Made by a program: the position numbers and the translations under genes. A stretch of DNA of 64,000 nucleotides, from the NCBI GenBank assembly GCA_017642885.1, contig JAEPOM010000013.1, positions 1 through 64,000 of the forward strand, in the 5' to 3' direction. Position 1 is the stretch's first letter. Each line of letters starts with the position of its first letter. This document shows, piece after piece, positions 1-64,000 of the stretch. A model generated the notes under the pieces. That model saw only the letters and a list, made by a program, of their open reading frames with translations, ran no database searches and had not been told where the DNA came from. Origin of the DNA: Henriciella sp. (lineage in GTDB: Bacteria; Pseudomonadota; Alphaproteobacteria; Caulobacterales; Hyphomonadaceae).

Positions 1-16
1 CTCGCCAAGCCTCAAA

Positions 17-229
17 CTATGAACTATGGAAAGGCCAGACTCTCATTATGAGTGAGGGACCCAAGGGTCTCAGGTCACTGTTATTGATGTAGACGAACAA
101 TTTAGAAGACGGTCCATCATAGCTCACACTGCTGATGCATGAAGTGGCGCTCGCGGTGCTGGCGCCGCTTACGAGCACCGCTCCAATGATGAAAGATCGA
201 ACGCTAAAGATTTTGGGTTTGCTCACCAT
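17..229 (-). CDS. Small putative secreted protein
   Basis: A 70-residue protein of unknown function. The ATG at 229 is chosen because a GGAG lies nine bases upstream and the N-terminus then reads as a signal peptide: basic start, hydrophobic run around residues 11-22, and a small-residue region with an Ala-Ser-Ala type cleavage site near residue 28. About 40 mature residues remain, with one cysteine (TSCISS). Base use is a little AT-richer than the neighbours. I recognise no family. It could be spurious; the signal peptide and ribosome site are the only support. Confidence 0.4.
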   Translation of the reverse strand: MVSKPKIFSVRSFIIGAVLVSGASTASATSCISSVSYDGPSSKLFVYINNSDLRPLGPSLIMRVWPFHSS

Positions 230-327
230 ACCACGACACTCCGAATTGGCTATTCCCGACCATTTCACGCTGACGCGCTGCGCAAAACTGTCGAAAATGA
301 CAGCTCGTTTCGCGTTCTTTCGATGGA

Positions 328-1098
328 TCAGCCACAATAAGTCGCGCCGATGATAGGCCCGAGTCGAGCCCCCTGTTTTTCCTGAATGATGATCGCGCAT
401 TCGTATTCGCCGTCAGGCAAATCGATCGCAACTGACTTAGCAGCGCCGTCATAGGTGCCAATCGTCTGCGCTTCTAGAACGATATTCTTGCTTGTAAGAA
501 CGACCCCGCGATTTTCACCACGCGGAACCGATGTCGTCTGATCGCGGAGTAGGGTTAGTTGAACCACGTCAGCTTCACGGGCAAGTGGGCGGACATAATC
601 ATCGATCTCGACCCGGCTCGTGGTGCCATCCGTTGCTACAGAGACCGCAGTAGTCGCGTGCCGCGCGGGTTGAATCAGCGCCTCGACATCCGAACGACGG
701 CTTCCGACTGCTTCCTGAACACCATTGATCACGGCTTGCGGCGTGTAGACCGCGCCGGTACCGCGAAGGGCGCGATTATAATCCCGCTGCCGTTTCGTAT
801 AGGCGGCGTTCGAGAAGGGGTCTTTCCAGGCCCCCGCGCGACCGTGCACGAGGCGATCCCAATAATCGACATGCCATTCTAACACGATGAGATCATCGCG
901 CTCAGCCAGTTCCGAGAACAGCGTTTCGGCTGGCGGACACGATGAGCAGCTTTGAGACGTGAACAGTTCTGCCACGATGGGCGAAGAAGGCGCTCCGGTT
1001 GCCAATGGAACATCCTGGAGTGGCTGCGCGCCACCGTTCATGTTCAACGCCGCTACCGCGGCAATCGCGGCGACGAGAGATCCGAGCAATATACGCAT
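328..1098 (-). CDS. DUF1223 secreted thioredoxin-fold protein
   Basis: 256 residues, matching the DUF1223 family of exported proteins with a thioredoxin-like fold. The N-terminus (MRILLGSLVAAIAAVAAL) is a signal peptide. The diagnostic motif ELFTSQSCSSCPPAE, with a CxxC pair, follows around residues 45-58, and the family hallmarks WHVDYWD and YTPQAVING are present. In-frame codons reach back to 1167, but the ATG at 1098 gives the signal peptide and has a GGACAGG upstream. Family function is unsettled; a periplasmic redox role is inferred from the CxxC. It is divergent from the SDR gene at 1261. Confidence 0.85.
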   Translation of the reverse strand: MRILLGSLVAAIAAVAALNMNGGAQPLQDVPLATGAPSSPIVAELFTSQSCSSCPPAETLFSELAERDDLIVLEWHVDYWDRLVHGRAGAWKDPFSNAAYTKRQRDYNRALRGTGAVYTPQAVINGVQEAVGSRRSDVEALIQPARHATTAVSVATDGTTSRVEIDDYVRPLAREADVVQLTLLRDQTTSVPRGENRGVVLTSKNIVLEAQTIGTYDGAAKSVAIDLPDGEYECAIIIQEKQGARLGPIIGATYCG

Positions 1099-1260
1099 GA
1101 CCTGTCCTTGTTTCAGTGTGTCCGATGTCGGGGAAGGTGGCCTCAAACTCAAATCGCAATTGCTCAAATCCGCGTGACCAGCTCCGCCGCGTCAGGGCTT
1201 GCTTCACCCGCGGCTGCGTGTGATCTGAACCCCAGATCAACACAATATTGGAGAGCGAGC

Positions 1261-2034
1261 ATGGGCCGCGTATCAGGTAAGAAGGCAATCATCACAGGCG
1301 GCGCACAAGGCCTCGGCGAAGCAACCGCGAAAATGCTCGCCCGTGAAGGCGCGAAAGTCGCCGTGACGGACATTAATGGCGAAGGCGCAGCAGCGATTGC
1401 GGCAGAGATCAATGCCGAACTCGGTGACGGTACCGCTTTTGCCTGGCAACACGATGTCACCGACGGAGACCGTTGGAAGACGGTCGTCCAGGAAGCGCAC
1501 GACGCGATGGGCGGGCTGAACGTTCTGGTCAACAATGCCGGCATTGGATCGCTCGGCAGCGTCGAAGACGAAGACTATGAAATGTTCCAGAAAGTCATGA
1601 CTGTAGATGTCGATTCGATCTTTCTCGGCTGCAAGTATGCCATCCCTTTGATGCGCGATCACGGCCTCGGTTCGATCATCAATATCAGCTCAATTGCCGG
1701 GATTATCGCCAGTGGGAACTATGTCTCCTACAATACGGCGAAGGCTGCGGTTCGGCACATGTCTAAGTCAATTGCGCTCCACTGTGCGAAGACAGGCGGC
1801 CAGATCCGCTCAAACTCAGTCCACCCGGTCTTCATCAACACGCCAATCCTGGACCGCACCAAGGAAATGTTCGGCGAAGAAGAGGCGCTGTCCAAGCTTG
1901 GGCGTCAGATCCCGCTCGGCAAAGTCGGTGAGCCGGATGATATCGCCTATGCTGTACTTTATCTCGCCAGTGATGAGAGCAAATTGGTCACCGGTATCGA
2001 GCTTAAGGTGGACGGCGGTATCAGCGCGATGTAG
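1261..2034 (+). CDS. SDR family NAD(P)-dependent oxidoreductase
   Basis: 257-residue classical short-chain dehydrogenase. Visible are the cofactor motif TGGAQGLGEA near residues 12-21, the NNAG motif near residue 90, a catalytic Ser (NISSIAG), the YxxxK pair (YNTAKAA) near residues 156-160, and the C-terminal DGGISAM typical of the FabG/cyclohexanol-dehydrogenase group. Asp-Ile at the end of beta-2 (VTDIN) suggests NAD rather than NADP. A GGAGAG precedes the ATG. Substrate is not predictable; related proteins oxidise cyclic alcohols or hydroxysteroids. It is followed 56 bp later by a VOC gene that is probably co-transcribed. Confidence 0.88.
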   Translation: MGRVSGKKAIITGGAQGLGEATAKMLAREGAKVAVTDINGEGAAAIAAEINAELGDGTAFAWQHDVTDGDRWKTVVQEAHDAMGGLNVLVNNAGIGSLGSVEDEDYEMFQKVMTVDVDSIFLGCKYAIPLMRDHGLGSIINISSIAGIIASGNYVSYNTAKAAVRHMSKSIALHCAKTGGQIRSNSVHPVFINTPILDRTKEMFGEEEALSKLGRQIPLGKVGEPDDIAYAVLYLASDESKLVTGIELKVDGGISAM

Positions 2035-2090
2035 CGCTTGCAGAATCTGGTTGTTCGCTATATGTTCTGCGCCTCAGCAAGGAGGATAGA

Positions 2091-2468
2091 ATGATAGGTT
2101 ACGTAACTTTAGGCACCGCGGATCTGAAGAAGAACGCTGCGTTTTACGATGCCATCGCCAAGGAAATGGGCGTTGGGCGAATGATGGATGAAGACACTTT
2201 CATTGCCTGGGGCAATATGGATGGTGCGCCAGGTGTCGCGCTTTCCCAGCCCTTTGATGGCAAAGCGGCGAGCGTCGGAAACGGCACCATGGTCGCGCTG
2301 CAGGCAAGCAGCAAGGAGCAAGTTGATCGACTCCACGCCATTGCGCTCGAGCAGGGCGGCACATGCGAAGGCAAGCCCGGCGATCGTGGCGGTGGTTTCT
2401 ACGCGGCCTATTTCCGCGATCTCGACGGAAACAAGTTGAACGCCTTCATCATGGATATGCCGGGCTGA
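2091..2468 (+). CDS. VOC (glyoxalase-like) family protein
   Basis: 125 residues forming one vicinal-oxygen-chelate domain: the N-terminal pattern VTLGTADLKKNAAFYDAI and the C-terminal YFRDLDGNKLNAFI are typical of small cytosolic glyoxalase/bleomycin-resistance-like proteins. The start has AAGGAGGATAG just upstream, a strong ribosome site. Substrate is unknown. It follows the SDR gene in the same direction and its stop abuts the stop of the convergent MFS gene with no spacer. Confidence 0.85.
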   Translation: MIGYVTLGTADLKKNAAFYDAIAKEMGVGRMMDEDTFIAWGNMDGAPGVALSQPFDGKAASVGNGTMVALQASSKEQVDRLHAIALEQGGTCEGKPGDRGGGFYAAYFRDLDGNKLNAFIMDMPG

Positions 2469-3701
2469 TCAACCGCCCAAAGGTCGGCGCGCCACGACAA
2501 ACGCGGCATAGGTGCCGAGCGCGGTCATGACGACCGCTGAAAGATAAAGTGGCAAATCGGCACTGATCTCGTAAATGCTCGCGCCGATTAGTGGGCCAAA
2601 TATAAATCCGGCTGGGGGGGCTGCTGCCAACAATGCAGCAGCCGACCCTTGCTCGCTGCGTTCGACTGAAAGGCTCCCAAGTGCATTGGCTGCAGGTACC
2701 GCTAGGGCAGCGCCGCTGCCGACAATCAGGAAGGCGATGCAAAGCGCCCAGAACGGCATCAACAAATTGGCAAGCACATAACCGATGGCGACCAGAAAAA
2801 GGCCGAGCGGAAGCATCCGTCTCGGGTCAGGTTTTCGCGGTTGCACGTAGCCGAACTGAACCACCACCATCATCACGGCCAGGCAAGCAAAAGCCGCTCC
2901 TGTAAACAGGACTGTGCGCTGTTCGCCGAGTTGGTAACGATCCTCCACGAACCAGCCGAGGGTTTGCTGGATCATTCCGACGCCGACAAAGTATGTGAAC
3001 AGGAAGAGCAGATGCGGGAAAACGCGTGGGTCCCGCATCGCAAGCGGTGATGGGCGTTCAACGCTTTGCCGGGCGCTCCGGCTTTTCGGCAATGCGAACG
3101 CAACGAGGATTCCGCAGGTGATATTGAAAACAATCGATCCCCATAGCGGCATGAGCGCGCCAAACGGCGCCAGAACGGTGGCGCTCGCGGGGCCGATAAT
3201 CGAGCCAATACTCATCGCGGCGCCAAGCATACCGAGCCCAGCCGCGCGTGTCGTCGGCGTTGTGGCATCGGTCATCGCCGCCATGCTGGCAGGCTGTAAT
3301 CCGGGCGACAAAAGCCCGAACCAGACCCGCACGAAGACCAGGGTAAAAAACATGGTCAATCCCGTGATCATCCCAGCGAGCGCCGCCTCGAGCGCAAACA
3401 GGAATGCCATATTCGTGAAGCCCATGGCGAGCAGCGAGAAGACCATGACTCGCTTGCGCCCGAACCGATCGGCCCATCGCCCCCATTGCGGGATCATCAG
3501 GGCGTAGATCAAGGCGGACAGGGTCAGGATTCCCGCAACCTGCGTCTCGGTCAGGCCGGCTTTTCGCGTGAGCGGAGCAACGACGACGAAATTGATCGTC
3601 ATGCCAGCACCCATCGCGACGCTGGCAAATGCGATTATCCCCTGCTGAAACGGCGTGAGTGGCCGCAGCGGGACGTCGGGATCGATGCTTGGTTCGGTCA
3701 T
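2469..3701 (-). CDS. MFS transporter
   Basis: 410-residue major facilitator protein with about 12 hydrophobic segments. The loop 2-3 signature WGRWADRFGRKRVM is clear near residues 76-89, and the architecture matches drug/metabolite exporters of the TetA/Bcr type. The ATG at 3701 is preferred over an in-frame GTG at 3707 because GAGAGGG sits seven bases before it. Substrate is unknown. It lies upstream of and convergent with the SDR-VOC pair. Confidence 0.87.
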   Translation of the reverse strand: MTEPSIDPDVPLRPLTPFQQGIIAFASVAMGAGMTINFVVVAPLTRKAGLTETQVAGILTLSALIYALMIPQWGRWADRFGRKRVMVFSLLAMGFTNMAFLFALEAALAGMITGLTMFFTLVFVRVWFGLLSPGLQPASMAAMTDATTPTTRAAGLGMLGAAMSIGSIIGPASATVLAPFGALMPLWGSIVFNITCGILVAFALPKSRSARQSVERPSPLAMRDPRVFPHLLFLFTYFVGVGMIQQTLGWFVEDRYQLGEQRTVLFTGAAFACLAVMMVVVQFGYVQPRKPDPRRMLPLGLFLVAIGYVLANLLMPFWALCIAFLIVGSGAALAVPAANALGSLSVERSEQGSAAALLAAAPPAGFIFGPLIGASIYEISADLPLYLSAVVMTALGTYAAFVVARRPLGG

Positions 3702-3771
3702 GCCCACCCTCTCTCTCGATCAGAGTTACGGGCTTTGCCTGTGCTCGCAAGGCAGACCTTGCGGAAAGGAT

Positions 3772-4296
3772 CTACTCGTCGTGGGGGCGAGCGAGGCTTT
3801 TGAGTGCTTCGCTTTTGACGAAATCAACTGCCGGCGCAATGGCGTCCAACCCGCTAGCCGAGCTGCCATTGGTCACATGATCGAACGTGATCCTGGTGCC
3901 ACCGTTTTCCTGTGCATCCAGCGAAATCGTCCATACCGATGTAACTGCCATTCCCTGCAAGGGACCAAATGGAGCATTCAAGACCAGCACTTTACCGGGC
4001 TCGGCGCGCAACACGGATCCATGCCAGACAGATCCACCGTCCCAGTCCTCGCGCCAGAGACCACCGGCGACGGGATCAATCGAAAGGTTGGCCGAGTCGC
4101 CAGAATAAGAATGGTCCGGCAGCCACCAGGTTTCAGGCTTGATCAGCCGGGCCCAGACTTCGTCAGGCGTGAGCTCGGTTTCCGCTTCGAGTTTGAGTGT
4201 AAAATGGTCCGACGTTGCGGTGACCACATCTGCACTCGCACAGCCAATCAAGCCGACACTGCAAGCCAGGGCGGAGAGAAAAGCGGTTCGGTTCAT
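3772..4296 (-). CDS. SRPBCC/START-like lipoprotein
   Basis: 174 residues. An N-terminal hydrophobic segment ending in LIGC (residues 16-19) is a lipobox, so the protein should be lipid-anchored. The mature part (HFTLKLEAETELTPDEVWARLIKPETWW, ending FDHVTNGSSASGLDAIAPAVDFVKSEALKSLA) resembles the SRPBCC/activator-of-Hsp90 fold that binds hydrophobic ligands. Ligand unknown. The ATG at 4296 is the one that creates the lipoprotein signal. It lies 13 bp downstream of the amidase stop and probably shares its transcript. Confidence 0.72.
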   Translation of the reverse strand: MNRTAFLSALACSVGLIGCASADVVTATSDHFTLKLEAETELTPDEVWARLIKPETWWLPDHSYSGDSANLSIDPVAGGLWREDWDGGSVWHGSVLRAEPGKVLVLNAPFGPLQGMAVTSVWTISLDAQENGGTRITFDHVTNGSSASGLDAIAPAVDFVKSEALKSLARPHDE

Positions 4297-4309
4297 TTTA
4301 AGGCTCCGA

Positions 4310-5860
4310 TCAGGCGGGTTTGAAACTCGGCAGCCTGTCAATCCAAGGCTGCGCCGCTTCCAATTCATAGGCGAGCGCCAGCAGAAGTCCATCATCCCCG
4401 CGTTTGCCTGAGAACATCGAACCGATGGGCAGACCCTCATCGCTCCACTGGATGGGAACACTCATCGAGGCTGCACCCGAGACATTCATCGGTGATGTGA
4501 AGGCCGCAAAGTTCAACACATTCGCCATCACGGTCTCAAAGTCACCATCCGGGGCCTGTGTGCCAATCTTCGGCGCGACGGTTGAGACGGTCGGCGTGAG
4601 GATGAGGTCGAAATCGTCGAACCAGGAATGATAGATGCCCTCGAAGGCCTGAAGATAAGCAACAACCTCGCCCATTTCGCTCTGACGGGCCTCAAACTGA
4701 GCCGCGAGCCCCAGCGTCCAGGGTTCAAGAATGTCGGGACCGATCGGTTTGCCCGAGAATTGGCTGGCACTTTGAGCAAATGCAGCGGCACCTGCCGCCC
4801 AGTACATCAGGAACTGGTCGCCAAATTCAACGCCATCAACGGGCATCACATAGTCAACAACTTCATGACCAAGGTCGCGGCAGAGCTGAGCGGTGCGGTC
4901 GAGGCCTGCACGCGTGGCAGCGTCCAGCGTCGCGCCGTTTAGGGGGTCCGGTGCATATGCGATCTTGAGGCGCCTGGTGGACGGGCCTTCCACATTGCCG
5001 ACGCGTTCAAGGTCACCAGACGTGGCTTCAGCAGCGGCGAACAGCGCAGCACTGTCGCGCACACTCAGCGTGACGGCATGATTGACCGATATATTGATCG
5101 TACCGCGGCCGGAATCATCATTGGCGACCAGTGCGCCGCGGCTTGGCTTCAGACCGAAGAGACCACAGCACGCGGCGGGGATCCGAATGGAACCGCCGCC
5201 ATCACTGGCATGCGCAAACGGCACCACGCGCGCTGCCACCAGAGCAGCTGCGCCGCCGGAGGACCCTCCGGGAATACGGCTAAGATCATATGGGTTGCGC
5301 GTTGCTCCTGTAACCAGCGGCTCAGTTGATGAGATCAGGCCCATTTCCGGCGTGGTCGATTTGCCGAGACTGATCACGCCCGCGTCCCGCCAGGCGGCGG
5401 CGAAGTCCGCGTCTGAAGGCGCGATATAGCCTCGGAACGCGCGAGATCCGAACATGGTCTGGTCGCCCTTCCAGTCTAGAAGGTCTTTGATAAAGGTCGG
5501 GACCCCGCCCATCGATCCTTCGGGTGGAGTCTGCGCCTCCGCCAATGCATCATCGTAGGTTTCGGTGGCCACGGCGTTGAGGAGGAGGTTGGCCGCTTTG
5601 GATCGGGCGATCGCGGCTTCGGTCAGGGCGAACGATGTCGTTTCGCCCGACTTTAGCATGGCGAGCTGGGCCAGGCCGTCAGGAATAGACTTCGCGGTAT
5701 AGGTTGGCGGCGCGTCGGCAGGAGGCGACGACTCTGTGGGCTCAACACCAGAAGCGCTCGTGTCTTCCGTTTCGGTACCCGCCGCACAAGCTGCGATGGG
5801 CGTCAGGGCGGCGAGCGCCGCGCCGGATTTCAGTAAGCCCCTACGATTGAGTTGCGACAT
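4310..5860 (-). CDS. Exported amidase-signature hydrolase
   Basis: 516 residues. The amidase signature is complete: a catalytic Lys in FIKDLLDW, the cis-Ser and nucleophile Ser in [19 protein letters not shown], and [11 protein letters not shown]. These enzymes cleave amide or sometimes ester bonds. The N-terminus [22 protein letters not shown] has twin arginines, a hydrophobic stretch and a possible lipobox (IAAC), so export, perhaps via Tat and with lipid attachment, is likely. A long in-frame extension upstream is rejected because GGGAGG lies seven to eight bases before the ATG at 5860. Substrate is not predictable. Confidence 0.88.
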
Positions 5861-5957
5861 GAATTCCTCCCTAGATTTTCGATCAGCGTCTCGCGAGCTT
5901 GCTCGGATTGCAAGAGCGACGTAGGGGTAAGGCTCGTCTGGCGGGCACGGGTGTAGA

Positions 5958-7346
5958 ATGCTTTCAGTCTTGGATTTGTTTCGTGTCGGATTGGGGCCTT
6001 CCTCATCCCACACAGTCGGGCCGATGCGTATTGCGAAACGGTTTTTGCGGGCGGCCGCGAAATCTGGAACGCTGTCTCGCGCGGCGAGGGTTGAGATCGA
6101 ATTGCAAGGCTCTCTGGCGCTGACAGGCGTCGGGCACGGGACCGACAAAGCGGTCATTCTCGGATTGCTTGGCTTTGACCCGGAGACCGCTGATCCGGAT
6201 GAGGCGGAGGCGGCGTTTCGCAAAACGGTAGAGGAGAAATCCCTCACGCTGCACCGCGGTGACACGATCGAGTTTAACGCCGTCAAAGACATTCTATATC
6301 GCGGCGACAATGTTCCTGAATTGCATCCAAACGGTATGGCGCTGAGATTGTTCGCCTCCGAGCCTTCGGAGCCTGCGATTTTTGAGCAGGTTTATTACTC
6401 CACCGGGGGCGGATTTATTGCCTCGGCACGTCGCCTCGCGCGTCCGGCGGCCGGGGATGTGGTTCCCGATCAAACCCGTTCGCCTCATTCATTTGGATCT
6501 GCCGCAGAGCTTCTCTCGCTGTGTGACCAAAGCGGACTGTCGATCCGGCGCTTGATGCTGATTAATGAAGACGAGCGACGACCGCGCGAGACGACCCTCT
6601 CGCAGCTGGATCTCATCACCGACACCATGCTTGCGTGCATCGATCGCGGTCTCGCGACCGAAGGGATATTGCCGGGTGGCCTTGAAGTGAAACGCCGCGC
6701 GCCGGATCTGTATCGCAAGCTTAAAACAGGGGCGGGCGTGAATGAGCGCGAGGCTCTGTTCGACTGGCTGAATGTCTATGCGATGGCGGTAAACGAAGAA
6801 AATGCTGCAGGGGGGCGGGTAGTTACGGCGCCTACGAATGGTGCAGCCGGGATCCTGCCAGCGGTCTTGCGCCATTATTGCTGTGATGATGACGGCACAC
6901 CAATCCGGTCCAAGACGCAGCGGTTTCTGCTCGTCGCCGGAGGAATTGGACTGCTCTACAAGCAGCGCGCATCGATTTCAGGCGCCGAGATGGGATGTCA
7001 GGGAGAAGTTGGTGTTGCTTGTTCAATGGCGGCGGGCGGCCTTGCAGCGGTGTGGGGCGCGACGCCGGTTCAGTGTTTAACGGCGGCAGAGATCGGCATG
7101 GAGCACAATCTTGGCCTGACCTGCGACCCGGTGGGCGGGCTCGTTCAAGTGCCGTGTATTGAACGAAACGCAATCGGGACTGTGAAAGCCGTGAACGCGG
7201 CGCGCCTCGCTTTGCATCAGGACGGGCAAGGCAAGGTCTCGCTGGATCAGGTGATCGAAACGATGCGGCAGACCGGTCTCGATATGTCCTCCAAATACAA
7301 AGAAACCAGTCAGGGCGGGCTCGCGGTGAATGTGGTTGCCTGTTAA
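5958..7346 (+). CDS. sdaA: L-serine ammonia-lyase (iron-sulfur type)
   Basis: 462 residues, the usual length of single-chain bacterial L-serine dehydratase, which deaminates L-serine to pyruvate and ammonia. Diagnostic stretches are the N-terminal [21 protein letters not shown], the cysteine-bearing [34 protein letters not shown] and the terminal [11 protein letters not shown]. Four conserved cysteines would hold the oxygen-sensitive 4Fe-4S cluster. It is divergent from the amidase, with 97 bp between start codons holding both promoters. The ribosome site is weak. Confidence 0.95.
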
Positions 7347-7425
7347 ACGTTACAAATAAGAAACCTTGTTCCTAATTGGGTTTCAGGGGCATAAGGGCGG
7401 CCCAATACAGAGACAGGAGCTGCGT

Positions 7426-7989
7426 ATGGGACTGTTTAGAAAAGCTTTTGCCGCCACCGCTGTGATCGGAATGGTCGCATTGGGCGGCTGTTCGACCACG
7501 GCCACATCCTCTGCCTCGCGTGCAGACCTTTCCAATTCGAGCTCGCAAGCGCTCAACAAGCTGATCCGTGAGAATCCAGCTGCGGCGGCGATTTCAAAGC
7601 AATCCCGCGCGGTGCTGGTTTTCCCATCCATGGTCAAAGCCGGATTGGTATTTGGCGGCGCCTACGGAGAAGGTGAGCTTCGACAAGGCGGGGCCACGAC
7701 TGGGTATTACACCTCGTTTACGGGCTCATGGGGCCTGCAGGCTGGCGCGCAGTCCTATGGATATGCAGTCTTCCTTATGAACGAGAACGCCGTCCAGTAT
7801 CTTGAAGAATCCGATGGATGGGAGATTGGCGTTGGCCCAACGGTCGTTGTCGTCAATGCAGGCGTTGCCGAGAACTTGTCTTCCTCGACCCTTCAAGATG
7901 ATGCCTATGCGTTCATTTTCGACCAGAAAGGCCTGATGGCCGGGGTCAGCATCGAGGGCACGAAGGTCTCTCGGGTTCAAACGCGATAG
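7426..7989 (+). CDS. SYLF-domain lipoprotein (Ysc84-like)
   Basis: 187 residues. Signal sequence with a lipobox LGGC at about residues 19-22, then a SYLF domain: SKQSRAVLVFPSMVKAGLVFGGAYGEGEL, followed by the glycine- and aromatic-rich GSWGLQAGAQSYGYAVFLMN and a terminal FDQKGLMAGVSIEGTKVS. SYLF/Ysc84 domains bind phospholipid or, in eukaryotic proteins, actin; bacterial members are envelope lipoproteins of unclear role. ACAGGAG precedes the ATG at 7426. An in-frame start at 7366 is rejected because it would bury the signal peptide. Confidence 0.88.
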   Translation: MGLFRKAFAATAVIGMVALGGCSTTATSSASRADLSNSSSQALNKLIRENPAAAAISKQSRAVLVFPSMVKAGLVFGGAYGEGELRQGGATTGYYTSFTGSWGLQAGAQSYGYAVFLMNENAVQYLEESDGWEIGVGPTVVVVNAGVAENLSSSTLQDDAYAFIFDQKGLMAGVSIEGTKVSRVQTR

Positions 7990-8058
7990 ACCCTGTCGCT
8001 TCGTCATTCCGTGAGGTCATGGATTGGTGGCAGCCTTTGGGCATGCCAGATTGAAAGC

Positions 8059-9129
8059 ATGGATGGATTTGAAGGAAAAACCTCTGGCCGCGCGCCGCTG
8101 ACTTATCCGTTCGGCGACGCGACCCCTGAGGTTGGCTCGACGATGGAAGTGGCGCCAGGTGTGCACTGGGTGCGCATGCCGCTACCGTTTTCACTGCAAT
8201 GGATCAATCTCTGGCTGATCGATGACGGCGACAAAGGCTGGACCATTGTCGACACCGGCATGCCGCTGGACGACACCAAGTCGGCCTGGCGCAAGATATT
8301 CGAAGAAAAGCTTGGCGGTCGTCCGGTCTGGCGGGTGATTGTGACCCATATGCATCCTGATCATATCGGTAATGCTGGGTGGCTCAGCCGGAAATTTCCG
8401 GACTCGCAGTTTTGGATCAGCCGGTTGGAATACGTGACCTGCCGCATGCTGGTTGCCGATACGGGCCGTAAAGCGCCAGAGGCGGCCACGGTGTTTTATC
8501 GCCAGGCGGGCTGGGACGATGAGAATATTGAAACCTATCGAACCCGTTTCGGAGGCTTCGGGCGCGGTGTCTCGCAAATGCCCGACGCTTACCACCGGCT
8601 CGAAGATGCCGATACGTTTGAGATGGCTGGTCAGACCTGGCGCGTGATCATGGGGCATGGGCATTCACCGGAGCATTCCTGTCTGTTCTGTCCTGAACTG
8701 AACGTTGTGATCTCCGGCGACCAGCTGCTGCCGAAGATATCCTCCAATGTCTCTGTATTCCCGACCGAGCCAGAAGCAGACCCGCTATCGGACTGGCTCG
8801 AGAGTTGCGAAAAACTGAAATCAGAACTCCCCGCGGATGTGTTGGTGCTGCCAGCTCACAATGAACCCTTCACGGGCGCGCATGACCGACTTGATCACTT
8901 GATAAAGGGGCATGGTGTGGCTCTGAAACGACTGAAACAGCGCCTGGGTCAGGAACCACGCCGTGTCGTCGACGTGTTTCCAGCCATTTTCGGACGCAAG
9001 ATCGGGGATGACGTCCTGTCTATGGCGACGGGTGAGGCGTTGGCTCATCTGAACTATCTGGTCAGACGCGAGCAAGCCGTGCGCCGTGTCGATGCTGAAG
9101 GCGTTGCCTGGTACGAAGCTGCAGACTGA
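8059..9129 (+). CDS. Metallo-beta-lactamase-fold hydrolase
   Basis: 356 residues. The zinc-binding motif THMHPDHIG (HxHxDH) lies near residues 97-105, GHGHSPEHSC supplies the next His, and ISGDQLL the bridging Asp, so the dinuclear metal site looks complete. The C-terminal helical tail (ALAHLNYLVRREQAVRR) resembles the winged-helix tail of LACTB2/beta-lactamase-related proteins. A thioesterase or lactonase role is possible. The ATG at 8059 has only a weak GAAAG upstream; the next in-frame ATG (8143) would still leave the domain intact. Confidence 0.85.
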   Translation: MDGFEGKTSGRAPLTYPFGDATPEVGSTMEVAPGVHWVRMPLPFSLQWINLWLIDDGDKGWTIVDTGMPLDDTKSAWRKIFEEKLGGRPVWRVIVTHMHPDHIGNAGWLSRKFPDSQFWISRLEYVTCRMLVADTGRKAPEAATVFYRQAGWDDENIETYRTRFGGFGRGVSQMPDAYHRLEDADTFEMAGQTWRVIMGHGHSPEHSCLFCPELNVVISGDQLLPKISSNVSVFPTEPEADPLSDWLESCEKLKSELPADVLVLPAHNEPFTGAHDRLDHLIKGHGVALKRLKQRLGQEPRRVVDVFPAIFGRKIGDDVLSMATGEALAHLNYLVRREQAVRRVDAEGVAWYEAAD

Positions 9130-9208
9130 TTAGCGCGGTCATGTTCTCGACAAGAAGCGCGGGATAAGTCAATGATCGCGCTCGAACCCGGTCGCAGGAG
9201 TTTCATAC

Positions 9209-9475
9209 ATGCAGGAATCTGGGAAAACCCGGGGGTGGTTCGCCGTTGGCATCGGTTTGATCATAGCGGGCGGCGCCATCTACGGATTGCTGATCCTTCT
9301 GGGCATCGGATTTGCCATCAATCAAGCAAGCGCAGAAGCCGGCGCGCCCATTTGGGCGGTGCTACTGATTCCGGCACTTGTCGCGCTTGGCTTTCTCGTG
9401 CTTCTGGCAAAAGTAATTGTAGATCGTCTAAACAATGCAGAAGATGATCACTACTCCAAGACCGTCGACAAATAA
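9209..9475 (+). CDS. Small two-pass membrane protein
   Basis: 88 residues with two hydrophobic helices (about residues 10-36 and 48-68) and a short charged C-terminal tail (DRLNNAEDDHYSK). No family recognised. CAGGAG lies upstream of the ATG, and the gene is followed after 12 bp by the YbjQ-like gene, which in turn overlaps lepB. It is therefore probably first in a three-gene operon with an envelope theme. Confidence 0.7.
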   Translation: MQESGKTRGWFAVGIGLIIAGGAIYGLLILLGIGFAINQASAEAGAPIWAVLLIPALVALGFLVLLAKVIVDRLNNAEDDHYSKTVDK

Positions 9476-9487
9476 GAGAGGCGCAGA

Positions 9488-9802
9488 ATGATTGTTACCA
9501 TGGGCGAAACGTTGCCCGGTCGGCAAGTCTCTGAGATTGTTGGAACCGTCAAAGGCAATACAGTGCGCACGCGTTTTTTTGGACGTGATATCATGGCGGC
9601 CTTGCGCAATCTGATCGGCGGTGAGGTCCCGGAATATACCAAACTCATGGCCGAAGCGCGCGAGCAGGCGATTGATCGCATGGTTGCAGATGCCAAGGCG
9701 AAAGGCGCTGATGCGGTGATCTGTATGAGGGTCACCACAAGCATGATTATGGGCGGGTCTGCTGAGTTGCTGGCGTACGGAACGGCGGTGCGCCTGTCAT
9801 GA
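9488..9802 (+). CDS. YbjQ-family protein
   Basis: 104 residues, the normal size for the YbjQ/UPF0145 family, a pentamer-forming beta fold once called a heavy-metal-binding domain. Matching stretches are VTMGETLPGRQVSEIVGTVKGNTV, the helix YTKLMAEAREQAIDRMVADAKAKGADAVI and the C-terminal AELLAYGTAVRL. Biochemical function is unknown. GAGAGGCG precedes the ATG, and the stop overlaps the start of lepB by four bases (ATGA), implying translational coupling. Confidence 0.88.
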   Translation: MIVTMGETLPGRQVSEIVGTVKGNTVRTRFFGRDIMAALRNLIGGEVPEYTKLMAEAREQAIDRMVADAKAKGADAVICMRVTTSMIMGGSAELLAYGTAVRLS

Positions 9803-10665
9803 CTGATACGCTAACCAAGGACACGGCAGAGGTCGAAGGACCGCTGACCCTCAAAGAGAAGATCATCAAGGAATTGCGCGAGTGGGGCATCACCCTCTCC
9901 ATCTTCATTCCGATCTTCCTGGTCTTTTCCGGATTGTTCTACGAATTGCGGGTGATTCCATCAGAAAGCATGGTGCCGAACCTTCAGGTCGGCGACCGTG
10001 TCGCCGTGAATAAGTTTGCCTATGGATATTCGCGCCACTCCCTTCCTTTCAGCTTGGGGCGGTATACGCCGCTGCCAGAGGGGCGTGTTTTTGCCAGCAT
10101 GCCGAAACGCGGCGATGTCGCGGTCTTCGAGCACACGCATACACCGCGGGTTATGATCAAGCGCATCATTGGCCTACCGGGAGACACTGTCTCTGTTCGT
10201 GACGGGCAGCCTGTGGCCATTAATGGAACGCCGATAGAGCGGACATTTGTGCGACGTGTGCGGTACCGGCAACATGATAGTGGATCTATGGTCACCGCAG
10301 CAGAATTTACTGAATCCTATGATGGTGCCACATGGCTCACCCATGACATTGATGGCGAGACAGGCAGCAACATTTCGGTCGATTATGTCGTGCCCGAGAA
10401 GCATTTTCTGTTCATGGGCGACAATCGCGACAATTCCATGGATGGCCGGAATCCTACGGGTCACTGTCTGCCGAGTTCTCAAGGCGTGATCGATGAAGCC
10501 GGGTGCCACCCGAGATCGGGCTGGACTGCGGATCAGGCCTCGGTTGGATTTGTTCCGTATAACAATCTGATTGGCCGTGCTGACACTGTTTTGTTCACAT
10601 TCTATCGTTGTTCGCGCGCCCAAGCGGAACCATGCATGAAGAAACGCCTGTGGCGCGGGTTGTAG
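9799..10665 (+). CDS. lepB: Signal peptidase I
   Basis: 288 residues. Type I signal peptidase, cutting signal peptides at the outer face of the inner membrane. Visible: one N-terminal transmembrane helix (about residues 30-50), the catalytic Ser57 in IPSESMVPNLQVGDR, the general-base Lys121 in MIKRIIGLPGDTV, and the box E motif FMGDNRDNSMDGR. The periplasmic insert with two cysteines (HCLPSS...GCHPR) fits the larger proteobacterial type. No second helix is evident before box B. Downstream 107 bp hold no clear terminator. Confidence 0.95.
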   Translation: MTDTLTKDTAEVEGPLTLKEKIIKELREWGITLSIFIPIFLVFSGLFYELRVIPSESMVPNLQVGDRVAVNKFAYGYSRHSLPFSLGRYTPLPEGRVFASMPKRGDVAVFEHTHTPRVMIKRIIGLPGDTVSVRDGQPVAINGTPIERTFVRRVRYRQHDSGSMVTAAEFTESYDGATWLTHDIDGETGSNISVDYVVPEKHFLFMGDNRDNSMDGRNPTGHCLPSSQGVIDEAGCHPRSGWTADQASVGFVPYNNLIGRADTVLFTFYRCSRAQAEPCMKKRLWRGL

Positions 10666-10772
10666 AACGTCGCATCAACGCCGGAATTCAACACAATCAG
10701 GCTTGAAGCCTCATCCCAACCTGTCTAATCGGCGAGGGGAGCGCTGGTTTTAAAGGGGCAGGTGCGGACACG

Positions 10773-11378
10773 ATGAGCGATCCAAAAGATCAACAACCTG
10801 TACGTGGCCCGATCATTGTCTCCCGGCACGGTCGTCCGGCCTTGAACCGCTCTGCAGGTCCCAAGCTTGATTGGAAAGAGTATTGCGACTGGTGGGACCG
10901 CTACGAAGCCGGAAGCCTCGCGAAGGACCAATCGCCGCCGCAAAAGCTGAAAGACGCTGTCGCCGAAGTCGATCTTGTCCTGTCCTCCGCGCGCCCGCGT
11001 GCTGTTGAAACTGCGAACTGGGCCACGGACGGGCGCGATCCAGAACAGAATGCCGTTTTCAATGAGGCTCCGCTGCCGCCGCCCCGCTTCAAGACCAAGC
11101 GCTACTTGCCGAAAACCTGGAACATCCTCGCCCGTACGGCCTGGCTTCGCGGGCATAGCTTGCACGGCGAGAGCGTTCACGATGCCCGTGCCCGTGCGAT
11201 CCAAGCTGCAAACGTGCTGCATGAGCGAGCGCAAGGGCAGTCGGTCTATCTGGCGGCGCATGGTTGGTTCAACCGGATGCTCAGACGGCCTCTTAAGAAA
11301 CTTGGCTGGGTCTGCGTCTATGATGGCGGCGACAAGTACTGGAGCTACCGGGTTTATGAATATCGTGGAAAATCCTGA
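10773..11378 (+). CDS. Histidine phosphatase family protein
   Basis: 201 residues of the phosphoglycerate-mutase-like superfamily. The phospho-accepting His is in IIVSRHGRPALNR near residue 19; SSARPRAVETA provides the second Arg, and the late AAHGWFNR the second catalytic His. Such enzymes remove phosphate from small molecules or proteins (SixA/CobC-like); the substrate here cannot be told. It stands 70 bp before xseB in the same direction. Confidence 0.82.
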   Translation: MSDPKDQQPVRGPIIVSRHGRPALNRSAGPKLDWKEYCDWWDRYEAGSLAKDQSPPQKLKDAVAEVDLVLSSARPRAVETANWATDGRDPEQNAVFNEAPLPPPRFKTKRYLPKTWNILARTAWLRGHSLHGESVHDARARAIQAANVLHERAQGQSVYLAAHGWFNRMLRRPLKKLGWVCVYDGGDKYWSYRVYEYRGKS

Positions 11379-11448
11379 AATCGCCATTGAGGCGACTTGA
11401 AACCGGTTCTAGGGTGCAGCCCACAAAAGAAATCGTGGGACTGACCAG

Positions 11449-11694
11449 ATGGCGACCAAGGCAACACCTGTCAAAGATATGAGCTTCGAAGAAGCACTTG
11501 CTGAACTCGAGACGATCGTTCGACAGTTGGAGCAAGGCGATGTCGAGCTGGAAAAATCGATAGCGATTTATGAGCGTGGAGCGGAACTCAAAAAGCATTG
11601 TGAGTCCCGCCTCAAAGCTGCAGAGCTGAAAGTCGAGCAGATCGTCCAGGGCGGCGATGGCACGCCAAAGACAGAGCCCGCGAGCTTCGACTGA
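11449..11694 (+). CDS. xseB: Exodeoxyribonuclease VII small subunit
   Basis: 81 residues, typical of XseB, the helical subunit that binds several-fold to XseA for single-strand exonuclease activity. The core [33 protein letters not shown] followed by [19 protein letters not shown] is diagnostic. The TGA overlaps the ispA ATG by one base (TGATG), implying translational coupling, and the order xseB-ispA-dxs is common in alphaproteobacteria. xseA is not in the window. Confidence 0.95.
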
Positions 11695-12596
11695 TGGCGG
11701 ATGACGGCGATCCTGACTTTGGTCAAAGACTGACTGAGATCGCCGACCGCGTAACGGTTGCGCTGGACCAGCTTATCCCTCCTGCGCAAGGACCGGAAGC
11801 GGATTTGATGCGGGCGATGCGTCACGCTGCGCTCGCCAATGGCAAACGGATGCGTCCGTTCTACGTGATTGAGACCGGGGCGATATTTGAGGCCCCAGAG
11901 AAGAGTTTGCTGAGAACTGCTGCGGCGCTCGAATGCGTCCATTGTTATTCGCTCATCCATGACGATTTGCCGTGCATGGATGATGATGACTTTCGCCGTG
12001 GTCAGCCGACCGTGCATAAGGCTTTCGATGAGGCCACCGCGGTTCTGGCAGGCGACGCATTGCTAACCCACGCGTTCAAGATCCTCGCGAATCGAGAGAC
12101 TCATCACGATGCCCACATCCGGCTCAGTCTGATCGAACGTTTGGCGGACTCTTCTGGCGCGCTGGGCATGGTTGGCGGGCAAATGATTGACATGCTGGAG
12201 GATGAAAGTCCTCGCGATCTCAATACGATCACCCGGATGCAACGCCTGAAAACCGGCGCGCTTATTTCCTACTCCGTGGAGGCCGGTGCGATCATTGGCG
12301 GGGCAAGTGATGCCGAGAAGCATGCGCTTCACGGATTCGCGCACGATCTGGGGCTGGCCTACCAAATTTCAGATGATCTCCTGGATGCCACTGGAAATGA
12401 AGCAGATGCCGGAAAACCCCTGCGCACGGATGAAACGGCTGGAAAGGCTAATTTTGTTACGATTCTGGGCGTAGAGCAGGCGGAGCAGCGGGTGCGGCTC
12501 CTCGCCGCGCAGGCCAAGGAACACCTCGCTATTTTCCGCAATCGCGCCAATATCCTGCTGCAATCGGTTGATTTTGTTCTGGATAGAAAACACTAA
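11694..12596 (+). CDS. ispA: Polyprenyl (farnesyl) diphosphate synthase
   Basis: 300 residues. Condenses dimethylallyl/geranyl diphosphate with isopentenyl diphosphate. First aspartate-rich motif DDLPCMDDDDFRRG near residue 85 and second motif DDLLDATG near residue 228; GKRMRPF and the KTGALISY region are also conserved. The position between xseB and dxs argues for the short-chain farnesyl enzyme. It is translationally coupled to xseB by a one-base overlap. Confidence 0.93.
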   Translation: MADDGDPDFGQRLTEIADRVTVALDQLIPPAQGPEADLMRAMRHAALANGKRMRPFYVIETGAIFEAPEKSLLRTAAALECVHCYSLIHDDLPCMDDDDFRRGQPTVHKAFDEATAVLAGDALLTHAFKILANRETHHDAHIRLSLIERLADSSGALGMVGGQMIDMLEDESPRDLNTITRMQRLKTGALISYSVEAGAIIGGASDAEKHALHGFAHDLGLAYQISDDLLDATGNEADAGKPLRTDETAGKANFVTILGVEQAEQRVRLLAAQAKEHLAIFRNRANILLQSVDFVLDRKH

Positions 12597-12638
12597 GTCC
12601 TGAACGAACGGATCAATCGGCTGGAAGGAGGCTGATCG

Positions 12639-14558
12639 GTGACAGACCTGACAAACATGCGCCTGCTGGACGAAGTGAACTCGCCAGCTGACTTGAAGGA
12701 CAAGTCACGCGAGGAGCTGAAGCAAATCGCAGATGAGGTCCGTCAGGAAGTCATCGACGCGGTTTCTGTAACAGGCGGACACCTTGGCGCGGGTCTCGGC
12801 GTTGTCGAGCTCACTGTCGCTTTACACGCCGTATTCGATACTCCCGTCGACAAGCTGATCTGGGATGTCGGCCACCAATGTTATCCTCACAAGATCCTCA
12901 CGGGACGCCGCGACCGTATCCGGACCCTGCGCCAGGGCGGCGGTCTGTCCGGCTTTACCAAGCGCGCCGAAAGCGAGTTTGATCCGTTCGGCGCCGCGCA
13001 TGCCTCAACGTCGATATCGGCGGCGCACGGGTTTGCGACATCGCGGGATATCCAAGGTAACGATAATCACGTCGTCTCGGTCATCGGCGATGGCTCGATG
13101 ACAGCGGGAATGGCCTATGAGGCCATGAACAATGTTGGCGGTGATCAGAAACGGCAAGTCGTCATCCTGAATGACAATGACATGTCCATTGCTCCGCCGG
13201 TCGGTGCGATGAGCCACTATTTCAGCCGGCTCGTCTCAAGCCGCTCCTATCGCGGCCTCCGACGGTTTGCGAAGTCTGTTATCAAGCCGATGGGATTGGA
13301 AAACCCGGCCCGTAAAGCGGAAGAGTATCTGCGCGGCTTCGCTATGGGCGGCACGATGTTCGAAGAACTCGGTTTTTACTATGTCGGCCCGATTGACGGT
13401 CACGACCTGGACGTGCTGATCCCGGTTCTGGAAAACGTCAAACAGATGCAGCGGCCTGTCCTTGTGCACATCGTCACTCATAAAGGGCATGGATACGCTC
13501 CGGCCGAGAATAGCGCTGACAAGTATCATGGCGTTTCCAAGTTCAATGTCGTTACCGGCGAGCAGCAAAAGTCTGCTCCTGGCGCTCCAAAATACCAGGA
13601 TGTGTTCGGCAAGACTCTGATCCAACTGGCCGAAACCGACGACAAGGTCTGCGCCATTACTGCCGCGATGCCATCTGGCACCGGGGTCAATCTGTTCGCG
13701 AAAGCGTTCCCAGATCGTGCGTTCGACGTTGGAATTGCCGAGCAACATGCCGTGACCATGGCTGCGGGTATGGCTGCCGATGGCATGAAGCCGTACGCGG
13801 CCATCTACTCGACGTTCTTGCAGCGGGGTTATGATCAGGTGGTCCACGACGTGGCGATCCAGAGATTGCCTGTCCGGTTTGCGATCGACCGCGCTGGTCT
13901 GGTGGGCGCAGATGGAGCGACGCATGCGGGAAGTTTCGATATCGGATATCTCGGCGCTTTGCCGGGGATGATCTGCATGGCGGCCTCGGACGAGGCTGAA
14001 CTCGCCCAAATGGTTGCGACCGCGAATGAGATCGATGATCGGCCGAGCGCATTTCGATATCCGCGCGGCGAGGGCACTGGTGTGGCCTTGCCAAAAACTC
14101 CGACGCCGCTCGAGATTGGCAAAGGTCGAATCGTTCGTGAGGGCACGTCGATTGCCATCCTTTCCTACGGAGCGCGCCTACAGGAATCTCTAAAAGCTGC
14201 CGAGATGTTGGCGGCGCAGGGACTTTCTTGCACGGTTGCCGATGCGCGCTTTGCGAAACCTATCGATGCAGACCTGACCGAGCGCCTGGTGCGCGATCAC
14301 GAAGTTCTGATCACCATTGAAGAAGGTGCGCGAGGTGGCTTTGGCGCATTTGTTCTACAACACCTCGCGGAGGTCGGAGCGCTCGATCGTGGGATCAAAA
14401 TCCGCACGATGCACCTGCCTGACGTGTTCCAGGATCAAGACAAGCCGGACCTCATGTATGACGAAGCGCGCCTGAATGCCCGCCATATTGCGGCTTGTGC
14501 AATTGAAGCACTGGGCCGCGGCGATGTCGCTGAGATCGAGGCGTTTGCGCGGGCCTGA
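12639..14558 (+). CDS. dxs: 1-deoxy-D-xylulose-5-phosphate synthase
   Basis: 639 residues. Thiamine-diphosphate enzyme joining pyruvate and glyceraldehyde 3-phosphate as the first step of the MEP isoprenoid pathway. Seen: [18 protein letters not shown], the ThDP/Mg motif [16 protein letters not shown], the central transketolase domain [18 protein letters not shown] with the conserved Glu, and a C-terminal transketolase domain. Start is a GTG at 12639 with AAGGAGG eight bases before it. Lies 42 bp after ispA. Confidence 0.97.
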
Positions 14559-14652
14559 CGCAGCTAAATTCAGTGTAAGCAGTTCTGCCGTTTTGCTGCC
14601 TTACTGGGCTGCGAAATCGAGCCGGTAGATTCGGTTCAGGCAAGGAAAGCTC

Positions 14653-15252
14653 ATGCGCACGATTTTAGTTGGTTTGACTTTGGTCTTTGGTCTCGGTGCC
14701 TGTGCAACGGTGCCGGCAACGATGGATCCGGTCCTTTTTGAAGCCGAGAAGAGCCGACTCGAAAGCAATCCGAGCATCGCAGCTTCTGAGATCCAACTCG
14801 GCGGGATTCTTGCGCGTACCGATCTGACCGAGGATCAGCGTGTCGATCTGCTTTACCTGCGCGCCGACAAGCGTTGGGAGGCCCGGTTCGACTTGCCTGG
14901 GGCGATCACCGACCTTGATCAGGTCGTCTTGCTGCGCCCGGACGATGCGCGAGCAGCCAGTTCCGAGCGGCGCAAAGTGTTTGCAGCGACAGAGATCGAG
15001 AATGCTCAGCGGCGCCTTGCGCAATTGCAAAACCTTCCGAACTGGTTCGACGACAAGGTGTTGATGGGCGACCTTTCTCCCGCGGTGGATCGCTACCGAG
15101 CCTCGGAGATTACGCCGACAGATGCACACCTCTATCTGCTGCGCGAAGCTGGCTATGTCTGCGAGGGAGAAGGTGCGCCGGTTCACTACCACGGGCCAGA
15201 GCCAGACTATGTCGACGGAGCCGTTTGGTGCGACGATCCCAGCGTCTCCTGA
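14653..15252 (+). CDS. TPR-like lipoprotein, paralogue 1
   Basis: 199 residues. Lipoprotein signal with lipobox LGAC at residues 14-17. The body is helical with a tetratricopeptide-like stretch (LLYLRADKRWEARFDLPGAITDLDQVVLLRPDDARA, about residues 62-97). The C-terminal part with LREAGYVCEG and a final WCDD resembles the end of the next protein, so the two look like diverged paralogues sharing a possible disulfide. AGGAAAG precedes the ATG. Function unknown; scaffold or binding roles are usual for such proteins. Confidence 0.72.
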   Translation: MRTILVGLTLVFGLGACATVPATMDPVLFEAEKSRLESNPSIAASEIQLGGILARTDLTEDQRVDLLYLRADKRWEARFDLPGAITDLDQVVLLRPDDARAASSERRKVFAATEIENAQRRLAQLQNLPNWFDDKVLMGDLSPAVDRYRASEITPTDAHLYLLREAGYVCEGEGAPVHYHGPEPDYVDGAVWCDDPSVS

Positions 15253-15317
15253 TTTCTGCCTTAGTCTCGCCATCGCGAGTGGCGACCACAGGATTAAACC
15301 AAAGAGAGGGATACCCC

Positions 15318-15962
15318 ATGCGTTCGTTGATTGCCGCTTCCGTGCTCGTCCTGGCCTCCGCCTGTGCGTCCACCAATGTTGATGTGCCGCCGGTAGAGGT
15401 CGATACACCTCCCGTCACAACCCAGCCCAGCAATTTCGATCTGGCCATGAACACAGTTGAAGAGCTGGTCGAAGCGGGGAATGAGCAGGCTGCAATTCTG
15501 CGCCTGGAGCAACTCATCGGGAAGCAAGACGCAACCGAAGATGAGAAAGCCGAAGCGCTGTATCATATGGCTGAGCTGAAAATGGGTGATGGAAATCAGG
15601 TCTGGGGTGCCATTGAGGCGCTCGACGAGTTTCTTGAGACGTATCCAGGCCACGCAAAGGCGAATGCGGCCGAGGAGCTGCGCGACTACGCGCGCGGAGA
15701 AGCGACCAGCCTGAATTTCGCGCTCGAGCAGGGTAATCTATCTCCGGCCGAAGCCTTCGAAGCGCGGTTCCGCCTTGGCGAACATCAGACCGCAGCCGAC
15801 ATCATGCTCGCGAATGCTTTGACGCCTAAGAACGACTACATCCTCGACATGTTCCAGATTGGCTATCTGTGTGAGAGCGCAGAGCTGACCGGGCCAGGCT
15901 ACAAGCTTGTCGAGCCCGATGGCACGGATCGCGTTGTACGCTTCTGCGATTTTGGAAAGTAG
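15318..15962 (+). CDS. TPR-like lipoprotein, paralogue 2
   Basis: 214 residues. Lipobox SAC near residues 14-16 after a signal helix, then an acidic Pro/Val-rich linker and helical repeats (NTVEELVEAGNEQAAILRLEQLIG; GNQVWGAIEALDEFLETYPGHAKANAAEEL). The end, MFQIGYLCESAEL ... VRFCDFGK, parallels LREAGYVCEGEG ... VWCDD of the preceding protein. The ATG at 15318 follows AGAGAGGG and starts the signal peptide; an in-frame ATG at 15225 inside the previous gene is rejected. The operon ends at the terminator at 16012. Confidence 0.72.
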   Translation: MRSLIAASVLVLASACASTNVDVPPVEVDTPPVTTQPSNFDLAMNTVEELVEAGNEQAAILRLEQLIGKQDATEDEKAEALYHMAELKMGDGNQVWGAIEALDEFLETYPGHAKANAAEELRDYARGEATSLNFALEQGNLSPAEAFEARFRLGEHQTAADIMLANALTPKNDYILDMFQIGYLCESAELTGPGYKLVEPDGTDRVVRFCDFGK

Positions 15963-16011
15963 AGTTTCTCAGCCTCCGCTGTAGAACACAGCAAAACCCC
16001 GAGACTGAGAG

Positions 16012-16045
16012 CCAGTGCTGGTGTTTTCACCAGCACTGGTTTTTT
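16012..16045 (+). terminator. Rho-independent terminator
   Basis: A perfect 12-bp stem (CCAGTGCTGGTG / CACCAGCACTGG) closes a TTTT loop and runs straight into six T residues. It lies 50 bp after the second lipoprotein gene and ends the lipoprotein pair. Confidence 0.93.
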
Positions 16046-16174
16046 ATGCGCGGTAACCATGCGTAGTGCGCTTAATCCCGTAAGCTCTGCGAAAAGTAAC
16101 TCGCATTAACGCTATTGCTGGCATATAAATTGCGAAGGGCAAGGGGCGTGTATAGTATTAGGGAGACGCCCTCC

Positions 16175-16684
16175 ATGCAGTCCTTTGCGACCGTTCTGCT
16201 GGCCGGATGTATCGCTTGTTTGGCGATGATCATGATGACCCCCGAACAGGGGCAACATAACCAGAGTTATGCCCTCGAAATTACCTTGGAAGAAAACGGT
16301 GAACGGTTCAGCGCCGAAAAGGTCGTTGTGCAGCCGGGCAAATCCTATGTCATCTCTCTGGCAGCGGGCGCTGAGTATGATTTCTCGATCGATATTCCGG
16401 GCGATACCCGCGCCGTTCAGGATCCATTCGGGAGCGACATGGCTGAGCGCACCGGCGAATATCTGGAACTGCAAACCGAACTCAAGATTGACGATGCAGT
16501 GATCGCAGACAAGCGGCCCGACTTCGGTCAATTGATTGCGGCCAATCTGCTACTCAGCATGGCCGAACCGGCACGCGAGATCCGGTCCATCATTCCCGTG
16601 GCTGATCTCGGCTTGCTCACCCAGGGCGGTATCCCCGTAGAAAGCCTGGCGATAACCATCAAAGGGTCGCCGTTTCAGGGCTAG
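16175..16684 (+). CDS. Putative exported protein, unknown family
   Basis: 169 residues. The N-terminus MQSFATVLLAGCIACLAMIMM is a signal or anchor segment with cysteines at 12 and 15 (LAGC could act as a lipobox). The rest is a soluble, acidic domain with no recognised motif (LEITLEENGERFSAEKVVVQPGKSYVISLAAG suggests beta strands). GGGAGA sits eight bases before the ATG at 16175; an in-frame ATG at 16115 would put extra residues before the signal. It stands alone between the terminator and the acyl-CoA ligase gene. Confidence 0.6.
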   Translation: MQSFATVLLAGCIACLAMIMMTPEQGQHNQSYALEITLEENGERFSAEKVVVQPGKSYVISLAAGAEYDFSIDIPGDTRAVQDPFGSDMAERTGEYLELQTELKIDDAVIADKRPDFGQLIAANLLLSMAEPAREIRSIIPVADLGLLTQGGIPVESLAITIKGSPFQG

Positions 16685-16796
16685 AACCCCTGTAAACTCA
16701 AACAAATACAGACCTGCCGCGGCGTCGCCCCTTCCGTAGGGACGGCGCTTGCCGCATATCCAGTTCCAAGAACAATAATATACCTGGAGGATGCTC

Positions 16797-18545
16797 ATGG
16801 CTGTCGCCGCTTTGCCAGACGGTTGGCCCGTTATTACTATTGCCCAAGCCAATGCCGCCATAGCGGCGTCTGACTCGCCCTTGAAGCTAGCCGACGGCGA
16901 AGTCGGCGGTGTGCCGATGAAAATCTACGCCGAGGCTCCGCCGACGATCCGGACTATTTTCGAATTGGCCGAACCGCAATTTGGCGCGCGCGACTACCTC
17001 GTCTACGAAGACGAACGCGTGACCTATTCGGCGTTTGCGCGCGCGGTTGAACACTTCGCCAAAGCGCTGGTCGAGCAATATGACGTCAAAAAAGGCGACC
17101 GTGTTGCCGTGATCATGCGCAACTATCCCCAATGGCCGGTCCCGTTTTTTGCGGCCCTCTCGATCGGCGCGATTGTAACGCCGATGAATTCCTGGTGGAC
17201 CGGGGATGAATTGGAATACGGGCTCAAGGATAGTGGGGCAAAGGTTGCCGTGATCGACCCACAAATTCTTGATCGAATTCGCGATAGCCTTGGCAACTTG
17301 CCAGACTTGAAATCGATCATCATCGCCCGCGGCGGCGAAGGAGAGAGCGATGCTCGCGTCTCTACTATGGCGGACCTGATCGGGCCCGCCAATTCCTGGA
17401 AAGACCTGGCGCAGATTGGTTTACCCGCTGTCGAACTCGGTCCCGATGATGATGCCACAATCATGTACACGTCGGGCACGACTGGCCGCCCAAAAGGCGC
17501 GCTCGCGACCCACCGCGCGATCATTTCGAATATGCTCAACTCGCTGACCTGCCAGATGCGTATGCTTCTGCGCCGCGGGGAAGAGCCTCCTGAGCCGGAT
17601 CCGAATGAGCAGAATGCAACGCTGCTCGCGATCCCATTCTTCCATGCAACTGGCGCATTTGCGATCTTGATCCCAAGCATGCTCCAAGGCGCTAAAATCG
17701 TCGCGCAGTACAAATGGGACGCCGGCAAGGCCCTTCCGATTATTGAGAAGGAAGGTATCACAAATGTTGGCGGTGTTCCGGCGATTGCCTGGCAGCTTCT
17801 GGAGCATCCGGAGCGTGATAATTACGATCTCTCCAGCATCAAAGCCGTTTCCTATGGCGGCGCGCCGTCTGCGCCGGAACTGGTCTCAACAATCAAGAAG
17901 CGGTTCCCCGAAGCCGCGCCAGGCAATGGCTGGGGCATGACGGAGACGTGCGCCACGGCGACGCTGAATATTGGCGAAGACTATGTAAACCGCCCGGACA
18001 GCGCTGGCGCAGCGCCCGGAGCCGTTGAGATCAAGATTGTTGGCGGTGACGGCAAGGAAGTCCCGTCAGGCGAAGTCGGGGAACTTTGGTGCAAAGGCGC
18101 GATGAATTGCAAGGCCTATTGGAACAAGCCCGAAGCCACGGCGGAAACCTTTGTCGATGGCTGGGTCGTGACGGGGGATCTCGCCCGGATCGATGAAGAG
18201 GGCTTTCTCTATCTGGTCGACCGCGCCAAGGACATGTTGATCCGCGGTGGCGAAAACATTTACTGCATCGAAGTGGAAAGCGCGCTGTATGATCATCCGG
18301 CTGTGATGGACGCCTCGGTCGTCGGGATTCCGCACAAGATACTCGGCCAGGAAGTAGGCGCCGTCGTCCAGCTCAAACCAGGTATGGAAGCGAGCGAGGA
18401 CGAGCTTCGCGCGCATGTCCGCAACCAGATCGCTGCGTTCAAAGTGCCGGTGGAAATCCAGTTCCAGGATGAGCCTCTGCCGCGCAATGCCAATGGCAAA
18501 ATTCTGAAACCCGAGCTGCGAGATCGTTTCCAACCTCGGAGTTAA
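16797..18545 (+). CDS. Class I adenylate-forming acyl-CoA synthetase
   Basis: 582 residues of the ANL superfamily, activating a carboxylic acid as an acyl-adenylate and transferring it to CoA. Motifs in order: the P-loop YTSGTTGRPKG near residues 223-233, the aromatic/adenine motif GWGMTET near 379, TGDLARIDEEGFLYLVDRAKD near 459, and the C-terminal catalytic Lys in NGKILKPE near 566. The ATG at 16797 is chosen over 16791 because GGAGG directly touches the earlier ATG. Substrate is probably a medium/long-chain or aromatic acid; the next gene is a flavin monooxygenase. Confidence 0.9.
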   Translation: MAVAALPDGWPVITIAQANAAIAASDSPLKLADGEVGGVPMKIYAEAPPTIRTIFELAEPQFGARDYLVYEDERVTYSAFARAVEHFAKALVEQYDVKKGDRVAVIMRNYPQWPVPFFAALSIGAIVTPMNSWWTGDELEYGLKDSGAKVAVIDPQILDRIRDSLGNLPDLKSIIIARGGEGESDARVSTMADLIGPANSWKDLAQIGLPAVELGPDDDATIMYTSGTTGRPKGALATHRAIISNMLNSLTCQMRMLLRRGEEPPEPDPNEQNATLLAIPFFHATGAFAILIPSMLQGAKIVAQYKWDAGKALPIIEKEGITNVGGVPAIAWQLLEHPERDNYDLSSIKAVSYGGAPSAPELVSTIKKRFPEAAPGNGWGMTETCATATLNIGEDYVNRPDSAGAAPGAVEIKIVGGDGKEVPSGEVGELWCKGAMNCKAYWNKPEATAETFVDGWVVTGDLARIDEEGFLYLVDRAKDMLIRGGENIYCIEVESALYDHPAVMDASVVGIPHKILGQEVGAVVQLKPGMEASEDELRAHVRNQIAAFKVPVEIQFQDEPLPRNANGKILKPELRDRFQPRS

Positions 18546-18639
18546 TTCGATCTCTCGCTGCGGCAGTTAGGGCAAATCCCTTATTGGCCTGCTCTGACTG
18601 CCGCGCCAGCCTTCGGAAAAATTACCGGAGGAACGCGTC

Positions 18640-20145
18640 ATGACGCAGAACATCGATGGACACTTTGACGTCCTGATCGCAGGGGCTGGAATTTCCGGCA
18701 TTGGCTCTGCTTATCACTTGCAGACCCAGTGTCCGGGAAAGACCTACTTGGTCCTCGAAGCGTTGGAGGACTTTGGCGGTACCTGGCGTATGCATACGTA
18801 TCCGGGCATCCGATCGGACAGCGATCTGTACACGTTCGGCTATCGGTTCAAACCTTGGATCGGACCACCCATAGCGACGGCCGAAGAAATTCTGAACTAT
18901 ATGGGCGAGGTGATCGACGAGAACGAGATCGCGCCGCACATTCAGTATTCTCACACAATCACCGCCGCATCCTATTCATCCAAGGAGAAGCTCTGGACCG
19001 TCCGCGCAACAAACAGCGTGACTGGAGAAGAGAAGACCTACACATGTACGTTCCTCTGGATGTGTCAGGGCTATTACAATCACGCAGAAGGCTACACCCC
19101 GGAATGGGACGGTATTGAGGATTTCGCAGGCGAGATCATCCATCCACAAACCTGGCCGGAGGATATCGACCTGAACGGCAAGAAGGTGGTCTGTATCGGC
19201 TCCGGCGCGACCGCGGCGACGCTTGTCCCGGCGATTGCTGGCGAGTGCGAACACGTCACCTTGTTGCAGCGATCCCCAACTTACTTCTTTCCCGCCGAAA
19301 ACCGCAGCGAGTTTGCAGATGAGTTACGCAGGATCGGAGTGTCTGATGAGCTCGTCCACGAGCTTGCTCGCAAGAAGGCTCTGTTCGATCAGGACGAGAC
19401 CTGCCAGCGCTGCCTGACTGAGCCAGATGTCGTAAAGGCTGAGCTGTTGGAAGCGGCACGGGAATATCTCGGGCCGGACTTTGACATCGATACCCATTTC
19501 ACGCCGCACTATCGCCCATGGCAGCAGCGCCTTGCCTTCATTCCAGACGGCGACCTGTTCCAGGGCATTGCCAGCGGCGCCGCGAGTGTCGTCACCGATG
19601 AGATTGAGCGATTTACCAAGACCGGTCTTCAGTTGAAATCTGGCGAGCATTTGGACGCGGATATCATCGTCACAGCGACGGGCTTCAACCTGGCTGTGCT
19701 CGGCGGTATTCCGTTTGAAGTGGACGGTGCGCCCGTCGATTTCAGCCAGACCGTGACGTACCGGGGCATGATGTTCACGGGGGTACCGAACATGGCCTGG
19801 GTGTTCGGGTATTTCCGCGCCAGCTGGACGCTTCGGGTCGATCTGATGGGCGATTTCGTTTGCCGGCTACTCAACCACATGGATTCTGAGGGGATGGATG
19901 AAGTCCGGGTCGAGTTGCGCGTAGAGGACAAGGATATGGAGATCCTGCCCTGGATGGACGCCGATAATTTCAATCCGGGCTACCTCATGCGCTCGATGCA
20001 TTTGATGCCGAAGCGTGGATCCAATCCGATTTGGGAACACACGCAGGATTATTGGAAAGAGAGAGATGAATTGCCGACCGTCGACCTCACCGCCGAGGAA
20101 TTCGTCTATTCGCGGCGAGCCGTTGCGCGCTCCTCCGCCGCTTGA
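18640..20145 (+). CDS. Flavin monooxygenase (Baeyer-Villiger type)
   Basis: 501 residues. FAD motif GAGISGIG at residues 15-22, NADPH motif GSGATAATLVP near 187-197, and between them FAGEIIHPQTWP (about 162-173), which fits the FxGxxxHxxxW(P/D) fingerprint of Baeyer-Villiger and related flavin monooxygenases. Such enzymes insert oxygen next to ketones or oxidise S/N atoms. GGAGG lies eight bases before the ATG. It follows the acyl-CoA ligase after 94 bp, so the two may serve one degradation route. Confidence 0.88.
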   Translation: MTQNIDGHFDVLIAGAGISGIGSAYHLQTQCPGKTYLVLEALEDFGGTWRMHTYPGIRSDSDLYTFGYRFKPWIGPPIATAEEILNYMGEVIDENEIAPHIQYSHTITAASYSSKEKLWTVRATNSVTGEEKTYTCTFLWMCQGYYNHAEGYTPEWDGIEDFAGEIIHPQTWPEDIDLNGKKVVCIGSGATAATLVPAIAGECEHVTLLQRSPTYFFPAENRSEFADELRRIGVSDELVHELARKKALFDQDETCQRCLTEPDVVKAELLEAAREYLGPDFDIDTHFTPHYRPWQQRLAFIPDGDLFQGIASGAASVVTDEIERFTKTGLQLKSGEHLDADIIVTATGFNLAVLGGIPFEVDGAPVDFSQTVTYRGMMFTGVPNMAWVFGYFRASWTLRVDLMGDFVCRLLNHMDSEGMDEVRVELRVEDKDMEILPWMDADNFNPGYLMRSMHLMPKRGSNPIWEHTQDYWKERDELPTVDLTAEEFVYSRRAVARSSAA

Positions 20146-20211
20146 GGGGGCACTTTAATGAGGCACTCATCCGGGCTTTTGCGGTCTGAGGAAACCGCGT
20201 AAGAGCGCCGC

Positions 20212-20901
20212 ATGACGGATGAGAACGAGCACTATCAGAAAAACACGGCCGGCCAGCCCTTGGCGCTTGAACGCCGCGACGCGGCCGAAGACGGGCGACG
20301 CTACTCGCCATCGACTGGGCGCAATAAGGATGTCGTGCGGGAGACTTATCTCAGCCATATGCCGCTGAAGGGCCGCGTCCTGGAGATCGCCTCAGGCACG
20401 GGCGAACACGGCGCGCACATCACGGCGATGGCAACGGATCTGATCTGGACCTATTCTGACATCGATCCGGTAAGCCAGGCCAGCCAGCGAGCCTGGCGGG
20501 GTGCTGCGGATCATGACCGCCTGCGTGGTCCTATAACTTTGGATACGACTCAATCGGTGTGGAGCGAGGAGGAGGAGGAGCTTGCTTCGCTCGACGGACT
20601 ATTCTGCGCCAACATGATTCACATCGCACCTTTTGAGGCCGCGCAAGGTCTGATCGCGGGCGCGGGGCGATTGCTGCGCCCGGCGGGTCGTCTGATGCTC
20701 TATGGTCCATTTGCACGCAATGCCGAGATCGCGCCGTCCAATGCGCGGTTCAGTGAAGACTTACAGCGCAGAGATCCGACTTGGGGGGTGCGAGATCTCG
20801 AGCTCCAAATCCTGCCGCTGGCGAAGGACGCTGATTTGAAATTGGTCACCGTCGTGGACATGCCAGCGAACAATTTTAGCGTTGTTTTCGAAAAGCGCTG
20901 A
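20212..20901 (+). CDS. DUF938 SAM-dependent methyltransferase-like protein
   Basis: 229 residues. Family DUF938: RRYSPSTGRNKDVVRETYL followed by the SAM motif VLEIASGTGEHGAHI near residues 56-70, then TYSDIDP and CANMIHIAPFEAAQGLIAGAGRLLRPAGRLMLYGPF. The Rossmann-like binding features are intact, but no substrate is established for the family. No strong ribosome site is visible. It ends about 90 bp before the convergent methionine gamma-lyase gene. Confidence 0.85.
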   Translation: MTDENEHYQKNTAGQPLALERRDAAEDGRRYSPSTGRNKDVVRETYLSHMPLKGRVLEIASGTGEHGAHITAMATDLIWTYSDIDPVSQASQRAWRGAADHDRLRGPITLDTTQSVWSEEEEELASLDGLFCANMIHIAPFEAAQGLIAGAGRLLRPAGRLMLYGPFARNAEIAPSNARFSEDLQRRDPTWGVRDLELQILPLAKDADLKLVTVVDMPANNFSVVFEKR

Positions 20902-20994
20902 CCAGTTGGACGGTCCTCAATTGGCTGCCTGCTTTGCGACTTTGGCAATGTTTGCCTGAAGCCGATTGATGATCTCGATGATCAGGAGGCGCAG

Positions 20995-22200
20995 TTAGGC
21001 CGCGGCGCTTTCATTCGTGCCAAGTGCCTGGTGTAGGTCTTCAAGGATATCCTCGACCTGTTCCAGCCCGACAGAGATGCGAACCAGACCTTCGCTGATG
21101 CCGTGCGCTTCGCGTTCTTCGCGAGAATAGGTGGAGTGGGTCATGCTCGCGGGGTGCTGGATCAAAGTTTCCGCATCGCCGAGGCTAACGGCTCGGCGGA
21201 TCAGGGTGAGCCGGTTCATCATGGCGATACCCGCGCCGTAACCGCCTTTGAGTTCGAACGCGATCATGCCGCCAAAGCCATCCATTTGTCGCTTCGCCAG
21301 GTCATGCTGCTCGAAAGACGCAAGGCCCGGATAATGCACGCGCGCAATGCTTGGATGCGCCTCCAGCATGCTGGCCACCTGCATTGCGCTTTGGGCGTGT
21401 CGTTCAACGCGCAGCTCAAGCGTTTTCAAACCGCGCATGATGAGCATGGCGTTGAAGGGTGCGAGCACTGCACCGGTCATGTCCTTCACGCCGACCATAC
21501 GAACCTCGGTCATATCGTCGGCGGATCCAATTGCGACACCGGCAATCAAGTCGCCATGGCCGCCAAGATATTTTGTTGCAGAATGGACAACGATATCGGC
21601 GCCGTGTTCAAGCGGGCGCGTTTGCACCGGTGTCGCGTACGTGTTGTCGACGACGGTTTTCGCGCCGTAGCGCTTTGCAATCGCGCTGATCGCGGCGATA
21701 TCGACGAGGCGCATGTTCGGGTTTGCGGGCGTTTCGAAATAGACGACCTTGGTCTTGTCAGAGATGGCGGTTTCCAGCGCCAGCGGATTGGTCAGATCGA
21801 CATGCGTCACGGTGATCCCGAAACGGCTCAGGCCATGCTGGAAGAATGAGAAGGTGCACCCGTAAAGGGTTTTGTCGGTGATCAGCTCGTCGCCAGCGCG
21901 CAGAAAACTCCAGAGCACAGACGTAATCGCGCCCATTCCGGACGCCATCGCCACGGCTGTCTCACCGCCCTCGAGAGAGGCCATCCGCTGTTCGAGCAGA
22001 TCGGTGGTCGGGTTGGAGATCCGCGTGTAGATGTGCCCCGGCGCTTCGCCAGCGAACCGTGCGCCGCCATCTTCGGCTGTTTCGAACGCGAAAGTTGACG
22101 TCAGGTGTAGAGGCGGGGTCAATGCACCTTCAGCGCTCATCGGGTCATAGCCGTGATGAATCGCGCGGGTGGAAAACCCTTTTGTCGTATCGTCGTGCAT
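20995..22200 (-). CDS. Methionine gamma-lyase
   Basis: 401 residues of the Cys/Met-metabolism PLP family. The PLP lysine is Lys210 in HSATKYLGGHGD. LYGCTF at residues 112-117 holds the Tyr-Gly-Cys typical of methionine gamma-lyase (Cys115 here), separating it from cystathionine enzymes, which lack that Cys. The reaction splits methionine into methanethiol, 2-oxobutyrate and ammonia. It is divergent from an Lrp-type regulator 105 bp away, a usual arrangement for local control. Homocysteine or O-acetylhomoserine lyase activity remains possible. Confidence 0.86.
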   Translation of the reverse strand: MHDDTTKGFSTRAIHHGYDPMSAEGALTPPLHLTSTFAFETAEDGGARFAGEAPGHIYTRISNPTTDLLEQRMASLEGGETAVAMASGMGAITSVLWSFLRAGDELITDKTLYGCTFSFFQHGLSRFGITVTHVDLTNPLALETAISDKTKVVYFETPANPNMRLVDIAAISAIAKRYGAKTVVDNTYATPVQTRPLEHGADIVVHSATKYLGGHGDLIAGVAIGSADDMTEVRMVGVKDMTGAVLAPFNAMLIMRGLKTLELRVERHAQSAMQVASMLEAHPSIARVHYPGLASFEQHDLAKRQMDGFGGMIAFELKGGYGAGIAMMNRLTLIRRAVSLGDAETLIQHPASMTHSTYSREEREAHGISEGLVRISVGLEQVEDILEDLHQALGTNESAAA

Positions 22201-22266
22201 GAGAATCTCCGTCTCGGGAGAGTTTAGCTCATTTCGGCCCGCAGGAGTTTGCGAAATGGCAAGTAA

Positions 22267-22280
22267 AATGCTTAAACATT
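22267..22280. promoter_or_regulatory. Possible Lrp operator
   Basis: Imperfect 14-bp palindrome AATG-n-TTAA-n-CATT in the 105-bp space between the methionine gamma-lyase and Lrp genes. Position and AT-rich centre fit an Lrp/AsnC site; the assignment is inference. Confidence 0.3.
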
Positions 22281-22305
22281 AGCAGAAACTGCCAAGGATG
22301 CCGCT

Positions 22306-22761
22306 ATGGATAGCAAAGATCGTCAGATTTTGCGTGAATTACAGGGCGATGGTCGCCTGACCAATCAGGAACTGTCAGAGCGGGTGAACCTGTCCCCCAG
22401 CCCGTGCCTGCGCCGGGTTCGACTGTTGGAGGAGCAGGGCGTGATCCGCGGCTATACGGCCCTCGTGGATCAGAAATCCTGGGGCTTGCCCGTAACGGTC
22501 TTCATCCGCATCAAACTCGAACGCCACGGCGATGAGGCGGTGAACGCGTTCGAAGAGGCCATCATCGCTATGCCACAGGTCATGGATTGTTGGTTGATGA
22601 CGGGTCGATCGGACTATTTGCTGCGCGTGATCGCATCTGACCTGGACGATTACGAACATTTCGTCCGCCGCGAGCTCCAGCGCGTCCCCGGCATTGCCAG
22701 CATCGATACCAGCTTCGCCTATGGCAGCGTCAAACACGCCCAGGTGCTGCCGGATGCTTGA
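22306..22761 (+). CDS. Lrp/AsnC family transcriptional regulator
   Basis: 151 residues. N-terminal winged helix-turn-helix (MDSKDRQILRELQGDGRLTNQELSERVNLSPSPCLRRVRLLEEQGVI), then the RAM/AsnC ligand domain (VFIRIKLERHG, VMDCWLMTGRSDYLLRVIASDLDDYEHF). Divergent from methionine gamma-lyase, so it probably responds to methionine or another amino acid and controls that gene and itself. CAAGGA lies upstream of the ATG. Confidence 0.93.
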   Translation: MDSKDRQILRELQGDGRLTNQELSERVNLSPSPCLRRVRLLEEQGVIRGYTALVDQKSWGLPVTVFIRIKLERHGDEAVNAFEEAIIAMPQVMDCWLMTGRSDYLLRVIASDLDDYEHFVRRELQRVPGIASIDTSFAYGSVKHAQVLPDA

Positions 22762-22861
22762 GGGGTTAGAGGGGGGTGAGGTGTCTGCTTTGGGTCAGGA
22801 GGAGACATAACGCGGTCTCTGGCCTTGCGTTGCGCGCAGCTTCCATTCTAGCAATTCACGG

Positions 22862-23407
22862 ATGGCTCAAGACACACCAGTATTTTACGGAATTTTGGGT
22901 CGAGTGAGTACCTCGCCGTCTGGGATTCTAATGAGGTTCTACCCGTTTTCCTTTAGAAACGAACCCGCGCTGAAATGCGTACTCGAAATAGAGCTCGTTG
23001 AGGCAAGTGTGACGGTCGAACAAATAACAGCGCTAATTGGTCAAGAAGTCGGGGTAACGGTCCTAGAGTCTTCAGTGTTGATTGATGGCACGCTGAACCT
23101 TCTAGAAGTTAGCATTGATGCAACGAAAATCCGAACGGCTCATGTTCCTTACGATTTGCGTGACTTTAGTGAGCGAGTGATGGGGTTGGAAAATGCTTTG
23201 CAACGTGAGCATGAAGAACTCCGACTCGCTGAAGCAAAACTATCGACATTTTCAAAGCTGGTGGATGAGCTCAAACGGCGCGCCGCCATTATGTCGAACG
23301 CAAGTGAGGACCAACGGAATGCACAAGCGGCAGCGCTTCGGGTCCTAGATCGCTTGGAAGCACAATTAACGTCCGCTTTGACGCCGGAAGCGGGCATAAC
23401 CAATTGA
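22862..23407 (+). CDS. Hypothetical protein with C-terminal coiled coil
   Basis: 181 residues with no recognised family. The N-terminal half looks like a mixed beta domain (FYGILGRVSTSPSGILMRFYPFSF ... VLEIELVEASVTVEQITALIG). The C-terminal half from about residue 98 is a long charged helix (FSERVMGLENALQREHEELRLAEAKLSTFSKLVDELKRRAA), a likely coiled coil. Base composition is visibly AT-richer and codon use less biased than in the flanking genes, hinting at recent transfer. No ribosome site precedes the ATG. A later ATG at 22931 is an alternative start. Confidence 0.55.
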   Translation: MAQDTPVFYGILGRVSTSPSGILMRFYPFSFRNEPALKCVLEIELVEASVTVEQITALIGQEVGVTVLESSVLIDGTLNLLEVSIDATKIRTAHVPYDLRDFSERVMGLENALQREHEELRLAEAKLSTFSKLVDELKRRAAIMSNASEDQRNAQAAALRVLDRLEAQLTSALTPEAGITN

Positions 23408-23410
23408 CGT

Positions 23411-23430
23411 AAAAAGTCGCCCTAGCGACC
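23411..23430 (-). terminator. Rho-independent terminator of the hydroxylase gene
   Basis: Read on the minus strand, a 5-bp stem GTCGC/GCGAC with a TAGG loop is followed by five T residues, 7 bp beyond the hydroxylase stop codon. Short stem but well placed. Confidence 0.6.
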
Positions 23431-23436
23431 CACCGC

Positions 23437-24348
23437 TCAGACCGAAGACTTCTCCGTTTCGCGTTCCGCTTGCCATCGGGCCCGGATCTCTTCGGTCCGG
23501 TTATGCTGACCGTCCGGGCTCCAGCCCGGCGCATTGATGGCGCGTTTGACCCAGGTGAGCGGTCGAAACCCGTCTGAGACGCAATCGCGGACCAGGGCTG
23601 CGAACTCATGGAAGGCGACCGTCACGGGATTGTACGAGTTTAGCGGTTTGACGATGCCATAGTCTGGTTTGTCTTCCTCGCGTTCCGGAATGAACGAGCC
23701 GAACATCTTGTCCCAGGTGATGAAGACGCCGGCATAATTGGCATCCAGATAACGCGGATTGGTCGCGTGGTGGACGCGGTGATGGCTCGGCGTGTTGAAA
23801 ATCGCTTCGAACCAAGGCGGGCATTTATCGATCGCTTCGGTGTGGATCCAGAACTGGTAGACCAGATTGATCCCGCCAGCGATGCCGATCAGGGCCGGGT
23901 GAAAGCCAAGCAGGACCAGCGACCATCCGACGACGATGAGCCCGGTAAACGGGCCATACCAGGGCTGCCGAAGCGCCGTCGTCAGATTGTAGTGTTTGCT
24001 CGAATGATGCGTGACATGTTCCATCCAGAACCAGCGCACACGATGCGCAAAGCGGTGCTTCCAGTAATAGACGAAATCATACAGTACGAAGACAATCGCG
24101 AAGCTCCACCATGTAGTGGGGACGGTCATCACCCGGTACGGCCAGACCAGCATCATGATCCATAGCGCCGCGACGCCGGTCAGAGTGCCGATGATCGCAT
24201 TCCCGAGCCCCATGGTCATGCTGGTCACGGCGTCGGCGGTCTCGTAGCGGCCTTTCACGTGGCCTGATTTCACCGCCCACCATTCGATGATCACCGAAAG
24301 CACAAAGAACGGCGCGAACAGCGCTTCGATAGGAATGTCGGCAGGCAT
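23437..24348 (-). CDS. Sterol desaturase / fatty acid hydroxylase family membrane protein
   Basis: 303 residues, integral membrane di-iron enzyme family. All three His clusters are present: KHRFAH (98-102), HVTHHSSKH (111-119) and, later, SHHRVHH. About four hydrophobic segments surround them. Members hydroxylate or desaturate sterols, carotenoids, fatty acids or alkylglycerols. Its start lies only 4 bp after the stop of the GMC oxidoreductase gene, so the two are almost surely one operon, implying hydroxylation plus alcohol oxidation of one lipid substrate. Confidence 0.88.
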   Translation of the reverse strand: MPADIPIEALFAPFFVLSVIIEWWAVKSGHVKGRYETADAVTSMTMGLGNAIIGTLTGVAALWIMMLVWPYRVMTVPTTWWSFAIVFVLYDFVYYWKHRFAHRVRWFWMEHVTHHSSKHYNLTTALRQPWYGPFTGLIVVGWSLVLLGFHPALIGIAGGINLVYQFWIHTEAIDKCPPWFEAIFNTPSHHRVHHATNPRYLDANYAGVFITWDKMFGSFIPEREEDKPDYGIVKPLNSYNPVTVAFHEFAALVRDCVSDGFRPLTWVKRAINAPGWSPDGQHNRTEEIRARWQAERETEKSSV

Positions 24349-24352
24349 CGGA

Positions 24353-25984
24353 TTACGCAGTGGCTTTCTGTTTGGCGTCAGCTCGGATCATATCGCATGC
24401 TTTCTCGGCAATGGCGATGGTCGGGGCGTTGGTGTTACCGCTGACGAGGCGCGGCATGACCGAAGCATCGACGACACGCAAGCTTTCAACGCCGCGCACC
24501 CGGAGTTGATCGTCAACGACCCCCATTGGGTCACCGTCTGGCGCCATCTTGCAGGTCCCGACCGGGTGATAGATCGTGCCGCCCGTTTCACGTGCAAATT
24601 CGAGCAGTTCCTCATCGCTTTGCAAGGCTTCGCCCGGTTCCAGCTCGTGTTCGATATACTGCGCGAGCGGGGTTTGCTGCGCCAGCTCGCGCGCCCATCG
24701 CAGGCCGGCGACCGCGGTCTGCTGGTCCAGTGGGTCGGAGAGATAGTTCGGCCGGATCGCCGGATGCATATCGTGCGCAGCGGACTTGATGTGGACGCTG
24801 CCGCGGCTTTCCGGCCGCAGCTGGCATGGCGCGATGGTGATGCCCGGTTGTTTCTCCAGCTCCATGTCGCCGGTTTCGGTCATCTTCTGGAGGTCCATCG
24901 TTGCGGGCAGGATGTGATATTGCACGTCGGGCGTGGCGAGTTCGGGCCGCGTCTTGATGAAGGCCGCAATGTGCGCCGCGGAAAGCGTCAGCAAGCCTTT
25001 GCGCTGAGTGAGGTATTTGAACACCTCCCCGATCATCGCCAGTCCGCGCGATTGCTGGTTCACCGAGGGGCTGCCAGGTTTCATGCGATAACGGTTGCCG
25101 ATGACGAAATGGTCCTGGAGGTTTTCCCCGACACCGGGCAGGGCCGACACAGTTTCTATGCCGAGCTCCTGAAGGCGCTGCGGGTCCCCGATCCCGGAAA
25201 GCTCGAGCAATTGAGGGCTGTTGATGGCGCCGCCAGCGAGAATGACTTCGGCGCGGGCTTTTGCCGTGTGGGTCTGGCCATTCTGCGTGTACTCGACGCC
25301 AATCGCGCGCTTGCCCTCGAACAGAACGCGGGCGGCGAGGGCCTTGGTTTCAATGTGAAGGTTCGGGCGCTTCTTGGCGGGATTGAGATACGCGACGGCG
25401 GCGCTGCACCGACGGCCGTTTTTCACGGTCAGCTGGTAATAAGAGACGCCTTCCTGATCTTCGCCATTCACATCGCGGTGCGGCAAGCCCATGGCTTTAC
25501 CTGCTTCGATCACCGCGTCTGAGACCGGGTGCTTCTCGGTTACATCGGACACGTTGAGGGGGCCGTCTTTGGCATGGCCGTCCATGCCGTCTCGTTCCTG
25601 GTGCTGGCTGCGCAGGAAGTAAGGGTGCAGGTCATCATAGGTCCAGCCACGCAGACCAAGCTGGGCCCAGCCATCATAGTCCTGGCGCTGGCCGCGAATG
25701 TAGAGCAAGCCATTGATCGAGGATGAGCCACCGAGCACCTTGCCGCGCGGCCAAGTATGCACCCGGTCATGCGTGCCGGGGTCCGGCTCTGTCTCGTATA
25801 GCCAATTGACCTTCGGATCTTTCAGAGTTTGTGCATAACCGACCGGAATGTGGATCATCAGAGACGTATCCTTGCCGCCCGCTTCCAGGAGCAGGACCGA
25901 CGACTTGCCGTCTTCCGTCAACCGATTGGCGAGGACGCATCCAGCGCTGCCAGCGCCTACGATAATATAGTCAAATTCGGTCAT
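24353..25984 (-). CDS. GMC family oxidoreductase (choline/alcohol dehydrogenase-like)
   Basis: 543 residues. FAD motif VGAGSAGCVLANRL at residues 9-22, GMC signature 1 (GKVLGGSSSINGLLYIRG), GMC signature 2 (GGAINSPQLLELSGIG) and the C-terminal HPVGTCKM with the catalytic His. Sequence style fits choline dehydrogenase/AlkJ alcohol dehydrogenases. No betB, betI or choline transporter is nearby, and the partner gene is a membrane hydroxylase, so an alkanol or sterol alcohol is as likely as choline. The ATG at 25984 begins the FAD domain; longer in-frame starts are rejected. Confidence 0.88.
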   Translation of the reverse strand: MTEFDYIIVGAGSAGCVLANRLTEDGKSSVLLLEAGGKDTSLMIHIPVGYAQTLKDPKVNWLYETEPDPGTHDRVHTWPRGKVLGGSSSINGLLYIRGQRQDYDGWAQLGLRGWTYDDLHPYFLRSQHQERDGMDGHAKDGPLNVSDVTEKHPVSDAVIEAGKAMGLPHRDVNGEDQEGVSYYQLTVKNGRRCSAAVAYLNPAKKRPNLHIETKALAARVLFEGKRAIGVEYTQNGQTHTAKARAEVILAGGAINSPQLLELSGIGDPQRLQELGIETVSALPGVGENLQDHFVIGNRYRMKPGSPSVNQQSRGLAMIGEVFKYLTQRKGLLTLSAAHIAAFIKTRPELATPDVQYHILPATMDLQKMTETGDMELEKQPGITIAPCQLRPESRGSVHIKSAAHDMHPAIRPNYLSDPLDQQTAVAGLRWARELAQQTPLAQYIEHELEPGEALQSDEELLEFARETGGTIYHPVGTCKMAPDGDPMGVVDDQLRVRGVESLRVVDASVMPRLVSGNTNAPTIAIAEKACDMIRADAKQKATA

Positions 25985-26135
25985 GCTGCGGCTCTCAATG
26001 CTTTGGCTTCGTGCTTTGTTTAGATTCAAAGATGACACAGGCGTCACCAATTCAAAAGGGGCAACGCTGCGTCACGCTTGACGTGTACGTATCAAAGCCG
26101 CTTCCTGTCTTCAGACAAACACTTGGGAGACCGCT

Positions 26136-27041
26136 ATGAGCAGCCTCGGAAATTACGACGAAATCAAACTTGAGCAGGAAGGTCCGATTGCGATTCTGAC
26201 GCTCCACCGTCCGGAGAAGATGAACGCCTTCACCGGCAAGATGATGTACGAGATGATCGACGCGTTCGATAAGACCGACGCGAATGATGACATTCGCGCA
26301 GTGATCGTCACGGGCTCTGGGGATCGCGCGTTTTGTGCAGGCGCAGATCTCTCACAAGGCGCCAAGACGTTCGACTATGAAAAACGCGCTGATACGGGCG
26401 AAGCGGGGCGAACCGATAAGATCGACATTCAGCGTGATGGCGGCGGACGGGTCACGCTGCGGATCTTTGACAGCCTGAAGCCAGTCATTGGCGCCATAAA
26501 TGGCGCATCTGTCGGGATCGGCGTCACGATGCAGCTGCCAATGGACATTCGCATGGCGGCAGATACGGCACGCTTCGGCTTCGTGTTCAATCGCCGGGGG
26601 ATCAACCCAGAAGCGGCGTCGAGCTGGTTCTTGCCGCGCATTGTCGGCATCCAACAGGCTCTGGAATGGTGCTATTCGGGGCGCGTGTTCCCAGCAGAAG
26701 AAGCGCTGAAGGGCGGCCTCGTGCATTCGGTGCACCCTCAGGCCGAGTTGCTCGACGCGGCAAAAGCGAAAGCTCTGGAAATTGCACAGAACACGGCGGC
26801 GGTTTCAACAACCCTGACCCGGCACATGATGTGGCGTATGCTGGGGGCCAGTCACCCTATGGAAGCGCATATTGTAGATAGCGCTGCGATCTATTCGCGA
26901 GGCCAGACCGAAGACGCCCGCGAGGGAGTGATGAGCTTCCTGGAGAAACGAGACCCGGTTTATCCAGTTAAAGTTTCGGACGGAATGCCAAGCTTTTTCC
27001 CTTGGTGGGACGACAAGGATTTCGAATGGATTGGCGAATAG
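26136..27041 (+). CDS. Enoyl-CoA hydratase/isomerase family protein
   Basis: 301 residues of the crotonase superfamily. Oxyanion-hole segments are CAGADLSQGAKTFD near residues 68-81 and IGAINGASVGIGVTMQLPMDIRMA near 118-141, and NRRGINPEAASSWFLPR carries a conserved Glu. The C-terminal extension (FPWWDDKDFEWIGE) is typical of the longer 'crotonase/enoyl-CoA hydratase family' proteins. TTGGGAGA precedes the ATG. It probably hydrates a trans-2-enoyl-CoA; the exact chain is unknown. Confidence 0.9.
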   Translation: MSSLGNYDEIKLEQEGPIAILTLHRPEKMNAFTGKMMYEMIDAFDKTDANDDIRAVIVTGSGDRAFCAGADLSQGAKTFDYEKRADTGEAGRTDKIDIQRDGGGRVTLRIFDSLKPVIGAINGASVGIGVTMQLPMDIRMAADTARFGFVFNRRGINPEAASSWFLPRIVGIQQALEWCYSGRVFPAEEALKGGLVHSVHPQAELLDAAKAKALEIAQNTAAVSTTLTRHMMWRMLGASHPMEAHIVDSAAIYSRGQTEDAREGVMSFLEKRDPVYPVKVSDGMPSFFPWWDDKDFEWIGE

Positions 27042-27060
27042 TCGCCAGCTAGTTCAGAAT

Positions 27061-27093
27061 GCCGCAGAGCGTAGATTTGCTATTCTCTGCGGC
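27061..27093. promoter_or_regulatory. Inverted repeat upstream of the microprotein gene
   Basis: GCCGCAGAG and its exact complement CTCTGCGGC, 15 bases apart, between the enoyl-CoA hydratase stop and the microprotein start. It could be an operator, an attenuator or a weak terminator (a TTTT follows eight bases later). Confidence 0.4.
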
Positions 27094-27111
27094 GTCGCTA
27101 TTTTGAGTGTT

Positions 27112-27315
27112 ATGAGTAAGAGTAAAGCAAGATCCAAGCGGGTTCTCGAAACCCGAAATACAACTGGCGCCGCCGCTGTTTACGCGTTGAGAGACCGCCA
27201 TTGCAAATGGCCTCAAGGCGAACCTGGCAAAGCCGAGTTTCATTTTTGCGGAAAGCAGAGCCTCGAAGGCTCTCCATACTGCGAAGCGCATCAACAGATT
27301 TCTCTGCGCGCCTGA
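27112..27315 (+). CDS. GcrA C-terminal-domain microprotein
   Basis: 67 residues. Residues 30-64 (HCKWPQGEP ... FHFCGKQSLEGSPYCEAH) match the C-terminal Cys/His-rich, sigma70-binding part of the alphaproteobacterial regulator GcrA: C-K-W-P-x-G-x-P, F-x-F-C-G and P-Y-C-x-x-H, with three Cys and one His that could hold zinc. The N-terminal DNA-binding half of GcrA is missing; only about 28 basic residues precede the motif. The ATG at 27112 is used; an in-frame start at 27031 overlaps the upstream gene. Whether it binds sigma70 is inference. Confidence 0.72.
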   Translation: MSKSKARSKRVLETRNTTGAAAVYALRDRHCKWPQGEPGKAEFHFCGKQSLEGSPYCEAHQQISLRA

Positions 27316-27319
27316 TCGA

Positions 27320-29158
27320 TCAGGTTACAGCTGCATCCAGAAGCAGATAGGTCGCAAGGCGCGGGCTCGCATTCTTGTTTGAGGCGTGCGTGTTCTCGAG
27401 CGCGTTGAGGGCGTCTGATTCTTCAAGCGCCAGGAAATCCCGTGCAAGCGTCATGAGCTCGAGATTTCCGCGCAGGCGCTGGCGCACGCGTTCAACCTGT
27501 CGTCCAGCATGTTGCGAAATGGCCGAGCGACGGTGTTTGTCACCTTTACGGGCGGCAAACGCGATCTTCTTTTTGTCTTTCGGACGGAAGATGTCGTTCA
27601 GGCGGATCCCTGACTCCTGGAGCTGCCCAAGGATGGTTTCCGCAGTTTCCTCGCGCGACAGAGTAGATCTCTCGTCACGCTCCATGTCAGCGATTATTTC
27701 GCTCAGCGAGTTGCCAGAGGTCGGGCCGAGCACTTCGACCGCTTCCGCATCGTCGCCGTTCGCGTCCTCGAACACTTCTGCGTCGTCAGAGGACAGTAGA
27801 ATATCGGCGCTGCCAATCTTGCCATTCGTTTCAGCGTCGGCCTCGGCGTCCGCGTCTTCCATCATGGCGCGTGCCATACGATCGGCGCTCGCTTCAAACA
27901 GGTCTTCTTCGACGGCGCGGGAAGGGGACTGAACGACCTCTTCCGTTGCAGGCTCGTCCGAAGGAATGGGAATCGGCGCCGCTTCAGCGACCGGCTTCTT
28001 TTTCGGCGGGACGCTGACGCGTTCTTCCATTGATTGGGTCTTGTCGAACAAAGCCTGACTAGCGGTGCTGACGCGGCGTTCGGAAATGTCCATTTCGGCC
28101 CGCGCCGCCATCCCCGCAGCTCGCACGGCTGCAGCGGCTTGCTGGCCAGCTTCCTTCAGGTCCGCGAGTGCGCGTGCGGCAGACTCTGACGCTTCGAAAG
28201 TCTGCTTTTGAATTTGGCTGCTCGCGTCTTTGGCGCCGTCGAGGGCGACTTTTACCGATTCCATCAAGCGATCACCAGTTGTACCAGCTGCGGCGGCTGC
28301 GAGTTCGCCGGCACGTGCGGCTGTCTCCACCGTTTTGCGTGATTGCTCGAGTTTTTCTTCCATTCGCGCGATTGCGAACAGCAGCGTCTCGTTTCTTTCG
28401 CCAGCTTCAGCGGCGAGGGTGTCCATCGCAGTGATCTTCTGGGCGAGGCTACGTCCGGTCTGATCGAGACTGCTCAGGCGGCCTTGCAGGGCATCTTCCG
28501 CCGCAGCGACTTCGCTCGCCGCAGCCTTTGCCGAAGCGACCATCAATTCGGCCTGTTCCGGGATCGCTTCATTCAGCAAATCGGTTTGTTCGCGCAGGTC
28601 TTTGGCCAGTTGTTCAAGACCCGTACGCTCGTTGCCAAGGCGCTCCGCCAGATCGCGCGCATTGTCGGCGCTGGCATAAGTAACGGATTCGAGGCGTTGG
28701 CGCTCATCGCCAATTTCCGCGGCCATGGCTTTCATCGCTGACAGGGCATGTCCCATGGAGCGGTCAACTTCTGCGCTGGCTTTCGACATTTCGTCGGCGA
28801 ACACTTTGGCGTCCTTGGCCATGGATTCGGCAGGCAGTAGCAAACGAGCGGCTGCTTCCAGCACGACAGCATTGGCGGCGGTTGAGCGCGCTTGCTCACG
28901 CGCCATCATACCGGCGAGTACCAGCATCAGGCCAGGTAGAATGATCGCGATCAGCCCCGCAATTATGAGCGCGGGCTGTGCTTGCGTGAGCGCTTCCGGA
29001 CCGACCAGGGCGATCGTTCCGACAATCGCCGCGACCCACCAAAGGAAGGCGAGGGCAAGTCCGCCCCAGGCGAGATGGCCGGATGTTTTCTGCGCTGCTT
29101 CGAGGCGCGCAACCGCTTCAGCAGGCTTCATATGCGGGGAATCGGATACTTCACTCAT
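27320..29158 (-). CDS. Membrane-anchored coiled-coil protein
   Basis: 612 residues. Two transmembrane helices (about residues 28-50 and 60-82) are followed by a very long Ala/Glu-rich coiled coil (about 90-370), an acidic disordered linker (about 390-500) and a basic helical C-terminal domain (ESGIRLNDIFRPKDKKKIAFAARKGDKHRRSAI...). This layout recalls TipN, the polarity protein of Caulobacter, but I see no decisive motif, so that link is only architectural. The ATG at 29158 is the third of three closely spaced starts. It converges on the microprotein gene with 4 bp between stops. Confidence 0.75.
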   Translation of the reverse strand: MSEVSDSPHMKPAEAVARLEAAQKTSGHLAWGGLALAFLWWVAAIVGTIALVGPEALTQAQPALIIAGLIAIILPGLMLVLAGMMAREQARSTAANAVVLEAAARLLLPAESMAKDAKVFADEMSKASAEVDRSMGHALSAMKAMAAEIGDERQRLESVTYASADNARDLAERLGNERTGLEQLAKDLREQTDLLNEAIPEQAELMVASAKAAASEVAAAEDALQGRLSSLDQTGRSLAQKITAMDTLAAEAGERNETLLFAIARMEEKLEQSRKTVETAARAGELAAAAAGTTGDRLMESVKVALDGAKDASSQIQKQTFEASESAARALADLKEAGQQAAAAVRAAGMAARAEMDISERRVSTASQALFDKTQSMEERVSVPPKKKPVAEAAPIPIPSDEPATEEVVQSPSRAVEEDLFEASADRMARAMMEDADAEADAETNGKIGSADILLSSDDAEVFEDANGDDAEAVEVLGPTSGNSLSEIIADMERDERSTLSREETAETILGQLQESGIRLNDIFRPKDKKKIAFAARKGDKHRRSAISQHAGRQVERVRQRLRGNLELMTLARDFLALEESDALNALENTHASNKNASPRLATYLLLDAAVT

Positions 29159-29384
29159 GATCATCATTATTAACTTGACTGCGGCAAAAATGCGAGGGTT
29201 TGGCGCATTTCATCCTTGTCATACTTGCAAAGCCTGAACCACGGGTGAACTTGTCCCTATCAATCTGCTTGTAAGTATCAGTGTTTAAAAGGATAAATCG
29301 GTGCAGCTCGACCACTGTAGCGATACAGTTTTCGCGCGCGGGGCGCGAGCGCCGCGACGAATTTCGCCTACTGCGCGAGTCGCG
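29159..29384. other. Intergenic region without a recognised gene
   Basis: 226 bp between the coiled-coil protein start and the VOC gene stop, both on the minus strand. It should hold the promoter of the coiled-coil gene. The part at 29325-29390 is GC-rich and could fold, but no terminator with a T tract or RNA gene is evident. Confidence 0.5.
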
Positions 29385-29756
29385 TCAGGTATCTTCCGAC
29401 TTAGCTAGTTTGGACTGAAAACTCATCTGAAGACCATCTGGTCCATCCATCATGTAGATCCGTTCGCCATGCGCATCCATCGGGCCTTTGGGGTCGAGTC
29501 CGTTCTTTCGCGCGTTCTCGGCGAAAGCGTCTGCATCATCGACGACGACCTGGAGCATGGTCATCGCACTGAACCCGTCCATTTCTGGCCAAACCTCAAC
29601 CCAGCTGGAGTCGCTCGCAGGAAAGACTGCGCCCTGGAAAGATTCAGAGACCCCCATGTCGCGTTCTGGCAGGCCCAGTCCTGCCGCGCCAAGGAAGCTT
29701 GCGATTGCTTCGGCTTGTTTGGAAACGGTGCAGTAGCGAATTCCGAGGAGTTTCAT
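29385..29756 (-). CDS. VOC family protein
   Basis: 123 residues, one vicinal-oxygen-chelate domain (MKLLGIRYCTVSKQAEAIASFLGAAGLGLPE, VVVDDADAFAENARKNGLD, YMMDGPDGLQMSFQ). AAAGGAC lies about eight bases before the ATG at 29756. It is divergent from the membrane LuxR gene, and the palindrome/repeat at 29819-29845 lies 63 bp upstream of its start, so it is a plausible target of that regulator. Substrate unknown. Confidence 0.8.
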   Translation of the reverse strand: MKLLGIRYCTVSKQAEAIASFLGAAGLGLPERDMGVSESFQGAVFPASDSSWVEVWPEMDGFSAMTMLQVVVDDADAFAENARKNGLDPKGPMDAHGERIYMMDGPDGLQMSFQSKLAKSEDT

Positions 29757-29818
29757 ATTCCAGTCCTTTTCAAGAGTTTTTGCCGGCCATTGGCTAACCC
29801 GCACTCACAATGCGATCG

Positions 29819-29845
29819 ATCACCCGATCGGGTGATTTTCGTGAA
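29819..29845. promoter_or_regulatory. Operator: 18-bp palindrome plus conserved flank (site 1)
   Basis: ATCACCCGATCGGGTGAT (29819-29836) is a perfect palindrome. Overlapping it, TCGGGTGATTTTCGTGAA (29828-29845) recurs exactly, inverted, at 30352-30369. It lies 63 bp before the VOC start and 77 bp before the luxR start. Probable binding site of the LuxR-type protein. Confidence 0.75.
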
Positions 29846-29921
29846 CAGCATGCTCTGTTCAAATGATGGGCAGTCATATCCGAGGCTGGTCAACACTTTC
29901 TGATTTCGGCATGAAGATGGG

Positions 29922-30335
29922 ATGACGCGATCCATCCTGATCTATGCGGCCCTTCTCGCCGCCGCAGCCCTGGCGCTGCAATGGATCGAGTATCAATATA
30001 TGATCCGGGCGTTTACGACCGAGCTCTACATCGTGTTGATCGGTATCGCCTTTACGGTCCTCGGCTTGTGGCTCGGGCGGACATTGACGCCGGCCCGCCG
30101 GGCACCCGAGTTTGTGCTCAATGATGCGGCGCTCCGCTCGCTCAAGATTACCAAGCGCGAGCACGCTGTTCTGGAGCAACTCGCGAGCGGGCAATCCAAC
30201 AAAGAGATCGCCAGCGCTCTCCACGTTTCACCCAACACGGTGAAAACGCATATCGCGAAATTATACGAGAAACTCGAGGTCAGCCAACGCGTACAGGCGG
30301 TTCAGAAGGCCAAGGATTTACAACTCATCCCTTGA
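29922..30335 (+). CDS. Membrane-bound LuxR-type regulator
   Basis: 137 residues. Two hydrophobic helices (about 5-20 and 34-52) come first, then a GerE/LuxR DNA-binding domain: LKITKREHAVLEQLASGQSNKEIASALHVSPNTVKTHIAKLYEKLEV (about 72-118). There is no receiver or autoinducer domain, so signal input must come through the membrane segment or a partner. Identical 18-bp repeats lie on both sides of the gene, and the next gene encodes a DUF4199 membrane protein, a pairing I know from other genomes. AAGATGGG precedes the ATG. Confidence 0.85.
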   Translation: MTRSILIYAALLAAAALALQWIEYQYMIRAFTTELYIVLIGIAFTVLGLWLGRTLTPARRAPEFVLNDAALRSLKITKREHAVLEQLASGQSNKEIASALHVSPNTVKTHIAKLYEKLEVSQRVQAVQKAKDLQLIP

Positions 30336-30369
30336 GGTGATTTTCTGGTCATTCACGAAAATCACCCGA
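30336..30369. promoter_or_regulatory. Operator upstream of DUF4199 gene (site 2)
   Basis: TTCACGAAAATCACCCGA (30352-30369) is the exact inverse of 29828-29845. In addition GGTGATTTTC (30336-30345) and GAAAATCACC (30357-30366) form a 10-bp inverted repeat. The end lies 69 bp before the DUF4199 start, nearly the spacing of site 1 to the VOC gene. Confidence 0.75.
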
Positions 30370-30438
30370 AAGGGCGATAGATGAGAACGGGGGTTCGGGT
30401 CAGGTCTAGCGGCATGATTTGAACAGAAGGAGGCAAAC

Positions 30439-30960
30439 ATGTTTCGAATTATGCTGGTCTATGGCGCCATCGCAGGCGTCGTCATTATTGGGGTGATGTT
30501 AGCGGGCATGGCTATGAACGGCGGCGCCGGGTCTATGGTTCAGGGATATCTGACCATGTTGGTCGTGCTGTCCCTTATCTTTGTTGGAATAAAGCGTCAC
30601 CGCGACAAGGATCTTGGCGGCGTCATCAAATTCCTGCCGGCCTTGGGGCTGGGCGTTGGGATCGCGGCTGTTGCCGGCGTCTTCTACGTTCTGTCCTGGG
30701 AAGCGAGCCTGCAACTGACGGACTTTGCCTGGATGGAGGACTATGAGCAGAGGGCGATTGCCGGTTACGAAGCCAAAGGCCTGACTGGTGAAGAGCTCGC
30801 TGAAAAAGTTGCCGCGATGGAGGCAATGATGGCTAATTATACCAATCCGCTCTTCCGCCTTCCGATCACATTCCTGGAGATCTTCCCGGTCGGCTTGGTT
30901 GTCGCCTTGGTCAGCGCGGCGCTGCTGCGCAATCCGAAAGTGTTGCCTGCCAAGGCGTGA
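30439..30960 (+). CDS. DUF4199 family membrane protein
   Basis: 173 residues. Four hydrophobic segments (about 5-26, 33-50, 64-86 and 140-165) with the cytoplasmic motif GIKRHRDKDLGG between the second and third and an acidic amphipathic stretch before the fourth: the DUF4199 pattern. Function unknown. AGAAGGAGG precedes the ATG. It follows the LuxR-type gene, with a shared operator motif before it, so it is probably the regulated output of that protein. Confidence 0.82.
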   Translation: MFRIMLVYGAIAGVVIIGVMLAGMAMNGGAGSMVQGYLTMLVVLSLIFVGIKRHRDKDLGGVIKFLPALGLGVGIAAVAGVFYVLSWEASLQLTDFAWMEDYEQRAIAGYEAKGLTGEELAEKVAAMEAMMANYTNPLFRLPITFLEIFPVGLVVALVSAALLRNPKVLPAKA

Positions 30961-30985
30961 ATATCGATCACATTTTGTAATTTTC

Positions 30986-31018
30986 GCAAGCCCTCCGGCA
31001 TGAGAGGGCTTGCATTGT
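30986..31018 (+). terminator. Probable terminator hairpin
   Basis: Ten-bp perfect stem GCAAGCCCTC/GAGGGCTTGC with an eight-base loop, 25 bp after the DUF4199 stop. Only a poor T run (ATTGTTG) follows, so efficiency is doubtful. Confidence 0.5.
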
Positions 31019-31167
31019 TGCGGTTGCAATGGTTTTCCGGGGCATCCAAGTTCGTTACGTAACAGAAACGGGCATGGTTCGATTGACTCAGACGGGAATC
31101 GACCCATGTTCAGGCCGTTTGACCGCTCGGCTGCAGTGGCGAACACGGCACATAGAGAGGATCAACC

Positions 31168-32631
31168 ATGGCTGCGCTGGACACTCACTCAAAAATCGAC
31201 CTGATCGGGTTCAACCTGAAAATGCTGGCCAAAGGGCAGCAACGGTCTCTTCTGATCAGCGCTGGGGCGATGGAAGACAAAGAATTTCTGCTCGATGCAT
31301 GTCGGAAAATGGCAGAGGTCGGGGTGGGGCTGTACGCGACACCAGGCACGCACAGATTTCTTGCCGAGAATGGCGTAGAATCGATTGCCGCTCGCAAGAT
31401 TTCAAGCGACGAAGAACCGAACATCAAGACGCTGATCCAGGACGGTAAAGTCGATTTCGTCGTCAATATCCTCACCGGCGACTCCACGTATGATGAAGCC
31501 TCGGACGCTGCCAGTATCCGGTCGCTTTCGGTAAAGCATGGGATCCCGCTTTACACCGATCGCGCCGTCGCCAAAGAGACAATCGAACTGGTCCTCTCCG
31601 ATCTCGAAAAGGGGACATACTCCTACTCTATCCGCAGCGATGATCGGCCCTGGGATTTGCGCCAGCGCTTCCTTGAGCTCGTCCGTCAGCGCGGCGGGTG
31701 GTCGAACCATCACGGCCACTTTGACAAAGCCTATCTGATCTCGCCGGAAAACCTGGCGCTCGGGTTTGCCGATATGGAGAAGAAGTGGGAACTGTACCGC
31801 CACCTCAAAGAGAATTACACGCACGAGGATCTGGTTGAGCGGATCTCTCGCGCTTTGCAGACCGTGGTGGACCAGGGCTCGCAATACTGCCGGACTATGG
31901 TGGATGCGGACAGCATTATTGGCCTCAAGCCGATCCATGCCGCGGTTGAAGTAAAAGAGCGGTTCAAAGACAAGATCCGGTTCGAGATTGGTGTGCAGCC
32001 CCTCGAAGGCGTCCTCGATGAATCGTCTCGCGAGCAATATATCGAAGCTTGTAAGCTCGCTGATTTCTGCGGCGGCCTACCATCGCGCGATCGCCCGCAG
32101 GAAGGGAAGCACCTCGATATCGTCATGGAGACCGCCAAAGAGCTCAACAAGATGGTTGAGGTCCATGTCGACCAGGAGAACAACCCGTTCCAGCACGAGA
32201 CGGAACTGCTTTGTCTGAAGACAATCGAGCACGGCATGCAAGGCCGGGTCTACGGCATTCACTCCATCTCGGTCTCGGCCAAGGATGAAAGCGAGCAGGA
32301 CCGCATCGTCGCACTCTGCAAGGAAGCAGATGTTGGCATCGTTATCTGCCCATCCGCGGCGCTCTCCATGAAGCAGCTGCCGATGCAGGGGCCGCTTCAC
32401 AATTCCATCGGTCCATTTGTGAAAATGAAGAATGCGGGCGTTCGTACCTATCTCGGCATCGACAATATTGCGGACCTGTTCATGCCAGTCGTGGACGGCG
32501 ATATGTGGACCGAAGTGCGCATGCTGATGGAAGCCTGCCGTCACTATGATCTCGAACAGATCGCTGACTGGGCGAGCGAGCCACCGCTCCACATTCTCAG
32601 TGAGCAAGCAGCGAAAGTCGCGGCAGAATAG
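31168..32631 (+). CDS. MGS-like domain / amidohydrolase fusion
   Basis: 487 residues. Residues about 20-150 form an MGS-like domain as in methylglyoxal synthase and the allosteric end of CarB (SLLISAGAMEDKEFLLDACRKM, LYATPGTHRFLAENGV, NILTGD). Residues about 165-480 form an amidohydrolase of the cytosine-deaminase type with metal ligands HxH at His182/His184, His333 (VHVDQE), His365 and Asp432 (LGIDNIADLF). It likely hydrolyses a ring or amide C-N bond, perhaps with phosphorylated-ligand sensing by the MGS part. GAGAGGA precedes the ATG. Domain order is seen in the sequence; substrate is unknown. Confidence 0.82.
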   Translation: MAALDTHSKIDLIGFNLKMLAKGQQRSLLISAGAMEDKEFLLDACRKMAEVGVGLYATPGTHRFLAENGVESIAARKISSDEEPNIKTLIQDGKVDFVVNILTGDSTYDEASDAASIRSLSVKHGIPLYTDRAVAKETIELVLSDLEKGTYSYSIRSDDRPWDLRQRFLELVRQRGGWSNHHGHFDKAYLISPENLALGFADMEKKWELYRHLKENYTHEDLVERISRALQTVVDQGSQYCRTMVDADSIIGLKPIHAAVEVKERFKDKIRFEIGVQPLEGVLDESSREQYIEACKLADFCGGLPSRDRPQEGKHLDIVMETAKELNKMVEVHVDQENNPFQHETELLCLKTIEHGMQGRVYGIHSISVSAKDESEQDRIVALCKEADVGIVICPSAALSMKQLPMQGPLHNSIGPFVKMKNAGVRTYLGIDNIADLFMPVVDGDMWTEVRMLMEACRHYDLEQIADWASEPPLHILSEQAAKVAAE

Positions 32632-32695
32632 CGTATACCTGCGGCCAGACGAAGCATTGGTTTGTGGCGTCGGGTCTGACATATAGATCGCAGAG

Positions 32696-32722
32696 AGGCG
32701 GACCATGGCGGCCCGCCTTTTT
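32696..32722 (+). terminator. Probable terminator before ccmF
   Basis: Stem AGGCGG/CCGCCT with an 11-base loop followed by TTTT, 65 bp after the amidohydrolase stop and ending 15 bp before ccmF. The stem is short; if active, ccmF transcription must start very close to its ATG or read through. Confidence 0.45.
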
Positions 32723-32736
32723 GTTCATGGAAGACA

Positions 32737-34713
32737 ATGCTCGCTGAGATCGGTCAAATTGCCCTCATCCTCGCGCTATTCATAAGCGCGCTTCAGGCAT
32801 GGATGGGATTGCACGGCGCGCATATCGGCGATCGCCGCGCTATGGTGTTCGCAGACCGGGGCGCGATCGCGCAGGCTCTGCTTTGTATTCTCGCTTTTGG
32901 GTTGCTCGCATACGCCTTCATGGTCTCTGATTTCAGCGTCCAGCTGGTCACCGCCAACTCGCACACCAGCAAGCCGATGATTTACAAGTTCAGCGGGACC
33001 TGGGGCAATCATGAAGGCTCCATGCTGCTCTGGGTCATGATCATGGCGCTGTTCGGGGCGGCGATGGTCTGGTTTGGCAAGACGCTGCCGGCGGGGCTGC
33101 GCGCCCGTGCCATCGGCGTGCAGGGGCTGACGACGACGGGCTTTCTCGCGTTTTTGATCTTCAGCTCAAACCCATTCACGCGGATGTCGCCCATCCCGGA
33201 GAATGGTGTCGGGCTGAATCCTTTGCTTCAGGATCCGGGCCTCGCGATCCATCCGCCATTTCTGTATCTTGGCTATGTCGGTTTTTCGGTGGCGTTCTCT
33301 TTTGCTGTGGCCGCGCTGATTGAAGGGCGGGTCGATGCCATGTGGGCGCGCTGGGTTCGGCCCTGGGTGTTGCTTGCCTGGAGTTTCCTGACCATCGGGA
33401 TCGTGCTCGGCAGCGTCTGGGCCTATTATGAGCTGGGTTGGGGTGGATGGTGGTTCTGGGACCCGGTGGAGAATGTCAGCTTCATGCCATGGCTCGCCGG
33501 GACGGCTTTGCTGCACTCAACCCTTGTTGCGCAAGCTCGCGGAAGTTTCATCCGGTGGACGCTTTTGCTGGCGATCACGACGTTCTCGCTCAGCCTCGTC
33601 GGCACTTTCATCGTGCGATCCGGCGTATTGACCAGCGTGCATGCTTTCGCGGTCGACCCAGGGCGCGGCATCTTTATTCTGGCGCTGCTAGTCCTCGCGA
33701 CCGGCGGAGCCTTGTTCCTTTACGCACTGCGGTCCGGCAGGATTGCGCATGGCGCGGGCTTCCAGCTCCAAAGCCGCGAGAGTGGGCTCGTCTTGAACAA
33801 TGTCTTGCTGGTGGTCTCCACCGCGACAGTATTCCTCGGAACGTTCTACCCTCTGGTGATCGACGCGATGACCGGGGACAAGATCACGGTCGGACCTCCA
33901 TATTTTGAGCGCACGTTCGGCCCAATCATGGCGGTGCTGATTATTTTCATGGCGGTTGCGCCTTTGCTGAAATGGCGCGCCGATAACTGGCGCCGAATCC
34001 AAAAGGCGCTGCTAATCATGCTGGCCCTTGCCGTTCCAACCTGGATCGCCGTAGCGGCGTTCGGGAACTCCGTTCTGGGCGGGCTGGGAATTGCCCTGGC
34101 AGTTTGGCTGCTCACTGGCTCGGTGTTCAACTATGCGCGCAAGTTGCGGATCGGAGACGCCAAGAGCACGGCCGGCAACCTGCTAAAGCGATTTGCGATC
34201 CTGCCCGGAGCGGCGCACGGATTCGCCTTGGCGCATATCGGGCTCGCGCTCACCACCATCGGCGTGGTTTCGATGGGCGTTTGGGCGGATGAAGAGGTCG
34301 ACCGCCTGAAGCTAGGCGAGAGCATCTCAGTTGCAGGTTATGAGTTCCGATTAGAAGATGTCCGGCGCGCGCAGGGGCCGAACTATATCTCGGAAACGGG
34401 CCAGGTCGTGATCGAGCGAAATGGTCGCCGCATCGGCGTGCTCAATCCAGAGCAGCGCATGTATCCCGTCGAGCGCAACAACACGACGGAAGGGGCGATG
34501 GAAGTTGGGGCGACCCGAATTCTTTATGCCGCCAAAGGCGACGGCAATCTGGAGGATGGCTGGGTGGTCAGCGTCTACTATCATCCAATGGTGATCTGGA
34601 TTTGGATTGGCGCGTTGATGATGGCGTTCGGTGGACTGATAGCGGTGGCCGACCGTCGGCACGCCTATGCCAATCGCAAAGCGCCCGTTCCCCAAGCGGT
34701 CGCGGCGGAGTAA
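32737..34713 (+). CDS. ccmF: Cytochrome c-type biogenesis protein CcmF
   Basis: 658 residues, the usual CcmF size, with about 15 transmembrane segments. The periplasmic tryptophan-rich WWD domain is clear: WGGWWFWDPVENVSFMPWL near residues 236-254. CcmF with CcmH is the heme ligation complex of system I cytochrome c maturation, taking heme from CcmE. The GTWGNHEGSMLLWV stretch near 87-100 is also conserved. ccmF starts a tight cluster with the CcmG-CcmH fusion (3 bp apart) and ccmI. ccmABCDE are not in the window. Confidence 0.96.
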   Translation: MLAEIGQIALILALFISALQAWMGLHGAHIGDRRAMVFADRGAIAQALLCILAFGLLAYAFMVSDFSVQLVTANSHTSKPMIYKFSGTWGNHEGSMLLWVMIMALFGAAMVWFGKTLPAGLRARAIGVQGLTTTGFLAFLIFSSNPFTRMSPIPENGVGLNPLLQDPGLAIHPPFLYLGYVGFSVAFSFAVAALIEGRVDAMWARWVRPWVLLAWSFLTIGIVLGSVWAYYELGWGGWWFWDPVENVSFMPWLAGTALLHSTLVAQARGSFIRWTLLLAITTFSLSLVGTFIVRSGVLTSVHAFAVDPGRGIFILALLVLATGGALFLYALRSGRIAHGAGFQLQSRESGLVLNNVLLVVSTATVFLGTFYPLVIDAMTGDKITVGPPYFERTFGPIMAVLIIFMAVAPLLKWRADNWRRIQKALLIMLALAVPTWIAVAAFGNSVLGGLGIALAVWLLTGSVFNYARKLRIGDAKSTAGNLLKRFAILPGAAHGFALAHIGLALTTIGVVSMGVWADEEVDRLKLGESISVAGYEFRLEDVRRAQGPNYISETGQVVIERNGRRIGVLNPEQRMYPVERNNTTEGAMEVGATRILYAAKGDGNLEDGWVVSVYYHPMVIWIWIGALMMAFGGLIAVADRRHAYANRKAPVPQAVAAE

Positions 34714-34716
34714 TCG

Positions 34717-35709
34717 ATGGCCTGGTCGCGATTCATCCCCGCTGGAGCTTTCGTCATCCTGGTTGTGTTCCTTGGGATTGGATTGACACGCGACCCGAGC
34801 CTGATCCCGACCGAGATGATCAATCGCGACATGCCTGCTTTCGAGCTGACTGAGTTATATGATGAGACCCAGCGCGTGACCGACGCTGACCTGATCGGCG
34901 AGCCGGCGCTGGTCAATGTCTTCGGATCCTGGTGCGTTGCGTGTTTGCAGGAACATCCAACGTTGATGCAGCTCAATCAGGACGATACGGTTCGGATCGT
35001 CGGCGTGAACTGGCGCGATGGCCGGGACGACGCGATCAAATGGCTACAGCGTCATGGCGACCCGTATGAAACCATCATTTTTGATGGCGAGAGCGATCTA
35101 GCGATTGAGATGGGCGTCACCGGCGCACCTGAAACTTTCATTCTCGACCGCACGGGGCGCATCCGCTTCAAGCAGATCGGGCCGATCACATCCGATGTTT
35201 GGCGGGAGACCATTCGGCCCGTCCTGGATGCTTTGGCAGCGGAAGAATTGACCACACCTGCACCTGTGCGGGTCGAATCCGACGCGGTCGTCGATTCTGA
35301 CGTCGAAAACATCGTGCTCACGGACCTGGATCTGATTGGTGCCCGAACAGAGGCCGTCTCGAAAACGCTGCGCTGTGTCGTGTGTCAAAACCAGTCCATC
35401 TACGACTCAAATGCGCCGCTGGCGCAGGATATGCGCCGACTGGTTCGTAAGCGCGTAGTCGCAGGTGATTCCGATGAGGAAGTGCGCGATTACATGCGGT
35501 ATAGATATGGCGATTATGTTCTGATGAGCCCGCCGCTGCAGCTGAACACTTTCCTTCTCTGGTTGGTGCCGCTCGCCTTGGTTCTGGTCGGCGGGATCTG
35601 GTTTGTCCTGAGAGGCCGAAACGCCGCGCCAACGGTTGATGACGCGCTAACTGAAGCCGACCGAAACCGGGTTGCTGCAGCGCTCGCGAAGGCCGAGACT
35701 GAGACATGA
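34717..35709 (+). CDS. CcmG-CcmH fusion protein
   Basis: 330 residues in one uninterrupted frame. Residues 1-165: an N-terminal membrane anchor and a thioredoxin domain of the CcmG/DsbE type, active site GSWCVACLQEHP (CxxC near 72-75) and GAPETFILDRTGRI. Residues about 205-310: CcmH with the apocytochrome-reducing LRCVVCQNQSIYDSNAPLAQDMR motif (CxxC), YRYGDYVLMSPP and the C-terminal transmembrane helix. The CcmH part lacks its own signal peptide, which fits a true fusion with the CcmG anchor placing both thiol domains in the periplasm. Confidence 0.93.
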   Translation: MAWSRFIPAGAFVILVVFLGIGLTRDPSLIPTEMINRDMPAFELTELYDETQRVTDADLIGEPALVNVFGSWCVACLQEHPTLMQLNQDDTVRIVGVNWRDGRDDAIKWLQRHGDPYETIIFDGESDLAIEMGVTGAPETFILDRTGRIRFKQIGPITSDVWRETIRPVLDALAAEELTTPAPVRVESDAVVDSDVENIVLTDLDLIGARTEAVSKTLRCVVCQNQSIYDSNAPLAQDMRRLVRKRVVAGDSDEEVRDYMRYRYGDYVLMSPPLQLNTFLLWLVPLALVLVGGIWFVLRGRNAAPTVDDALTEADRNRVAAALAKAETET

Positions 35710-36596
35710 TCTGGCTAATTCTGCTTCTGCTGGCGGGGCTCGTCGCCGCCTATCTCTTACAGCCCTTCTTTTCCAATGCGGACGGACCCGAACGAGACCG
35801 TATCGCTGAGGCACGGGCGCAGCGAGCCGCCATCGATCTCGATGAGGCCGAAGGACGCCTCACCGACCAAGCCGCGGCCCAGGCACGCGACGCGCTTGAT
35901 CGGCGCATCCTCGAGATTCTCAATCACGCCGAAACGGCAAATCCGGTTCGAAACCTCCGCACCGCCGCCGTCTTTCTGGTTCCGGCATTCCTGATCCTCG
36001 GCGTGGCGAGCGTGTATGTCCGCATTGGAAGCCCAGAATATGAGCGCGTGACGGTAGCTGAGTATCAAGCCGCGCAAATCGCCGAGTTACCCCAGTCGCT
36101 CGACGGATTGGTCGTTGAGCTACGAAACCGCCTAGAAAGTGATCCTAATCCGCCAGCGGACGGATATGTCCTGCTGGCGAGATCTTATGTTCGCCTCGGA
36201 AACGTTGATGCAGCCCTGAGCGCATATGAGCGCGCGATCTCGCTTTCCAATGGCAATCAGGCGGTCGTTTCCGAACGTGACCGCTTGCTTGAGGCGTTGC
36301 GCGATCGCTCGGCAGCCCCTGCGATCGATCCCGAGGCGGCTGAGCGCATCCAGGCGATGACGCCGGACGAACAGGCGGCGATGATTGAATCCATGGTCGA
36401 AGGACTGGCGGTGCGGCTGGAGCAAAATCCTGAGGATGCGGAGGGATGGGCCCGTCTGATCCGGGCAAGGCTGGTGCTGGGACAACGCGATCAGGCCAAG
36501 CTTGATTTGCAGCGGGCGCAAGAGATTTTCGCGCAAGATCCAGAAACGCTCACTCAGTTCGAACCCTTCCAAGCTGAGCTCTCCGGCGAGGAGTAA
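35706..36596 (+). CDS. ccmI: Cytochrome c biogenesis protein CcmI
   Basis: 296 residues. Two transmembrane helices (about 1-17 and 80-97) flank a short cytoplasmic loop (AEARAQRAAIDLDEAEGRLTD), followed by a periplasmic TPR domain (DGYVLLARSYVRLGNVDAALSAYERAISLS, and a second repeat near 240-290). CcmI is the apocytochrome c chaperone of system I. The start overlaps the stop of the CcmG-CcmH gene by four bases (ATGA), so the genes are translationally coupled. Confidence 0.9.
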   Translation: MIWLILLLLAGLVAAYLLQPFFSNADGPERDRIAEARAQRAAIDLDEAEGRLTDQAAAQARDALDRRILEILNHAETANPVRNLRTAAVFLVPAFLILGVASVYVRIGSPEYERVTVAEYQAAQIAELPQSLDGLVVELRNRLESDPNPPADGYVLLARSYVRLGNVDAALSAYERAISLSNGNQAVVSERDRLLEALRDRSAAPAIDPEAAERIQAMTPDEQAAMIESMVEGLAVRLEQNPEDAEGWARLIRARLVLGQRDQAKLDLQRAQEIFAQDPETLTQFEPFQAELSGEE

Positions 36597-36642
36597 TCCC
36601 TGGATTTTTCTGGGGTGTGATGCGTTTCGCGCAAGAGGTAAG

Positions 36643-36671
36643 TTGACACCGCTGTCACGGTTCGCCTAGTG
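36643..36671 (+). promoter_or_regulatory. Possible sigma70-type promoter
   Basis: TTGACA at 36643-36648, a 17-base spacer and a poor -10 CTAGTG at 36666-36671, about 45 bp before the symporter start. Only the -35 box is convincing. Confidence 0.3.
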
Positions 36672-36716
36672 CTGACTTAAGGACAAACTGAATCTGTCCA
36701 GGGAGGAAAACCTATC

Positions 36717-38390
36717 ATGTCATTGGACACCATCGATCTGGTGATCGTGGGGCTGTACGCCGTCGCGCTGTTCGCCATAGCTATCTTTGTGTCCCGCGAA
36801 CCTGCGGGCGAACACAAGAATACGGAAGACTATTTTCTCGCTGGTAAAGCGCTGCCATGGTGGGCCATTGGGGCCTCTTTGATCGCTGCCAATATCTCAG
36901 CCGAACAAATTATCGGGCAGTCGGGGCAAGGCTTTGTCGTTGGTCTCGCTATCGCGGCTTACGAATGGCAGGCGGCGCTGGTGCTGATCATCACGGCGGC
37001 TTTTTTCCTTCCGATCTTCCTGAAACGCCAGATCTACACGATGCCGCAATTCCTCGAAACGCGGTTCGGGGACAGCGTCAAAGCGACTATGGCGGTGTTC
37101 TGGATATTCCTGTTCACCGCGGTGAACCTGACAACTGTGCTGTATGGCGGGTCGCTTGCAATCAATGCGGTGACGGGTCTCGGCGTGTTTACAGGTATGG
37201 CCATGCTGGCCGGTTTTGCGCTGCTCTACTCATTGTATGGCGGTTTGAAAGCGGTCGCGATGACCGACATCATTCAGGTCGTTATTCTGATCCTTGGTGG
37301 CTTCGCGATTACAATTCTCGTGCTCGGCATGGTTGGCGGCGACACAGGCGCAATGGGTGGGCTGTCAATCCTGATGAATGAAATACCCGGCCATTTCGAA
37401 ATGATCCTCGATCGAGATCATCCGAATTTCGGAGATCTGCCAGGGATCTGGACTCTTTTGGGTGGGCTTTGGGTGCTCCACTTCTCTTATTGGGGGTTCA
37501 ACCAATACATCATTCAGCGCGCGCTTGGGGCTGAGAGCCTTGCCGAGGCCCAGAAAGGGCTCGCATTTGCGGCTTTGCTGAAGTTTCTCATTCCGTTGAT
37601 CGTTGTCATTCCTGGCATCGCGGCGCTCTGGCTCGCGCAAAACGGCCTTCAGGGGCTGAGTGAAGACGCGCTCTCCGCGAAGCCAGATAGCACTTATGGT
37701 GCGCTCATGGCGCTGATGCCAGTTGGGATTCGCGGGTTGATTTTCGCCGCGCTGATCGCTGCTATCGTCTCGTCGCTCGCCTCAATGATCAACTCGATTT
37801 CGACCATCTTCACGATGGACATTTATCGCGACTATTTCGTCAAAGATAAGGATGAAGGTCATTATGTCTGGGTTGGTCGCGGAACTGCCGCAACGGCCAT
37901 GCTGATCGCTTTGTTCCTGGCCATCCCATTGCTTGGTGGTGGAACAAGTATCTTCCAGACCATTCAGGAATATACGGGCTTCGTCGCGCCTGGGATCGTA
38001 GCGGTCTTTGTGCTCGGCTTCTTCTGGAAGCGAACCAACACCGCTGGCGCATTTGCATTGCTGATCTCGTCTGTTGTCTTATCGCTACTCTTCTTCACAG
38101 CCTCAGGGTCAGATGGTGGCGGGGTCGCAGCGGTCCTTGGTCCGATCTTCAACCCGATCCTTGGACTGGCCGATTTCGATGTGACCAACATGCCGTTCGT
38201 TGTCCGGATCTGGTTCATCTTCCTGATCTGTGTGCTGGTTGGTGTCATCGTATCTCTGATGACGGCCCCTCCAAGAGAGGACCAGCCGGTGGACCTCAGT
38301 GATATCGACTTCGCCACGTCGATGACGTTCAAGGTCACCGCGGCGGTGGCAGTTTCTATCCTACTGCTACTCTACGTGGTCTTCTGGTAA
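36717..38390 (+). CDS. Sodium:solute symporter (SGLT-like)
   Basis: 557 residues, SSS family with about 14 transmembrane helices. The first part (NTEDYFLAGKALPWWAIGASLIAANISAEQIIGQSGQGF) is the characteristic SSS start, and LLYSLYGGLKAVAMTDIIQ is the sodium-site helix region. The closest type is the sodium/sugar (SglT) branch, but substrates of this branch vary. AGGGAGG precedes the ATG. It lies upstream of the leuC-like gene but is separated from it by operator A, so it may or may not belong to the regulon. Confidence 0.9.
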   Translation: MSLDTIDLVIVGLYAVALFAIAIFVSREPAGEHKNTEDYFLAGKALPWWAIGASLIAANISAEQIIGQSGQGFVVGLAIAAYEWQAALVLIITAAFFLPIFLKRQIYTMPQFLETRFGDSVKATMAVFWIFLFTAVNLTTVLYGGSLAINAVTGLGVFTGMAMLAGFALLYSLYGGLKAVAMTDIIQVVILILGGFAITILVLGMVGGDTGAMGGLSILMNEIPGHFEMILDRDHPNFGDLPGIWTLLGGLWVLHFSYWGFNQYIIQRALGAESLAEAQKGLAFAALLKFLIPLIVVIPGIAALWLAQNGLQGLSEDALSAKPDSTYGALMALMPVGIRGLIFAALIAAIVSSLASMINSISTIFTMDIYRDYFVKDKDEGHYVWVGRGTAATAMLIALFLAIPLLGGGTSIFQTIQEYTGFVAPGIVAVFVLGFFWKRTNTAGAFALLISSVVLSLLFFTASGSDGGGVAAVLGPIFNPILGLADFDVTNMPFVVRIWFIFLICVLVGVIVSLMTAPPREDQPVDLSDIDFATSMTFKVTAAVAVSILLLLYVVFW

Positions 38391-38435
38391 GGCTCGAAAC
38401 AAGGAAATTGTCGAAGCGGTCTTCCACTTTTCAGT

Positions 38436-38451
38436 AAAAGATATATCTTTT
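38436..38451. promoter_or_regulatory. Operator A (GATATATC family), leuC-like gene
   Basis: Perfect 16-bp palindrome AAAAGATATATCTTTT, 16 bp before the TTG start of the leuC-like gene and just before its AAGGAGG. Member of the repeated operator family of this region. Confidence 0.8.
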
Positions 38452-38467
38452 GCTGAAGGAGGCCGCT

Positions 38468-39859
38468 TTGGCGCAAACACTTTTCGACAAGCTCTGGGAG
38501 CGGCATCGCGTTTGTGATGCAGGCGACGGCTACGATCTGATTGCGATCGATCGATTGCTGTTGCACGAGCGAACCGGCGGGGTTGCGCTGAAATCATTGC
38601 AGGAAAGTGGGTACAAGGTTCGTGATCCTTCCCGGGTCTTCGCGATCATGGATCACATTGTCTCCTTCCGCGCCGGGCGGGGGCGAAACGATGCACGGAG
38701 CCCGGGTGGGGAAACCTTCATTACTGAAACCCGGTCCATGGCGCAGGCGGCGGGAATTCACCTGATCGATACAGACGATCCAAACCAGGGCATTGTGCAT
38801 GTTGTGGCGCCAGAGCAGGGGATTGCTTTGCCGGGTCTCTCTTTGGTTTGCCCTGACAGTCACACTTGCAGTCTCGGTGCCCTGGGCGCGCTTGCTTGGG
38901 GAATTGGCTCAAGTGAGGCGGAGCATGCGATGGTGACCGGTGTTTTGCGCATGCAGAAGCCAAAGCAGATGCGCATCCAGATTGACGGGGCTTTGCCCGT
39001 TGGAACGAGCGCGAAAGACGTAGCGCTATACCTCATCGCTCGCCATGGAGCCGGCGGAGGGCAACGCTGTGCGATCGAGTTCTGCGGGAGCGCGGTGGAA
39101 GCGCTGGACGTCGAAGCGCGCCTGACGCTGTGCAACATGGCGGTGGAGTTTGCCGCGTTCACGGCGGTGATTGCGCCGGATCGGAAGATTCTGGACTATC
39201 TTTCTGGGCGTCCCTTTGCGCCGAACGATAAGACCGGCATCCCAGCGGAATGGAGGGATCTTAAAACGGACTCGGACGCAGCCTTTGCCTACGAGATTGT
39301 ATTGAACGCGGCGGACATCCAGCCTCAGATGAGTTGGGGAACCAGTCCTGAAGAAAGTGCTCCGCTCGGGACTGAAATTCCAACAGACGCGCGATCCCAG
39401 GCGTTGGATTATATGGGGCTCGAACCCGGCCAGGTTCTCAATAATCTTCAAATCGACGGTGCCTTTATCGGCTCCTGCACGAATGGTCGCCTGTCGGACC
39501 TTCAGGCTGCGGCAAAGGTCCTTGAAGGTCGCCGCGTGGCGGATGGCGTGCGCGCGGTTTGCGTGCCTGGATCTCAAAATGTGCGCGCGGAGGCCGAAAA
39601 ACTTGGTATCGACAGGGTCTTCAAACAGGCGGGATTCGAATGGGGGGAGCCCGGCTGCGCGATGTGTTTCTATGCCGGTGGTGAGACGTTTGCACCCGGA
39701 GCCCGGGTCGTCTCCTCGACCAACCGGAACTTCGAAGGCCGCCAAGGACCAGGCGTGCGGACCCATTTGACCAGTCCGGCCATCGTTGCGGCTTGCGCGG
39801 TTGCCGGCAAAATCTGCGCGCCTGCTGATTTGCCGGTGCCCCAAAAGGAACCCGTCTGA
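38468..39859 (+). CDS. LeuC-like aconitase-family hydratase, large subunit
   Basis: 463 residues, length and sequence of 3-isopropylmalate dehydratase large subunits (QTLFDKLWERHRV, CPDSHTCSLGALGALAWGIGSSEAEHAM). The 4Fe-4S ligands are in GSCTNGRLSDL and GCAMCFYAG. Start is TTG at 38468, five bases after AAGGAGG; a TTG at 38450 precedes that ribosome site and is rejected. No leuA or leuB is near; the gene has operator A and neighbours a CoA-transferase and an HMG-CoA-lyase homologue. I therefore suspect a catabolic hydratase for citraconate, mesaconate or a methylmalate rather than leucine synthesis. Confidence 0.85.
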   Translation: MAQTLFDKLWERHRVCDAGDGYDLIAIDRLLLHERTGGVALKSLQESGYKVRDPSRVFAIMDHIVSFRAGRGRNDARSPGGETFITETRSMAQAAGIHLIDTDDPNQGIVHVVAPEQGIALPGLSLVCPDSHTCSLGALGALAWGIGSSEAEHAMVTGVLRMQKPKQMRIQIDGALPVGTSAKDVALYLIARHGAGGGQRCAIEFCGSAVEALDVEARLTLCNMAVEFAAFTAVIAPDRKILDYLSGRPFAPNDKTGIPAEWRDLKTDSDAAFAYEIVLNAADIQPQMSWGTSPEESAPLGTEIPTDARSQALDYMGLEPGQVLNNLQIDGAFIGSCTNGRLSDLQAAAKVLEGRRVADGVRAVCVPGSQNVRAEAEKLGIDRVFKQAGFEWGEPGCAMCFYAGGETFAPGARVVSSTNRNFEGRQGPGVRTHLTSPAIVAACAVAGKICAPADLPVPQKEPV

Positions 39860-40479
39860 TGCCGCGGCCTCTAACAGTTCATAACGGGCTCGCTGCGGCG
39901 ATCATGCGGGACAATATCGACACCGATCAAATCATCCCGTCTCGAGAAATGAAGGCGGTGAGCCGCGATGGATTGAGCGACGGTCTCTTCGCGGGCTGGC
40001 GATATACTGAGCCGGGAGGGCGCGAGCCGACGTCTGACTTCATCCTCAATCGACCAGAGCAAGCGGATACGAGTATTCTGATCTCTGGCGAGAACTTTGG
40101 CTGCGGGTCATCGCGCGAGCATGCGGCCTGGGCGCTGGCGGAGTATGGAATTCGCGTGATCATCGCCAAGAGTTTCGGTGAGATTTTTCACGGAAACTGC
40201 TTGCGCAATGGGATCCTGCCAATCTCTTTGCCGCCGGAAGAGGTGGATAAACTCGCCGCTATTGACGGGGCCGTCATATCCGTGGACCTGCCAGAGCAAA
40301 GCGTTGAGTGTCGGCAATTGCCCGGCTGGAACGCTACATTCGAAATTGGCGACTATCCAAAGCGCCTGTTAAGCGAAGGGTTGGAACCGATCGCATTGAC
40401 CTTGACGGACAAAGCCAAGATCGAACGATTCTTCGAACGCGATTCCGAACGCAGACCCTGGCTTTATTCCGCAGCTTGA
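39859..40479 (+). CDS. LeuD-like aconitase-family hydratase, small subunit
   Basis: 206 residues, swivel domain of the isopropylmalate isomerase type: NIDTDQIIPSREMK, FGCGSSREHAAWAL and FGEIFHGNCLRNGILPI. It forms the active heterodimer with the preceding subunit. Its ATG overlaps the preceding TGA by one base (TGATG). The 3' end overlaps the convergent CoA-transferase gene by 16 bp. Same functional caveat as the large subunit: family membership is sure, substrate is not. Confidence 0.87.
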   Translation: MPRPLTVHNGLAAAIMRDNIDTDQIIPSREMKAVSRDGLSDGLFAGWRYTEPGGREPTSDFILNRPEQADTSILISGENFGCGSSREHAAWALAEYGIRVIIAKSFGEIFHGNCLRNGILPISLPPEEVDKLAAIDGAVISVDLPEQSVECRQLPGWNATFEIGDYPKRLLSEGLEPIALTLTDKAKIERFFERDSERRPWLYSAA

Positions 40480-41678
40480 GGGGTTTTGTGGGGCGCCGTA
40501 TCTACAAGCCCGCGCTCGATCAGGTCCGAGATTTCACTTTCGGATAAGCCGATTGATTTCAAGACCGCCACTGAGTGCTCGCCGATTTCAGGTGGATTGA
40601 GCGTGAGGCCCGGGCGGTTGCCATCGATCGCAATAGGCATCGCCGGAAGCGCGATTTCGCCGCCGTCTGGAATGGTCATGTCGAGCAAACCACCGCTCTC
40701 GGTCAGGTGCTCGTCAGTGAACAGGTCTTCCGGTTTCTGGATCGGCGCAAACGGCAAGCCGGTCGTCTCCAGCTTGGCCATGAGTTCATCCTTCGAAAAC
40801 GTCGCGAACAACTCCCGCAGGGGAGGAATGATTTCGTCGCGGCGCGCCACGCGTTCATTATTGGCGGCGAGGGTTTCGTCCTTAGCCCAATCGGTCAGGG
40901 AAAACGCTTCGCAGAATGCGCGCCATTGGGTGTCGGAGACGACGCCAACAAAGACTTTCTCATCATCTTTCACGTCAAATACGTCATAGACTGCCCATGC
41001 CGAAATACGCGTTGGCATCGGTGCGGCTGGTGTGCCGGTGACAGCATACTGCGCCATGTGCTGGCCGACGAGGAAGACGGTCGTCTCGTAGAGCGACGCA
41101 CTGACATGGCGTCCTTTGCCTGATCGGGTGCGGTCCTGCAGCGCGGCAAGTACTGCAATGGCTCCAAACATACCGCCGGTAACGTCAATCACACTGCTGC
41201 CCGCGCGCAGCGGACGCCCGGGAGGGCCAGTCATATAGGCGAGACCACCCATCATTTGGGCCACCTCATCAAGCGCTGTTCGGTGCGAATAGGGGCCGTC
41301 GAGAAATCCTTTTTCCGAGCAATAGATGAGTTTCGGGTTCCGGGAGGAAAGGGCCTCATATCCGAAGCCCAGCTTTTCGAGCGCGCCGGGCCGGAAATTC
41401 TCGATGAAAATGTCTGCCTCGTCGATCAGCTTCAGCGCGAGCTGTTTGCCTTCTTCGGACTTGAGGTCGATCGACAGGCTTTTCTTGTTTCGATTGTACA
41501 TGGAGAAATAGCCGGCGCCCGATCCTCGCAAACGGCGTGTCTTGTCGCCGCCCACTGGCTCGACCTTGATCACGTCTGCACCGAGGTCCGCGAGCACGAG
41601 TCCGGCCGCAGGCCCCATCACCATATGTGTGAATTCAACGACCTTGATTCCAGACAGGAGGCCTGTTTCAGTGCTCAT
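40464..41678 (-). CDS. CaiB/BaiF (class III) CoA-transferase
   Basis: 404 residues. Class III CoA-transferase: VVEFTHMVMGPAAGLVLADLGADVIKVEPVGGD at the start, NRNKKSLSIDLKSEEGK, and the catalytic Asp in ALDEVAQMMGGLAYMTGPPG. It moves CoA between carboxylic acids. The ATG at 41678 is preferred to 41693 because GAGAGGA lies just before it. It is divergent from the HMG-CoA-lyase-like gene, with two operator copies between them, which points to activation of a hydroxy-dicarboxylate that the lyase then cleaves. Confidence 0.9.
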   Translation of the reverse strand: MSTETGLLSGIKVVEFTHMVMGPAAGLVLADLGADVIKVEPVGGDKTRRLRGSGAGYFSMYNRNKKSLSIDLKSEEGKQLALKLIDEADIFIENFRPGALEKLGFGYEALSSRNPKLIYCSEKGFLDGPYSHRTALDEVAQMMGGLAYMTGPPGRPLRAGSSVIDVTGGMFGAIAVLAALQDRTRSGKGRHVSASLYETTVFLVGQHMAQYAVTGTPAAPMPTRISAWAVYDVFDVKDDEKVFVGVVSDTQWRAFCEAFSLTDWAKDETLAANNERVARRDEIIPPLRELFATFSKDELMAKLETTGLPFAPIQKPEDLFTDEHLTESGGLLDMTIPDGGEIALPAMPIAIDGNRPGLTLNPPEIGEHSVAVLKSIGLSESEISDLIERGLVDTAPHKTPQAAE

Positions 41679-41732
41679 ACGATCCTCTCCCATTGGACTG
41701 TAACGCTAAAAAACGCTGTTCCGCACATCTTT

Positions 41733-41748
41733 AATAGATATATCAATT
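41733..41748. promoter_or_regulatory. Operator B1 (GATATATC family)
   Basis: AATAGATATATCAATT in the space between the CoA-transferase and lyase genes; core GATATATC at 41737-41744. First of two copies 18 bp apart, 55 bp before the CoA-transferase start. Confidence 0.7.
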
Positions 41749-41750
41749 GC

Positions 41751-41766
41751 ATTAGATATATCATTT
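41751..41766. promoter_or_regulatory. Operator B2 (GATATATC family)
   Basis: ATTAGATATATCATTT, core at 41755-41762, followed by GG as in operator C. It ends 45 bp before the HMG-CoA-lyase-like start. Confidence 0.75.
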
Positions 41767-41811
41767 GGCAATCGGGTCACGCCGTTCGGATCATTAAATG
41801 AGGCAGAAATC

Positions 41812-42762
41812 ATGACCACAAGTAACGTTTTGATCAGTGAAGTCGGTCCGCGTGACGGTCTCCAGAACTGCGATGGGATTATGCCAACCGAAGACAAGAA
41901 GCGCTGGATTTCGGCGCTCGCCGCTGCGGGGGTCAAAGAGATCGAGGTGGGCTCCTTTGTCTCACCCAAGCTGCTTCCTCAAATGGCGGATACCGGCGAA
42001 ATCGTTCGCCACGCCGTTCAAATTCCGGGCCTTGAAGTCGCTGTTCTGGTGCCGAACCTGAAAGGCGCGCAGCTCGCGATAGAGGCTGGGGCGCACAAGC
42101 TTACATTGCCGCTATCCGTCAGCGAAACGCACTCTTTGCGCAATATCCGTCGCACCCATGATCAGGTGATCGATGAGGCGAAAGCCATCGCAAGTCTGAT
42201 CGCAGACCAGCCTGAAGATAAGCGACCGCACTTCGAAGGGTCCTTGTCGACTGCTTTTGGCTGCACTCTGGAGGGCCCCATTGATGAGCAGGTCATTCTA
42301 AAATCTGCTGAGCGCCTGATGGCTGCCGGGTGTGACGAGGTCGGACTGTCCGACACAACAGGATACGGCGACCCAGCCTCCATGCGTCACCTGATTCGAG
42401 CCGTGCGCGGAGTAGTCGGCGATGAAAATCTGACCGGCGTTCACCTGCACAATACGCGGGGGCTTGGTCTCGCGAATATCATGGCCGCTTACGAAGAGGG
42501 CATCACCACTTTTGATAGTTCACTCGGCGGACTTGGCGGCTGTCCGACGGCTCCCGGCGCAAGCGGCAATGTCGTTACAGAAGACCTGGTCTTCATGTTT
42601 GAATCCATGGGCGTGGATACAGGGATTGATCTAGAGGCCCTGATGGCGACACGCGATATCGTTTCGGCCGCGCTTCCGGGCGAGGAGCTTTATGGGTTTA
42701 CGCCGCGCGCCGGATTGCCGCTTGGCTATAAAGGTGCACCGGTGCCCGCAGCTGCGGAATAA
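41812..42762 (+). CDS. HMG-CoA-lyase-like enzyme
   Basis: 316 residues, DRE-TIM metallolyase. Starts ISEVGPRDGLQNCDGIMPTEDK, the Arg-Asp pair of the family, then GLSDTTGYGDP, the metal ligands VHLHNTRGLGLANIMAAYEEGITTFDSS, and the Cys loop GLGGCPTAPGASGNVVTEDLVFMFESMG. It cleaves 3-hydroxy-3-methyl-type acyl-CoAs to acetyl-CoA and a keto acid. True HMG-CoA lyase of leucine breakdown is possible, but without liu genes nearby and next to a CoA-transferase and LeuCD-like hydratase, citramalyl-CoA or a similar compound is a good alternative. GAGGCAGAA precedes the ATG. Confidence 0.88.
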   Translation: MTTSNVLISEVGPRDGLQNCDGIMPTEDKKRWISALAAAGVKEIEVGSFVSPKLLPQMADTGEIVRHAVQIPGLEVAVLVPNLKGAQLAIEAGAHKLTLPLSVSETHSLRNIRRTHDQVIDEAKAIASLIADQPEDKRPHFEGSLSTAFGCTLEGPIDEQVILKSAERLMAAGCDEVGLSDTTGYGDPASMRHLIRAVRGVVGDENLTGVHLHNTRGLGLANIMAAYEEGITTFDSSLGGLGGCPTAPGASGNVVTEDLVFMFESMGVDTGIDLEALMATRDIVSAALPGEELYGFTPRAGLPLGYKGAPVPAAAE

Positions 42763-42798
42763 CGGGGACCTACTGAGCCAGTCAGGGGAGGTGAAGGC

Positions 42799-44247
42799 TT
42801 GCAGAATTTTCCAGCACTGATCACGCTGCTGATCTACTCAGCCATCCTGTTCGGGGTAGGGCTGTGGGCCGCGCAGCGTGCCAAGTCTCAAGAAGACTTC
42901 CTGCTGGGCGGGCGCAATCTGGGTCCGTGGGTGGCCGGGCTCGCTTATGCGGCCTCAAGCTCGAGTGCGTGGGTCTTGCTTGGCTTCTCCGGCTTTGTAT
43001 TTGCGGCCGGGCCATCAGCTTTGTGGATGGTGCCGGGTATAATCGCAGGATATGCGGCTGTCTGGCTCTGGGCTGGCGGCGTGCTTCAATCCGCCAGCCG
43101 CGATGAAGGGCAATTGACCCTCACCGAATTCATGACCCAGCACGCGCATCCTGGATCAGCAAGGCTCATTCGGATCGTCGCGTCGATCCTGATCGCGATC
43201 TGTTTCTCGTTCTACGTTGCAGGCCAGTTCCAAGGAGCTGGAACGGCGATCAATGACCTGTTCGAGACAGGCTTTGTGCCCGGCGTTGCCATCGGGGCGT
43301 TGATCATTCTGGCTTATGTCTTCCTGGGAGGATTCCTCGCGGTCTCGCTGACCGACACCATTCAGGGATTGCTGATGGCTTTTGTTGCGGTCTTGTTGCC
43401 GGCCTTGGCGTTCTTCGAAGCAGGGGGGCTGTCCGGGCTCTCACAAGCCATGACCGAAGCGCCGGAAGCATATGGCAGCGTTTTTGGAGCGCGCGCGGGC
43501 TGGGCGGCAGCCGGGTTTGTTCTCGGCCTGACAGCGACGGGATTTGGCGCGCTTGGCCAGCCCCACCTCGTCGCGTGGATCATGGCAACAAGGGATACCA
43601 GCGCGCGTGTTAAAGGCGCGATTGTGGCTATGAGCTGGGCGGCCTTGGTCTTCGCAGGAATGGCAGTGCTGGGCCTGTCGGGCCGTGCAATCCTTGGCGG
43701 CGACGCGGCGCCGGAAAGTGTGTTCTTCACGCTCGCAGAAGATCTGCTGCCGCCAATCTTTGCAGGCATTGTCGCGGCCGCAACCTTGTCAGCGATCATG
43801 TCGACTGTGGACAGTCAATTGCTGGTCGCGGGTGGTGCGGTGTCTCACGATCTCGGTCTGGGACGCGCGTTTGGCGGACGAGAGGTCTTGGTATCTAGGC
43901 TCGCAATAGTCGCGGTCTGTATTGCAGCGGTGCTGCTCACTTTGTTCGCGCCATCAAGTATCTTCAAGCGGATTCTGTTCGCATGGGTCGCCCTTGGCGC
44001 AGCGTTCGGGCCAATCGTGGTGGCGCGAACGCTGGGGTTCAAACCGCGGGGACGAACCGTGCTGGCGGGAATGGTGACCGGGTTTGGCCTCGCAGTGGCA
44101 TATGAAGTCGGCTGGATTGGTGCGGGTCCCGGCGGTATCTGGACAACGATTGCGCCATGGCTCGGCGCGTTTGCAGCGATGGGTTTAGCCGGGGTGACAA
44201 GAAAAACTCGCGCGGCGAGCGAGTTAAGGGTTGGCGAGAGCAAATAA
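42799..44247 (+). CDS. Sodium:solute symporter (PutP-like)
   Basis: 482 residues, SSS family of the sodium/proline branch, about 13 helices: SQEDFLLGGRNLGPWVAGLAYAASSSSAWVLLGFSG, VFLGGFLAVSLTDTIQGLLM, LSAIMSTVDSQLLVAGGAVSHD. Start is TTG at 42799, six bases after GGGGAGGTG; no ATG is suitably placed. It follows the lyase gene by 36 bp and is likely in its operon, so it may import the acid that the pathway degrades. Confidence 0.88.
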   Translation: MQNFPALITLLIYSAILFGVGLWAAQRAKSQEDFLLGGRNLGPWVAGLAYAASSSSAWVLLGFSGFVFAAGPSALWMVPGIIAGYAAVWLWAGGVLQSASRDEGQLTLTEFMTQHAHPGSARLIRIVASILIAICFSFYVAGQFQGAGTAINDLFETGFVPGVAIGALIILAYVFLGGFLAVSLTDTIQGLLMAFVAVLLPALAFFEAGGLSGLSQAMTEAPEAYGSVFGARAGWAAAGFVLGLTATGFGALGQPHLVAWIMATRDTSARVKGAIVAMSWAALVFAGMAVLGLSGRAILGGDAAPESVFFTLAEDLLPPIFAGIVAAATLSAIMSTVDSQLLVAGGAVSHDLGLGRAFGGREVLVSRLAIVAVCIAAVLLTLFAPSSIFKRILFAWVALGAAFGPIVVARTLGFKPRGRTVLAGMVTGFGLAVAYEVGWIGAGPGGIWTTIAPWLGAFAAMGLAGVTRKTRAASELRVGESK

Positions 44248-44258
44248 CCGTGCCACTT

Positions 44259-44274
44259 AAATGATATATCATTT
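44259..44274. promoter_or_regulatory. Operator C (GATATATC family)
   Basis: Perfect 16-bp palindrome AAATGATATATCATTT, 12 bp before the DUF1838 start and touching its GGAGGT ribosome site. Confidence 0.8.
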
Positions 44275-44286
44275 GGAGGTGGACCT

Positions 44287-45207
44287 ATGAAACTCATTTC
44301 AAAAATCGCAGCAATTGGGGCATCGGTCGCCGCTTTGTCGGCGTGCGCAACGCTGAGCCAGGCACAAGAAGGCGCACGGCTTGATCCAACAGACGCTGCG
44401 GACTCACTCACGATTATGCGCAAAGTGATGTGCTCAACCGTGGACGACCAACCCGAGGTCTATTGGTGGCATGGCATCGCGCTGACCCGAAAGCAGGGTG
44501 AGAAGGACGTCCACTTGTTCGATGTTGAAGGCATGAATATTCGGGCCTGCTCGACGCTCGAAGATGAGACTCTCGGCACGGGTCTGCATCTCGTTTCGCG
44601 CGAGATACTGCTCTACAAGGACAAGGATACAGGTGAAGTGCTCTCAACCTGGGACAATCCGTGGACCGGCGAGACGGTTGATGTGCTCCACGTTGCCAAT
44701 GACCCCGTAAACTTCAAAATGTATGAAACCAATCGTGACGGTTCACCGTTGCAATGGGGCGGCGAGATCGGCGAAGATGGTAGCTGGTGGATGCGCAGCA
44801 CTGTGCCGCTTTGGTATCCAAACCCTCTGGGTGGTGAATTCCAGAAAGAGATTGGCGGGACCTATCACGCGACTGAGATGTTCAATTTCTTTGGACGGAC
44901 AGATGACTTGCTGGATCCCAGCGAAGATTCTGCGAAGATTACTGTGGGCTGGGCACGTATGGCGGACTGGCTACCGTGGATGAACATGAATGGCCGAGAA
45001 GGCATGCTGTATATGCACACTGCCGGATACAAACTGGAGAATTACGACCAGCTATCCGATACGATGAAGGCAGAAATCGCGACTCATTACCCGGAATATA
45101 CAAGCCCGCCACCTTCCGGTGATCCGCGCAAGAACATGACCAGCTGGAAGTATTATAAAGGGATCACGGACGGTTCGATCGCTACGCCAGACCGCACGAG
45201 CGAGTAG
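44287..45207 (+). CDS. DUF1838 family exported protein
   Basis: 306 residues. Signal peptide with a possible lipobox (LSAC near residues 17-20) and an Ala-Gln-Ala region, then a DUF1838 domain: DAADSLTIMRKVMCSTVDDQPEVYWWHGIALTRKQGEKDVHLFDVEGMN ... STWDNPWTGETVDVLHVANDPVN. The family is often found in catabolic loci with TonB receptors and has no proven activity. GGAGGT precedes the ATG, and operator C touches it. A bidirectional terminator follows at 45231. Confidence 0.82.
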   Translation: MKLISKIAAIGASVAALSACATLSQAQEGARLDPTDAADSLTIMRKVMCSTVDDQPEVYWWHGIALTRKQGEKDVHLFDVEGMNIRACSTLEDETLGTGLHLVSREILLYKDKDTGEVLSTWDNPWTGETVDVLHVANDPVNFKMYETNRDGSPLQWGGEIGEDGSWWMRSTVPLWYPNPLGGEFQKEIGGTYHATEMFNFFGRTDDLLDPSEDSAKITVGWARMADWLPWMNMNGREGMLYMHTAGYKLENYDQLSDTMKAEIATHYPEYTSPPPSGDPRKNMTSWKYYKGITDGSIATPDRTSE

Positions 45208-45230
45208 CTCCATCCAGTGTTTCAAAAGCA

Positions 45231-45259
45231 AAAGCCGGGCCCGAAAGCCCGGCTTTTTT
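45231..45259. terminator. Bidirectional terminator
   Basis: AAAGCCGGGC / GCCCGGCTTT stem with a six-base loop and T run on the plus strand, A run on the left giving T on the minus strand. It separates the convergent DUF1838 and outer membrane protein genes. Confidence 0.9.
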
Positions 45260-45270
45260 GTTGGAGCGCT

Positions 45271-46356
45271 CTAGAAAGCCTTTTGCCATCCGAGCGTAAA
45301 GGTGAGGTCCGTTTCCATTTGGGGACCGTTGAGATCTCTCATGACGGGAAGCCCCAGCTCGGCTGCGATCCGGTGTCCTTTTTGCCAGCCTGTCTGGCCC
45401 GCAAGATTGATCCCGAGCAGTGCCTCGACAGTCTCGCCGCCATGATTGGCAGGGTCAGCGGTTTGAACCGGTGCACGAATGAGCGGATCATCGCCATCGA
45501 TCTGGCCGACTGATCTTGCTTTCAGTCGCCCCGAAAAAGAGACCCAGGGCCGAGGCTCATAGGCAAGCCAAGCCGTAGCTTCGGCAACATCGCCGAGCGT
45601 GTATCCCTCATCATTCTCGTCGAGCGGTATGATGGCGGATGCTTGAGCGCCATAACTCCAATCGCCCGTCCGTGAGCGTGCCGTAAGCGATGGTTTGAAG
45701 TCAAAGCTGCCGGACCCCAGCTGCATCGGATAAGGCAGACGAGGGTTGGGTGTCGTCCCCATCGGCGTCAGGATTTGATCGGTTTCCTCGATTGAGCCGG
45801 TGGGGAGAGACAGAGCGAGGCCCAAATTGATCTGGCGATGTTCGTAGGACCCATCATCCAGGCCGATAATTGCGCCAATCGTGGTGTCGCCAATCCCCGC
45901 CGTCTCGGTCGTGAACTCGCCAAGACGCGTGGTGCCCATCGGGCCCTGAAACGTGATGTGATCCATCTCTTTTGACACGTACATTCCCATCGCCATCAGC
46001 GTAAAGCGGTCGGTCAGACCATACATGCCGCCAACCATGTGCATCTGCATCGGCATATCAGTTGGAACAACCCGCAGAGTGGGCGGCATCATGGGCGGGT
46101 TGGCGAAAGGATTGGTGACAGTGGTGACGATGTCTTCCGGGGAAAGACTGTCATCGCCGTCCCGGTTCCCGGACATATCCATGTGCATGTAGCGATAGGA
46201 GGTCATCCACTCGCCTTTCTTATGGCGATGATCCGCCATCACGCCGATCGGAGCGTGGTCGGAGGCGTAGGTGACGCTGCCGCCATCGCCTTCATGCGCA
46301 ATCGCGGGGAGCGCGCCACAAAGCAGGGCAGCGCTCGCGAGGAGTCTGATTTTCAT
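45271..46356 (-). CDS. Met-rich outer membrane beta-barrel protein
   Basis: 361 residues. Signal peptide MKIRLLASAALLCGALPAIA then HEGDGG. The mature protein has many alternating amphipathic strands (INLGLALSLPTGSIEE, WSYGAQASAIIPLDEND) and ends in Phe, as outer membrane barrels do; style is like the Phenol_MetA_deg transporters. Met/His clusters (YMHMDMSGN, MPMQMHMVGGMYG) suggest soft-metal contact, such as copper. The ATG at 46356 starts the signal peptide. It follows a DUF2946 gene in the same direction, a pairing that supports a metal theme. Confidence 0.72.
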   Translation of the reverse strand: MKIRLLASAALLCGALPAIAHEGDGGSVTYASDHAPIGVMADHRHKKGEWMTSYRYMHMDMSGNRDGDDSLSPEDIVTTVTNPFANPPMMPPTLRVVPTDMPMQMHMVGGMYGLTDRFTLMAMGMYVSKEMDHITFQGPMGTTRLGEFTTETAGIGDTTIGAIIGLDDGSYEHRQINLGLALSLPTGSIEETDQILTPMGTTPNPRLPYPMQLGSGSFDFKPSLTARSRTGDWSYGAQASAIIPLDENDEGYTLGDVAEATAWLAYEPRPWVSFSGRLKARSVGQIDGDDPLIRAPVQTADPANHGGETVEALLGINLAGQTGWQKGHRIAAELGLPVMRDLNGPQMETDLTFTLGWQKAF

Positions 46357-46402
46357 TATTTGTCTCACAAACAGGTCGGCACGAACGTGCCGAATTTCAG
46401 GG

Positions 46403-46777
46403 TTAGGCTGAGTGTTTGTGAGACGCTGGCGGGCCTTGCGGCGGTGCGCCCGGCCAAAGCGGAGATCTTGGAAAGACCGCGGCCGGTAAGTGGGAAGGGA
46501 GCGGCTGCGCGAACTGAAGCGACCGGGTCTGCGGCGAGACGTGCGGCGGCGCAATTGCAACCGGCGGCGGGCAATCCCCGCAACACGAATCAGGGTCTTC
46601 CTGAGCGGGTTGGCCTGGCAGGTCCAGTGTCACCAAGCGGGGCGAGTCGGTGCTGCACAGCATCAGGCTGAGCGACTCGCCAGCGGTGATCTTCAGATGT
46701 GCCTGTGCCCCGTTCGCCAAATAACCGAAAGCGGCTACGGCGAGCAGGAGTATCCGAAGAGCGGTGAACAGATTCAT
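46403..46777 (-). CDS. DUF2946 family small exported protein
   Basis: 124 residues. An N-terminal hydrophobic signal or anchor (about 6-26), a Met/Cys segment SLMLCSTDSP and the motif DSCCGDCPPP are typical of DUF2946, a family often found beside copper or heavy-metal transport genes. The C-terminal third is Pro/His-rich and probably disordered. Function unknown. It is 46 bp upstream of the Met-rich outer membrane protein gene and probably in its operon. Confidence 0.72.
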   Translation of the reverse strand: MNLFTALRILLLAVAAFGYLANGAQAHLKITAGESLSLMLCSTDSPRLVTLDLPGQPAQEDPDSCCGDCPPPVAIAPPHVSPQTRSLQFAQPLPSHLPAAVFPRSPLWPGAPPQGPPASHKHSA

Positions 46778-46845
46778 TGCGTGTCGGTTACGCCGCTGCC
46801 GTGAGACTGTCGCTGCGCCACAATGTCCTGAGCTCAGTTGAGGCG

Positions 46846-47352
46846 CTAGAATTCCTGGTCTTCGTAGGACTGCCAGTCTCTGCTGACAAACCGCTCATCC
46901 ACCAGGGTTCGCTGGAACAGGCGATCGCTTTTGAACCATTGCCAGACGCGGGCGCGGGCCTGACCGTCGTCAGAGAGTTGGATCATTTCGTACAGATAGA
47001 GGTCGGGCTCTCCGGTGCGGGTCCAGTTCAGCATCGTCGTGCGGCCAAAATCATCGAGCGCCACATCACACGCCCACCCATTGATAAACTCATTATCCCA
47101 TTTGAGGCGTCCGTTTTCGACCATGGCTGGAAAGTCGCGCGTATCCCGTTTTCCATCTGCCCATCTATACAGATTGGTCTGATGATAGGGGTGACCGGAA
47201 TCCGGGAACCGGCAAATTAGGCGCGAGTCATGCTGATCGATCTGTGCGCCATCGGCCCCATAGAATCGATACGTCCCTTCCCACACACCTTCGTGCCGCG
47301 CCAAGAGCGGCATGATCTTCTTCAATTCGTTCGATGTCATCCCGTCAGGCAT
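46846..47352 (-). CDS. Lipocalin-like protein, unknown function
   Basis: 168 residues. Pattern HEGVWEGTYRFYGADGAQIDQHDSRLICRF followed by YHQTNLYRWADGKRDTRDFPAMVENGRLKWDNEFINGWA suggests a lipocalin-type beta barrel, weakly like DUF3598. No signal peptide, so probably cytoplasmic. AGGAG lies seven bases before the ATG at 47352. Operator D lies about 100 bp upstream, in the space shared with the TonB receptor gene, so it may be co-regulated. Ligand unknown. Confidence 0.6.
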   Translation of the reverse strand: MPDGMTSNELKKIMPLLARHEGVWEGTYRFYGADGAQIDQHDSRLICRFPDSGHPYHQTNLYRWADGKRDTRDFPAMVENGRLKWDNEFINGWACDVALDDFGRTTMLNWTRTGEPDLYLYEMIQLSDDGQARARVWQWFKSDRLFQRTLVDERFVSRDWQSYEDQEF

Positions 47353-47452
47353 GCGGATACTCCTAATAAGTGTGCCGATTTTGACACGGTGATCGTTGCG
47401 ATTGTCCGGACAAGCCAGCTTGCCACTTGTAATGTCTAAAAAAACATGTGAC

Positions 47453-47468
47453 AAAAGATATATCATTT
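47453..47468. promoter_or_regulatory. Operator D (GATATATC family)
   Basis: AAAAGATATATCATTT, core 47457-47464, followed by GC. It ends 47 bp before the TonB receptor start and about 100 bp from the divergent lipocalin-like gene. Confidence 0.78.
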
Positions 47469-47515
47469 GCAGAGGCGTTCGAGGAAAGCGCCGCAAAAAT
47501 AACTGGGAGACCTGC

Positions 47516-49981
47516 ATGTCGAAATCGATTCTGATGGTGGGCGCAGCTGCGCTGGCCATGACCGCCTATAACGCCCCTGCGCTTGCACAGGATTTAGAAG
47601 ATGAGCCGGAAGCTCGTCAGGATGTGATCACGGTGACCGCCCGGAAAACCGAGGAGAGCGTTCAGGAAACACCCGTCGCCGTCTCTGTCGTATCCGCGGA
47701 TACAATCGAGAATCTGTCTTTGGTGGATCTGTCAGATATTTCCAAACTGACGGCCGGGTTGAGCTTCGACAACGAGTTTGGACGGGATTCGAACCGCCCG
47801 GTTATTCGAGGGCAGGCGAATATTCTGGGGGCTTCCGGAGTATCTTACTTCATCGACGGGGTGCGCATATCTGGCGCAATCACTGATTACGATCTCAACG
47901 ATGTTGAGCGCATCGAAGTTGTCAAAGGGCCGCAAAGCGCGCTCTACGGACGCAATACATATTCTGGGGCGATCAACATTATAACGCGCACGCCGCAGGA
48001 AGAATTCTCAGCGCGCGCCAGTATCGACCTGGCTGATCACGGGCAACAGGATCTCAGCCTTGGCTTTGGCGGTGCAATCAACGATTTCGTCGCGTTCGGC
48101 GTGAACGCACGTTTCTACAATTATGATGGTGAGTTTACCAATCAGTTTGATGGTCAACTCATTGGCGAAGAAACGACGCAGTCATTCTCGAGTGTCTTGT
48201 ATCTGACCCCTAATGACGATTGGGATATCCGCCTGCGCGGTTATTACTCCAACAGCGATGATGGGCAGCCGGCTCTGTTCGCCACGACTGCGGCCGAGAA
48301 CAATTGCTTCTTTGACAATGGGTCATTGTATGGTGGGCAAGGGCGTTACTTCTGCGGCACTGTTCAGCCGCGCGATGTCAACTCGGACTATCGTCTTCAA
48401 GTCGGCCCAAATGCAGGAACCGAAATTGAGAACACCCAGCTCAGTTTGTCGGTAAATGGCGACCTGAATGACAATTGGTCGATCACATCAATCACGGGCC
48501 TCAATTCTCGAGACGTGAGCCAGCAAACCGATGGCGACTATTCGCCAACGCGTTTTCAGGCGACAAATTTCGTGCCGGGTGGATTCCCGATTAATATTAT
48601 CAGCTTTTCGCCATTCTTGGCCCTGTACGGCTACCCGACGAGCATCGCCGACTTCACGTTCGCCAATGCGTCGGAAGAGGAAGAATTGTCGCAAGAGGTG
48701 CGCCTGAACTACCAAACCGATCGCTTCAGAGCTCTGGTGGGCGCCTACTATCTCAACGGAGAAGAGAAGAGCCGCGACGCGCGTTCATTGCCCGCCGGGG
48801 CTCAAGCAACTGCTAGTGCCAATTTCGCCGCCGAGCTTGCATCACAGCAGACGATTTGCGGCTTCAATCCGACCTGTATTGGCATCGTTCCTTTGGGATC
48901 GCCCATCATCTCAGTTCCATCTGGGTCGAGCACTTTCGACATCGAAAACAAAGCAGTTTTTGGACTTGTTTCCTATGACCTGACAGATGCCGTATCCGTA
49001 ACGCTCGAAGGGCGGTACGCTGAAGAAGAGATTGAACGGTCGGCTCCGGGTGATCCTGTTCAAACCGCGAGTTTCGACAACTTCGCACCGCGTGCCACAA
49101 TCGACTGGCAGGCAACGCCAAACAATCTGCTCTATGCGGTATACGCAGAAGGACAGAAGCCGGGTGGATTTAACTCCAACCAAGCCCAGCTCGCAGGTCT
49201 CGGAACGTTTGAAGAAGAAGAAGTGCAATCCATTGAGATTGGATCCAAGAACGTTCTTCTCGGCGGGCAACTCACGGCCAACTTCGCTGGCTTCTTCAAC
49301 GAAGTCCAAGGCTATCAACTCACCCAGAACGTCCGTGTAAACGACACCAACACGACGTCGGCAACGGTCAGCGCAGGTGATGCCGAAATTCTCGGTGTTG
49401 AAGCCGAGTTCCAGTTCATTCCTGATGGTTTTGAGGGCCTTACGGCAACATTGAACTATGCCTGGACAGATACTGAGTTTACCGCCGGTCGTGATCAGAA
49501 TGAAGGCGTGTTGCTCGATACTTTGGACGACGGTCTGGTCAACGGATCCGTCGGGTGTGAGATTTTCGCCGATCCAACGGATACAACATCAGAATGTCTC
49601 CAGAATGCATTCGGCTCTATTGTCGGACGCGAAATTCCGCGAACCGCTGAGCATCAATTGTTCTTCGATCTGGACTATCGCGGACCGACCGGACACGGCG
49701 ACTGGGATTTCTTCGCCGGTGCGAATGTCTCTTACGAGTCGAGCAAGTTCTCGCAGGTCCACAATCAGGCGGAAACGGGCGACGCCACCCTGGTCGGAGC
49801 TCGCATCGGGGTTACAAATGGCCAGCACACGCTTCGCCTCTGGGGACGCAATCTAACCGACGAAGACTCCTCTCCATTGGTGCTGCGCTATGCCGACGGC
49901 GGTGATAGCTTCAAGCGAAACTTCGTGGGTACGCTTCGCCGTGGTTCACAAATCGGGGTAACGCTCAGCACGGAATTCTAA
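47516..49981 (+). CDS. TonB-dependent receptor
   Basis: 821 residues. Signal peptide ending ALAQ, a TonB-box-like segment (DVITVTARK), the plug domain (VQETPVAVSVVSADTIENL ... RGQANILGASGVSYFIDGVRISGAI ... VERIEVVKGPQSALYGRNTYSGAINIITRTP) and a 22-strand barrel that ends in Phe (GVTLSTEF). It takes a large or scarce substrate across the outer membrane using TonB energy. The class is the one common in catabolic loci of sphingomonads and hyphomonads. GGGAGA precedes the ATG at 47516. Operator D lies upstream. Confidence 0.95.
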   Translation: MSKSILMVGAAALAMTAYNAPALAQDLEDEPEARQDVITVTARKTEESVQETPVAVSVVSADTIENLSLVDLSDISKLTAGLSFDNEFGRDSNRPVIRGQANILGASGVSYFIDGVRISGAITDYDLNDVERIEVVKGPQSALYGRNTYSGAINIITRTPQEEFSARASIDLADHGQQDLSLGFGGAINDFVAFGVNARFYNYDGEFTNQFDGQLIGEETTQSFSSVLYLTPNDDWDIRLRGYYSNSDDGQPALFATTAAENNCFFDNGSLYGGQGRYFCGTVQPRDVNSDYRLQVGPNAGTEIENTQLSLSVNGDLNDNWSITSITGLNSRDVSQQTDGDYSPTRFQATNFVPGGFPINIISFSPFLALYGYPTSIADFTFANASEEEELSQEVRLNYQTDRFRALVGAYYLNGEEKSRDARSLPAGAQATASANFAAELASQQTICGFNPTCIGIVPLGSPIISVPSGSSTFDIENKAVFGLVSYDLTDAVSVTLEGRYAEEEIERSAPGDPVQTASFDNFAPRATIDWQATPNNLLYAVYAEGQKPGGFNSNQAQLAGLGTFEEEEVQSIEIGSKNVLLGGQLTANFAGFFNEVQGYQLTQNVRVNDTNTTSATVSAGDAEILGVEAEFQFIPDGFEGLTATLNYAWTDTEFTAGRDQNEGVLLDTLDDGLVNGSVGCEIFADPTDTTSECLQNAFGSIVGREIPRTAEHQLFFDLDYRGPTGHGDWDFFAGANVSYESSKFSQVHNQAETGDATLVGARIGVTNGQHTLRLWGRNLTDEDSSPLVLRYADGGDSFKRNFVGTLRRGSQIGVTLSTEF

Positions 49982-50014
49982 TCCGTCCTGCGGAAGCGTC
50001 GTGAAAACGCTCGG

Positions 50015-50040
50015 AGGGCGGGTCTATCGATCCGCCCTTT
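50015..50040 (+). terminator. Hairpin after the TonB receptor gene
   Basis: AGGGCGGGTC / GATCCGCCCT stem (one G-T pair), TATC loop, followed by a short TT run, 34 bp after the receptor stop. It may reduce rather than stop transcription into the next gene. Confidence 0.5.
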
Positions 50041-50062
50041 GAATTTGCGAAAGGATAAGCTG

Positions 50063-50995
50063 ATGTTGAAAACGGGTCTGATAGGTGCGACCGCAACAGG
50101 ATTGCTCGCCGCATGCGCCACGGCGCAAGAGGCGCAAGCGCCAGGTTGGTTGGAGAAGGATTTCAGCGAGCTCACCAACCAGTTCGAGGGGCGCTGGGAC
50201 AATGACCGGCACGTGTTCTTCGCAGACGCGGCCGGAATGAATGAAGCGACCCTGGCGCCGCGCCAGCACATCGAGATCTCTCGAGTGGCGCTGGCCGGGG
50301 ATGAGCAGAGCGAGCCCGGTACGGTCAAATTCAAAGCCATTCGGACCGTGGATGGCGAGGCGCCTGCCGAACTGATCCATACCTTCACCATCGACGCTGA
50401 AACTCAATCGATCCGACAGAGTTTGGCGGCGCCCGCGGGCCTGCTACCTCCTGAGCCAATTGACTGCCAAATCAACTGGGCGCGGTCGAGCGGGCAGTTC
50501 AAGGGGGCGGCCTCGGGGGAGGGTTGTCCTTCCATCTTTAGTCGTCCTACGGACGGTGGCGCACTGAATGTCACGCTGACGCTGTCTGAAAACGAATTCT
50601 GGGTGCAAAGCGCGCGAGGCGACGCGCTCGTCGAAGCCCGGATGCGCCGGGCCAGGCCGTTCGAGTGCTGGACCGCCATTCTCCGCGGCGCTGAGCATGG
50701 AGATAGCGGTGAGGGGATGAACGATTGGGATTTCCGGCGCGGGGTGAAACTGCACGATCAGGGCGGGGTGGCTGAACTCATGACGGATGAGGAAACACCG
50801 CGCAGTATACGTTTGAAACTGCGCGATGTGGATTGGCCTTACGGGACGAACCGGCCGTCACTCACCATGTATGTGCATGAAGGCGAGAGCGACCGCGCGG
50901 TGTCTTATACCTGGACGGAAGCTGGCGCCGAACGGATTGGCATCAATTTGCGATGGATCCAGGCGAGCTGCACCTACACACCAGACGTCGATTAG
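50063..50995 (+). CDS. Putative lipoprotein, possibly CpcT/CpeT-like
   Basis: 310 residues. Signal with lipobox LAAC near residues 15-18. The body (WLEKDFSELTNQFEGRWDNDRHVFFADAAG ... RPFECWTAILR ... WDFRRGVKLHDQGGVAEL) has a loose resemblance to the CpcT/CpeT calyx fold, known for binding bilins in cyanobacteria and seen in other bacteria without known role. That link is weak. AAGGA lies before the ATG at 50063. It follows the TonB receptor, so it may bind or modify the imported compound in the periplasm. Confidence 0.55.
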   Translation: MLKTGLIGATATGLLAACATAQEAQAPGWLEKDFSELTNQFEGRWDNDRHVFFADAAGMNEATLAPRQHIEISRVALAGDEQSEPGTVKFKAIRTVDGEAPAELIHTFTIDAETQSIRQSLAAPAGLLPPEPIDCQINWARSSGQFKGAASGEGCPSIFSRPTDGGALNVTLTLSENEFWVQSARGDALVEARMRRARPFECWTAILRGAEHGDSGEGMNDWDFRRGVKLHDQGGVAELMTDEETPRSIRLKLRDVDWPYGTNRPSLTMYVHEGESDRAVSYTWTEAGAERIGINLRWIQASCTYTPDVD

Positions 50996-51450
50996 AGCGG
51001 CAACTCTGTCGTATTCTTCAGGCACTCCATGGCAAACGTCGCGCTAACGTCCGCGATTTCGATCTGTTCGATGAGGGATTTGTAGACCCGGTCATAGTCA
51101 CCGACGGATCGAACCATGATTTTGAGCAGATAGTCGACATCACCGGCCATTCGGTAAAACTCGACGACTTCCGGGATTGCTGCCACGGTCGAGGCAAATG
51201 ATTGCAGCCATTTGGCTGAGTGATCGCGGGTTCGGATCGCCACGAACACGGTCTGACCGAGATCCAGCTTGTCCGGGTCACAGATCGCCACGCGCGATTT
51301 CAAAACGCCGCTCTCTTCCAGGCGTCGCACGCGGCGCCAACACGTGTTCACGGAAACGCTCAGCTCTTCGGCAAGCGATTCTAGCGAAGTCGTCGCATCG
51401 CGTTGCAGATGACGCAGAATTTGGCGGTCGGTTTCATCGATCATGCTCAT
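50992..51450 (-). CDS. Lrp/AsnC family regulator (CyuR/DecR-like)
   Basis: 152 residues. Winged helix (DETDRQILRHLQRDATTSLESLAEELSVSVNTCWRRVRRLEESGVL) and a ligand-binding RAM domain. The C-terminal FAMECLKNTTELPL recalls the YbaO/DecR/CyuR subgroup, which senses cysteine in enterobacteria. It is divergent from a cysteine-synthase-like gene, fitting local control of cysteine use. The 3' end overlaps the preceding gene by four bases. Starts at 51450 or 51444 are both possible. Confidence 0.87.
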   Translation of the reverse strand: MSMIDETDRQILRHLQRDATTSLESLAEELSVSVNTCWRRVRRLEESGVLKSRVAICDPDKLDLGQTVFVAIRTRDHSAKWLQSFASTVAAIPEVVEFYRMAGDVDYLLKIMVRSVGDYDRVYKSLIEQIEIADVSATFAMECLKNTTELPL

Positions 51451-51465
51451 ATTGTGAGAGATAAC

Positions 51466-51519
51466 CGAAAATAATTACTAAATATACCGGGAAATACGTG
51501 ATATTCATAATGATTTTCG
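51466..51519. promoter_or_regulatory. Probable Lrp operator
   Basis: Inverted repeat CGAAAATAATTA (51466-51477) and TAATGATTTTCG (51508-51519), one mismatch, in the AT-rich space between the regulator and the PLP-enzyme gene. Placement fits a site for the divergent Lrp protein. Confidence 0.5.
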
Positions 51520-51558
51520 ACATTTTTTCGATGATCCTCCATGCGATAGGAGGCCCGC

Positions 51559-52626
51559 ATGGCATTTTCGAGTTTCGAACCGGTTCAATTCTGCGAACAA
51601 ACGCGCCTGAACTCCCTTGCCGGCATGATTGGGCGAACTCCTCTGCTTGCGGTTCACGTGCGGTGGAAGGGCGAACAGCGGATCATTTATGCCAAGGCCG
51701 AACACTACAATCTAACCGGTAGTATCAAGGATCGGATGGCGCTCAACATTCTGAAATGTGGCTATGCGACGGGTGCCTTGAAGCCGGGCGATATGATTGT
51801 TGAAGCTACCAGCGGCAATGCGGGGATCGCGATGGCGGCGCTCGGACGCGCGCTGCGCCATCCCGTGCGGATCTATATGCCGGACTGGATGAGCGAAGAG
51901 CGCAAGTGCCTGCTGCGGTCTCTGGGCGCGGAGCTCTGCCTCATCAGTCGGGAAGAGGGTGGGTTTCTCGGCGCGATTGCCGCGACTGAAGCGCTGGCGG
52001 AAACGCGCGACGACGTCTTCCTGCCGCGCCAGTTCGCGAATTGTGAGAATTGCAATGCCCATGAAGCGACCACCGGTCCAGAGATCCTGAGCCAGTTGGC
52101 TTCGATCGGCCGAGTTCCAGACGGCTTCGTGGCCGGTGTCGGAACGGGTGGGACCGTGATGGGGGTCGGGCGTGCCCTGACTGACGCGCATCCAGGCGTA
52201 AAAATTCATCCCCTGGAGCCAGCCGAGTCGCCGACGCTTTCGACCGGGTACAAAACCGGAGCCCACCGCATTCAAGGGGTTTCGGACGATTTTATTCCAG
52301 CGATCGTAAAGCTGGATGAGATTGATGAAGTTGTGGCTGTGAGTGATGGCGACGCCATCATCATGGCTCAAAAGCTTGCTTCCGAGCTTGGTCTGGCTGT
52401 CGGCATATCCTCCGGTGCCAATCTGATTGGCGCTTTGGCCGTCCAGAATCAACTCGGAAGCAAGTCATGCGTCGCGACGATTTTCTGTGACGACAATAAG
52501 AAATACCTTTCAACCGACCTCGCGCGGGAAGAGCCGGTGAAGCCCTGTTACATCGCGCCTGAGGTTGAATTGATCGGGTTTGAAACGATCCCCTACGTGG
52601 CCGCCGCGGCTTCAATGATCGCGTAA
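51559..52626 (+). CDS. PLP-dependent cysteine-synthase-family enzyme
   Basis: 355 residues, fold type II PLP enzyme. PLP Lys in [15 protein letters not shown] near residue 57, substrate loop [13 protein letters not shown] and phosphate loop [15 protein letters not shown]. The end ([21 protein letters not shown]) matches a cysteine-synthase-like subgroup that is longer than CysK. Divergent from a CyuR-like regulator, it may degrade cysteine rather than make it. GATAGGAGG precedes the ATG. The last 34 bp overlap the convergent amine oxidase gene. Confidence 0.85.
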
Positions 52627-53990
52627 GCGGCCCGCTCACCCGACTCCATCGCGCCCTCCATCCCCGTATGCAGGTATGATGTGTGCTCGCCCGCAAAATG
52701 CAGATTGCCAGCTGGGGCAACGACCCGTTCCGCCCAGGGCTGAATCTGGCCGGGAGCCCAATGCATATACGCACCGCCGCTTAGTGGCTGGGTTTCATCC
52801 CAGCGGGTCACTTTGTGCGCCCGCGCTTTGATACCGCGAGTCTCAGAGAGCGTTCGTTCGGCAAGCTGCATCCAGTCTTCATCGCTGGCGCTTATTCGGG
52901 TGCCGATACCATTGATCCAGCAGGTCAGTGCTACCGTCTCACCAGATTTGTTCCGAACCGGGAAGACGCGCTCGATTGGCGTATCCGACCACATCATAAG
53001 GGGCAGCCCATCGGAGGGACCGTCCTCCAGCTCCAGATAGACTTGCTGGATTTGCGTGTACGCCATGGTGTCGACAATCGGTTGGATTTGCGGCGTGCCG
53101 GGCATCAGAGCCAGTGGCAAGTGACGCAGCACGGGGAAAGGGAGCGTGCAGACGCAATACGGAGCGCGATAGTTGCGGTCTCCAGCGCGGACGGTCACGC
53201 CAGACCCCGATGCATCGATCCCGGTCACGGCTGTGCCATTCAAAACAGCGCTATCGCCAAGGCTGGCTGCCATGGCTTCCGGCAAGCGCTGTGAGCCACC
53301 TTCGACCTCTTCAGATGGTCCACTGGAGGCGTCCAGCTGGAACAGCGTCATGCTGCGCCACACGTTCAGCATGGAGTAGCTGCTGAGCTGGTTCGCATTC
53401 AGCGCAATATCACACAGGGCCCGACTTTGATCATCGAAACCCTGTTGGCTCAGAAACTCAGCCGCGCTGATGTCGAACTCGGGACTGACTTCGCGCCAGG
53501 CATATTGGTCTTTTAAGGGGTTTGCCGCGGCCGCCGCCATGAACAGGGCGACGTCCGGTGTGGCGCGCTTGAATGCGTCTGGGAAGGGATTATCAGCGGA
53601 GGTTGCCCATTCGCCTGCATCAAACACTTGCCCGTTCAAGACCATAGCTTTGTCTCTCGATCCACCTGGTTTCGGCGGGACAATTTTCAGACCCAAATCG
53701 ATCGCGGTGGAGCGCACCCTGGCATAGGATTGGCCAACCTGCTGTCCACCGGCTTCCGGTCGCCCCGGGACATCGTCGAGCGTCCACATTCGCCCGCCAA
53801 TCCGGTCAGAGGCTTCCAGGACGAGAACCTTCATTCCATCCGCTTGAAGCATACGAGCGGCGTGCAGACCTGCCAGTCCGGCACCGAGGATCAAGACGTC
53901 AGCATCATACGTCTCGACAATTGCAGGGGCGCAAGCCGCGGTGGCGGCGAGACCACTCATTGCCACAAAGTGCCGTCTTGTCAGTTGCAT
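52593..53990 (-). CDS. Tat-exported flavin amine oxidase
   Basis: 465 residues. Twin-arginine signal ([23 protein letters not shown]), then the FAD motif [36 protein letters not shown], and the C-terminal FAD-binding [26 protein letters not shown] typical of monoamine oxidases. It should work in the periplasm on an amine or related compound. The ATG at 53990 is used because it begins the Tat signal and follows a GAGG. Operator E lies 28 bp upstream, and an MFS gene is divergent. Confidence 0.88.
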
Positions 53991-54017
53991 ACTCGTTTTT
54001 TCCTCGACGTCCGGATC

Positions 54018-54033
54018 AAATGATATACCAATA
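54018..54033. promoter_or_regulatory. Operator E (degenerate GATATATC family)
   Basis: On the minus strand the site reads TATTGGTATATCATTT followed by G; the core has one mismatch (GGTATATC). It lies between the amine oxidase and MFS genes, oriented like the other sites toward the amine oxidase. Confidence 0.55.
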
Positions 54034-54086
54034 GACATCAGGAAACGAAAAGCGCCAAGCGCGAATTGAGCATTCTGGAGGAATTC

Positions 54087-55595
54087 ATGGAGCAAGACGG
54101 CGAATTCAAACGCGGCTGGCCGGTTTTGGCCGCTGCTGCTGTCGGTGTAGGGCTCGGCCTGTCGCCGCTGCCCTTCTACACGATTGGCGTCATGATCCCG
54201 CCGTTGCTCGGTGAGTTCGGGCCGATGGGGTGGTCAGCTGGCGACATTTTGAACGCGCTTGCCATCTATACGTTCGGAGCCTTTTTTGCCTCACCCTTCA
54301 TCGGTGTTCTAGCGGAAAAGTTCGGTGCGCGGCGCGTGGCGCTTGTCTCGATCGTGACCTTTGGCCTGGCTATGATGGCACTGGCGCTCAATACCGGATC
54401 GAAGACACTCTACATTGCGTTATGGCTGGTGTTGGCTTTTGCTGGGGCAGGCACCCTACCAATCACGTTCACGCGGCCTGTCGCCAACTGGTTCAAGGAT
54501 AATCGCGGTATCGCGCTCGGCATCGCGTTGATCGCGACGGGGGTATTCGGCGCCTTGGCGAAGTTCGGATCGCAATTCATCGTCTCCAATGAAGCGTTCC
54601 ATTTCGTCGGCGGGTCAGGTTGGCGCTCGGCCTATGTCTTGCTCGGTCTCTTGCCCATCGTGATCGCGCTGCCGCTCTCATATCTCAGCCTCCGAGACGT
54701 CAATGATGAGCCCGCGAGCGAGGCGTCGATTGTAAACCTGAAGTACCCGGTGCTCGGCATCGCGCTGCTGGGAACGATTGGTCTGGTCTGGATGGTGATC
54801 AATCAAGTCGTCCCACTCATGAACCAAAACGGATTGCGTCTGGAATACATTATGGCGTTCGGGTTCTGTGGCCTGGTCTTTGTGCCGGTGATCTTGATGC
54901 TGGTTCTGGACATCAAGAAAGCCCCGCCAGAAGTTCAGGAAGGGCAGGCTGTGGAGCTCCCCGGTTTGACGCTGCCTCAGGCTCTCAAAGAATGGCGTTT
55001 CTGGGTTCTCGCGATCTCGTTTGTGCCGATTTCTTATGCAATCGGCGCGATTATTCCAAACATTGAGCGCGTTTTGCGAGCAAACGAGTTTGGTATGGAC
55101 GAAGCCGTCGGCCTGGCCACGCTCACTGGCCTCGCCGTGCTCGGTGGACGCATTATTGGCGGTTATCTGATTGATCGCTTCTGGGCTCCTGGCGTCGCAT
55201 TCTTTTTCCTGGCTTCGCCCGCCATCGCGCTGTGGATGCTGGCGCAGCCGGGGGTCACACCGACAACCGCAACGATCGCGATCTTGATGATCGGGTTCGG
55301 AGCCGGGGTCGAATATGACTTCATGGCGTATATGGTCTCGAAATATTTCGGGATGAAATCCTATTCGGCAATCTATGGCGCGATCTATGGTTTCTTTGCG
55401 CTCGGAGCGGGCTTGGGTCCGAGCATCATGACCGATATTGCCGATGGTCGCGGCGTTCATTTCCTGGGCATAAATCTCGGCATTCTACCGGGGCAGGATT
55501 GGAACTTCACGCTGACCAGCGCGGCGATCATCCTGTTTGTGTCGACGATCCCGCTGCTCTTCCTTGGAAAGTACAAGTACACAGACGGTCACTAG
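54087..55595 (+). CDS. MFS transporter
   Basis: 502 residues, major facilitator with 12 helices and an elongated central loop. PFIGVLAEKFGARRVALVS near residues 72-90 is the loop 2-3 motif. Resemblance is to oxalate/formate or monocarboxylate-type MFS proteins (GAGVEYDFMAYMVSKYFGMKSYSAIYGAIYGFFALGAGLGP is typical). CTGGAGG lies before the ATG at 54087; a TTG at 54066 is rejected. Divergent from the amine oxidase across operator E, so it probably imports the product or substrate. Confidence 0.88.
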   Translation: MEQDGEFKRGWPVLAAAAVGVGLGLSPLPFYTIGVMIPPLLGEFGPMGWSAGDILNALAIYTFGAFFASPFIGVLAEKFGARRVALVSIVTFGLAMMALALNTGSKTLYIALWLVLAFAGAGTLPITFTRPVANWFKDNRGIALGIALIATGVFGALAKFGSQFIVSNEAFHFVGGSGWRSAYVLLGLLPIVIALPLSYLSLRDVNDEPASEASIVNLKYPVLGIALLGTIGLVWMVINQVVPLMNQNGLRLEYIMAFGFCGLVFVPVILMLVLDIKKAPPEVQEGQAVELPGLTLPQALKEWRFWVLAISFVPISYAIGAIIPNIERVLRANEFGMDEAVGLATLTGLAVLGGRIIGGYLIDRFWAPGVAFFFLASPAIALWMLAQPGVTPTTATIAILMIGFGAGVEYDFMAYMVSKYFGMKSYSAIYGAIYGFFALGAGLGPSIMTDIADGRGVHFLGINLGILPGQDWNFTLTSAAIILFVSTIPLLFLGKYKYTDGH

Positions 55596-56407
55596 GCGGA
55601 CACGGACGCGTCTAGTTTGGTGAGCACCAGATCAGCGGTGTCTTTCGGAAAGGCATCCATGAAGCCATAGCCCCATTGCGGGCACTCGATCACTTCGCCG
55701 TTTCGAAGAAGCGGGATTGCTCGCCGGGTACACTCGGTCAGGTCATCGACCGGGTTCAGCAGGGTTATTCGGTGCGGTAATTTGGTCAGCGCCTCGTCAA
55801 ACGGCTTGCCCCAGGCAAACGCCGCGACGTGGCCCCATTCATACGCCTCTCCACCCATCATGTTCATATACATGGAGCGGTCCATCATCTCGAGCGTCTG
55901 ACCGGGCCCTTGGCGCTCAGTCACCCGTTCCCAGCTCACTTTGAACCGCGTGTGCTCGGCGTCGAGTGGGATAGGCGTGAACATGTCTTTGAACATTTCG
56001 CGCTCTTCGTCTGTGAGAATAGCCGCTGAGACCATCGCGATGGCGTGCACACGATCAGCCCGGGTGAGGGCCATCTGCGCAGCGACTTTTGCACCTGTGT
56101 GATTGCCGAACAGATCTACGGTCTTCAGGCCAAGACCATCTGCCAGGTGCCACATCTCTTCGGCATACATCGGGATGGTCGTTTCCTCTTCAGACGGAGC
56201 AGCATCCGACATGCCATAGCCTGGATAGTCGGGCGCGATCACGGTTCGATCACGGCTGGCTTCACGCATGAAGATATCGAACTCGAGCCCGCATTTCGGG
56301 CTTTGGTGAAGGCAGATGAGCGGCGGTTTTCCGGTCTCGTCTCGGGCCTCGGCTATCCGGTAATGGATCTGACCATGCGTGCCTTCGACGTAGCCTTTGC
56401 GCACCAT
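55592..56407 (-). CDS. Alpha/beta-hydrolase-fold protein lacking the usual nucleophile
   Basis: 271 residues with alpha/beta hydrolase landmarks: ICLHQSPKCG (oxyanion loop), VIAPDYPGYGMSD and an Asp in LLNPVDDLTE. At the nucleophile elbow, however, the sequence is LFGNHTGAKVA, with His where Ser, Asp or Cys is expected, and the C-terminal region (WGYGFMDAFP) lacks the catalytic His. So either a non-hydrolytic role or unusual chemistry. ATG at 56407 follows GGAG; its start overlaps the stop of the upstream reductase gene (TGATG). Last gene of the operon from 58305. Confidence 0.82.
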   Translation of the reverse strand: MVRKGYVEGTHGQIHYRIAEARDETGKPPLICLHQSPKCGLEFDIFMREASRDRTVIAPDYPGYGMSDAAPSEEETTIPMYAEEMWHLADGLGLKTVDLFGNHTGAKVAAQMALTRADRVHAIAMVSAAILTDEEREMFKDMFTPIPLDAEHTRFKVSWERVTERQGPGQTLEMMDRSMYMNMMGGEAYEWGHVAAFAWGKPFDEALTKLPHRITLLNPVDDLTECTRRAIPLLRNGEVIECPQWGYGFMDAFPKDTADLVLTKLDASVSA

Positions 56408-57420
56408 CACACTTGCTCCGGGGAGACAGTGACGACAGCTTTGCCCTTGTTCTGGCCATTCATCAGTCGCTCGAACAGGGCAGGCGCATTGCCCAGGCCG
56501 TCCGCGCGGTCTTCAGCAAATTTCAACTGACCGCTGGCGATCCAGGGCGCGGCTTCGGACACAAACTCGTCCCAGCGCGGATAGAAGTCGTAAACCACAA
56601 GCCCGAACAATTGTGCGCGTTTGCCAATGATGAGGCCCGCGTTCAAAGGGTGCTGGCTCTGCGTCTCTGTATGGTAGGCATCGACCAGGCCGCAGAGGAC
56701 CCCCCGCGCATAGGTGCGGGCGTGCGTCAGGGCGAGCATGGCCATATCTGCTGAGACATTCTCGAAGAAGACAGACAGGCCATCAGGTAGGGCTTCGGCG
56801 AGGCGATCGCGCCAACCGTCTGCTTTATAGTCGATACAAGCGTCGAAGCCGTAAGTATCCGTAACCAAAGAACATTTCTCTGGTCCACCAGCGATGCCGA
56901 CCACTCGGTCCGCCCCCTTTATACGGGCGATCTGGCCCACGGTCCCGCCGACTGGGCCGGCTGCGGCATCGACGAGCACGGTGTCGCCTTTGCCCACTTT
57001 CGCGAGCTGACTGATGCCTGACCAGGCCGTGAGACCTGGCATGCCCAGGACGCCCGCATGGGCGGCAAGCGGGGCCACGCTCGGATCGATCTTGCGGGCG
57101 TCCACCGCGGGGATCGCGATGAATTCCTGCCAGCCGCCTTCCATGACATGAACCCAGTCACCTTCGGTAAAATCGGCTGAGCGGCTTTCCATGACCTGGC
57201 CGATCACCGCGCCGGGAATAGCGCCTTGCATCGGGGTGGGTGCCGGTTCTCCCATATGCCGTCCGCGCAAACGAGACCCAACATATGGATCAAGCGAGAG
57301 ATGAACGACGCGTACCACCAGGCCGCCTTCAAGGCAGGTCGGTCGCTCGGCATCGATAATGGCGAAGTCACCAGCGACCGGTTTATGGTCGATCGCGTGT
57401 CTCAGAGTTCCAAGTTTCAT
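56407..57420 (-). CDS. NADP-dependent MDR oxidoreductase (CurA-like)
   Basis: 337 residues, zinc-free medium-chain reductase of the leukotriene B4 dehydrogenase/CurA type. Markers: VRVVHLSLDPYVGSRLRG at the start, GMPGLTAWSGISQLAKVGKGDTVLVDAAAGPVGGTVGQIAR with the Rossmann glycines, and FFENVSADM. These enzymes reduce alpha,beta-unsaturated ketones or aldehydes. Its start is 3 bp after the VOC stop and its stop overlaps the hydrolase start, so the three are one transcript under operator F. Confidence 0.9.
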   Translation of the reverse strand: MKLGTLRHAIDHKPVAGDFAIIDAERPTCLEGGLVVRVVHLSLDPYVGSRLRGRHMGEPAPTPMQGAIPGAVIGQVMESRSADFTEGDWVHVMEGGWQEFIAIPAVDARKIDPSVAPLAAHAGVLGMPGLTAWSGISQLAKVGKGDTVLVDAAAGPVGGTVGQIARIKGADRVVGIAGGPEKCSLVTDTYGFDACIDYKADGWRDRLAEALPDGLSVFFENVSADMAMLALTHARTYARGVLCGLVDAYHTETQSQHPLNAGLIIGKRAQLFGLVVYDFYPRWDEFVSEAAPWIASGQLKFAEDRADGLGNAPALFERLMNGQNKGKAVVTVSPEQV

Positions 57421-57423
57421 GCC

Positions 57424-58305
57424 TTATCCTTCAACCATTTCGATGAGTGTGCCGTCAGGATCCTGGAGGACGCCGACGCGCTTTCCTTTGTAGATGACAC
57501 CATCCCGAACACTGGGCGCCGTCAGCCACGGGCCGGGCAGGGAGTCGAACTCCGGATAGAAGAGTGTGCCGATCGCGCACCCAGGCACCAGCATGCCATC
57601 TTGCCGCGGTCGCTGAATGGCGGCGTCCGGATATTGGTCTAGTTCCAGAAAAACATCTTTGCCGTGAATCAGCGTGCAGATCCTGTGCAGCTCATCCAGA
57701 GGGGTCCCATAAGCCTTGGCGAGCATCGTGTACGGGATCTCCATTTCGCGCCCAAAGTCCAGACCGCATTTTTCCTGCATCCATGTTGCGGCGCGATCCA
57801 TGTTTGAGTTGCCCATGACCAGAATGAAAAGCTTGTCGATCACGCTACCTGCACGAGGCAGATTGTATTCCGGTAGGTCGTCATTGATTTGCGTGAGGTA
57901 GACGATTTCTTCGTCTGGGCCTTTGACCTGCATCGGGTGGATCGCGTCGAGACCTGGGATCTTGTTCGGTGGTCCGATAATCTCAAATGGGCTCTCCTGC
58001 ATTCGGGCATTCACAGCCATCACATCCTGGACGCAAATCTCGATCGCGTTCCAACCGTAGGACCGCAGGGCTTGGAAACCTTCGACAGGAGGCTGCTCGA
58101 TAAACCGCAAAAAGATGTCAGCCCCTGAGCTCGGCTGCATGACGGCGTAAGCGCAGCCCGAAGAGTTCGGTGTCTTCCAGCTCTCGGCCAACGCATCTCT
58201 GATCTCGCCGTGCTCAACGACGGAGTAGTCGAAGAACCGCGAGTAGAGATCGACACTGCGATCAAGGTCCGAGACCGTCACCGTGGCGGCGCGCAAAAGT
58301 TTCAT
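57424..58305 (-). CDS. Two-domain VOC family protein
   Basis: 293 residues with two VOC modules (about 1-130: LLRAATVTVSDLDRSVDLYSRFFDY; about 145-290, ending GKRVGVLQDPDGTLIEMVEG). The layout is that of extradiol dioxygenases and two-module glyoxalases, but I cannot verify a full metal triad, so ring cleavage is unproven. First gene of a tight operon with the MDR reductase and alpha/beta-fold protein, 43 bp from operator F. Confidence 0.82.
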   Translation of the reverse strand: MKLLRAATVTVSDLDRSVDLYSRFFDYSVVEHGEIRDALAESWKTPNSSGCAYAVMQPSSGADIFLRFIEQPPVEGFQALRSYGWNAIEICVQDVMAVNARMQESPFEIIGPPNKIPGLDAIHPMQVKGPDEEIVYLTQINDDLPEYNLPRAGSVIDKLFILVMGNSNMDRAATWMQEKCGLDFGREMEIPYTMLAKAYGTPLDELHRICTLIHGKDVFLELDQYPDAAIQRPRQDGMLVPGCAIGTLFYPEFDSLPGPWLTAPSVRDGVIYKGKRVGVLQDPDGTLIEMVEG

Positions 58306-58347
58306 GGCTCCAAACCCTTTGCAAAGCCCTCAAAAGGGCGGCATAAG

Positions 58348-58363
58348 AAAAGATATATCATTT
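58348..58363. promoter_or_regulatory. Operator F (GATATATC family)
   Basis: AAAAGATATATCATTT, core 58352-58359, followed by GTT. It lies between the divergent VOC operon (43 bp) and the DUF1330 gene (38 bp). Confidence 0.8.
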
Positions 58364-58400
58364 GTTTTGGCTGCGGCTAGCACTTCTGGGAGAAAAGATG

Positions 58401-58691
58401 ATGAGCGCTTACATGATTGTCTTCGCAAAGATCCACGATCGGGAGCGTTTTATCAATGATTACGGCATCCCGACTGCGAAACTGATCGGCGAATATGGCG
58501 GCGAATATGTACTGCGCGGTCCCGGAGTCGAGTCGCTTGAGGGCGGGTTGTTCGATGGAGCGAGCGCGGTCATCTCGAAATGGCCAAGCAAAGATGCCAT
58601 CAAGGCCTTCTGGAACAGCGACGCCTACGCCAAGCTAAAAGCGGCGCGCCAACCGGTCTCTGAGGCGCACGTCATGATCGTGGAGGGATAA
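58401..58691 (+). CDS. DUF1330 family protein
   Basis: 96 residues, dimeric alpha/beta-barrel (ferredoxin-like) type: SAYMIVFAKIHDRERFINDYGIPTAKLIGEYGGEYVLRGPGVESLEG, then ISKWPSKDAIKAFWNSDAYAKLKAAR. DUF1330 proteins often lie in catabolic operons without proven activity; some may be isomerases. Two adjacent ATGs (58398 and 58401) follow GGGAG; the second has better spacing. The next gene starts 1 bp after its stop. Confidence 0.85.
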   Translation: MSAYMIVFAKIHDRERFINDYGIPTAKLIGEYGGEYVLRGPGVESLEGGLFDGASAVISKWPSKDAIKAFWNSDAYAKLKAARQPVSEAHVMIVEG

Positions 58692-58692
58692 G

Positions 58693-59532
58693 ATGAAACG
58701 TGCTGTGACGGCTCTGGTGAGCGCCCTTGCATTGATCGGATGTCAGACACTGACGGATCCACCGCTGGATCAAGAGACGGTGGTGGAAACCGCTCCGGCA
58801 GTTGAGCTCGTCGAGGCGGGGCAGGTCAACCCAGACCTGAACGGCGGAAAAATCATCGCTTTAGCGCACGAGGCGGCGGGCGGAGAAACATTTGTTTCTC
58901 CAGGGTCGCTCTTTTTATCAGGTCACAACACGATCTACGAGAAGGACGGTAGCAGTACGGTCTGGGATCAGTACGCGATGTGGCGAGTCTTTGCTGACGA
59001 GAAGAGTGATGCTCATGTCGCAAACGGCAAAGTGCGTATCGAAGGTTGGAGTGAGGGCCAGCTGGCGTTGCTTCTGAGCTTCGATGGAGAGGCGACCTAC
59101 AACCAATCAGGCCGAATGGAAGACCAGTCCGCGAACGCCATGTGGAGCAATAATTTTGGTTTCGGCGCGATCCGCAACGCGCTGGATTTTGGCTGGACGC
59201 AGACGCGGCGATCCGATCGAACGATTGATGGGAAACCCGCCTACATGGTCCAGCTCACCGATCCCGAAAGCGGCAAAACGCTGTTCGGCTTTGATCAATC
59301 CACGATGCAAATCCTTTATGTCGGGTTCGATACGCCACGCGGGTGGCATGAGCGGCGCTATTCTGATTATTTCTCCAAGCCGGGGATCAACTGGCAGCAG
59401 GCTGGGCGCGTGCGGCTCTTCTATGACGGTGTGATGTCGAATGAAGCAATCTGGACCGACTTTCAGGTTGGCGCCGACTATAGCGATGAGACATTCGTCA
59501 TCGAAACCGTTCCGGTCGAGCCGAGCTTTTAA
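58693..59532 (+). CDS. Putative lipoprotein of the catabolic regulon
   Basis: 279 residues. Lipobox LIGC near residues 14-17, an acidic linker, then a soluble beta-rich domain with many aromatic residues (GETFVSPGSLFLSGHNTIYEKDG ... YMVQLTDPESGKTLFGFDQSTMQILYVGFDTPRGWHERRYSDYF). It looks like the LolA/outer-membrane-lipoprotein-sorting type of fold, but no firm match. It is almost fused to the DUF1330 gene and so is under operator F. Function unknown. Confidence 0.65.
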   Translation: MKRAVTALVSALALIGCQTLTDPPLDQETVVETAPAVELVEAGQVNPDLNGGKIIALAHEAAGGETFVSPGSLFLSGHNTIYEKDGSSTVWDQYAMWRVFADEKSDAHVANGKVRIEGWSEGQLALLLSFDGEATYNQSGRMEDQSANAMWSNNFGFGAIRNALDFGWTQTRRSDRTIDGKPAYMVQLTDPESGKTLFGFDQSTMQILYVGFDTPRGWHERRYSDYFSKPGINWQQAGRVRLFYDGVMSNEAIWTDFQVGADYSDETFVIETVPVEPSF

Positions 59533-59608
59533 ACTTCTGACGCGAAGGAAGATTTGCCAATACCCTGTTCCTGCCCCACCTAGGGACAAACAGGTATAGG
59601 AGAGTGTT

Positions 59609-60787
59609 ATGGCAACAGGCCGCGAATTTGACGTCATCGTCTACGGATCAACCGGTTACACGGGCCGGCTGGTCGCTGAGTATTTAGCTAAAACCTATGG
59701 TGTCGGGGGTGAGGTCAAATGGGCCATGGCTGGCCGCAGCCAGGAAAAGTTGGCCGCTGTGCGCGACGAGATCGGGGCACCCGCCGAAACGCCATTTGTT
59801 GTCGCTGACGCAAACGATCCCGCCAGTCTGAAAGCGATGGCCGAGCGTGCTGGCTGTATCTGCACAACGGTTGGTCCTTACCAGCTATATGGCGAAGCGC
59901 TTGTCTCCGCCTGCGCAGATGCAGGCACGGACTATGTCGATCTGTGCGGCGAGCCGGGCTGGATGTATCAGATGATCGAGAAATATGAGAGCGCGGCGCA
60001 GGCCAGCGGCGCGCGGATCGTATTCTCGTGTGGCTTTGACTCAATCCCGTTCGATCTTGGGGTCTGGTTTACCCAGGAAGCCGCTAAGGAGCGTTTCGGG
60101 GCTCCTGTTCCGCGGATCAAAGGCCGCGTCCGTAAGATGCAGGGTACGTTCTCTGGTGGAACCGCTGCGAGTTTGAAGGCAACGCTCGCTGCGGTGAAAG
60201 AAGATCCGTCCTTGCTCGGTGTGCTGCAAAATCCGTTGAGCCTGACGATGGGTTTCCAGGGTCCGGACCAGCCGCACGGCATGGCCCCGATCGAAGACAA
60301 AGATATTGGCAGCTGGTCTGCGCCGTTCATAATGGCGTCAATCAATACCAAGAATGTTCATCGCTCAAATGCGTTGATGGGCCACGGCTACGGCGAAGAT
60401 TTTGTCTATGACGAGATGATGCTCACCGGTCCTGGCGATCAGGGCAAAGCCGCTGCGGAGGCAGTCGCAAGCATGGACATGCTGGGCGGTGATGATGCTC
60501 CGAAGCCGGGCGAAGGTCCAACCAAGGAAGAGCGTGAGAGCGGCTTCTATGATGTGATGTTCTACGGGACCTCTGCAGATGGCCAGGTCATTATTGGCGG
60601 CGTCACCGGTGATAAAGATCCAGGATATGGCTCCACCTCGAAAATGATCGCCGAGAGCGCGATCTGCCTCGTGAAAGACAATACTGGAACCCCAGGCGGC
60701 ATCTGGACACCAGCGCCAGCCATGGGCAGCCATCTGGTCAAACGCCTCACCGAGAAGGCTGGCCTGACGTTCGAGATCGAAAACTAG
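59609..60787 (+). CDS. Saccharopine dehydrogenase-like NAD-binding protein
   Basis: 392 residues. N-terminal Rossmann motif [18 protein letters not shown] near residues 11-28, then [32 protein letters not shown], typical of the saccharopine-dehydrogenase/trans-acting enoyl reductase group. In actinobacteria relatives reduce lipid enoyl groups; here the substrate is unknown. AGGAG precedes the ATG. The 3' end overlaps that of purT by four bases. Confidence 0.88.
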
Positions 60788-61968
60788 TCGGATACAACCT
60801 TGATGATTGATGCAGCGCGCGTGGCTTTCTCGCGCGCTGTTTCGATTGTGTTGGCGTAGGCGATTGCGACGCCCATCCGACGTTTCTCGTATGAGACAGG
60901 TTTGCCGAACAGGCGCAGCTGTGTACCGGGTTCGCGCAAGGCCTCCGCGACATTCTCAAACGCCACGCCTTCGGCTTCCACGCCGCCATAGATCACAGCG
61001 CTCGCACCGGGGCGGTTCAGGCTCGTATCAACTGGAAGGCCGAGTATGGCGCGGGCATGCAGGGCGAACTCACTTTGATCTTGCGTGGTGAGCGTGACGA
61101 GACCGGTATCGTGCGGACGTGGGCTGACCTCGGAGAACCAGACTGTGTCGCCTTTGATGAACAGCTCGACCCCAAATACGCCGAAGCCGCCAATATCGTC
61201 GGTGACCTTTCGGGCCATGTCTTGCGCGGTGTTTAGCGCGGCGTTCGACATTGGTTGAGGTTGCCAGCTTTCGACATAGTCCCCGCTTTCCTGACGGTGA
61301 CCAACCGGGGCGCAATAATCCGTGCCGCCAGCATGTCTCACCGTGAGGAGCGTTATCTCATAGTCAAAGTCGACGGCGCCTTCGACAATGACGCGAACCT
61401 GGTTGCCGCGGCCAGCGGTCAGCGCGTGATCCCAGGCCGTCGCGATGTCCGCGGCGCTGTCGACTTTTGATTGTCCCTTTCCAGAAGACGACATGACCGG
61501 CTTCACGAAGACCGGATAACCGATGCGATTGGCTTCAAGCGCCAGCGTTTCAGCATCGCTCGCAAACGCATAGGGACTGGTCTTCAATCCCAGAGTTTCG
61601 GCGGCGAGGCGGCGAATGCCTTCCCGATCCATTGTGAGCTGTGTGGCCCGCGCTGTCGGAATGACCGTGGCGAGGCCCGCGGCTTCAATCGCGGCCAGTT
61701 CGTCGGTCGCGATGGCCTCAATCTCCGGCACGATCAGATCCGGTTTCTCATCCTCAATCACGGCGCGCAGAGCAGCCGCGTCTGTCATGTCGAAGACCCG
61801 CGAACGGTGAGCCACCTGCATGCCGGGAGCGTTTTCGTAGCGATCGCAAGCGATCACTTCGACGCCAAAACGCTGCAGTTCGATCACGACTTCCTTGCCG
61901 AGCTCGCCCGCGCCGAGAAACAGCACCTTGGTCGCTGACGGCGAGAGCGGTGTACCAATCCGTGTCAC
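60784..61968 (-). CDS. purT: Formate-dependent GAR transformylase
   Basis: 394 residues, the usual PurT length. ATP-grasp enzyme making formyl-GAR from formate in purine synthesis. Motifs: [40 protein letters not shown], the ATP lid [15 protein letters not shown], and the metal ligands [23 protein letters not shown]. Start is GTG at 61968, overlapping the thioesterase stop by four bases, so it is translationally coupled to it. Confidence 0.95.
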
Positions 61969-62405
61969 GTGGTCGTCGCTTTCTTATGGCGCTTTTTGAT
62001 GGTGCCCGAGAAATTCAGAACCGGGCGCCCATCGCCGGTGATGATGCCGCGCACGAACGTGATTGACTTGCCGCCGCCCATGACCTCGCCGCGTGCTTCG
62101 ATCAGCTCGCCCTCAAGCGCGCCAGATAGGAACTCCGAGGTGAAAGCGACCGTGACTCCATAGCCATCATCTTCGCCGGTATGTGCGAGTGCGAACAGGG
62201 CGAAATCTGCGAAGGTCATCAAGGCTCCGCCATGAACCACGCCGCCCGCATTCATGTGCTTTCGCTCCGCGCGAAACGCCGCGATCATGTTTCCATCATC
62301 GTCTTCGCGCAAATAGAACGGGCCGGCTGTGTCATGTTCGAATGGCTCGTTCGGCCAAGTCGACCATCCAATGAACTCGCCTTCGGTGATGGTGGTAGCA
62401 TGCAT
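61965..62405 (-). CDS. PaaI-type hotdog thioesterase
   Basis: 146 residues. Hotdog fold: [24 protein letters not shown] with the conserved HGG, and [37 protein letters not shown]. It hydrolyses acyl-CoA thioesters. The ATG at 62405 is preferred to an upstream GTG at 62414, because AAGGAG almost touches the GTG but lies ten bases before the ATG. It is divergent from the acyl-CoA dehydrogenase gene and coupled to purT. Confidence 0.87.
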
Positions 62406-62525
62406 CTCGGTCACTCCTTGTGGCTACTGATAGCGCGGCAAAAAAGTTTCGCCAGCGTGACGATGCGTCAGGGTTCGACTTGGTGGTCAGGTGTGCGTAT
62501 TGTGCGGGTCAGGAGGAAGATACTG

Positions 62526-63686
62526 ATGGCTTTTGATCCCGAGATTCGCGACGCCCTGATTGACCAGGTTCGACGGTTTGTGCGCGAGCGTTGTGTTCCG
62601 GCAGAAGCGCAGGTTGCCGAAGATGACCTTGTGCCCAGCGATCTCGTGCAAGAGATGAAAGAACTCGGGCTGTTTGGTCTCGCTGTGCCGGATGAGTATG
62701 GCGGCCTCGGGCTTGATATGGAGACAGAGTGCCTGGTCGGGTTTGAGCTTGGGTGGACGTCTCCTGCGTTCCGGTCCGTGGCGGGAACCAATATCGGCAT
62801 CGGCTCACAAGCCCTCGTTTTGTTCGGCACAGACGAGCAAAAAGAAAAATACCTGCCCTGAATTGCCAGCGGCGAATTCGTCACCAGCTTTGCGCTTACT
62901 GAACCGGAGGCTGGGTCGGATGCTGCGGGCCTCCGCACCAAGGCAACGAAGGATGGTGATACCTACGTGCTGAGTGGCGGAAAGCGGTACATCACCAATG
63001 CCAACGTAGCGGACTTGTTCACCGTCATGGCGCGGACCAATCCGGACGAGCCGGGTGGCAAGGGCGTCTCAGCCTTCATCGTTCCGCGCGATACGCCGGG
63101 GCTCAGCGTCGGCAAGCCCGAAAAGAAAATGGGCCAGCAAGGCGCGCACATTTGTGACGTCAATTTCGATAATGCCCGGGTTCCCTCAGAGATGATGATC
63201 GCTGGTGAGGGCGAAGGATTCAAAGTCGCGATGAGCGTGCTCGACAAAGGTCGTTTGCATATATCCTCCGTCTGCACAGGCATGATGGACCGCCTGATCA
63301 GTGAAATGGTGACCTATGCGATGGAGCGCGAGCAGTTCGGCAAGCCGATCATGCAACACCAGCTGATCCAAGCGATGATTGCTGACAGCCAGGCCGAAGC
63401 TTACGCGGCTCGCTGCATGATACTCGATGCGGCGAGAAAGCGTGACGCGGGCGAGCCTGTGACCATGCTGGCATCCTGCTGCAAGATGTTCGCGTCTGAG
63501 GCGGTCGGGCGAGTTGCAGACCGGGCTGTGCAAGTCTTTGGCGGCGCGGGCTATGTCTCTGACTATGGAGTTGAGCGATTCTTCCGTGACGCCAGGATCT
63601 TCCGGCTCTATGAGGGCACGACGCAAATCCAGCAAATTATCATCGCGCGCGAGCTTAGCCGCGCTGCGAAACGAGGAGAGATTTAG
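62526..63686 (+). pseudogene. Acyl-CoA dehydrogenase interrupted by in-frame TGA
   Basis: A 387-codon frame encoding a normal-length acyl-CoA dehydrogenase. Residues 1-111 give the N-terminal helical domain, then TGA at 62859-62861, and the same frame continues at once with IASGEFVTSFALTEPEAGSDAAG (flavin-binding region) through YAMEREQFGKPI and the C-terminal GGAGYVSDYGVERFFRDARIFRLYEGTTQIQ. Family members usually have a basic residue where the stop lies, so one C-to-T change in CGA would explain it. The rest shows no decay, so a recent mutation or a sequencing error is likely. AGGAGGAA precedes the ATG. Confidence 0.85.
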
Positions 63687-64000
63687 ATGGCCGACACAGA
63701 GCACGAGTTTGCCCCGGAAGATGTGGGCCTGAATCGCGAGCGGCTGGACTTCATCCCGGACTATTTTGACAAGGCGTATGTCAGCGAAGGCAAGCTGCCC
63801 TGTATGGCGACCATGGTCTCACGCAATGGCCAGATCGTGCATGAATCGTATCGCGGAAATACGCAATTGGACGGTGGCTCACCGATCGGACCCGATACGA
63901 TTTTCCGCATCTATTCCATGACCAAACCGATCACGTCCGTTGCCGCGATGATGCTGCACGACGAAGGGGTCCTCAGGTTGGATCATGAAATTTCCCGCTA
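63687..64000 (+). CDS. Serine hydrolase, beta-lactamase family (partial)
   Basis: The first 104 codons of a class C beta-lactamase/esterase-type protein, cut by the right edge. The catalytic SxxK is visible as Ser77-Met-Thr-Lys80 in FRIYSMTKPITSVAAMMLHDEG. No signal peptide, so probably a cytoplasmic esterase rather than a resistance enzyme. It starts directly after the stop of the acyl-CoA dehydrogenase frame, with GAGGAGAG upstream, and is likely in the same operon. Confidence 0.87.
   Translation, partial: MADTEHEFAPEDVGLNRERLDFIPDYFDKAYVSEGKLPCMATMVSRNGQIVHESYRGNTQLDGGSPIGPDTIFRIYSMTKPITSVAAMMLHDEGVLRLDHEISR

Follow-up and report, generated by a model that had tools for sequence, protein, structure and literature searches.

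Does the short palindrome repeated across this 64,000-nucleotide stretch of Henriciella DNA (the window) mark a single regulon, and if so, which protein reads it? Our answer, which we hold with a probability of roughly 0.8, is that a single dimeric regulator of GntR/HutC type, here called GntR-A, whose gene lies outside the window, has AAA(T/A)GATATATC(A/T)TTT as its operator.

A repeated palindrome precedes catabolic genes

The original prediction listed six exact copies of the 8-mer GATATATC and one further degenerate copy, and proposed that they form a shared operator. All six exact copies were recovered at the positions it gave, against 0.43 expected in the window, and six or more occurred in 0 of 100 dinucleotide shuffles. 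Searching with AAATGATATATCATTT at up to three mismatches returned the same seven listed sites (0.19 expected; seven sites in 0/100 shuffles). The accompanying claim of palindromes proved right in part: the sites at 44259 and 38436 are perfect, the latter with AAAA/TTTT arms, while the others are only near-palindromes. A polarity had also been read from a G following the site, which we dropped, since in 81 rows oriented to the downstream gene (one site being counted twice) G occupies base +9 in 50% and C occupies base −9 in 40%, a faint two-sided extension rather than an arrow.

All seven sites (located by the AAATGATATATCATTT scan) lie close to start codons, the distances below depending on window gene starts chosen by eye. 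The first, AAAAGATATATCTTTT (38436..38451), is 16 bases ahead of a leuC-leuD pair on the plus strand, comprising a LeuC-like dehydratase large subunit (38468..39859; PF00330, PRK12466 subfamily over cut-off, TTG start by eye) and a LeuD-like small subunit (39859..40479; PF00694); a site also precedes the LeuC orthologue in the related genomes G041, G078, G002 and G003. Two sites 18 bp apart (41733..41748 and 41751..41766) occupy the divergent promoter between a class III CoA-transferase on the minus strand (40464..41678; PF02515; start 41678, picked by eye on account of a Shine-Dalgarno, in an open frame extending to 41693) and an HMG-CoA-lyase-like protein on the plus strand (HMGL, 41812..42762; PF00682, PRK05692 subfamily over cut-off), 45 and 63 bases from the HMGL start; a sodium:solute symporter follows (42799..44247, plus strand; PF00474). 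The perfect 16-bp palindrome at 44259..44274 is 12 bases ahead of a DUF1838 protein with an N-terminus that looks lipoprotein-like by eye (44287..45207, plus strand; PF08894), and the site at 47453..47468 is 47 bases ahead of a TonB-dependent receptor (47516..49981, plus strand; PF00593, PF07715).

The degenerate site AAATGATATACCAATA (54018..54033) separates a flavin amine-oxidase family protein on the minus strand (52593..53990; PF01593; start 53990 and a Tat-like signal assigned by eye), 27 bases away, from an MFS transporter on the plus strand (54087..55595; PF07690), whose orthologue is preceded by a site in G041, G078 and G087. The best solved-structure matches of the amine oxidase are monoamine and cyclohexylamine oxidases. 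The last site (58348..58363) lies between DUF1330 (58398..58691, plus strand; PF07045; ATG 58398 by eye), 34 bases away, and minus-strand genes for a VOC protein, a zinc-type dehydrogenase and an alpha/beta hydrolase (55592..58305; Pfam), which keep this order in G041 and G078 and are probably one operon. A 279-aa protein with no Pfam match (58693..59532, plus strand) adjoins DUF1330 here and in G041, G078 and G087. At least three window promoter regions thus also face a divergent gene, the CoA-transferase, MFS and VOC starts being 54, 53 and 42 bases from a site.

The regulon extends beyond the window

The bare 8-mer occurs at 31 places in the genome, against 13 for its reversed control, and was dropped as a signal because it is too common. 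Thirteen of these copies belong to A/T-armed sites and 16 of the other 18 fall in an open frame of at least 80 codons, a loose test, as some armed sites also fall in open frames. The 17-mer that joins the 8-mer to its A/T arms was found at 15 distinct places, with none for the control. Scatter through coding regions, which the original prediction had named as evidence against itself, was therefore half borne out by the bare 8-mer, whereas the armed motif is specific. A looser motif, AAWWGRTATAYCWWTTG with 2 mismatches, adds C44:109068 and a few chance-like places (control 3-4); one of these places, C44:193766, falls inside an open frame.

The predicted catabolic regulon stood, but its extent of 20 kb did not: the regulon is real and larger, taking in some 15 promoter regions across five contigs, and the sites outside the window stand ahead of additional genes, most of them catabolic, on four other contigs. 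Among the loci used, a regulon gene start lies within 250 bp of 80 of the 87 distinct G/C-core sites, and of 72 of the 75 sites with up to three mismatches, including all 15 in the genome itself.

The palindrome could instead be an element common to promoters, or A/T-rich sequence arising by chance, given that its core resembles a −10 box and that the bare 8-mer exceeds its control only about twofold. Promoters are not marked by dyad symmetry, however, and when the sites are aligned by the gene they precede, every position beyond −9..+9 stays below 0.35 bit, so that no promoter box appears at a fixed distance. Together with the excess of the armed motif and the comparative results below (the absence of the site ahead of certain HMGL orthologues and the co-occurrence of site excess and GntR-A), we regard this explanation as refuted and hardly credible.

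A GntR-type gene lies between two sites

A regulator encoded elsewhere had been predicted, together with a genome scan for a site at its gene, and that scan led to GntR-A. Four genes in the genome encode a GntR domain over the Pfam cut-off, and the best-scoring is GntR-A (C44:108139-108936), which sits between sites C44:108093 and C44:109068. The protein combines an N-terminal GntR winged helix (PF00392, residues 22-85; 76.2 bits, cut-off 27) with a C-terminal UTRA effector domain (PF07702, residues 108-247; 121.9 bits, cut-off 23.8). PhnF and HutC are among its best NCBIfam matches, both under the curated cut-offs of these equivalogs (TIGR02325, 128.1 bits, cut-off 156.8; TIGR02018, 113.9 bits, cut-off 220), and none of the scanned targets was recognised as a histidine or phosphonate gene.

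The same C44 cluster holds a second UTRA-type GntR gene, GntR-B (C44:96279-96989), and the operator might belong to it or be common to both; in G041 a site even lies between GntR-B and PrpD1. In the Henriciella genome, however, two sites flank GntR-A and none (at up to three mismatches) lies beside GntR-B. Moreover G003, G036 and G087 carry GntR-A and 16, 7 and 16 sites respectively with no GntR-B match, while G029 has GntR-B at 51% identity, GntR-A at only 38% and only 4 sites. The distribution in these four genomes, on which our choice of GntR-A rests, makes GntR-B unlikely as the regulator.

Sites and GntR-A occur together across the family

A site excess of at least 7 was seen in all 17 genomes with GntR-A at 65% identity or more, in 2 of the 80 without GntR-A and in 1 of the 8 with GntR-A below 65% (one-sided Mann-Whitney p 4e-11 for the 17 against the 80, an optimistic value because the genomes are related). 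HMGL, matched at E 1e-60 in 24 of the 105 family genomes, served as a marker, and it shares 23 genomes with GntR-A, with 2 and 1 exceptions (n=105). The comparison of orthologous upstream regions that had been proposed as a check showed that the site precedes HMGL in 15/15 of the examined genomes with GntR-A at 65% or more and in 0/8 with a diverged or missing GntR-A, the upstream scores being at least 24.8 in the former and at most 6.5 in the latter, against 20.7 for the best of 484 null stretches (a second, distant HMGL-like gene of G087, at 42% and with no site, was kept out of these counts). The genome scan and this upstream conservation support the core of the original prediction, that is, one shared operator, one catabolic regulon and a regulator elsewhere in the genome.

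At the regulator gene itself, 16 of the 17 genomes with GntR-A at 65% or more have a site, and 11 of the 17 have one on each side (up to four mismatches in the 3-3.8 kb fetched, with no shuffle control). In the exceptional G036, GntR-A is at 67%, sites number only 7, HMGL is absent and none of the sites adjoins the regulator gene. In two relatives most regulon genes of the window and of C44 form one supercluster with GntR-A; 11 of 16 sites in G041 and 14 of 16 in G087 lie in one cluster of ~40 kb around it. Sites are spread over several places in G062 and G078, and for 3 of the 12 well-matching sites of G062 the start of a recognised regulon gene is not found inside 250 bp. Genomes with GntR-A at 37-58% show only scattered near-sites, a few of which adjoin the regulator gene or precede LeuC.

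Two genomes have sites and no GntR-A. G001 (97% complete) has a site excess of 9 and 13 sites, of which the four fetched are not near regulon genes. G002 has 10 sites, five of which, each with one mismatch, stand beside orthologues of GlcD, TonB, VOC/DUF1330, HapK and LeuC/IsoCh; given these sites, the lack of a GntR-A match and a completeness of 88%, its assembly may lack the regulator.

These patterns also bear on the idea that a different DNA-binding protein, with its gene elsewhere, occupies the sites and has GntR-A as just one of its targets. An AraC-type gene does lie near the TonB site on contig C33. However, the operator tracks GntR-A identity across genomes, and among the unmatched open frames of at least 90 aa in the G041 and G087 clusters no regulator was recognised by eye (few were run through Pfam), which leaves this idea very unlikely.

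How GntR-A would read its proposed operator

NagR/YvoA and DasR, which share the two domains, are among the solved relatives of GntR-A. In NagR, Arg38 reads G-5 and Arg48 reads G-4, with a six-base spacing (PMC4333415). The alignment places GntR-A Q49 at the Arg38 position and R59 at the Arg48 position, both invariant in 11 aligned orthologues. The 16 sites of the genome show the same G-4/C+4 pair with six bases between, at a frequency of 1.00, a uniformity due partly to selection, as resemblance to the consensus was the basis for picking sites; in contrast to NagR, position −5 is mostly T or A, with G at only 6%, in keeping with Gln in place of Arg38. By analogy with the NagR structures, the putative recognition residues of GntR-A thus fit the motif. 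The argument does not favour GntR-A over GntR-B, which by eye carries Arg where NagR has Arg48 and Met where NagR has Arg38, so that both are without an Arg38 equivalent. The inner bases, GRTATAYC, do not match NyGTMTAKACNy, the consensus that PMC4494728 gives as usual for the HutC subfamily, not as defining, with exceptions named.

We infer from these data that GntR-A binds the sites, represses and responds to an inducer. In a GntR-A dimer, the recognition-helix arginine R59 would contact the G at −4 and the C at +4, the wings gripping the A-tracts. The dimer would block transcription, as suggested by the location of the sites, a median of ~30 bp ahead of the start codon with some abutting the Shine-Dalgarno. 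Its release would follow when a compound of the pathway occupies the UTRA domain; uptake across the outer membrane, oxidation in the periplasm, inner-membrane transport and CoA-dependent breakdown would then be turned on jointly. The gntR-A gene may itself be switched on with the regulon; its autoregulation is uncertain because the nearest upstream site lies at a distance of 131 bp from the gntR-A start and of 17 bp from a divergent DUF1838 paralogue.

A possible substrate class

The regulon is of a known type and, by our searches of the open-access literature, apparently undescribed; none of the literature matches listed contained a pathway fitting the gene set. Amino-sugar genes, as controlled by NagR/YvoA/DasR, were not recognised among the scanned targets. 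A parallel in organisation is PheR, which represses phenanthrene uptake and catabolism in Sphingobium, one repressor linking a catabolic operon to TonB-dependent uptake as we propose here; PheR differs in being IclR-type with another operator, and its TonB effect was seen by transcriptomics (PMC13273656).

The genes suggest cyclic imides and C4-dicarboxylates as the substrate class. In the fungal nicotinate route, the PuuE-related cyclic imidase HxnM opens a cyclic imide, after which the HxnN amidase acts (PMC9304392). Comparably, the regulon has three PuuE-like proteins together with amidase-type proteins; the organism and the later steps differ, with C-C lyases and CoA-transferases following here. 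PuuE1 scores 223.2 bits against TIGR03212, under the cut-off of 424.6, and is over that of PF01522; the best solved chain for PuuE3 is PuuE allantoinase (E 5e-30). For the MaoC and CitE proteins encoded in the C44 operon, the best matches are the RipB and RipC models of RipABC itaconate degradation, both under the curated cut-offs (238.8 bits against 340 and 225.9 against 375), and their reactions are perhaps related to Rip on another diacid.

One tentative and rather doubtful reading is a complete uptake-and-use pathway for a pyrrole/tetrapyrrole-like pigment or another imide-yielding compound. Oxidation would yield substituted maleimides, which PuuE-type imidases and amidases would convert to substituted maleates; the LeuCD-like hydratase, the class III CoA-transferase and HMGL would then give a keto acid and an acyl-CoA. 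The Rip-like arm would handle itaconyl/mesaconyl-like acids, and GntR-A would sense an intermediate diacid or imide. The maleimide chemistry and the order of steps are our assumption.

The regulon spans Hyphomonadaceae and some related families. A single operator and a single candidate regulator connect its three TonB receptors, its transporters and some dozens of enzymes, including DUF1838, DUF1330, HapK-like and membrane proteins with no Pfam match, so that orphan genes join one testable pathway. The effector of GntR-A would give the substrate class, and the operator offers a ready reporter. DUF1838, reportedly mentioned in a paper on aurantimycin biosynthesis, has no match among solved structures, and the structure predicted for it from an alignment of 9 sequences (mean pLDDT 42.4, pTM 0.33) is too poor for comparison; a DUF1838 paralogue at another locus (L029) likewise lies behind a site.

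Extent and specificity of the palindrome

The six exact copies of GATATATC in the window (38440, 41737, 41755, 44263, 47457 and 58352) and a degenerate seventh (54022) lie where the original prediction had placed them, whereas shuffling the window leads one to expect 0.43 exact copies and, for the sixteen-mer, 0.19 sites. When the whole genome (G000; 3.66 Mb in 71 contigs, the window being the initial 64 kb of C4) was scanned with the seventeen-mer AAATGATATATCATTTG at up to three mismatches, 15 distinct places were found (seven in the window, five on contig C44 and one each on C22, C33 and C55), versus none for the control. A sixteenth, weaker site is located at C44:109068. The proposed shared-site catabolic regulon is real, but larger than had been noted. 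It is probably of the GntR/HutC type, itself a known kind of regulon, and in the open-access literature searched we found no published description of this one.

Specificity resides in the A/T-armed seventeen-mer, and the bare 8-mer GATATATC is also scattered in open frames: it occurs 31 times in the genome, compared with 13 for its reversed control, with armed sites accounting for 13 of the 31 copies (manual count) and 16 of the 18 non-armed copies falling inside open frames of at least 80 codons. All 15 AAATGATATATCATTTG sites have a gene start within 57 bp, the starts having been chosen, and the C55 site overlaps its chosen start by 2 bp. The suggested polarity of the sites was not retained. 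At one divergent promoter (window 41733-41766) two operators stand 18 bp apart; the same promoter has a pair 16 bp apart in the related genome G003 and a single site in G041.

Genes behind the sites

Operon membership was assumed from gene order. Sites in the window precede leuCD, a class III CoA-transferase gene divergent from the HMG-CoA-lyase-like gene (HMGL) and a symporter, DUF1838, a TonB receptor, an amine oxidase divergent from an MFS gene, and a VOC/dehydrogenase/hydrolase group divergent from DUF1330. Elsewhere, the C22 site precedes a membrane protein that has no Pfam match, the C55 site serves VOC, dehydrogenase, VOC and MFS genes, and the C33 site a TonB receptor with an amidohydrolase after it and an AraC-type regulator nearby (L037:4961-5908, plus strand). 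On C44, the site at 45655 precedes a VOC protein and a thiolase; that at 88198, HapK-like, SDR, PuuE-like, CMD, CitE, MaoC, acyl-CoA dehydrogenase and two class III CoA-transferase genes; that at 108093, another protein lacking Pfam matches, an FAD oxidase, an aldehyde dehydrogenase and an enoyl-CoA hydratase; that at 109068, a DUF1838 paralogue and, at a greater distance in the divergent direction, GntR-A; that at 115324, isochorismatase-family, two PuuE-like, DinB, CN-hydrolase and YCII proteins; and that at 115877, a third TonB receptor. Across the loci used, a regulon gene starts no more than 250 bp from 80 of 87 distinct G/C-core sites, at a median distance of 30 bp.

A candidate regulator outside the window

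As predicted, the regulator appears to be encoded outside the window. The genome has four GntR-domain genes above the Pfam cut-off, the best being GntR-A (C44:108139-108936), which has a UTRA domain and is flanked by two sites. It was matched in 25 of 105 family genomes (E 1e-30) and in 63 of 398 order genomes, an even draw from a larger group (E 1e-50). Its nearest named relatives are from Hyphomonas and Henriciella MAGs, and named carriers among 16 loci include Henriciella MAGs, Hyphomonas polymorpha, H. beringensis, H. atlantica, Hirschia maritima and a Parvularculaceae MAG; a Bifidobacterium locus, only a 29% match, was set aside. CALGEF010000065.1 (L070), labelled uncultured Acidobacteria, carries the locus with 77% regulator identity and is probably a mislabelled bin; the matching genome, G071, sits in the window's own family. 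In the Parvularculaceae MAG the FAD oxidase match lies in a single open frame roughly 1000 codons long (L072:11457-14534), with no separate aldehyde dehydrogenase match ahead of the enoyl-CoA hydratase, possibly a fusion.

Sites of AAATGATATATCATTT (up to three mismatches) were counted in the 105 genomes, with an excess over control of at least seven as threshold; these figures ignore kinship, but GntR-A carriage is patchy within genera. All 17 genomes with GntR-A at 65% identity or more passed (7-48 sites, median 16), compared with one of the eight below 65% (median 4; G032, control 16) and two of the 80 lacking it (median 2; G001 and G002). Five of the ten G002 sites were fetched, all beside regulon orthologues; none of the four fetched from the 13 in G001 was. 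Of the 24 genomes that carry HMGL, 23 also have GntR-A. The 48 sites of G033 (control 10) partly reflect base composition and possibly a larger regulon; its HMGL match (L114; G033:C2:295869-296798) was reported with one internal TAA.

Conservation upstream of orthologues agreed with the prediction. With a matrix built from the 16 own sites, scores upstream of HMGL were at least 24.8 in 15/15 genomes with GntR-A at 65% or more (a set leaving out G003, and G036, which has no HMGL gene) and did not exceed 6.5 in the other eight with HMGL, against a maximum of 20.7 and a 99th percentile of 7.4 among 484 null stretches, each 200 bp long, taken from the own genome. In G047, one of those eight (GntR-A 58% identical), HMGL lies behind leuCD, and two copies of the variant AAAAGATATAACATTT (L079:7145 and 7264) stand ahead of leuC, between it and an isochorismatase gene; perhaps the operator drifted along with its regulator. 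Of the 17 close orthologues of gntR-A, 16 have an adjoining site (up to four mismatches) and 11 are flanked by one on each side. Most window and C44 regulon genes cluster with GntR-A in G041 (1083-1124 kb, 11/16 sites) and G087 (C28, 191-231 kb, 14/16 sites), except for a TonB receptor, at only 34% identity; amine oxidase and PALP genes were not found in the stretches fetched. The regulon genes are dispersed in G062 and G078.

Proposed recognition and mechanism

In NagR, G-5 is recognised by Arg38 and G-4 by Arg48, and six bases separate the half-sites (PMC4333415). GntR-A aligns Gln49 and Arg59 to these positions, both invariant in the 11 aligned orthologues, and all 16 own sites carry G-4/C+4 with six bases between, and T or A at -5 (6% G). 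By eye, the first position is Arg in the GntR protein of C70 and Met in GntR-B. The sites do not match the inner consensus GTMTAKAC, given for the HutC subfamily (PMC4494728). Dimeric GntR-A would bind just ahead of or at the transcription start, blocking about fifteen promoter regions until a pathway intermediate bound in the UTRA domain relieved the block; site position and the habit of the family argue for repression, not activation. Autoregulation is possible, but the upstream site lies 131 bp from the gntR-A start. GntR-B, a second UTRA-type GntR in the same C44 cluster (L028:12280-12990, minus strand), was matched in 15/105 family genomes and is possibly a sub-regulator. In G041 the interval between GntR-B and a PrpD gene contains a palindrome site.

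Possible pathway and substrate

Amide/imide hydrolysis is prominent, given three PuuE-like proteins, an isochorismatase-family protein with N-carbamoylsarcosine amidohydrolases among its best solved matches, a CN-hydrolase and, in the G041 cluster, a PF01425 amidase. PuuE relatives are cyclic imidases in a fungal nicotinate pathway (PMC9304392). Substituted C4 diacids may be hydrated, activated with CoA and cleaved at a C-C bond, as suggested by the proteins of RipB/RipC-like, LeuCD-like, HMGL-like and class III CoA-transferase type. For the source compound, our guess would be a pyrrole or tetrapyrrole pigment. A family 1 glycosidase bordering the G087 supercluster (L099:7011-8411, minus strand), its N-terminus resembling a signal sequence, might hint at a glycosylated substrate.
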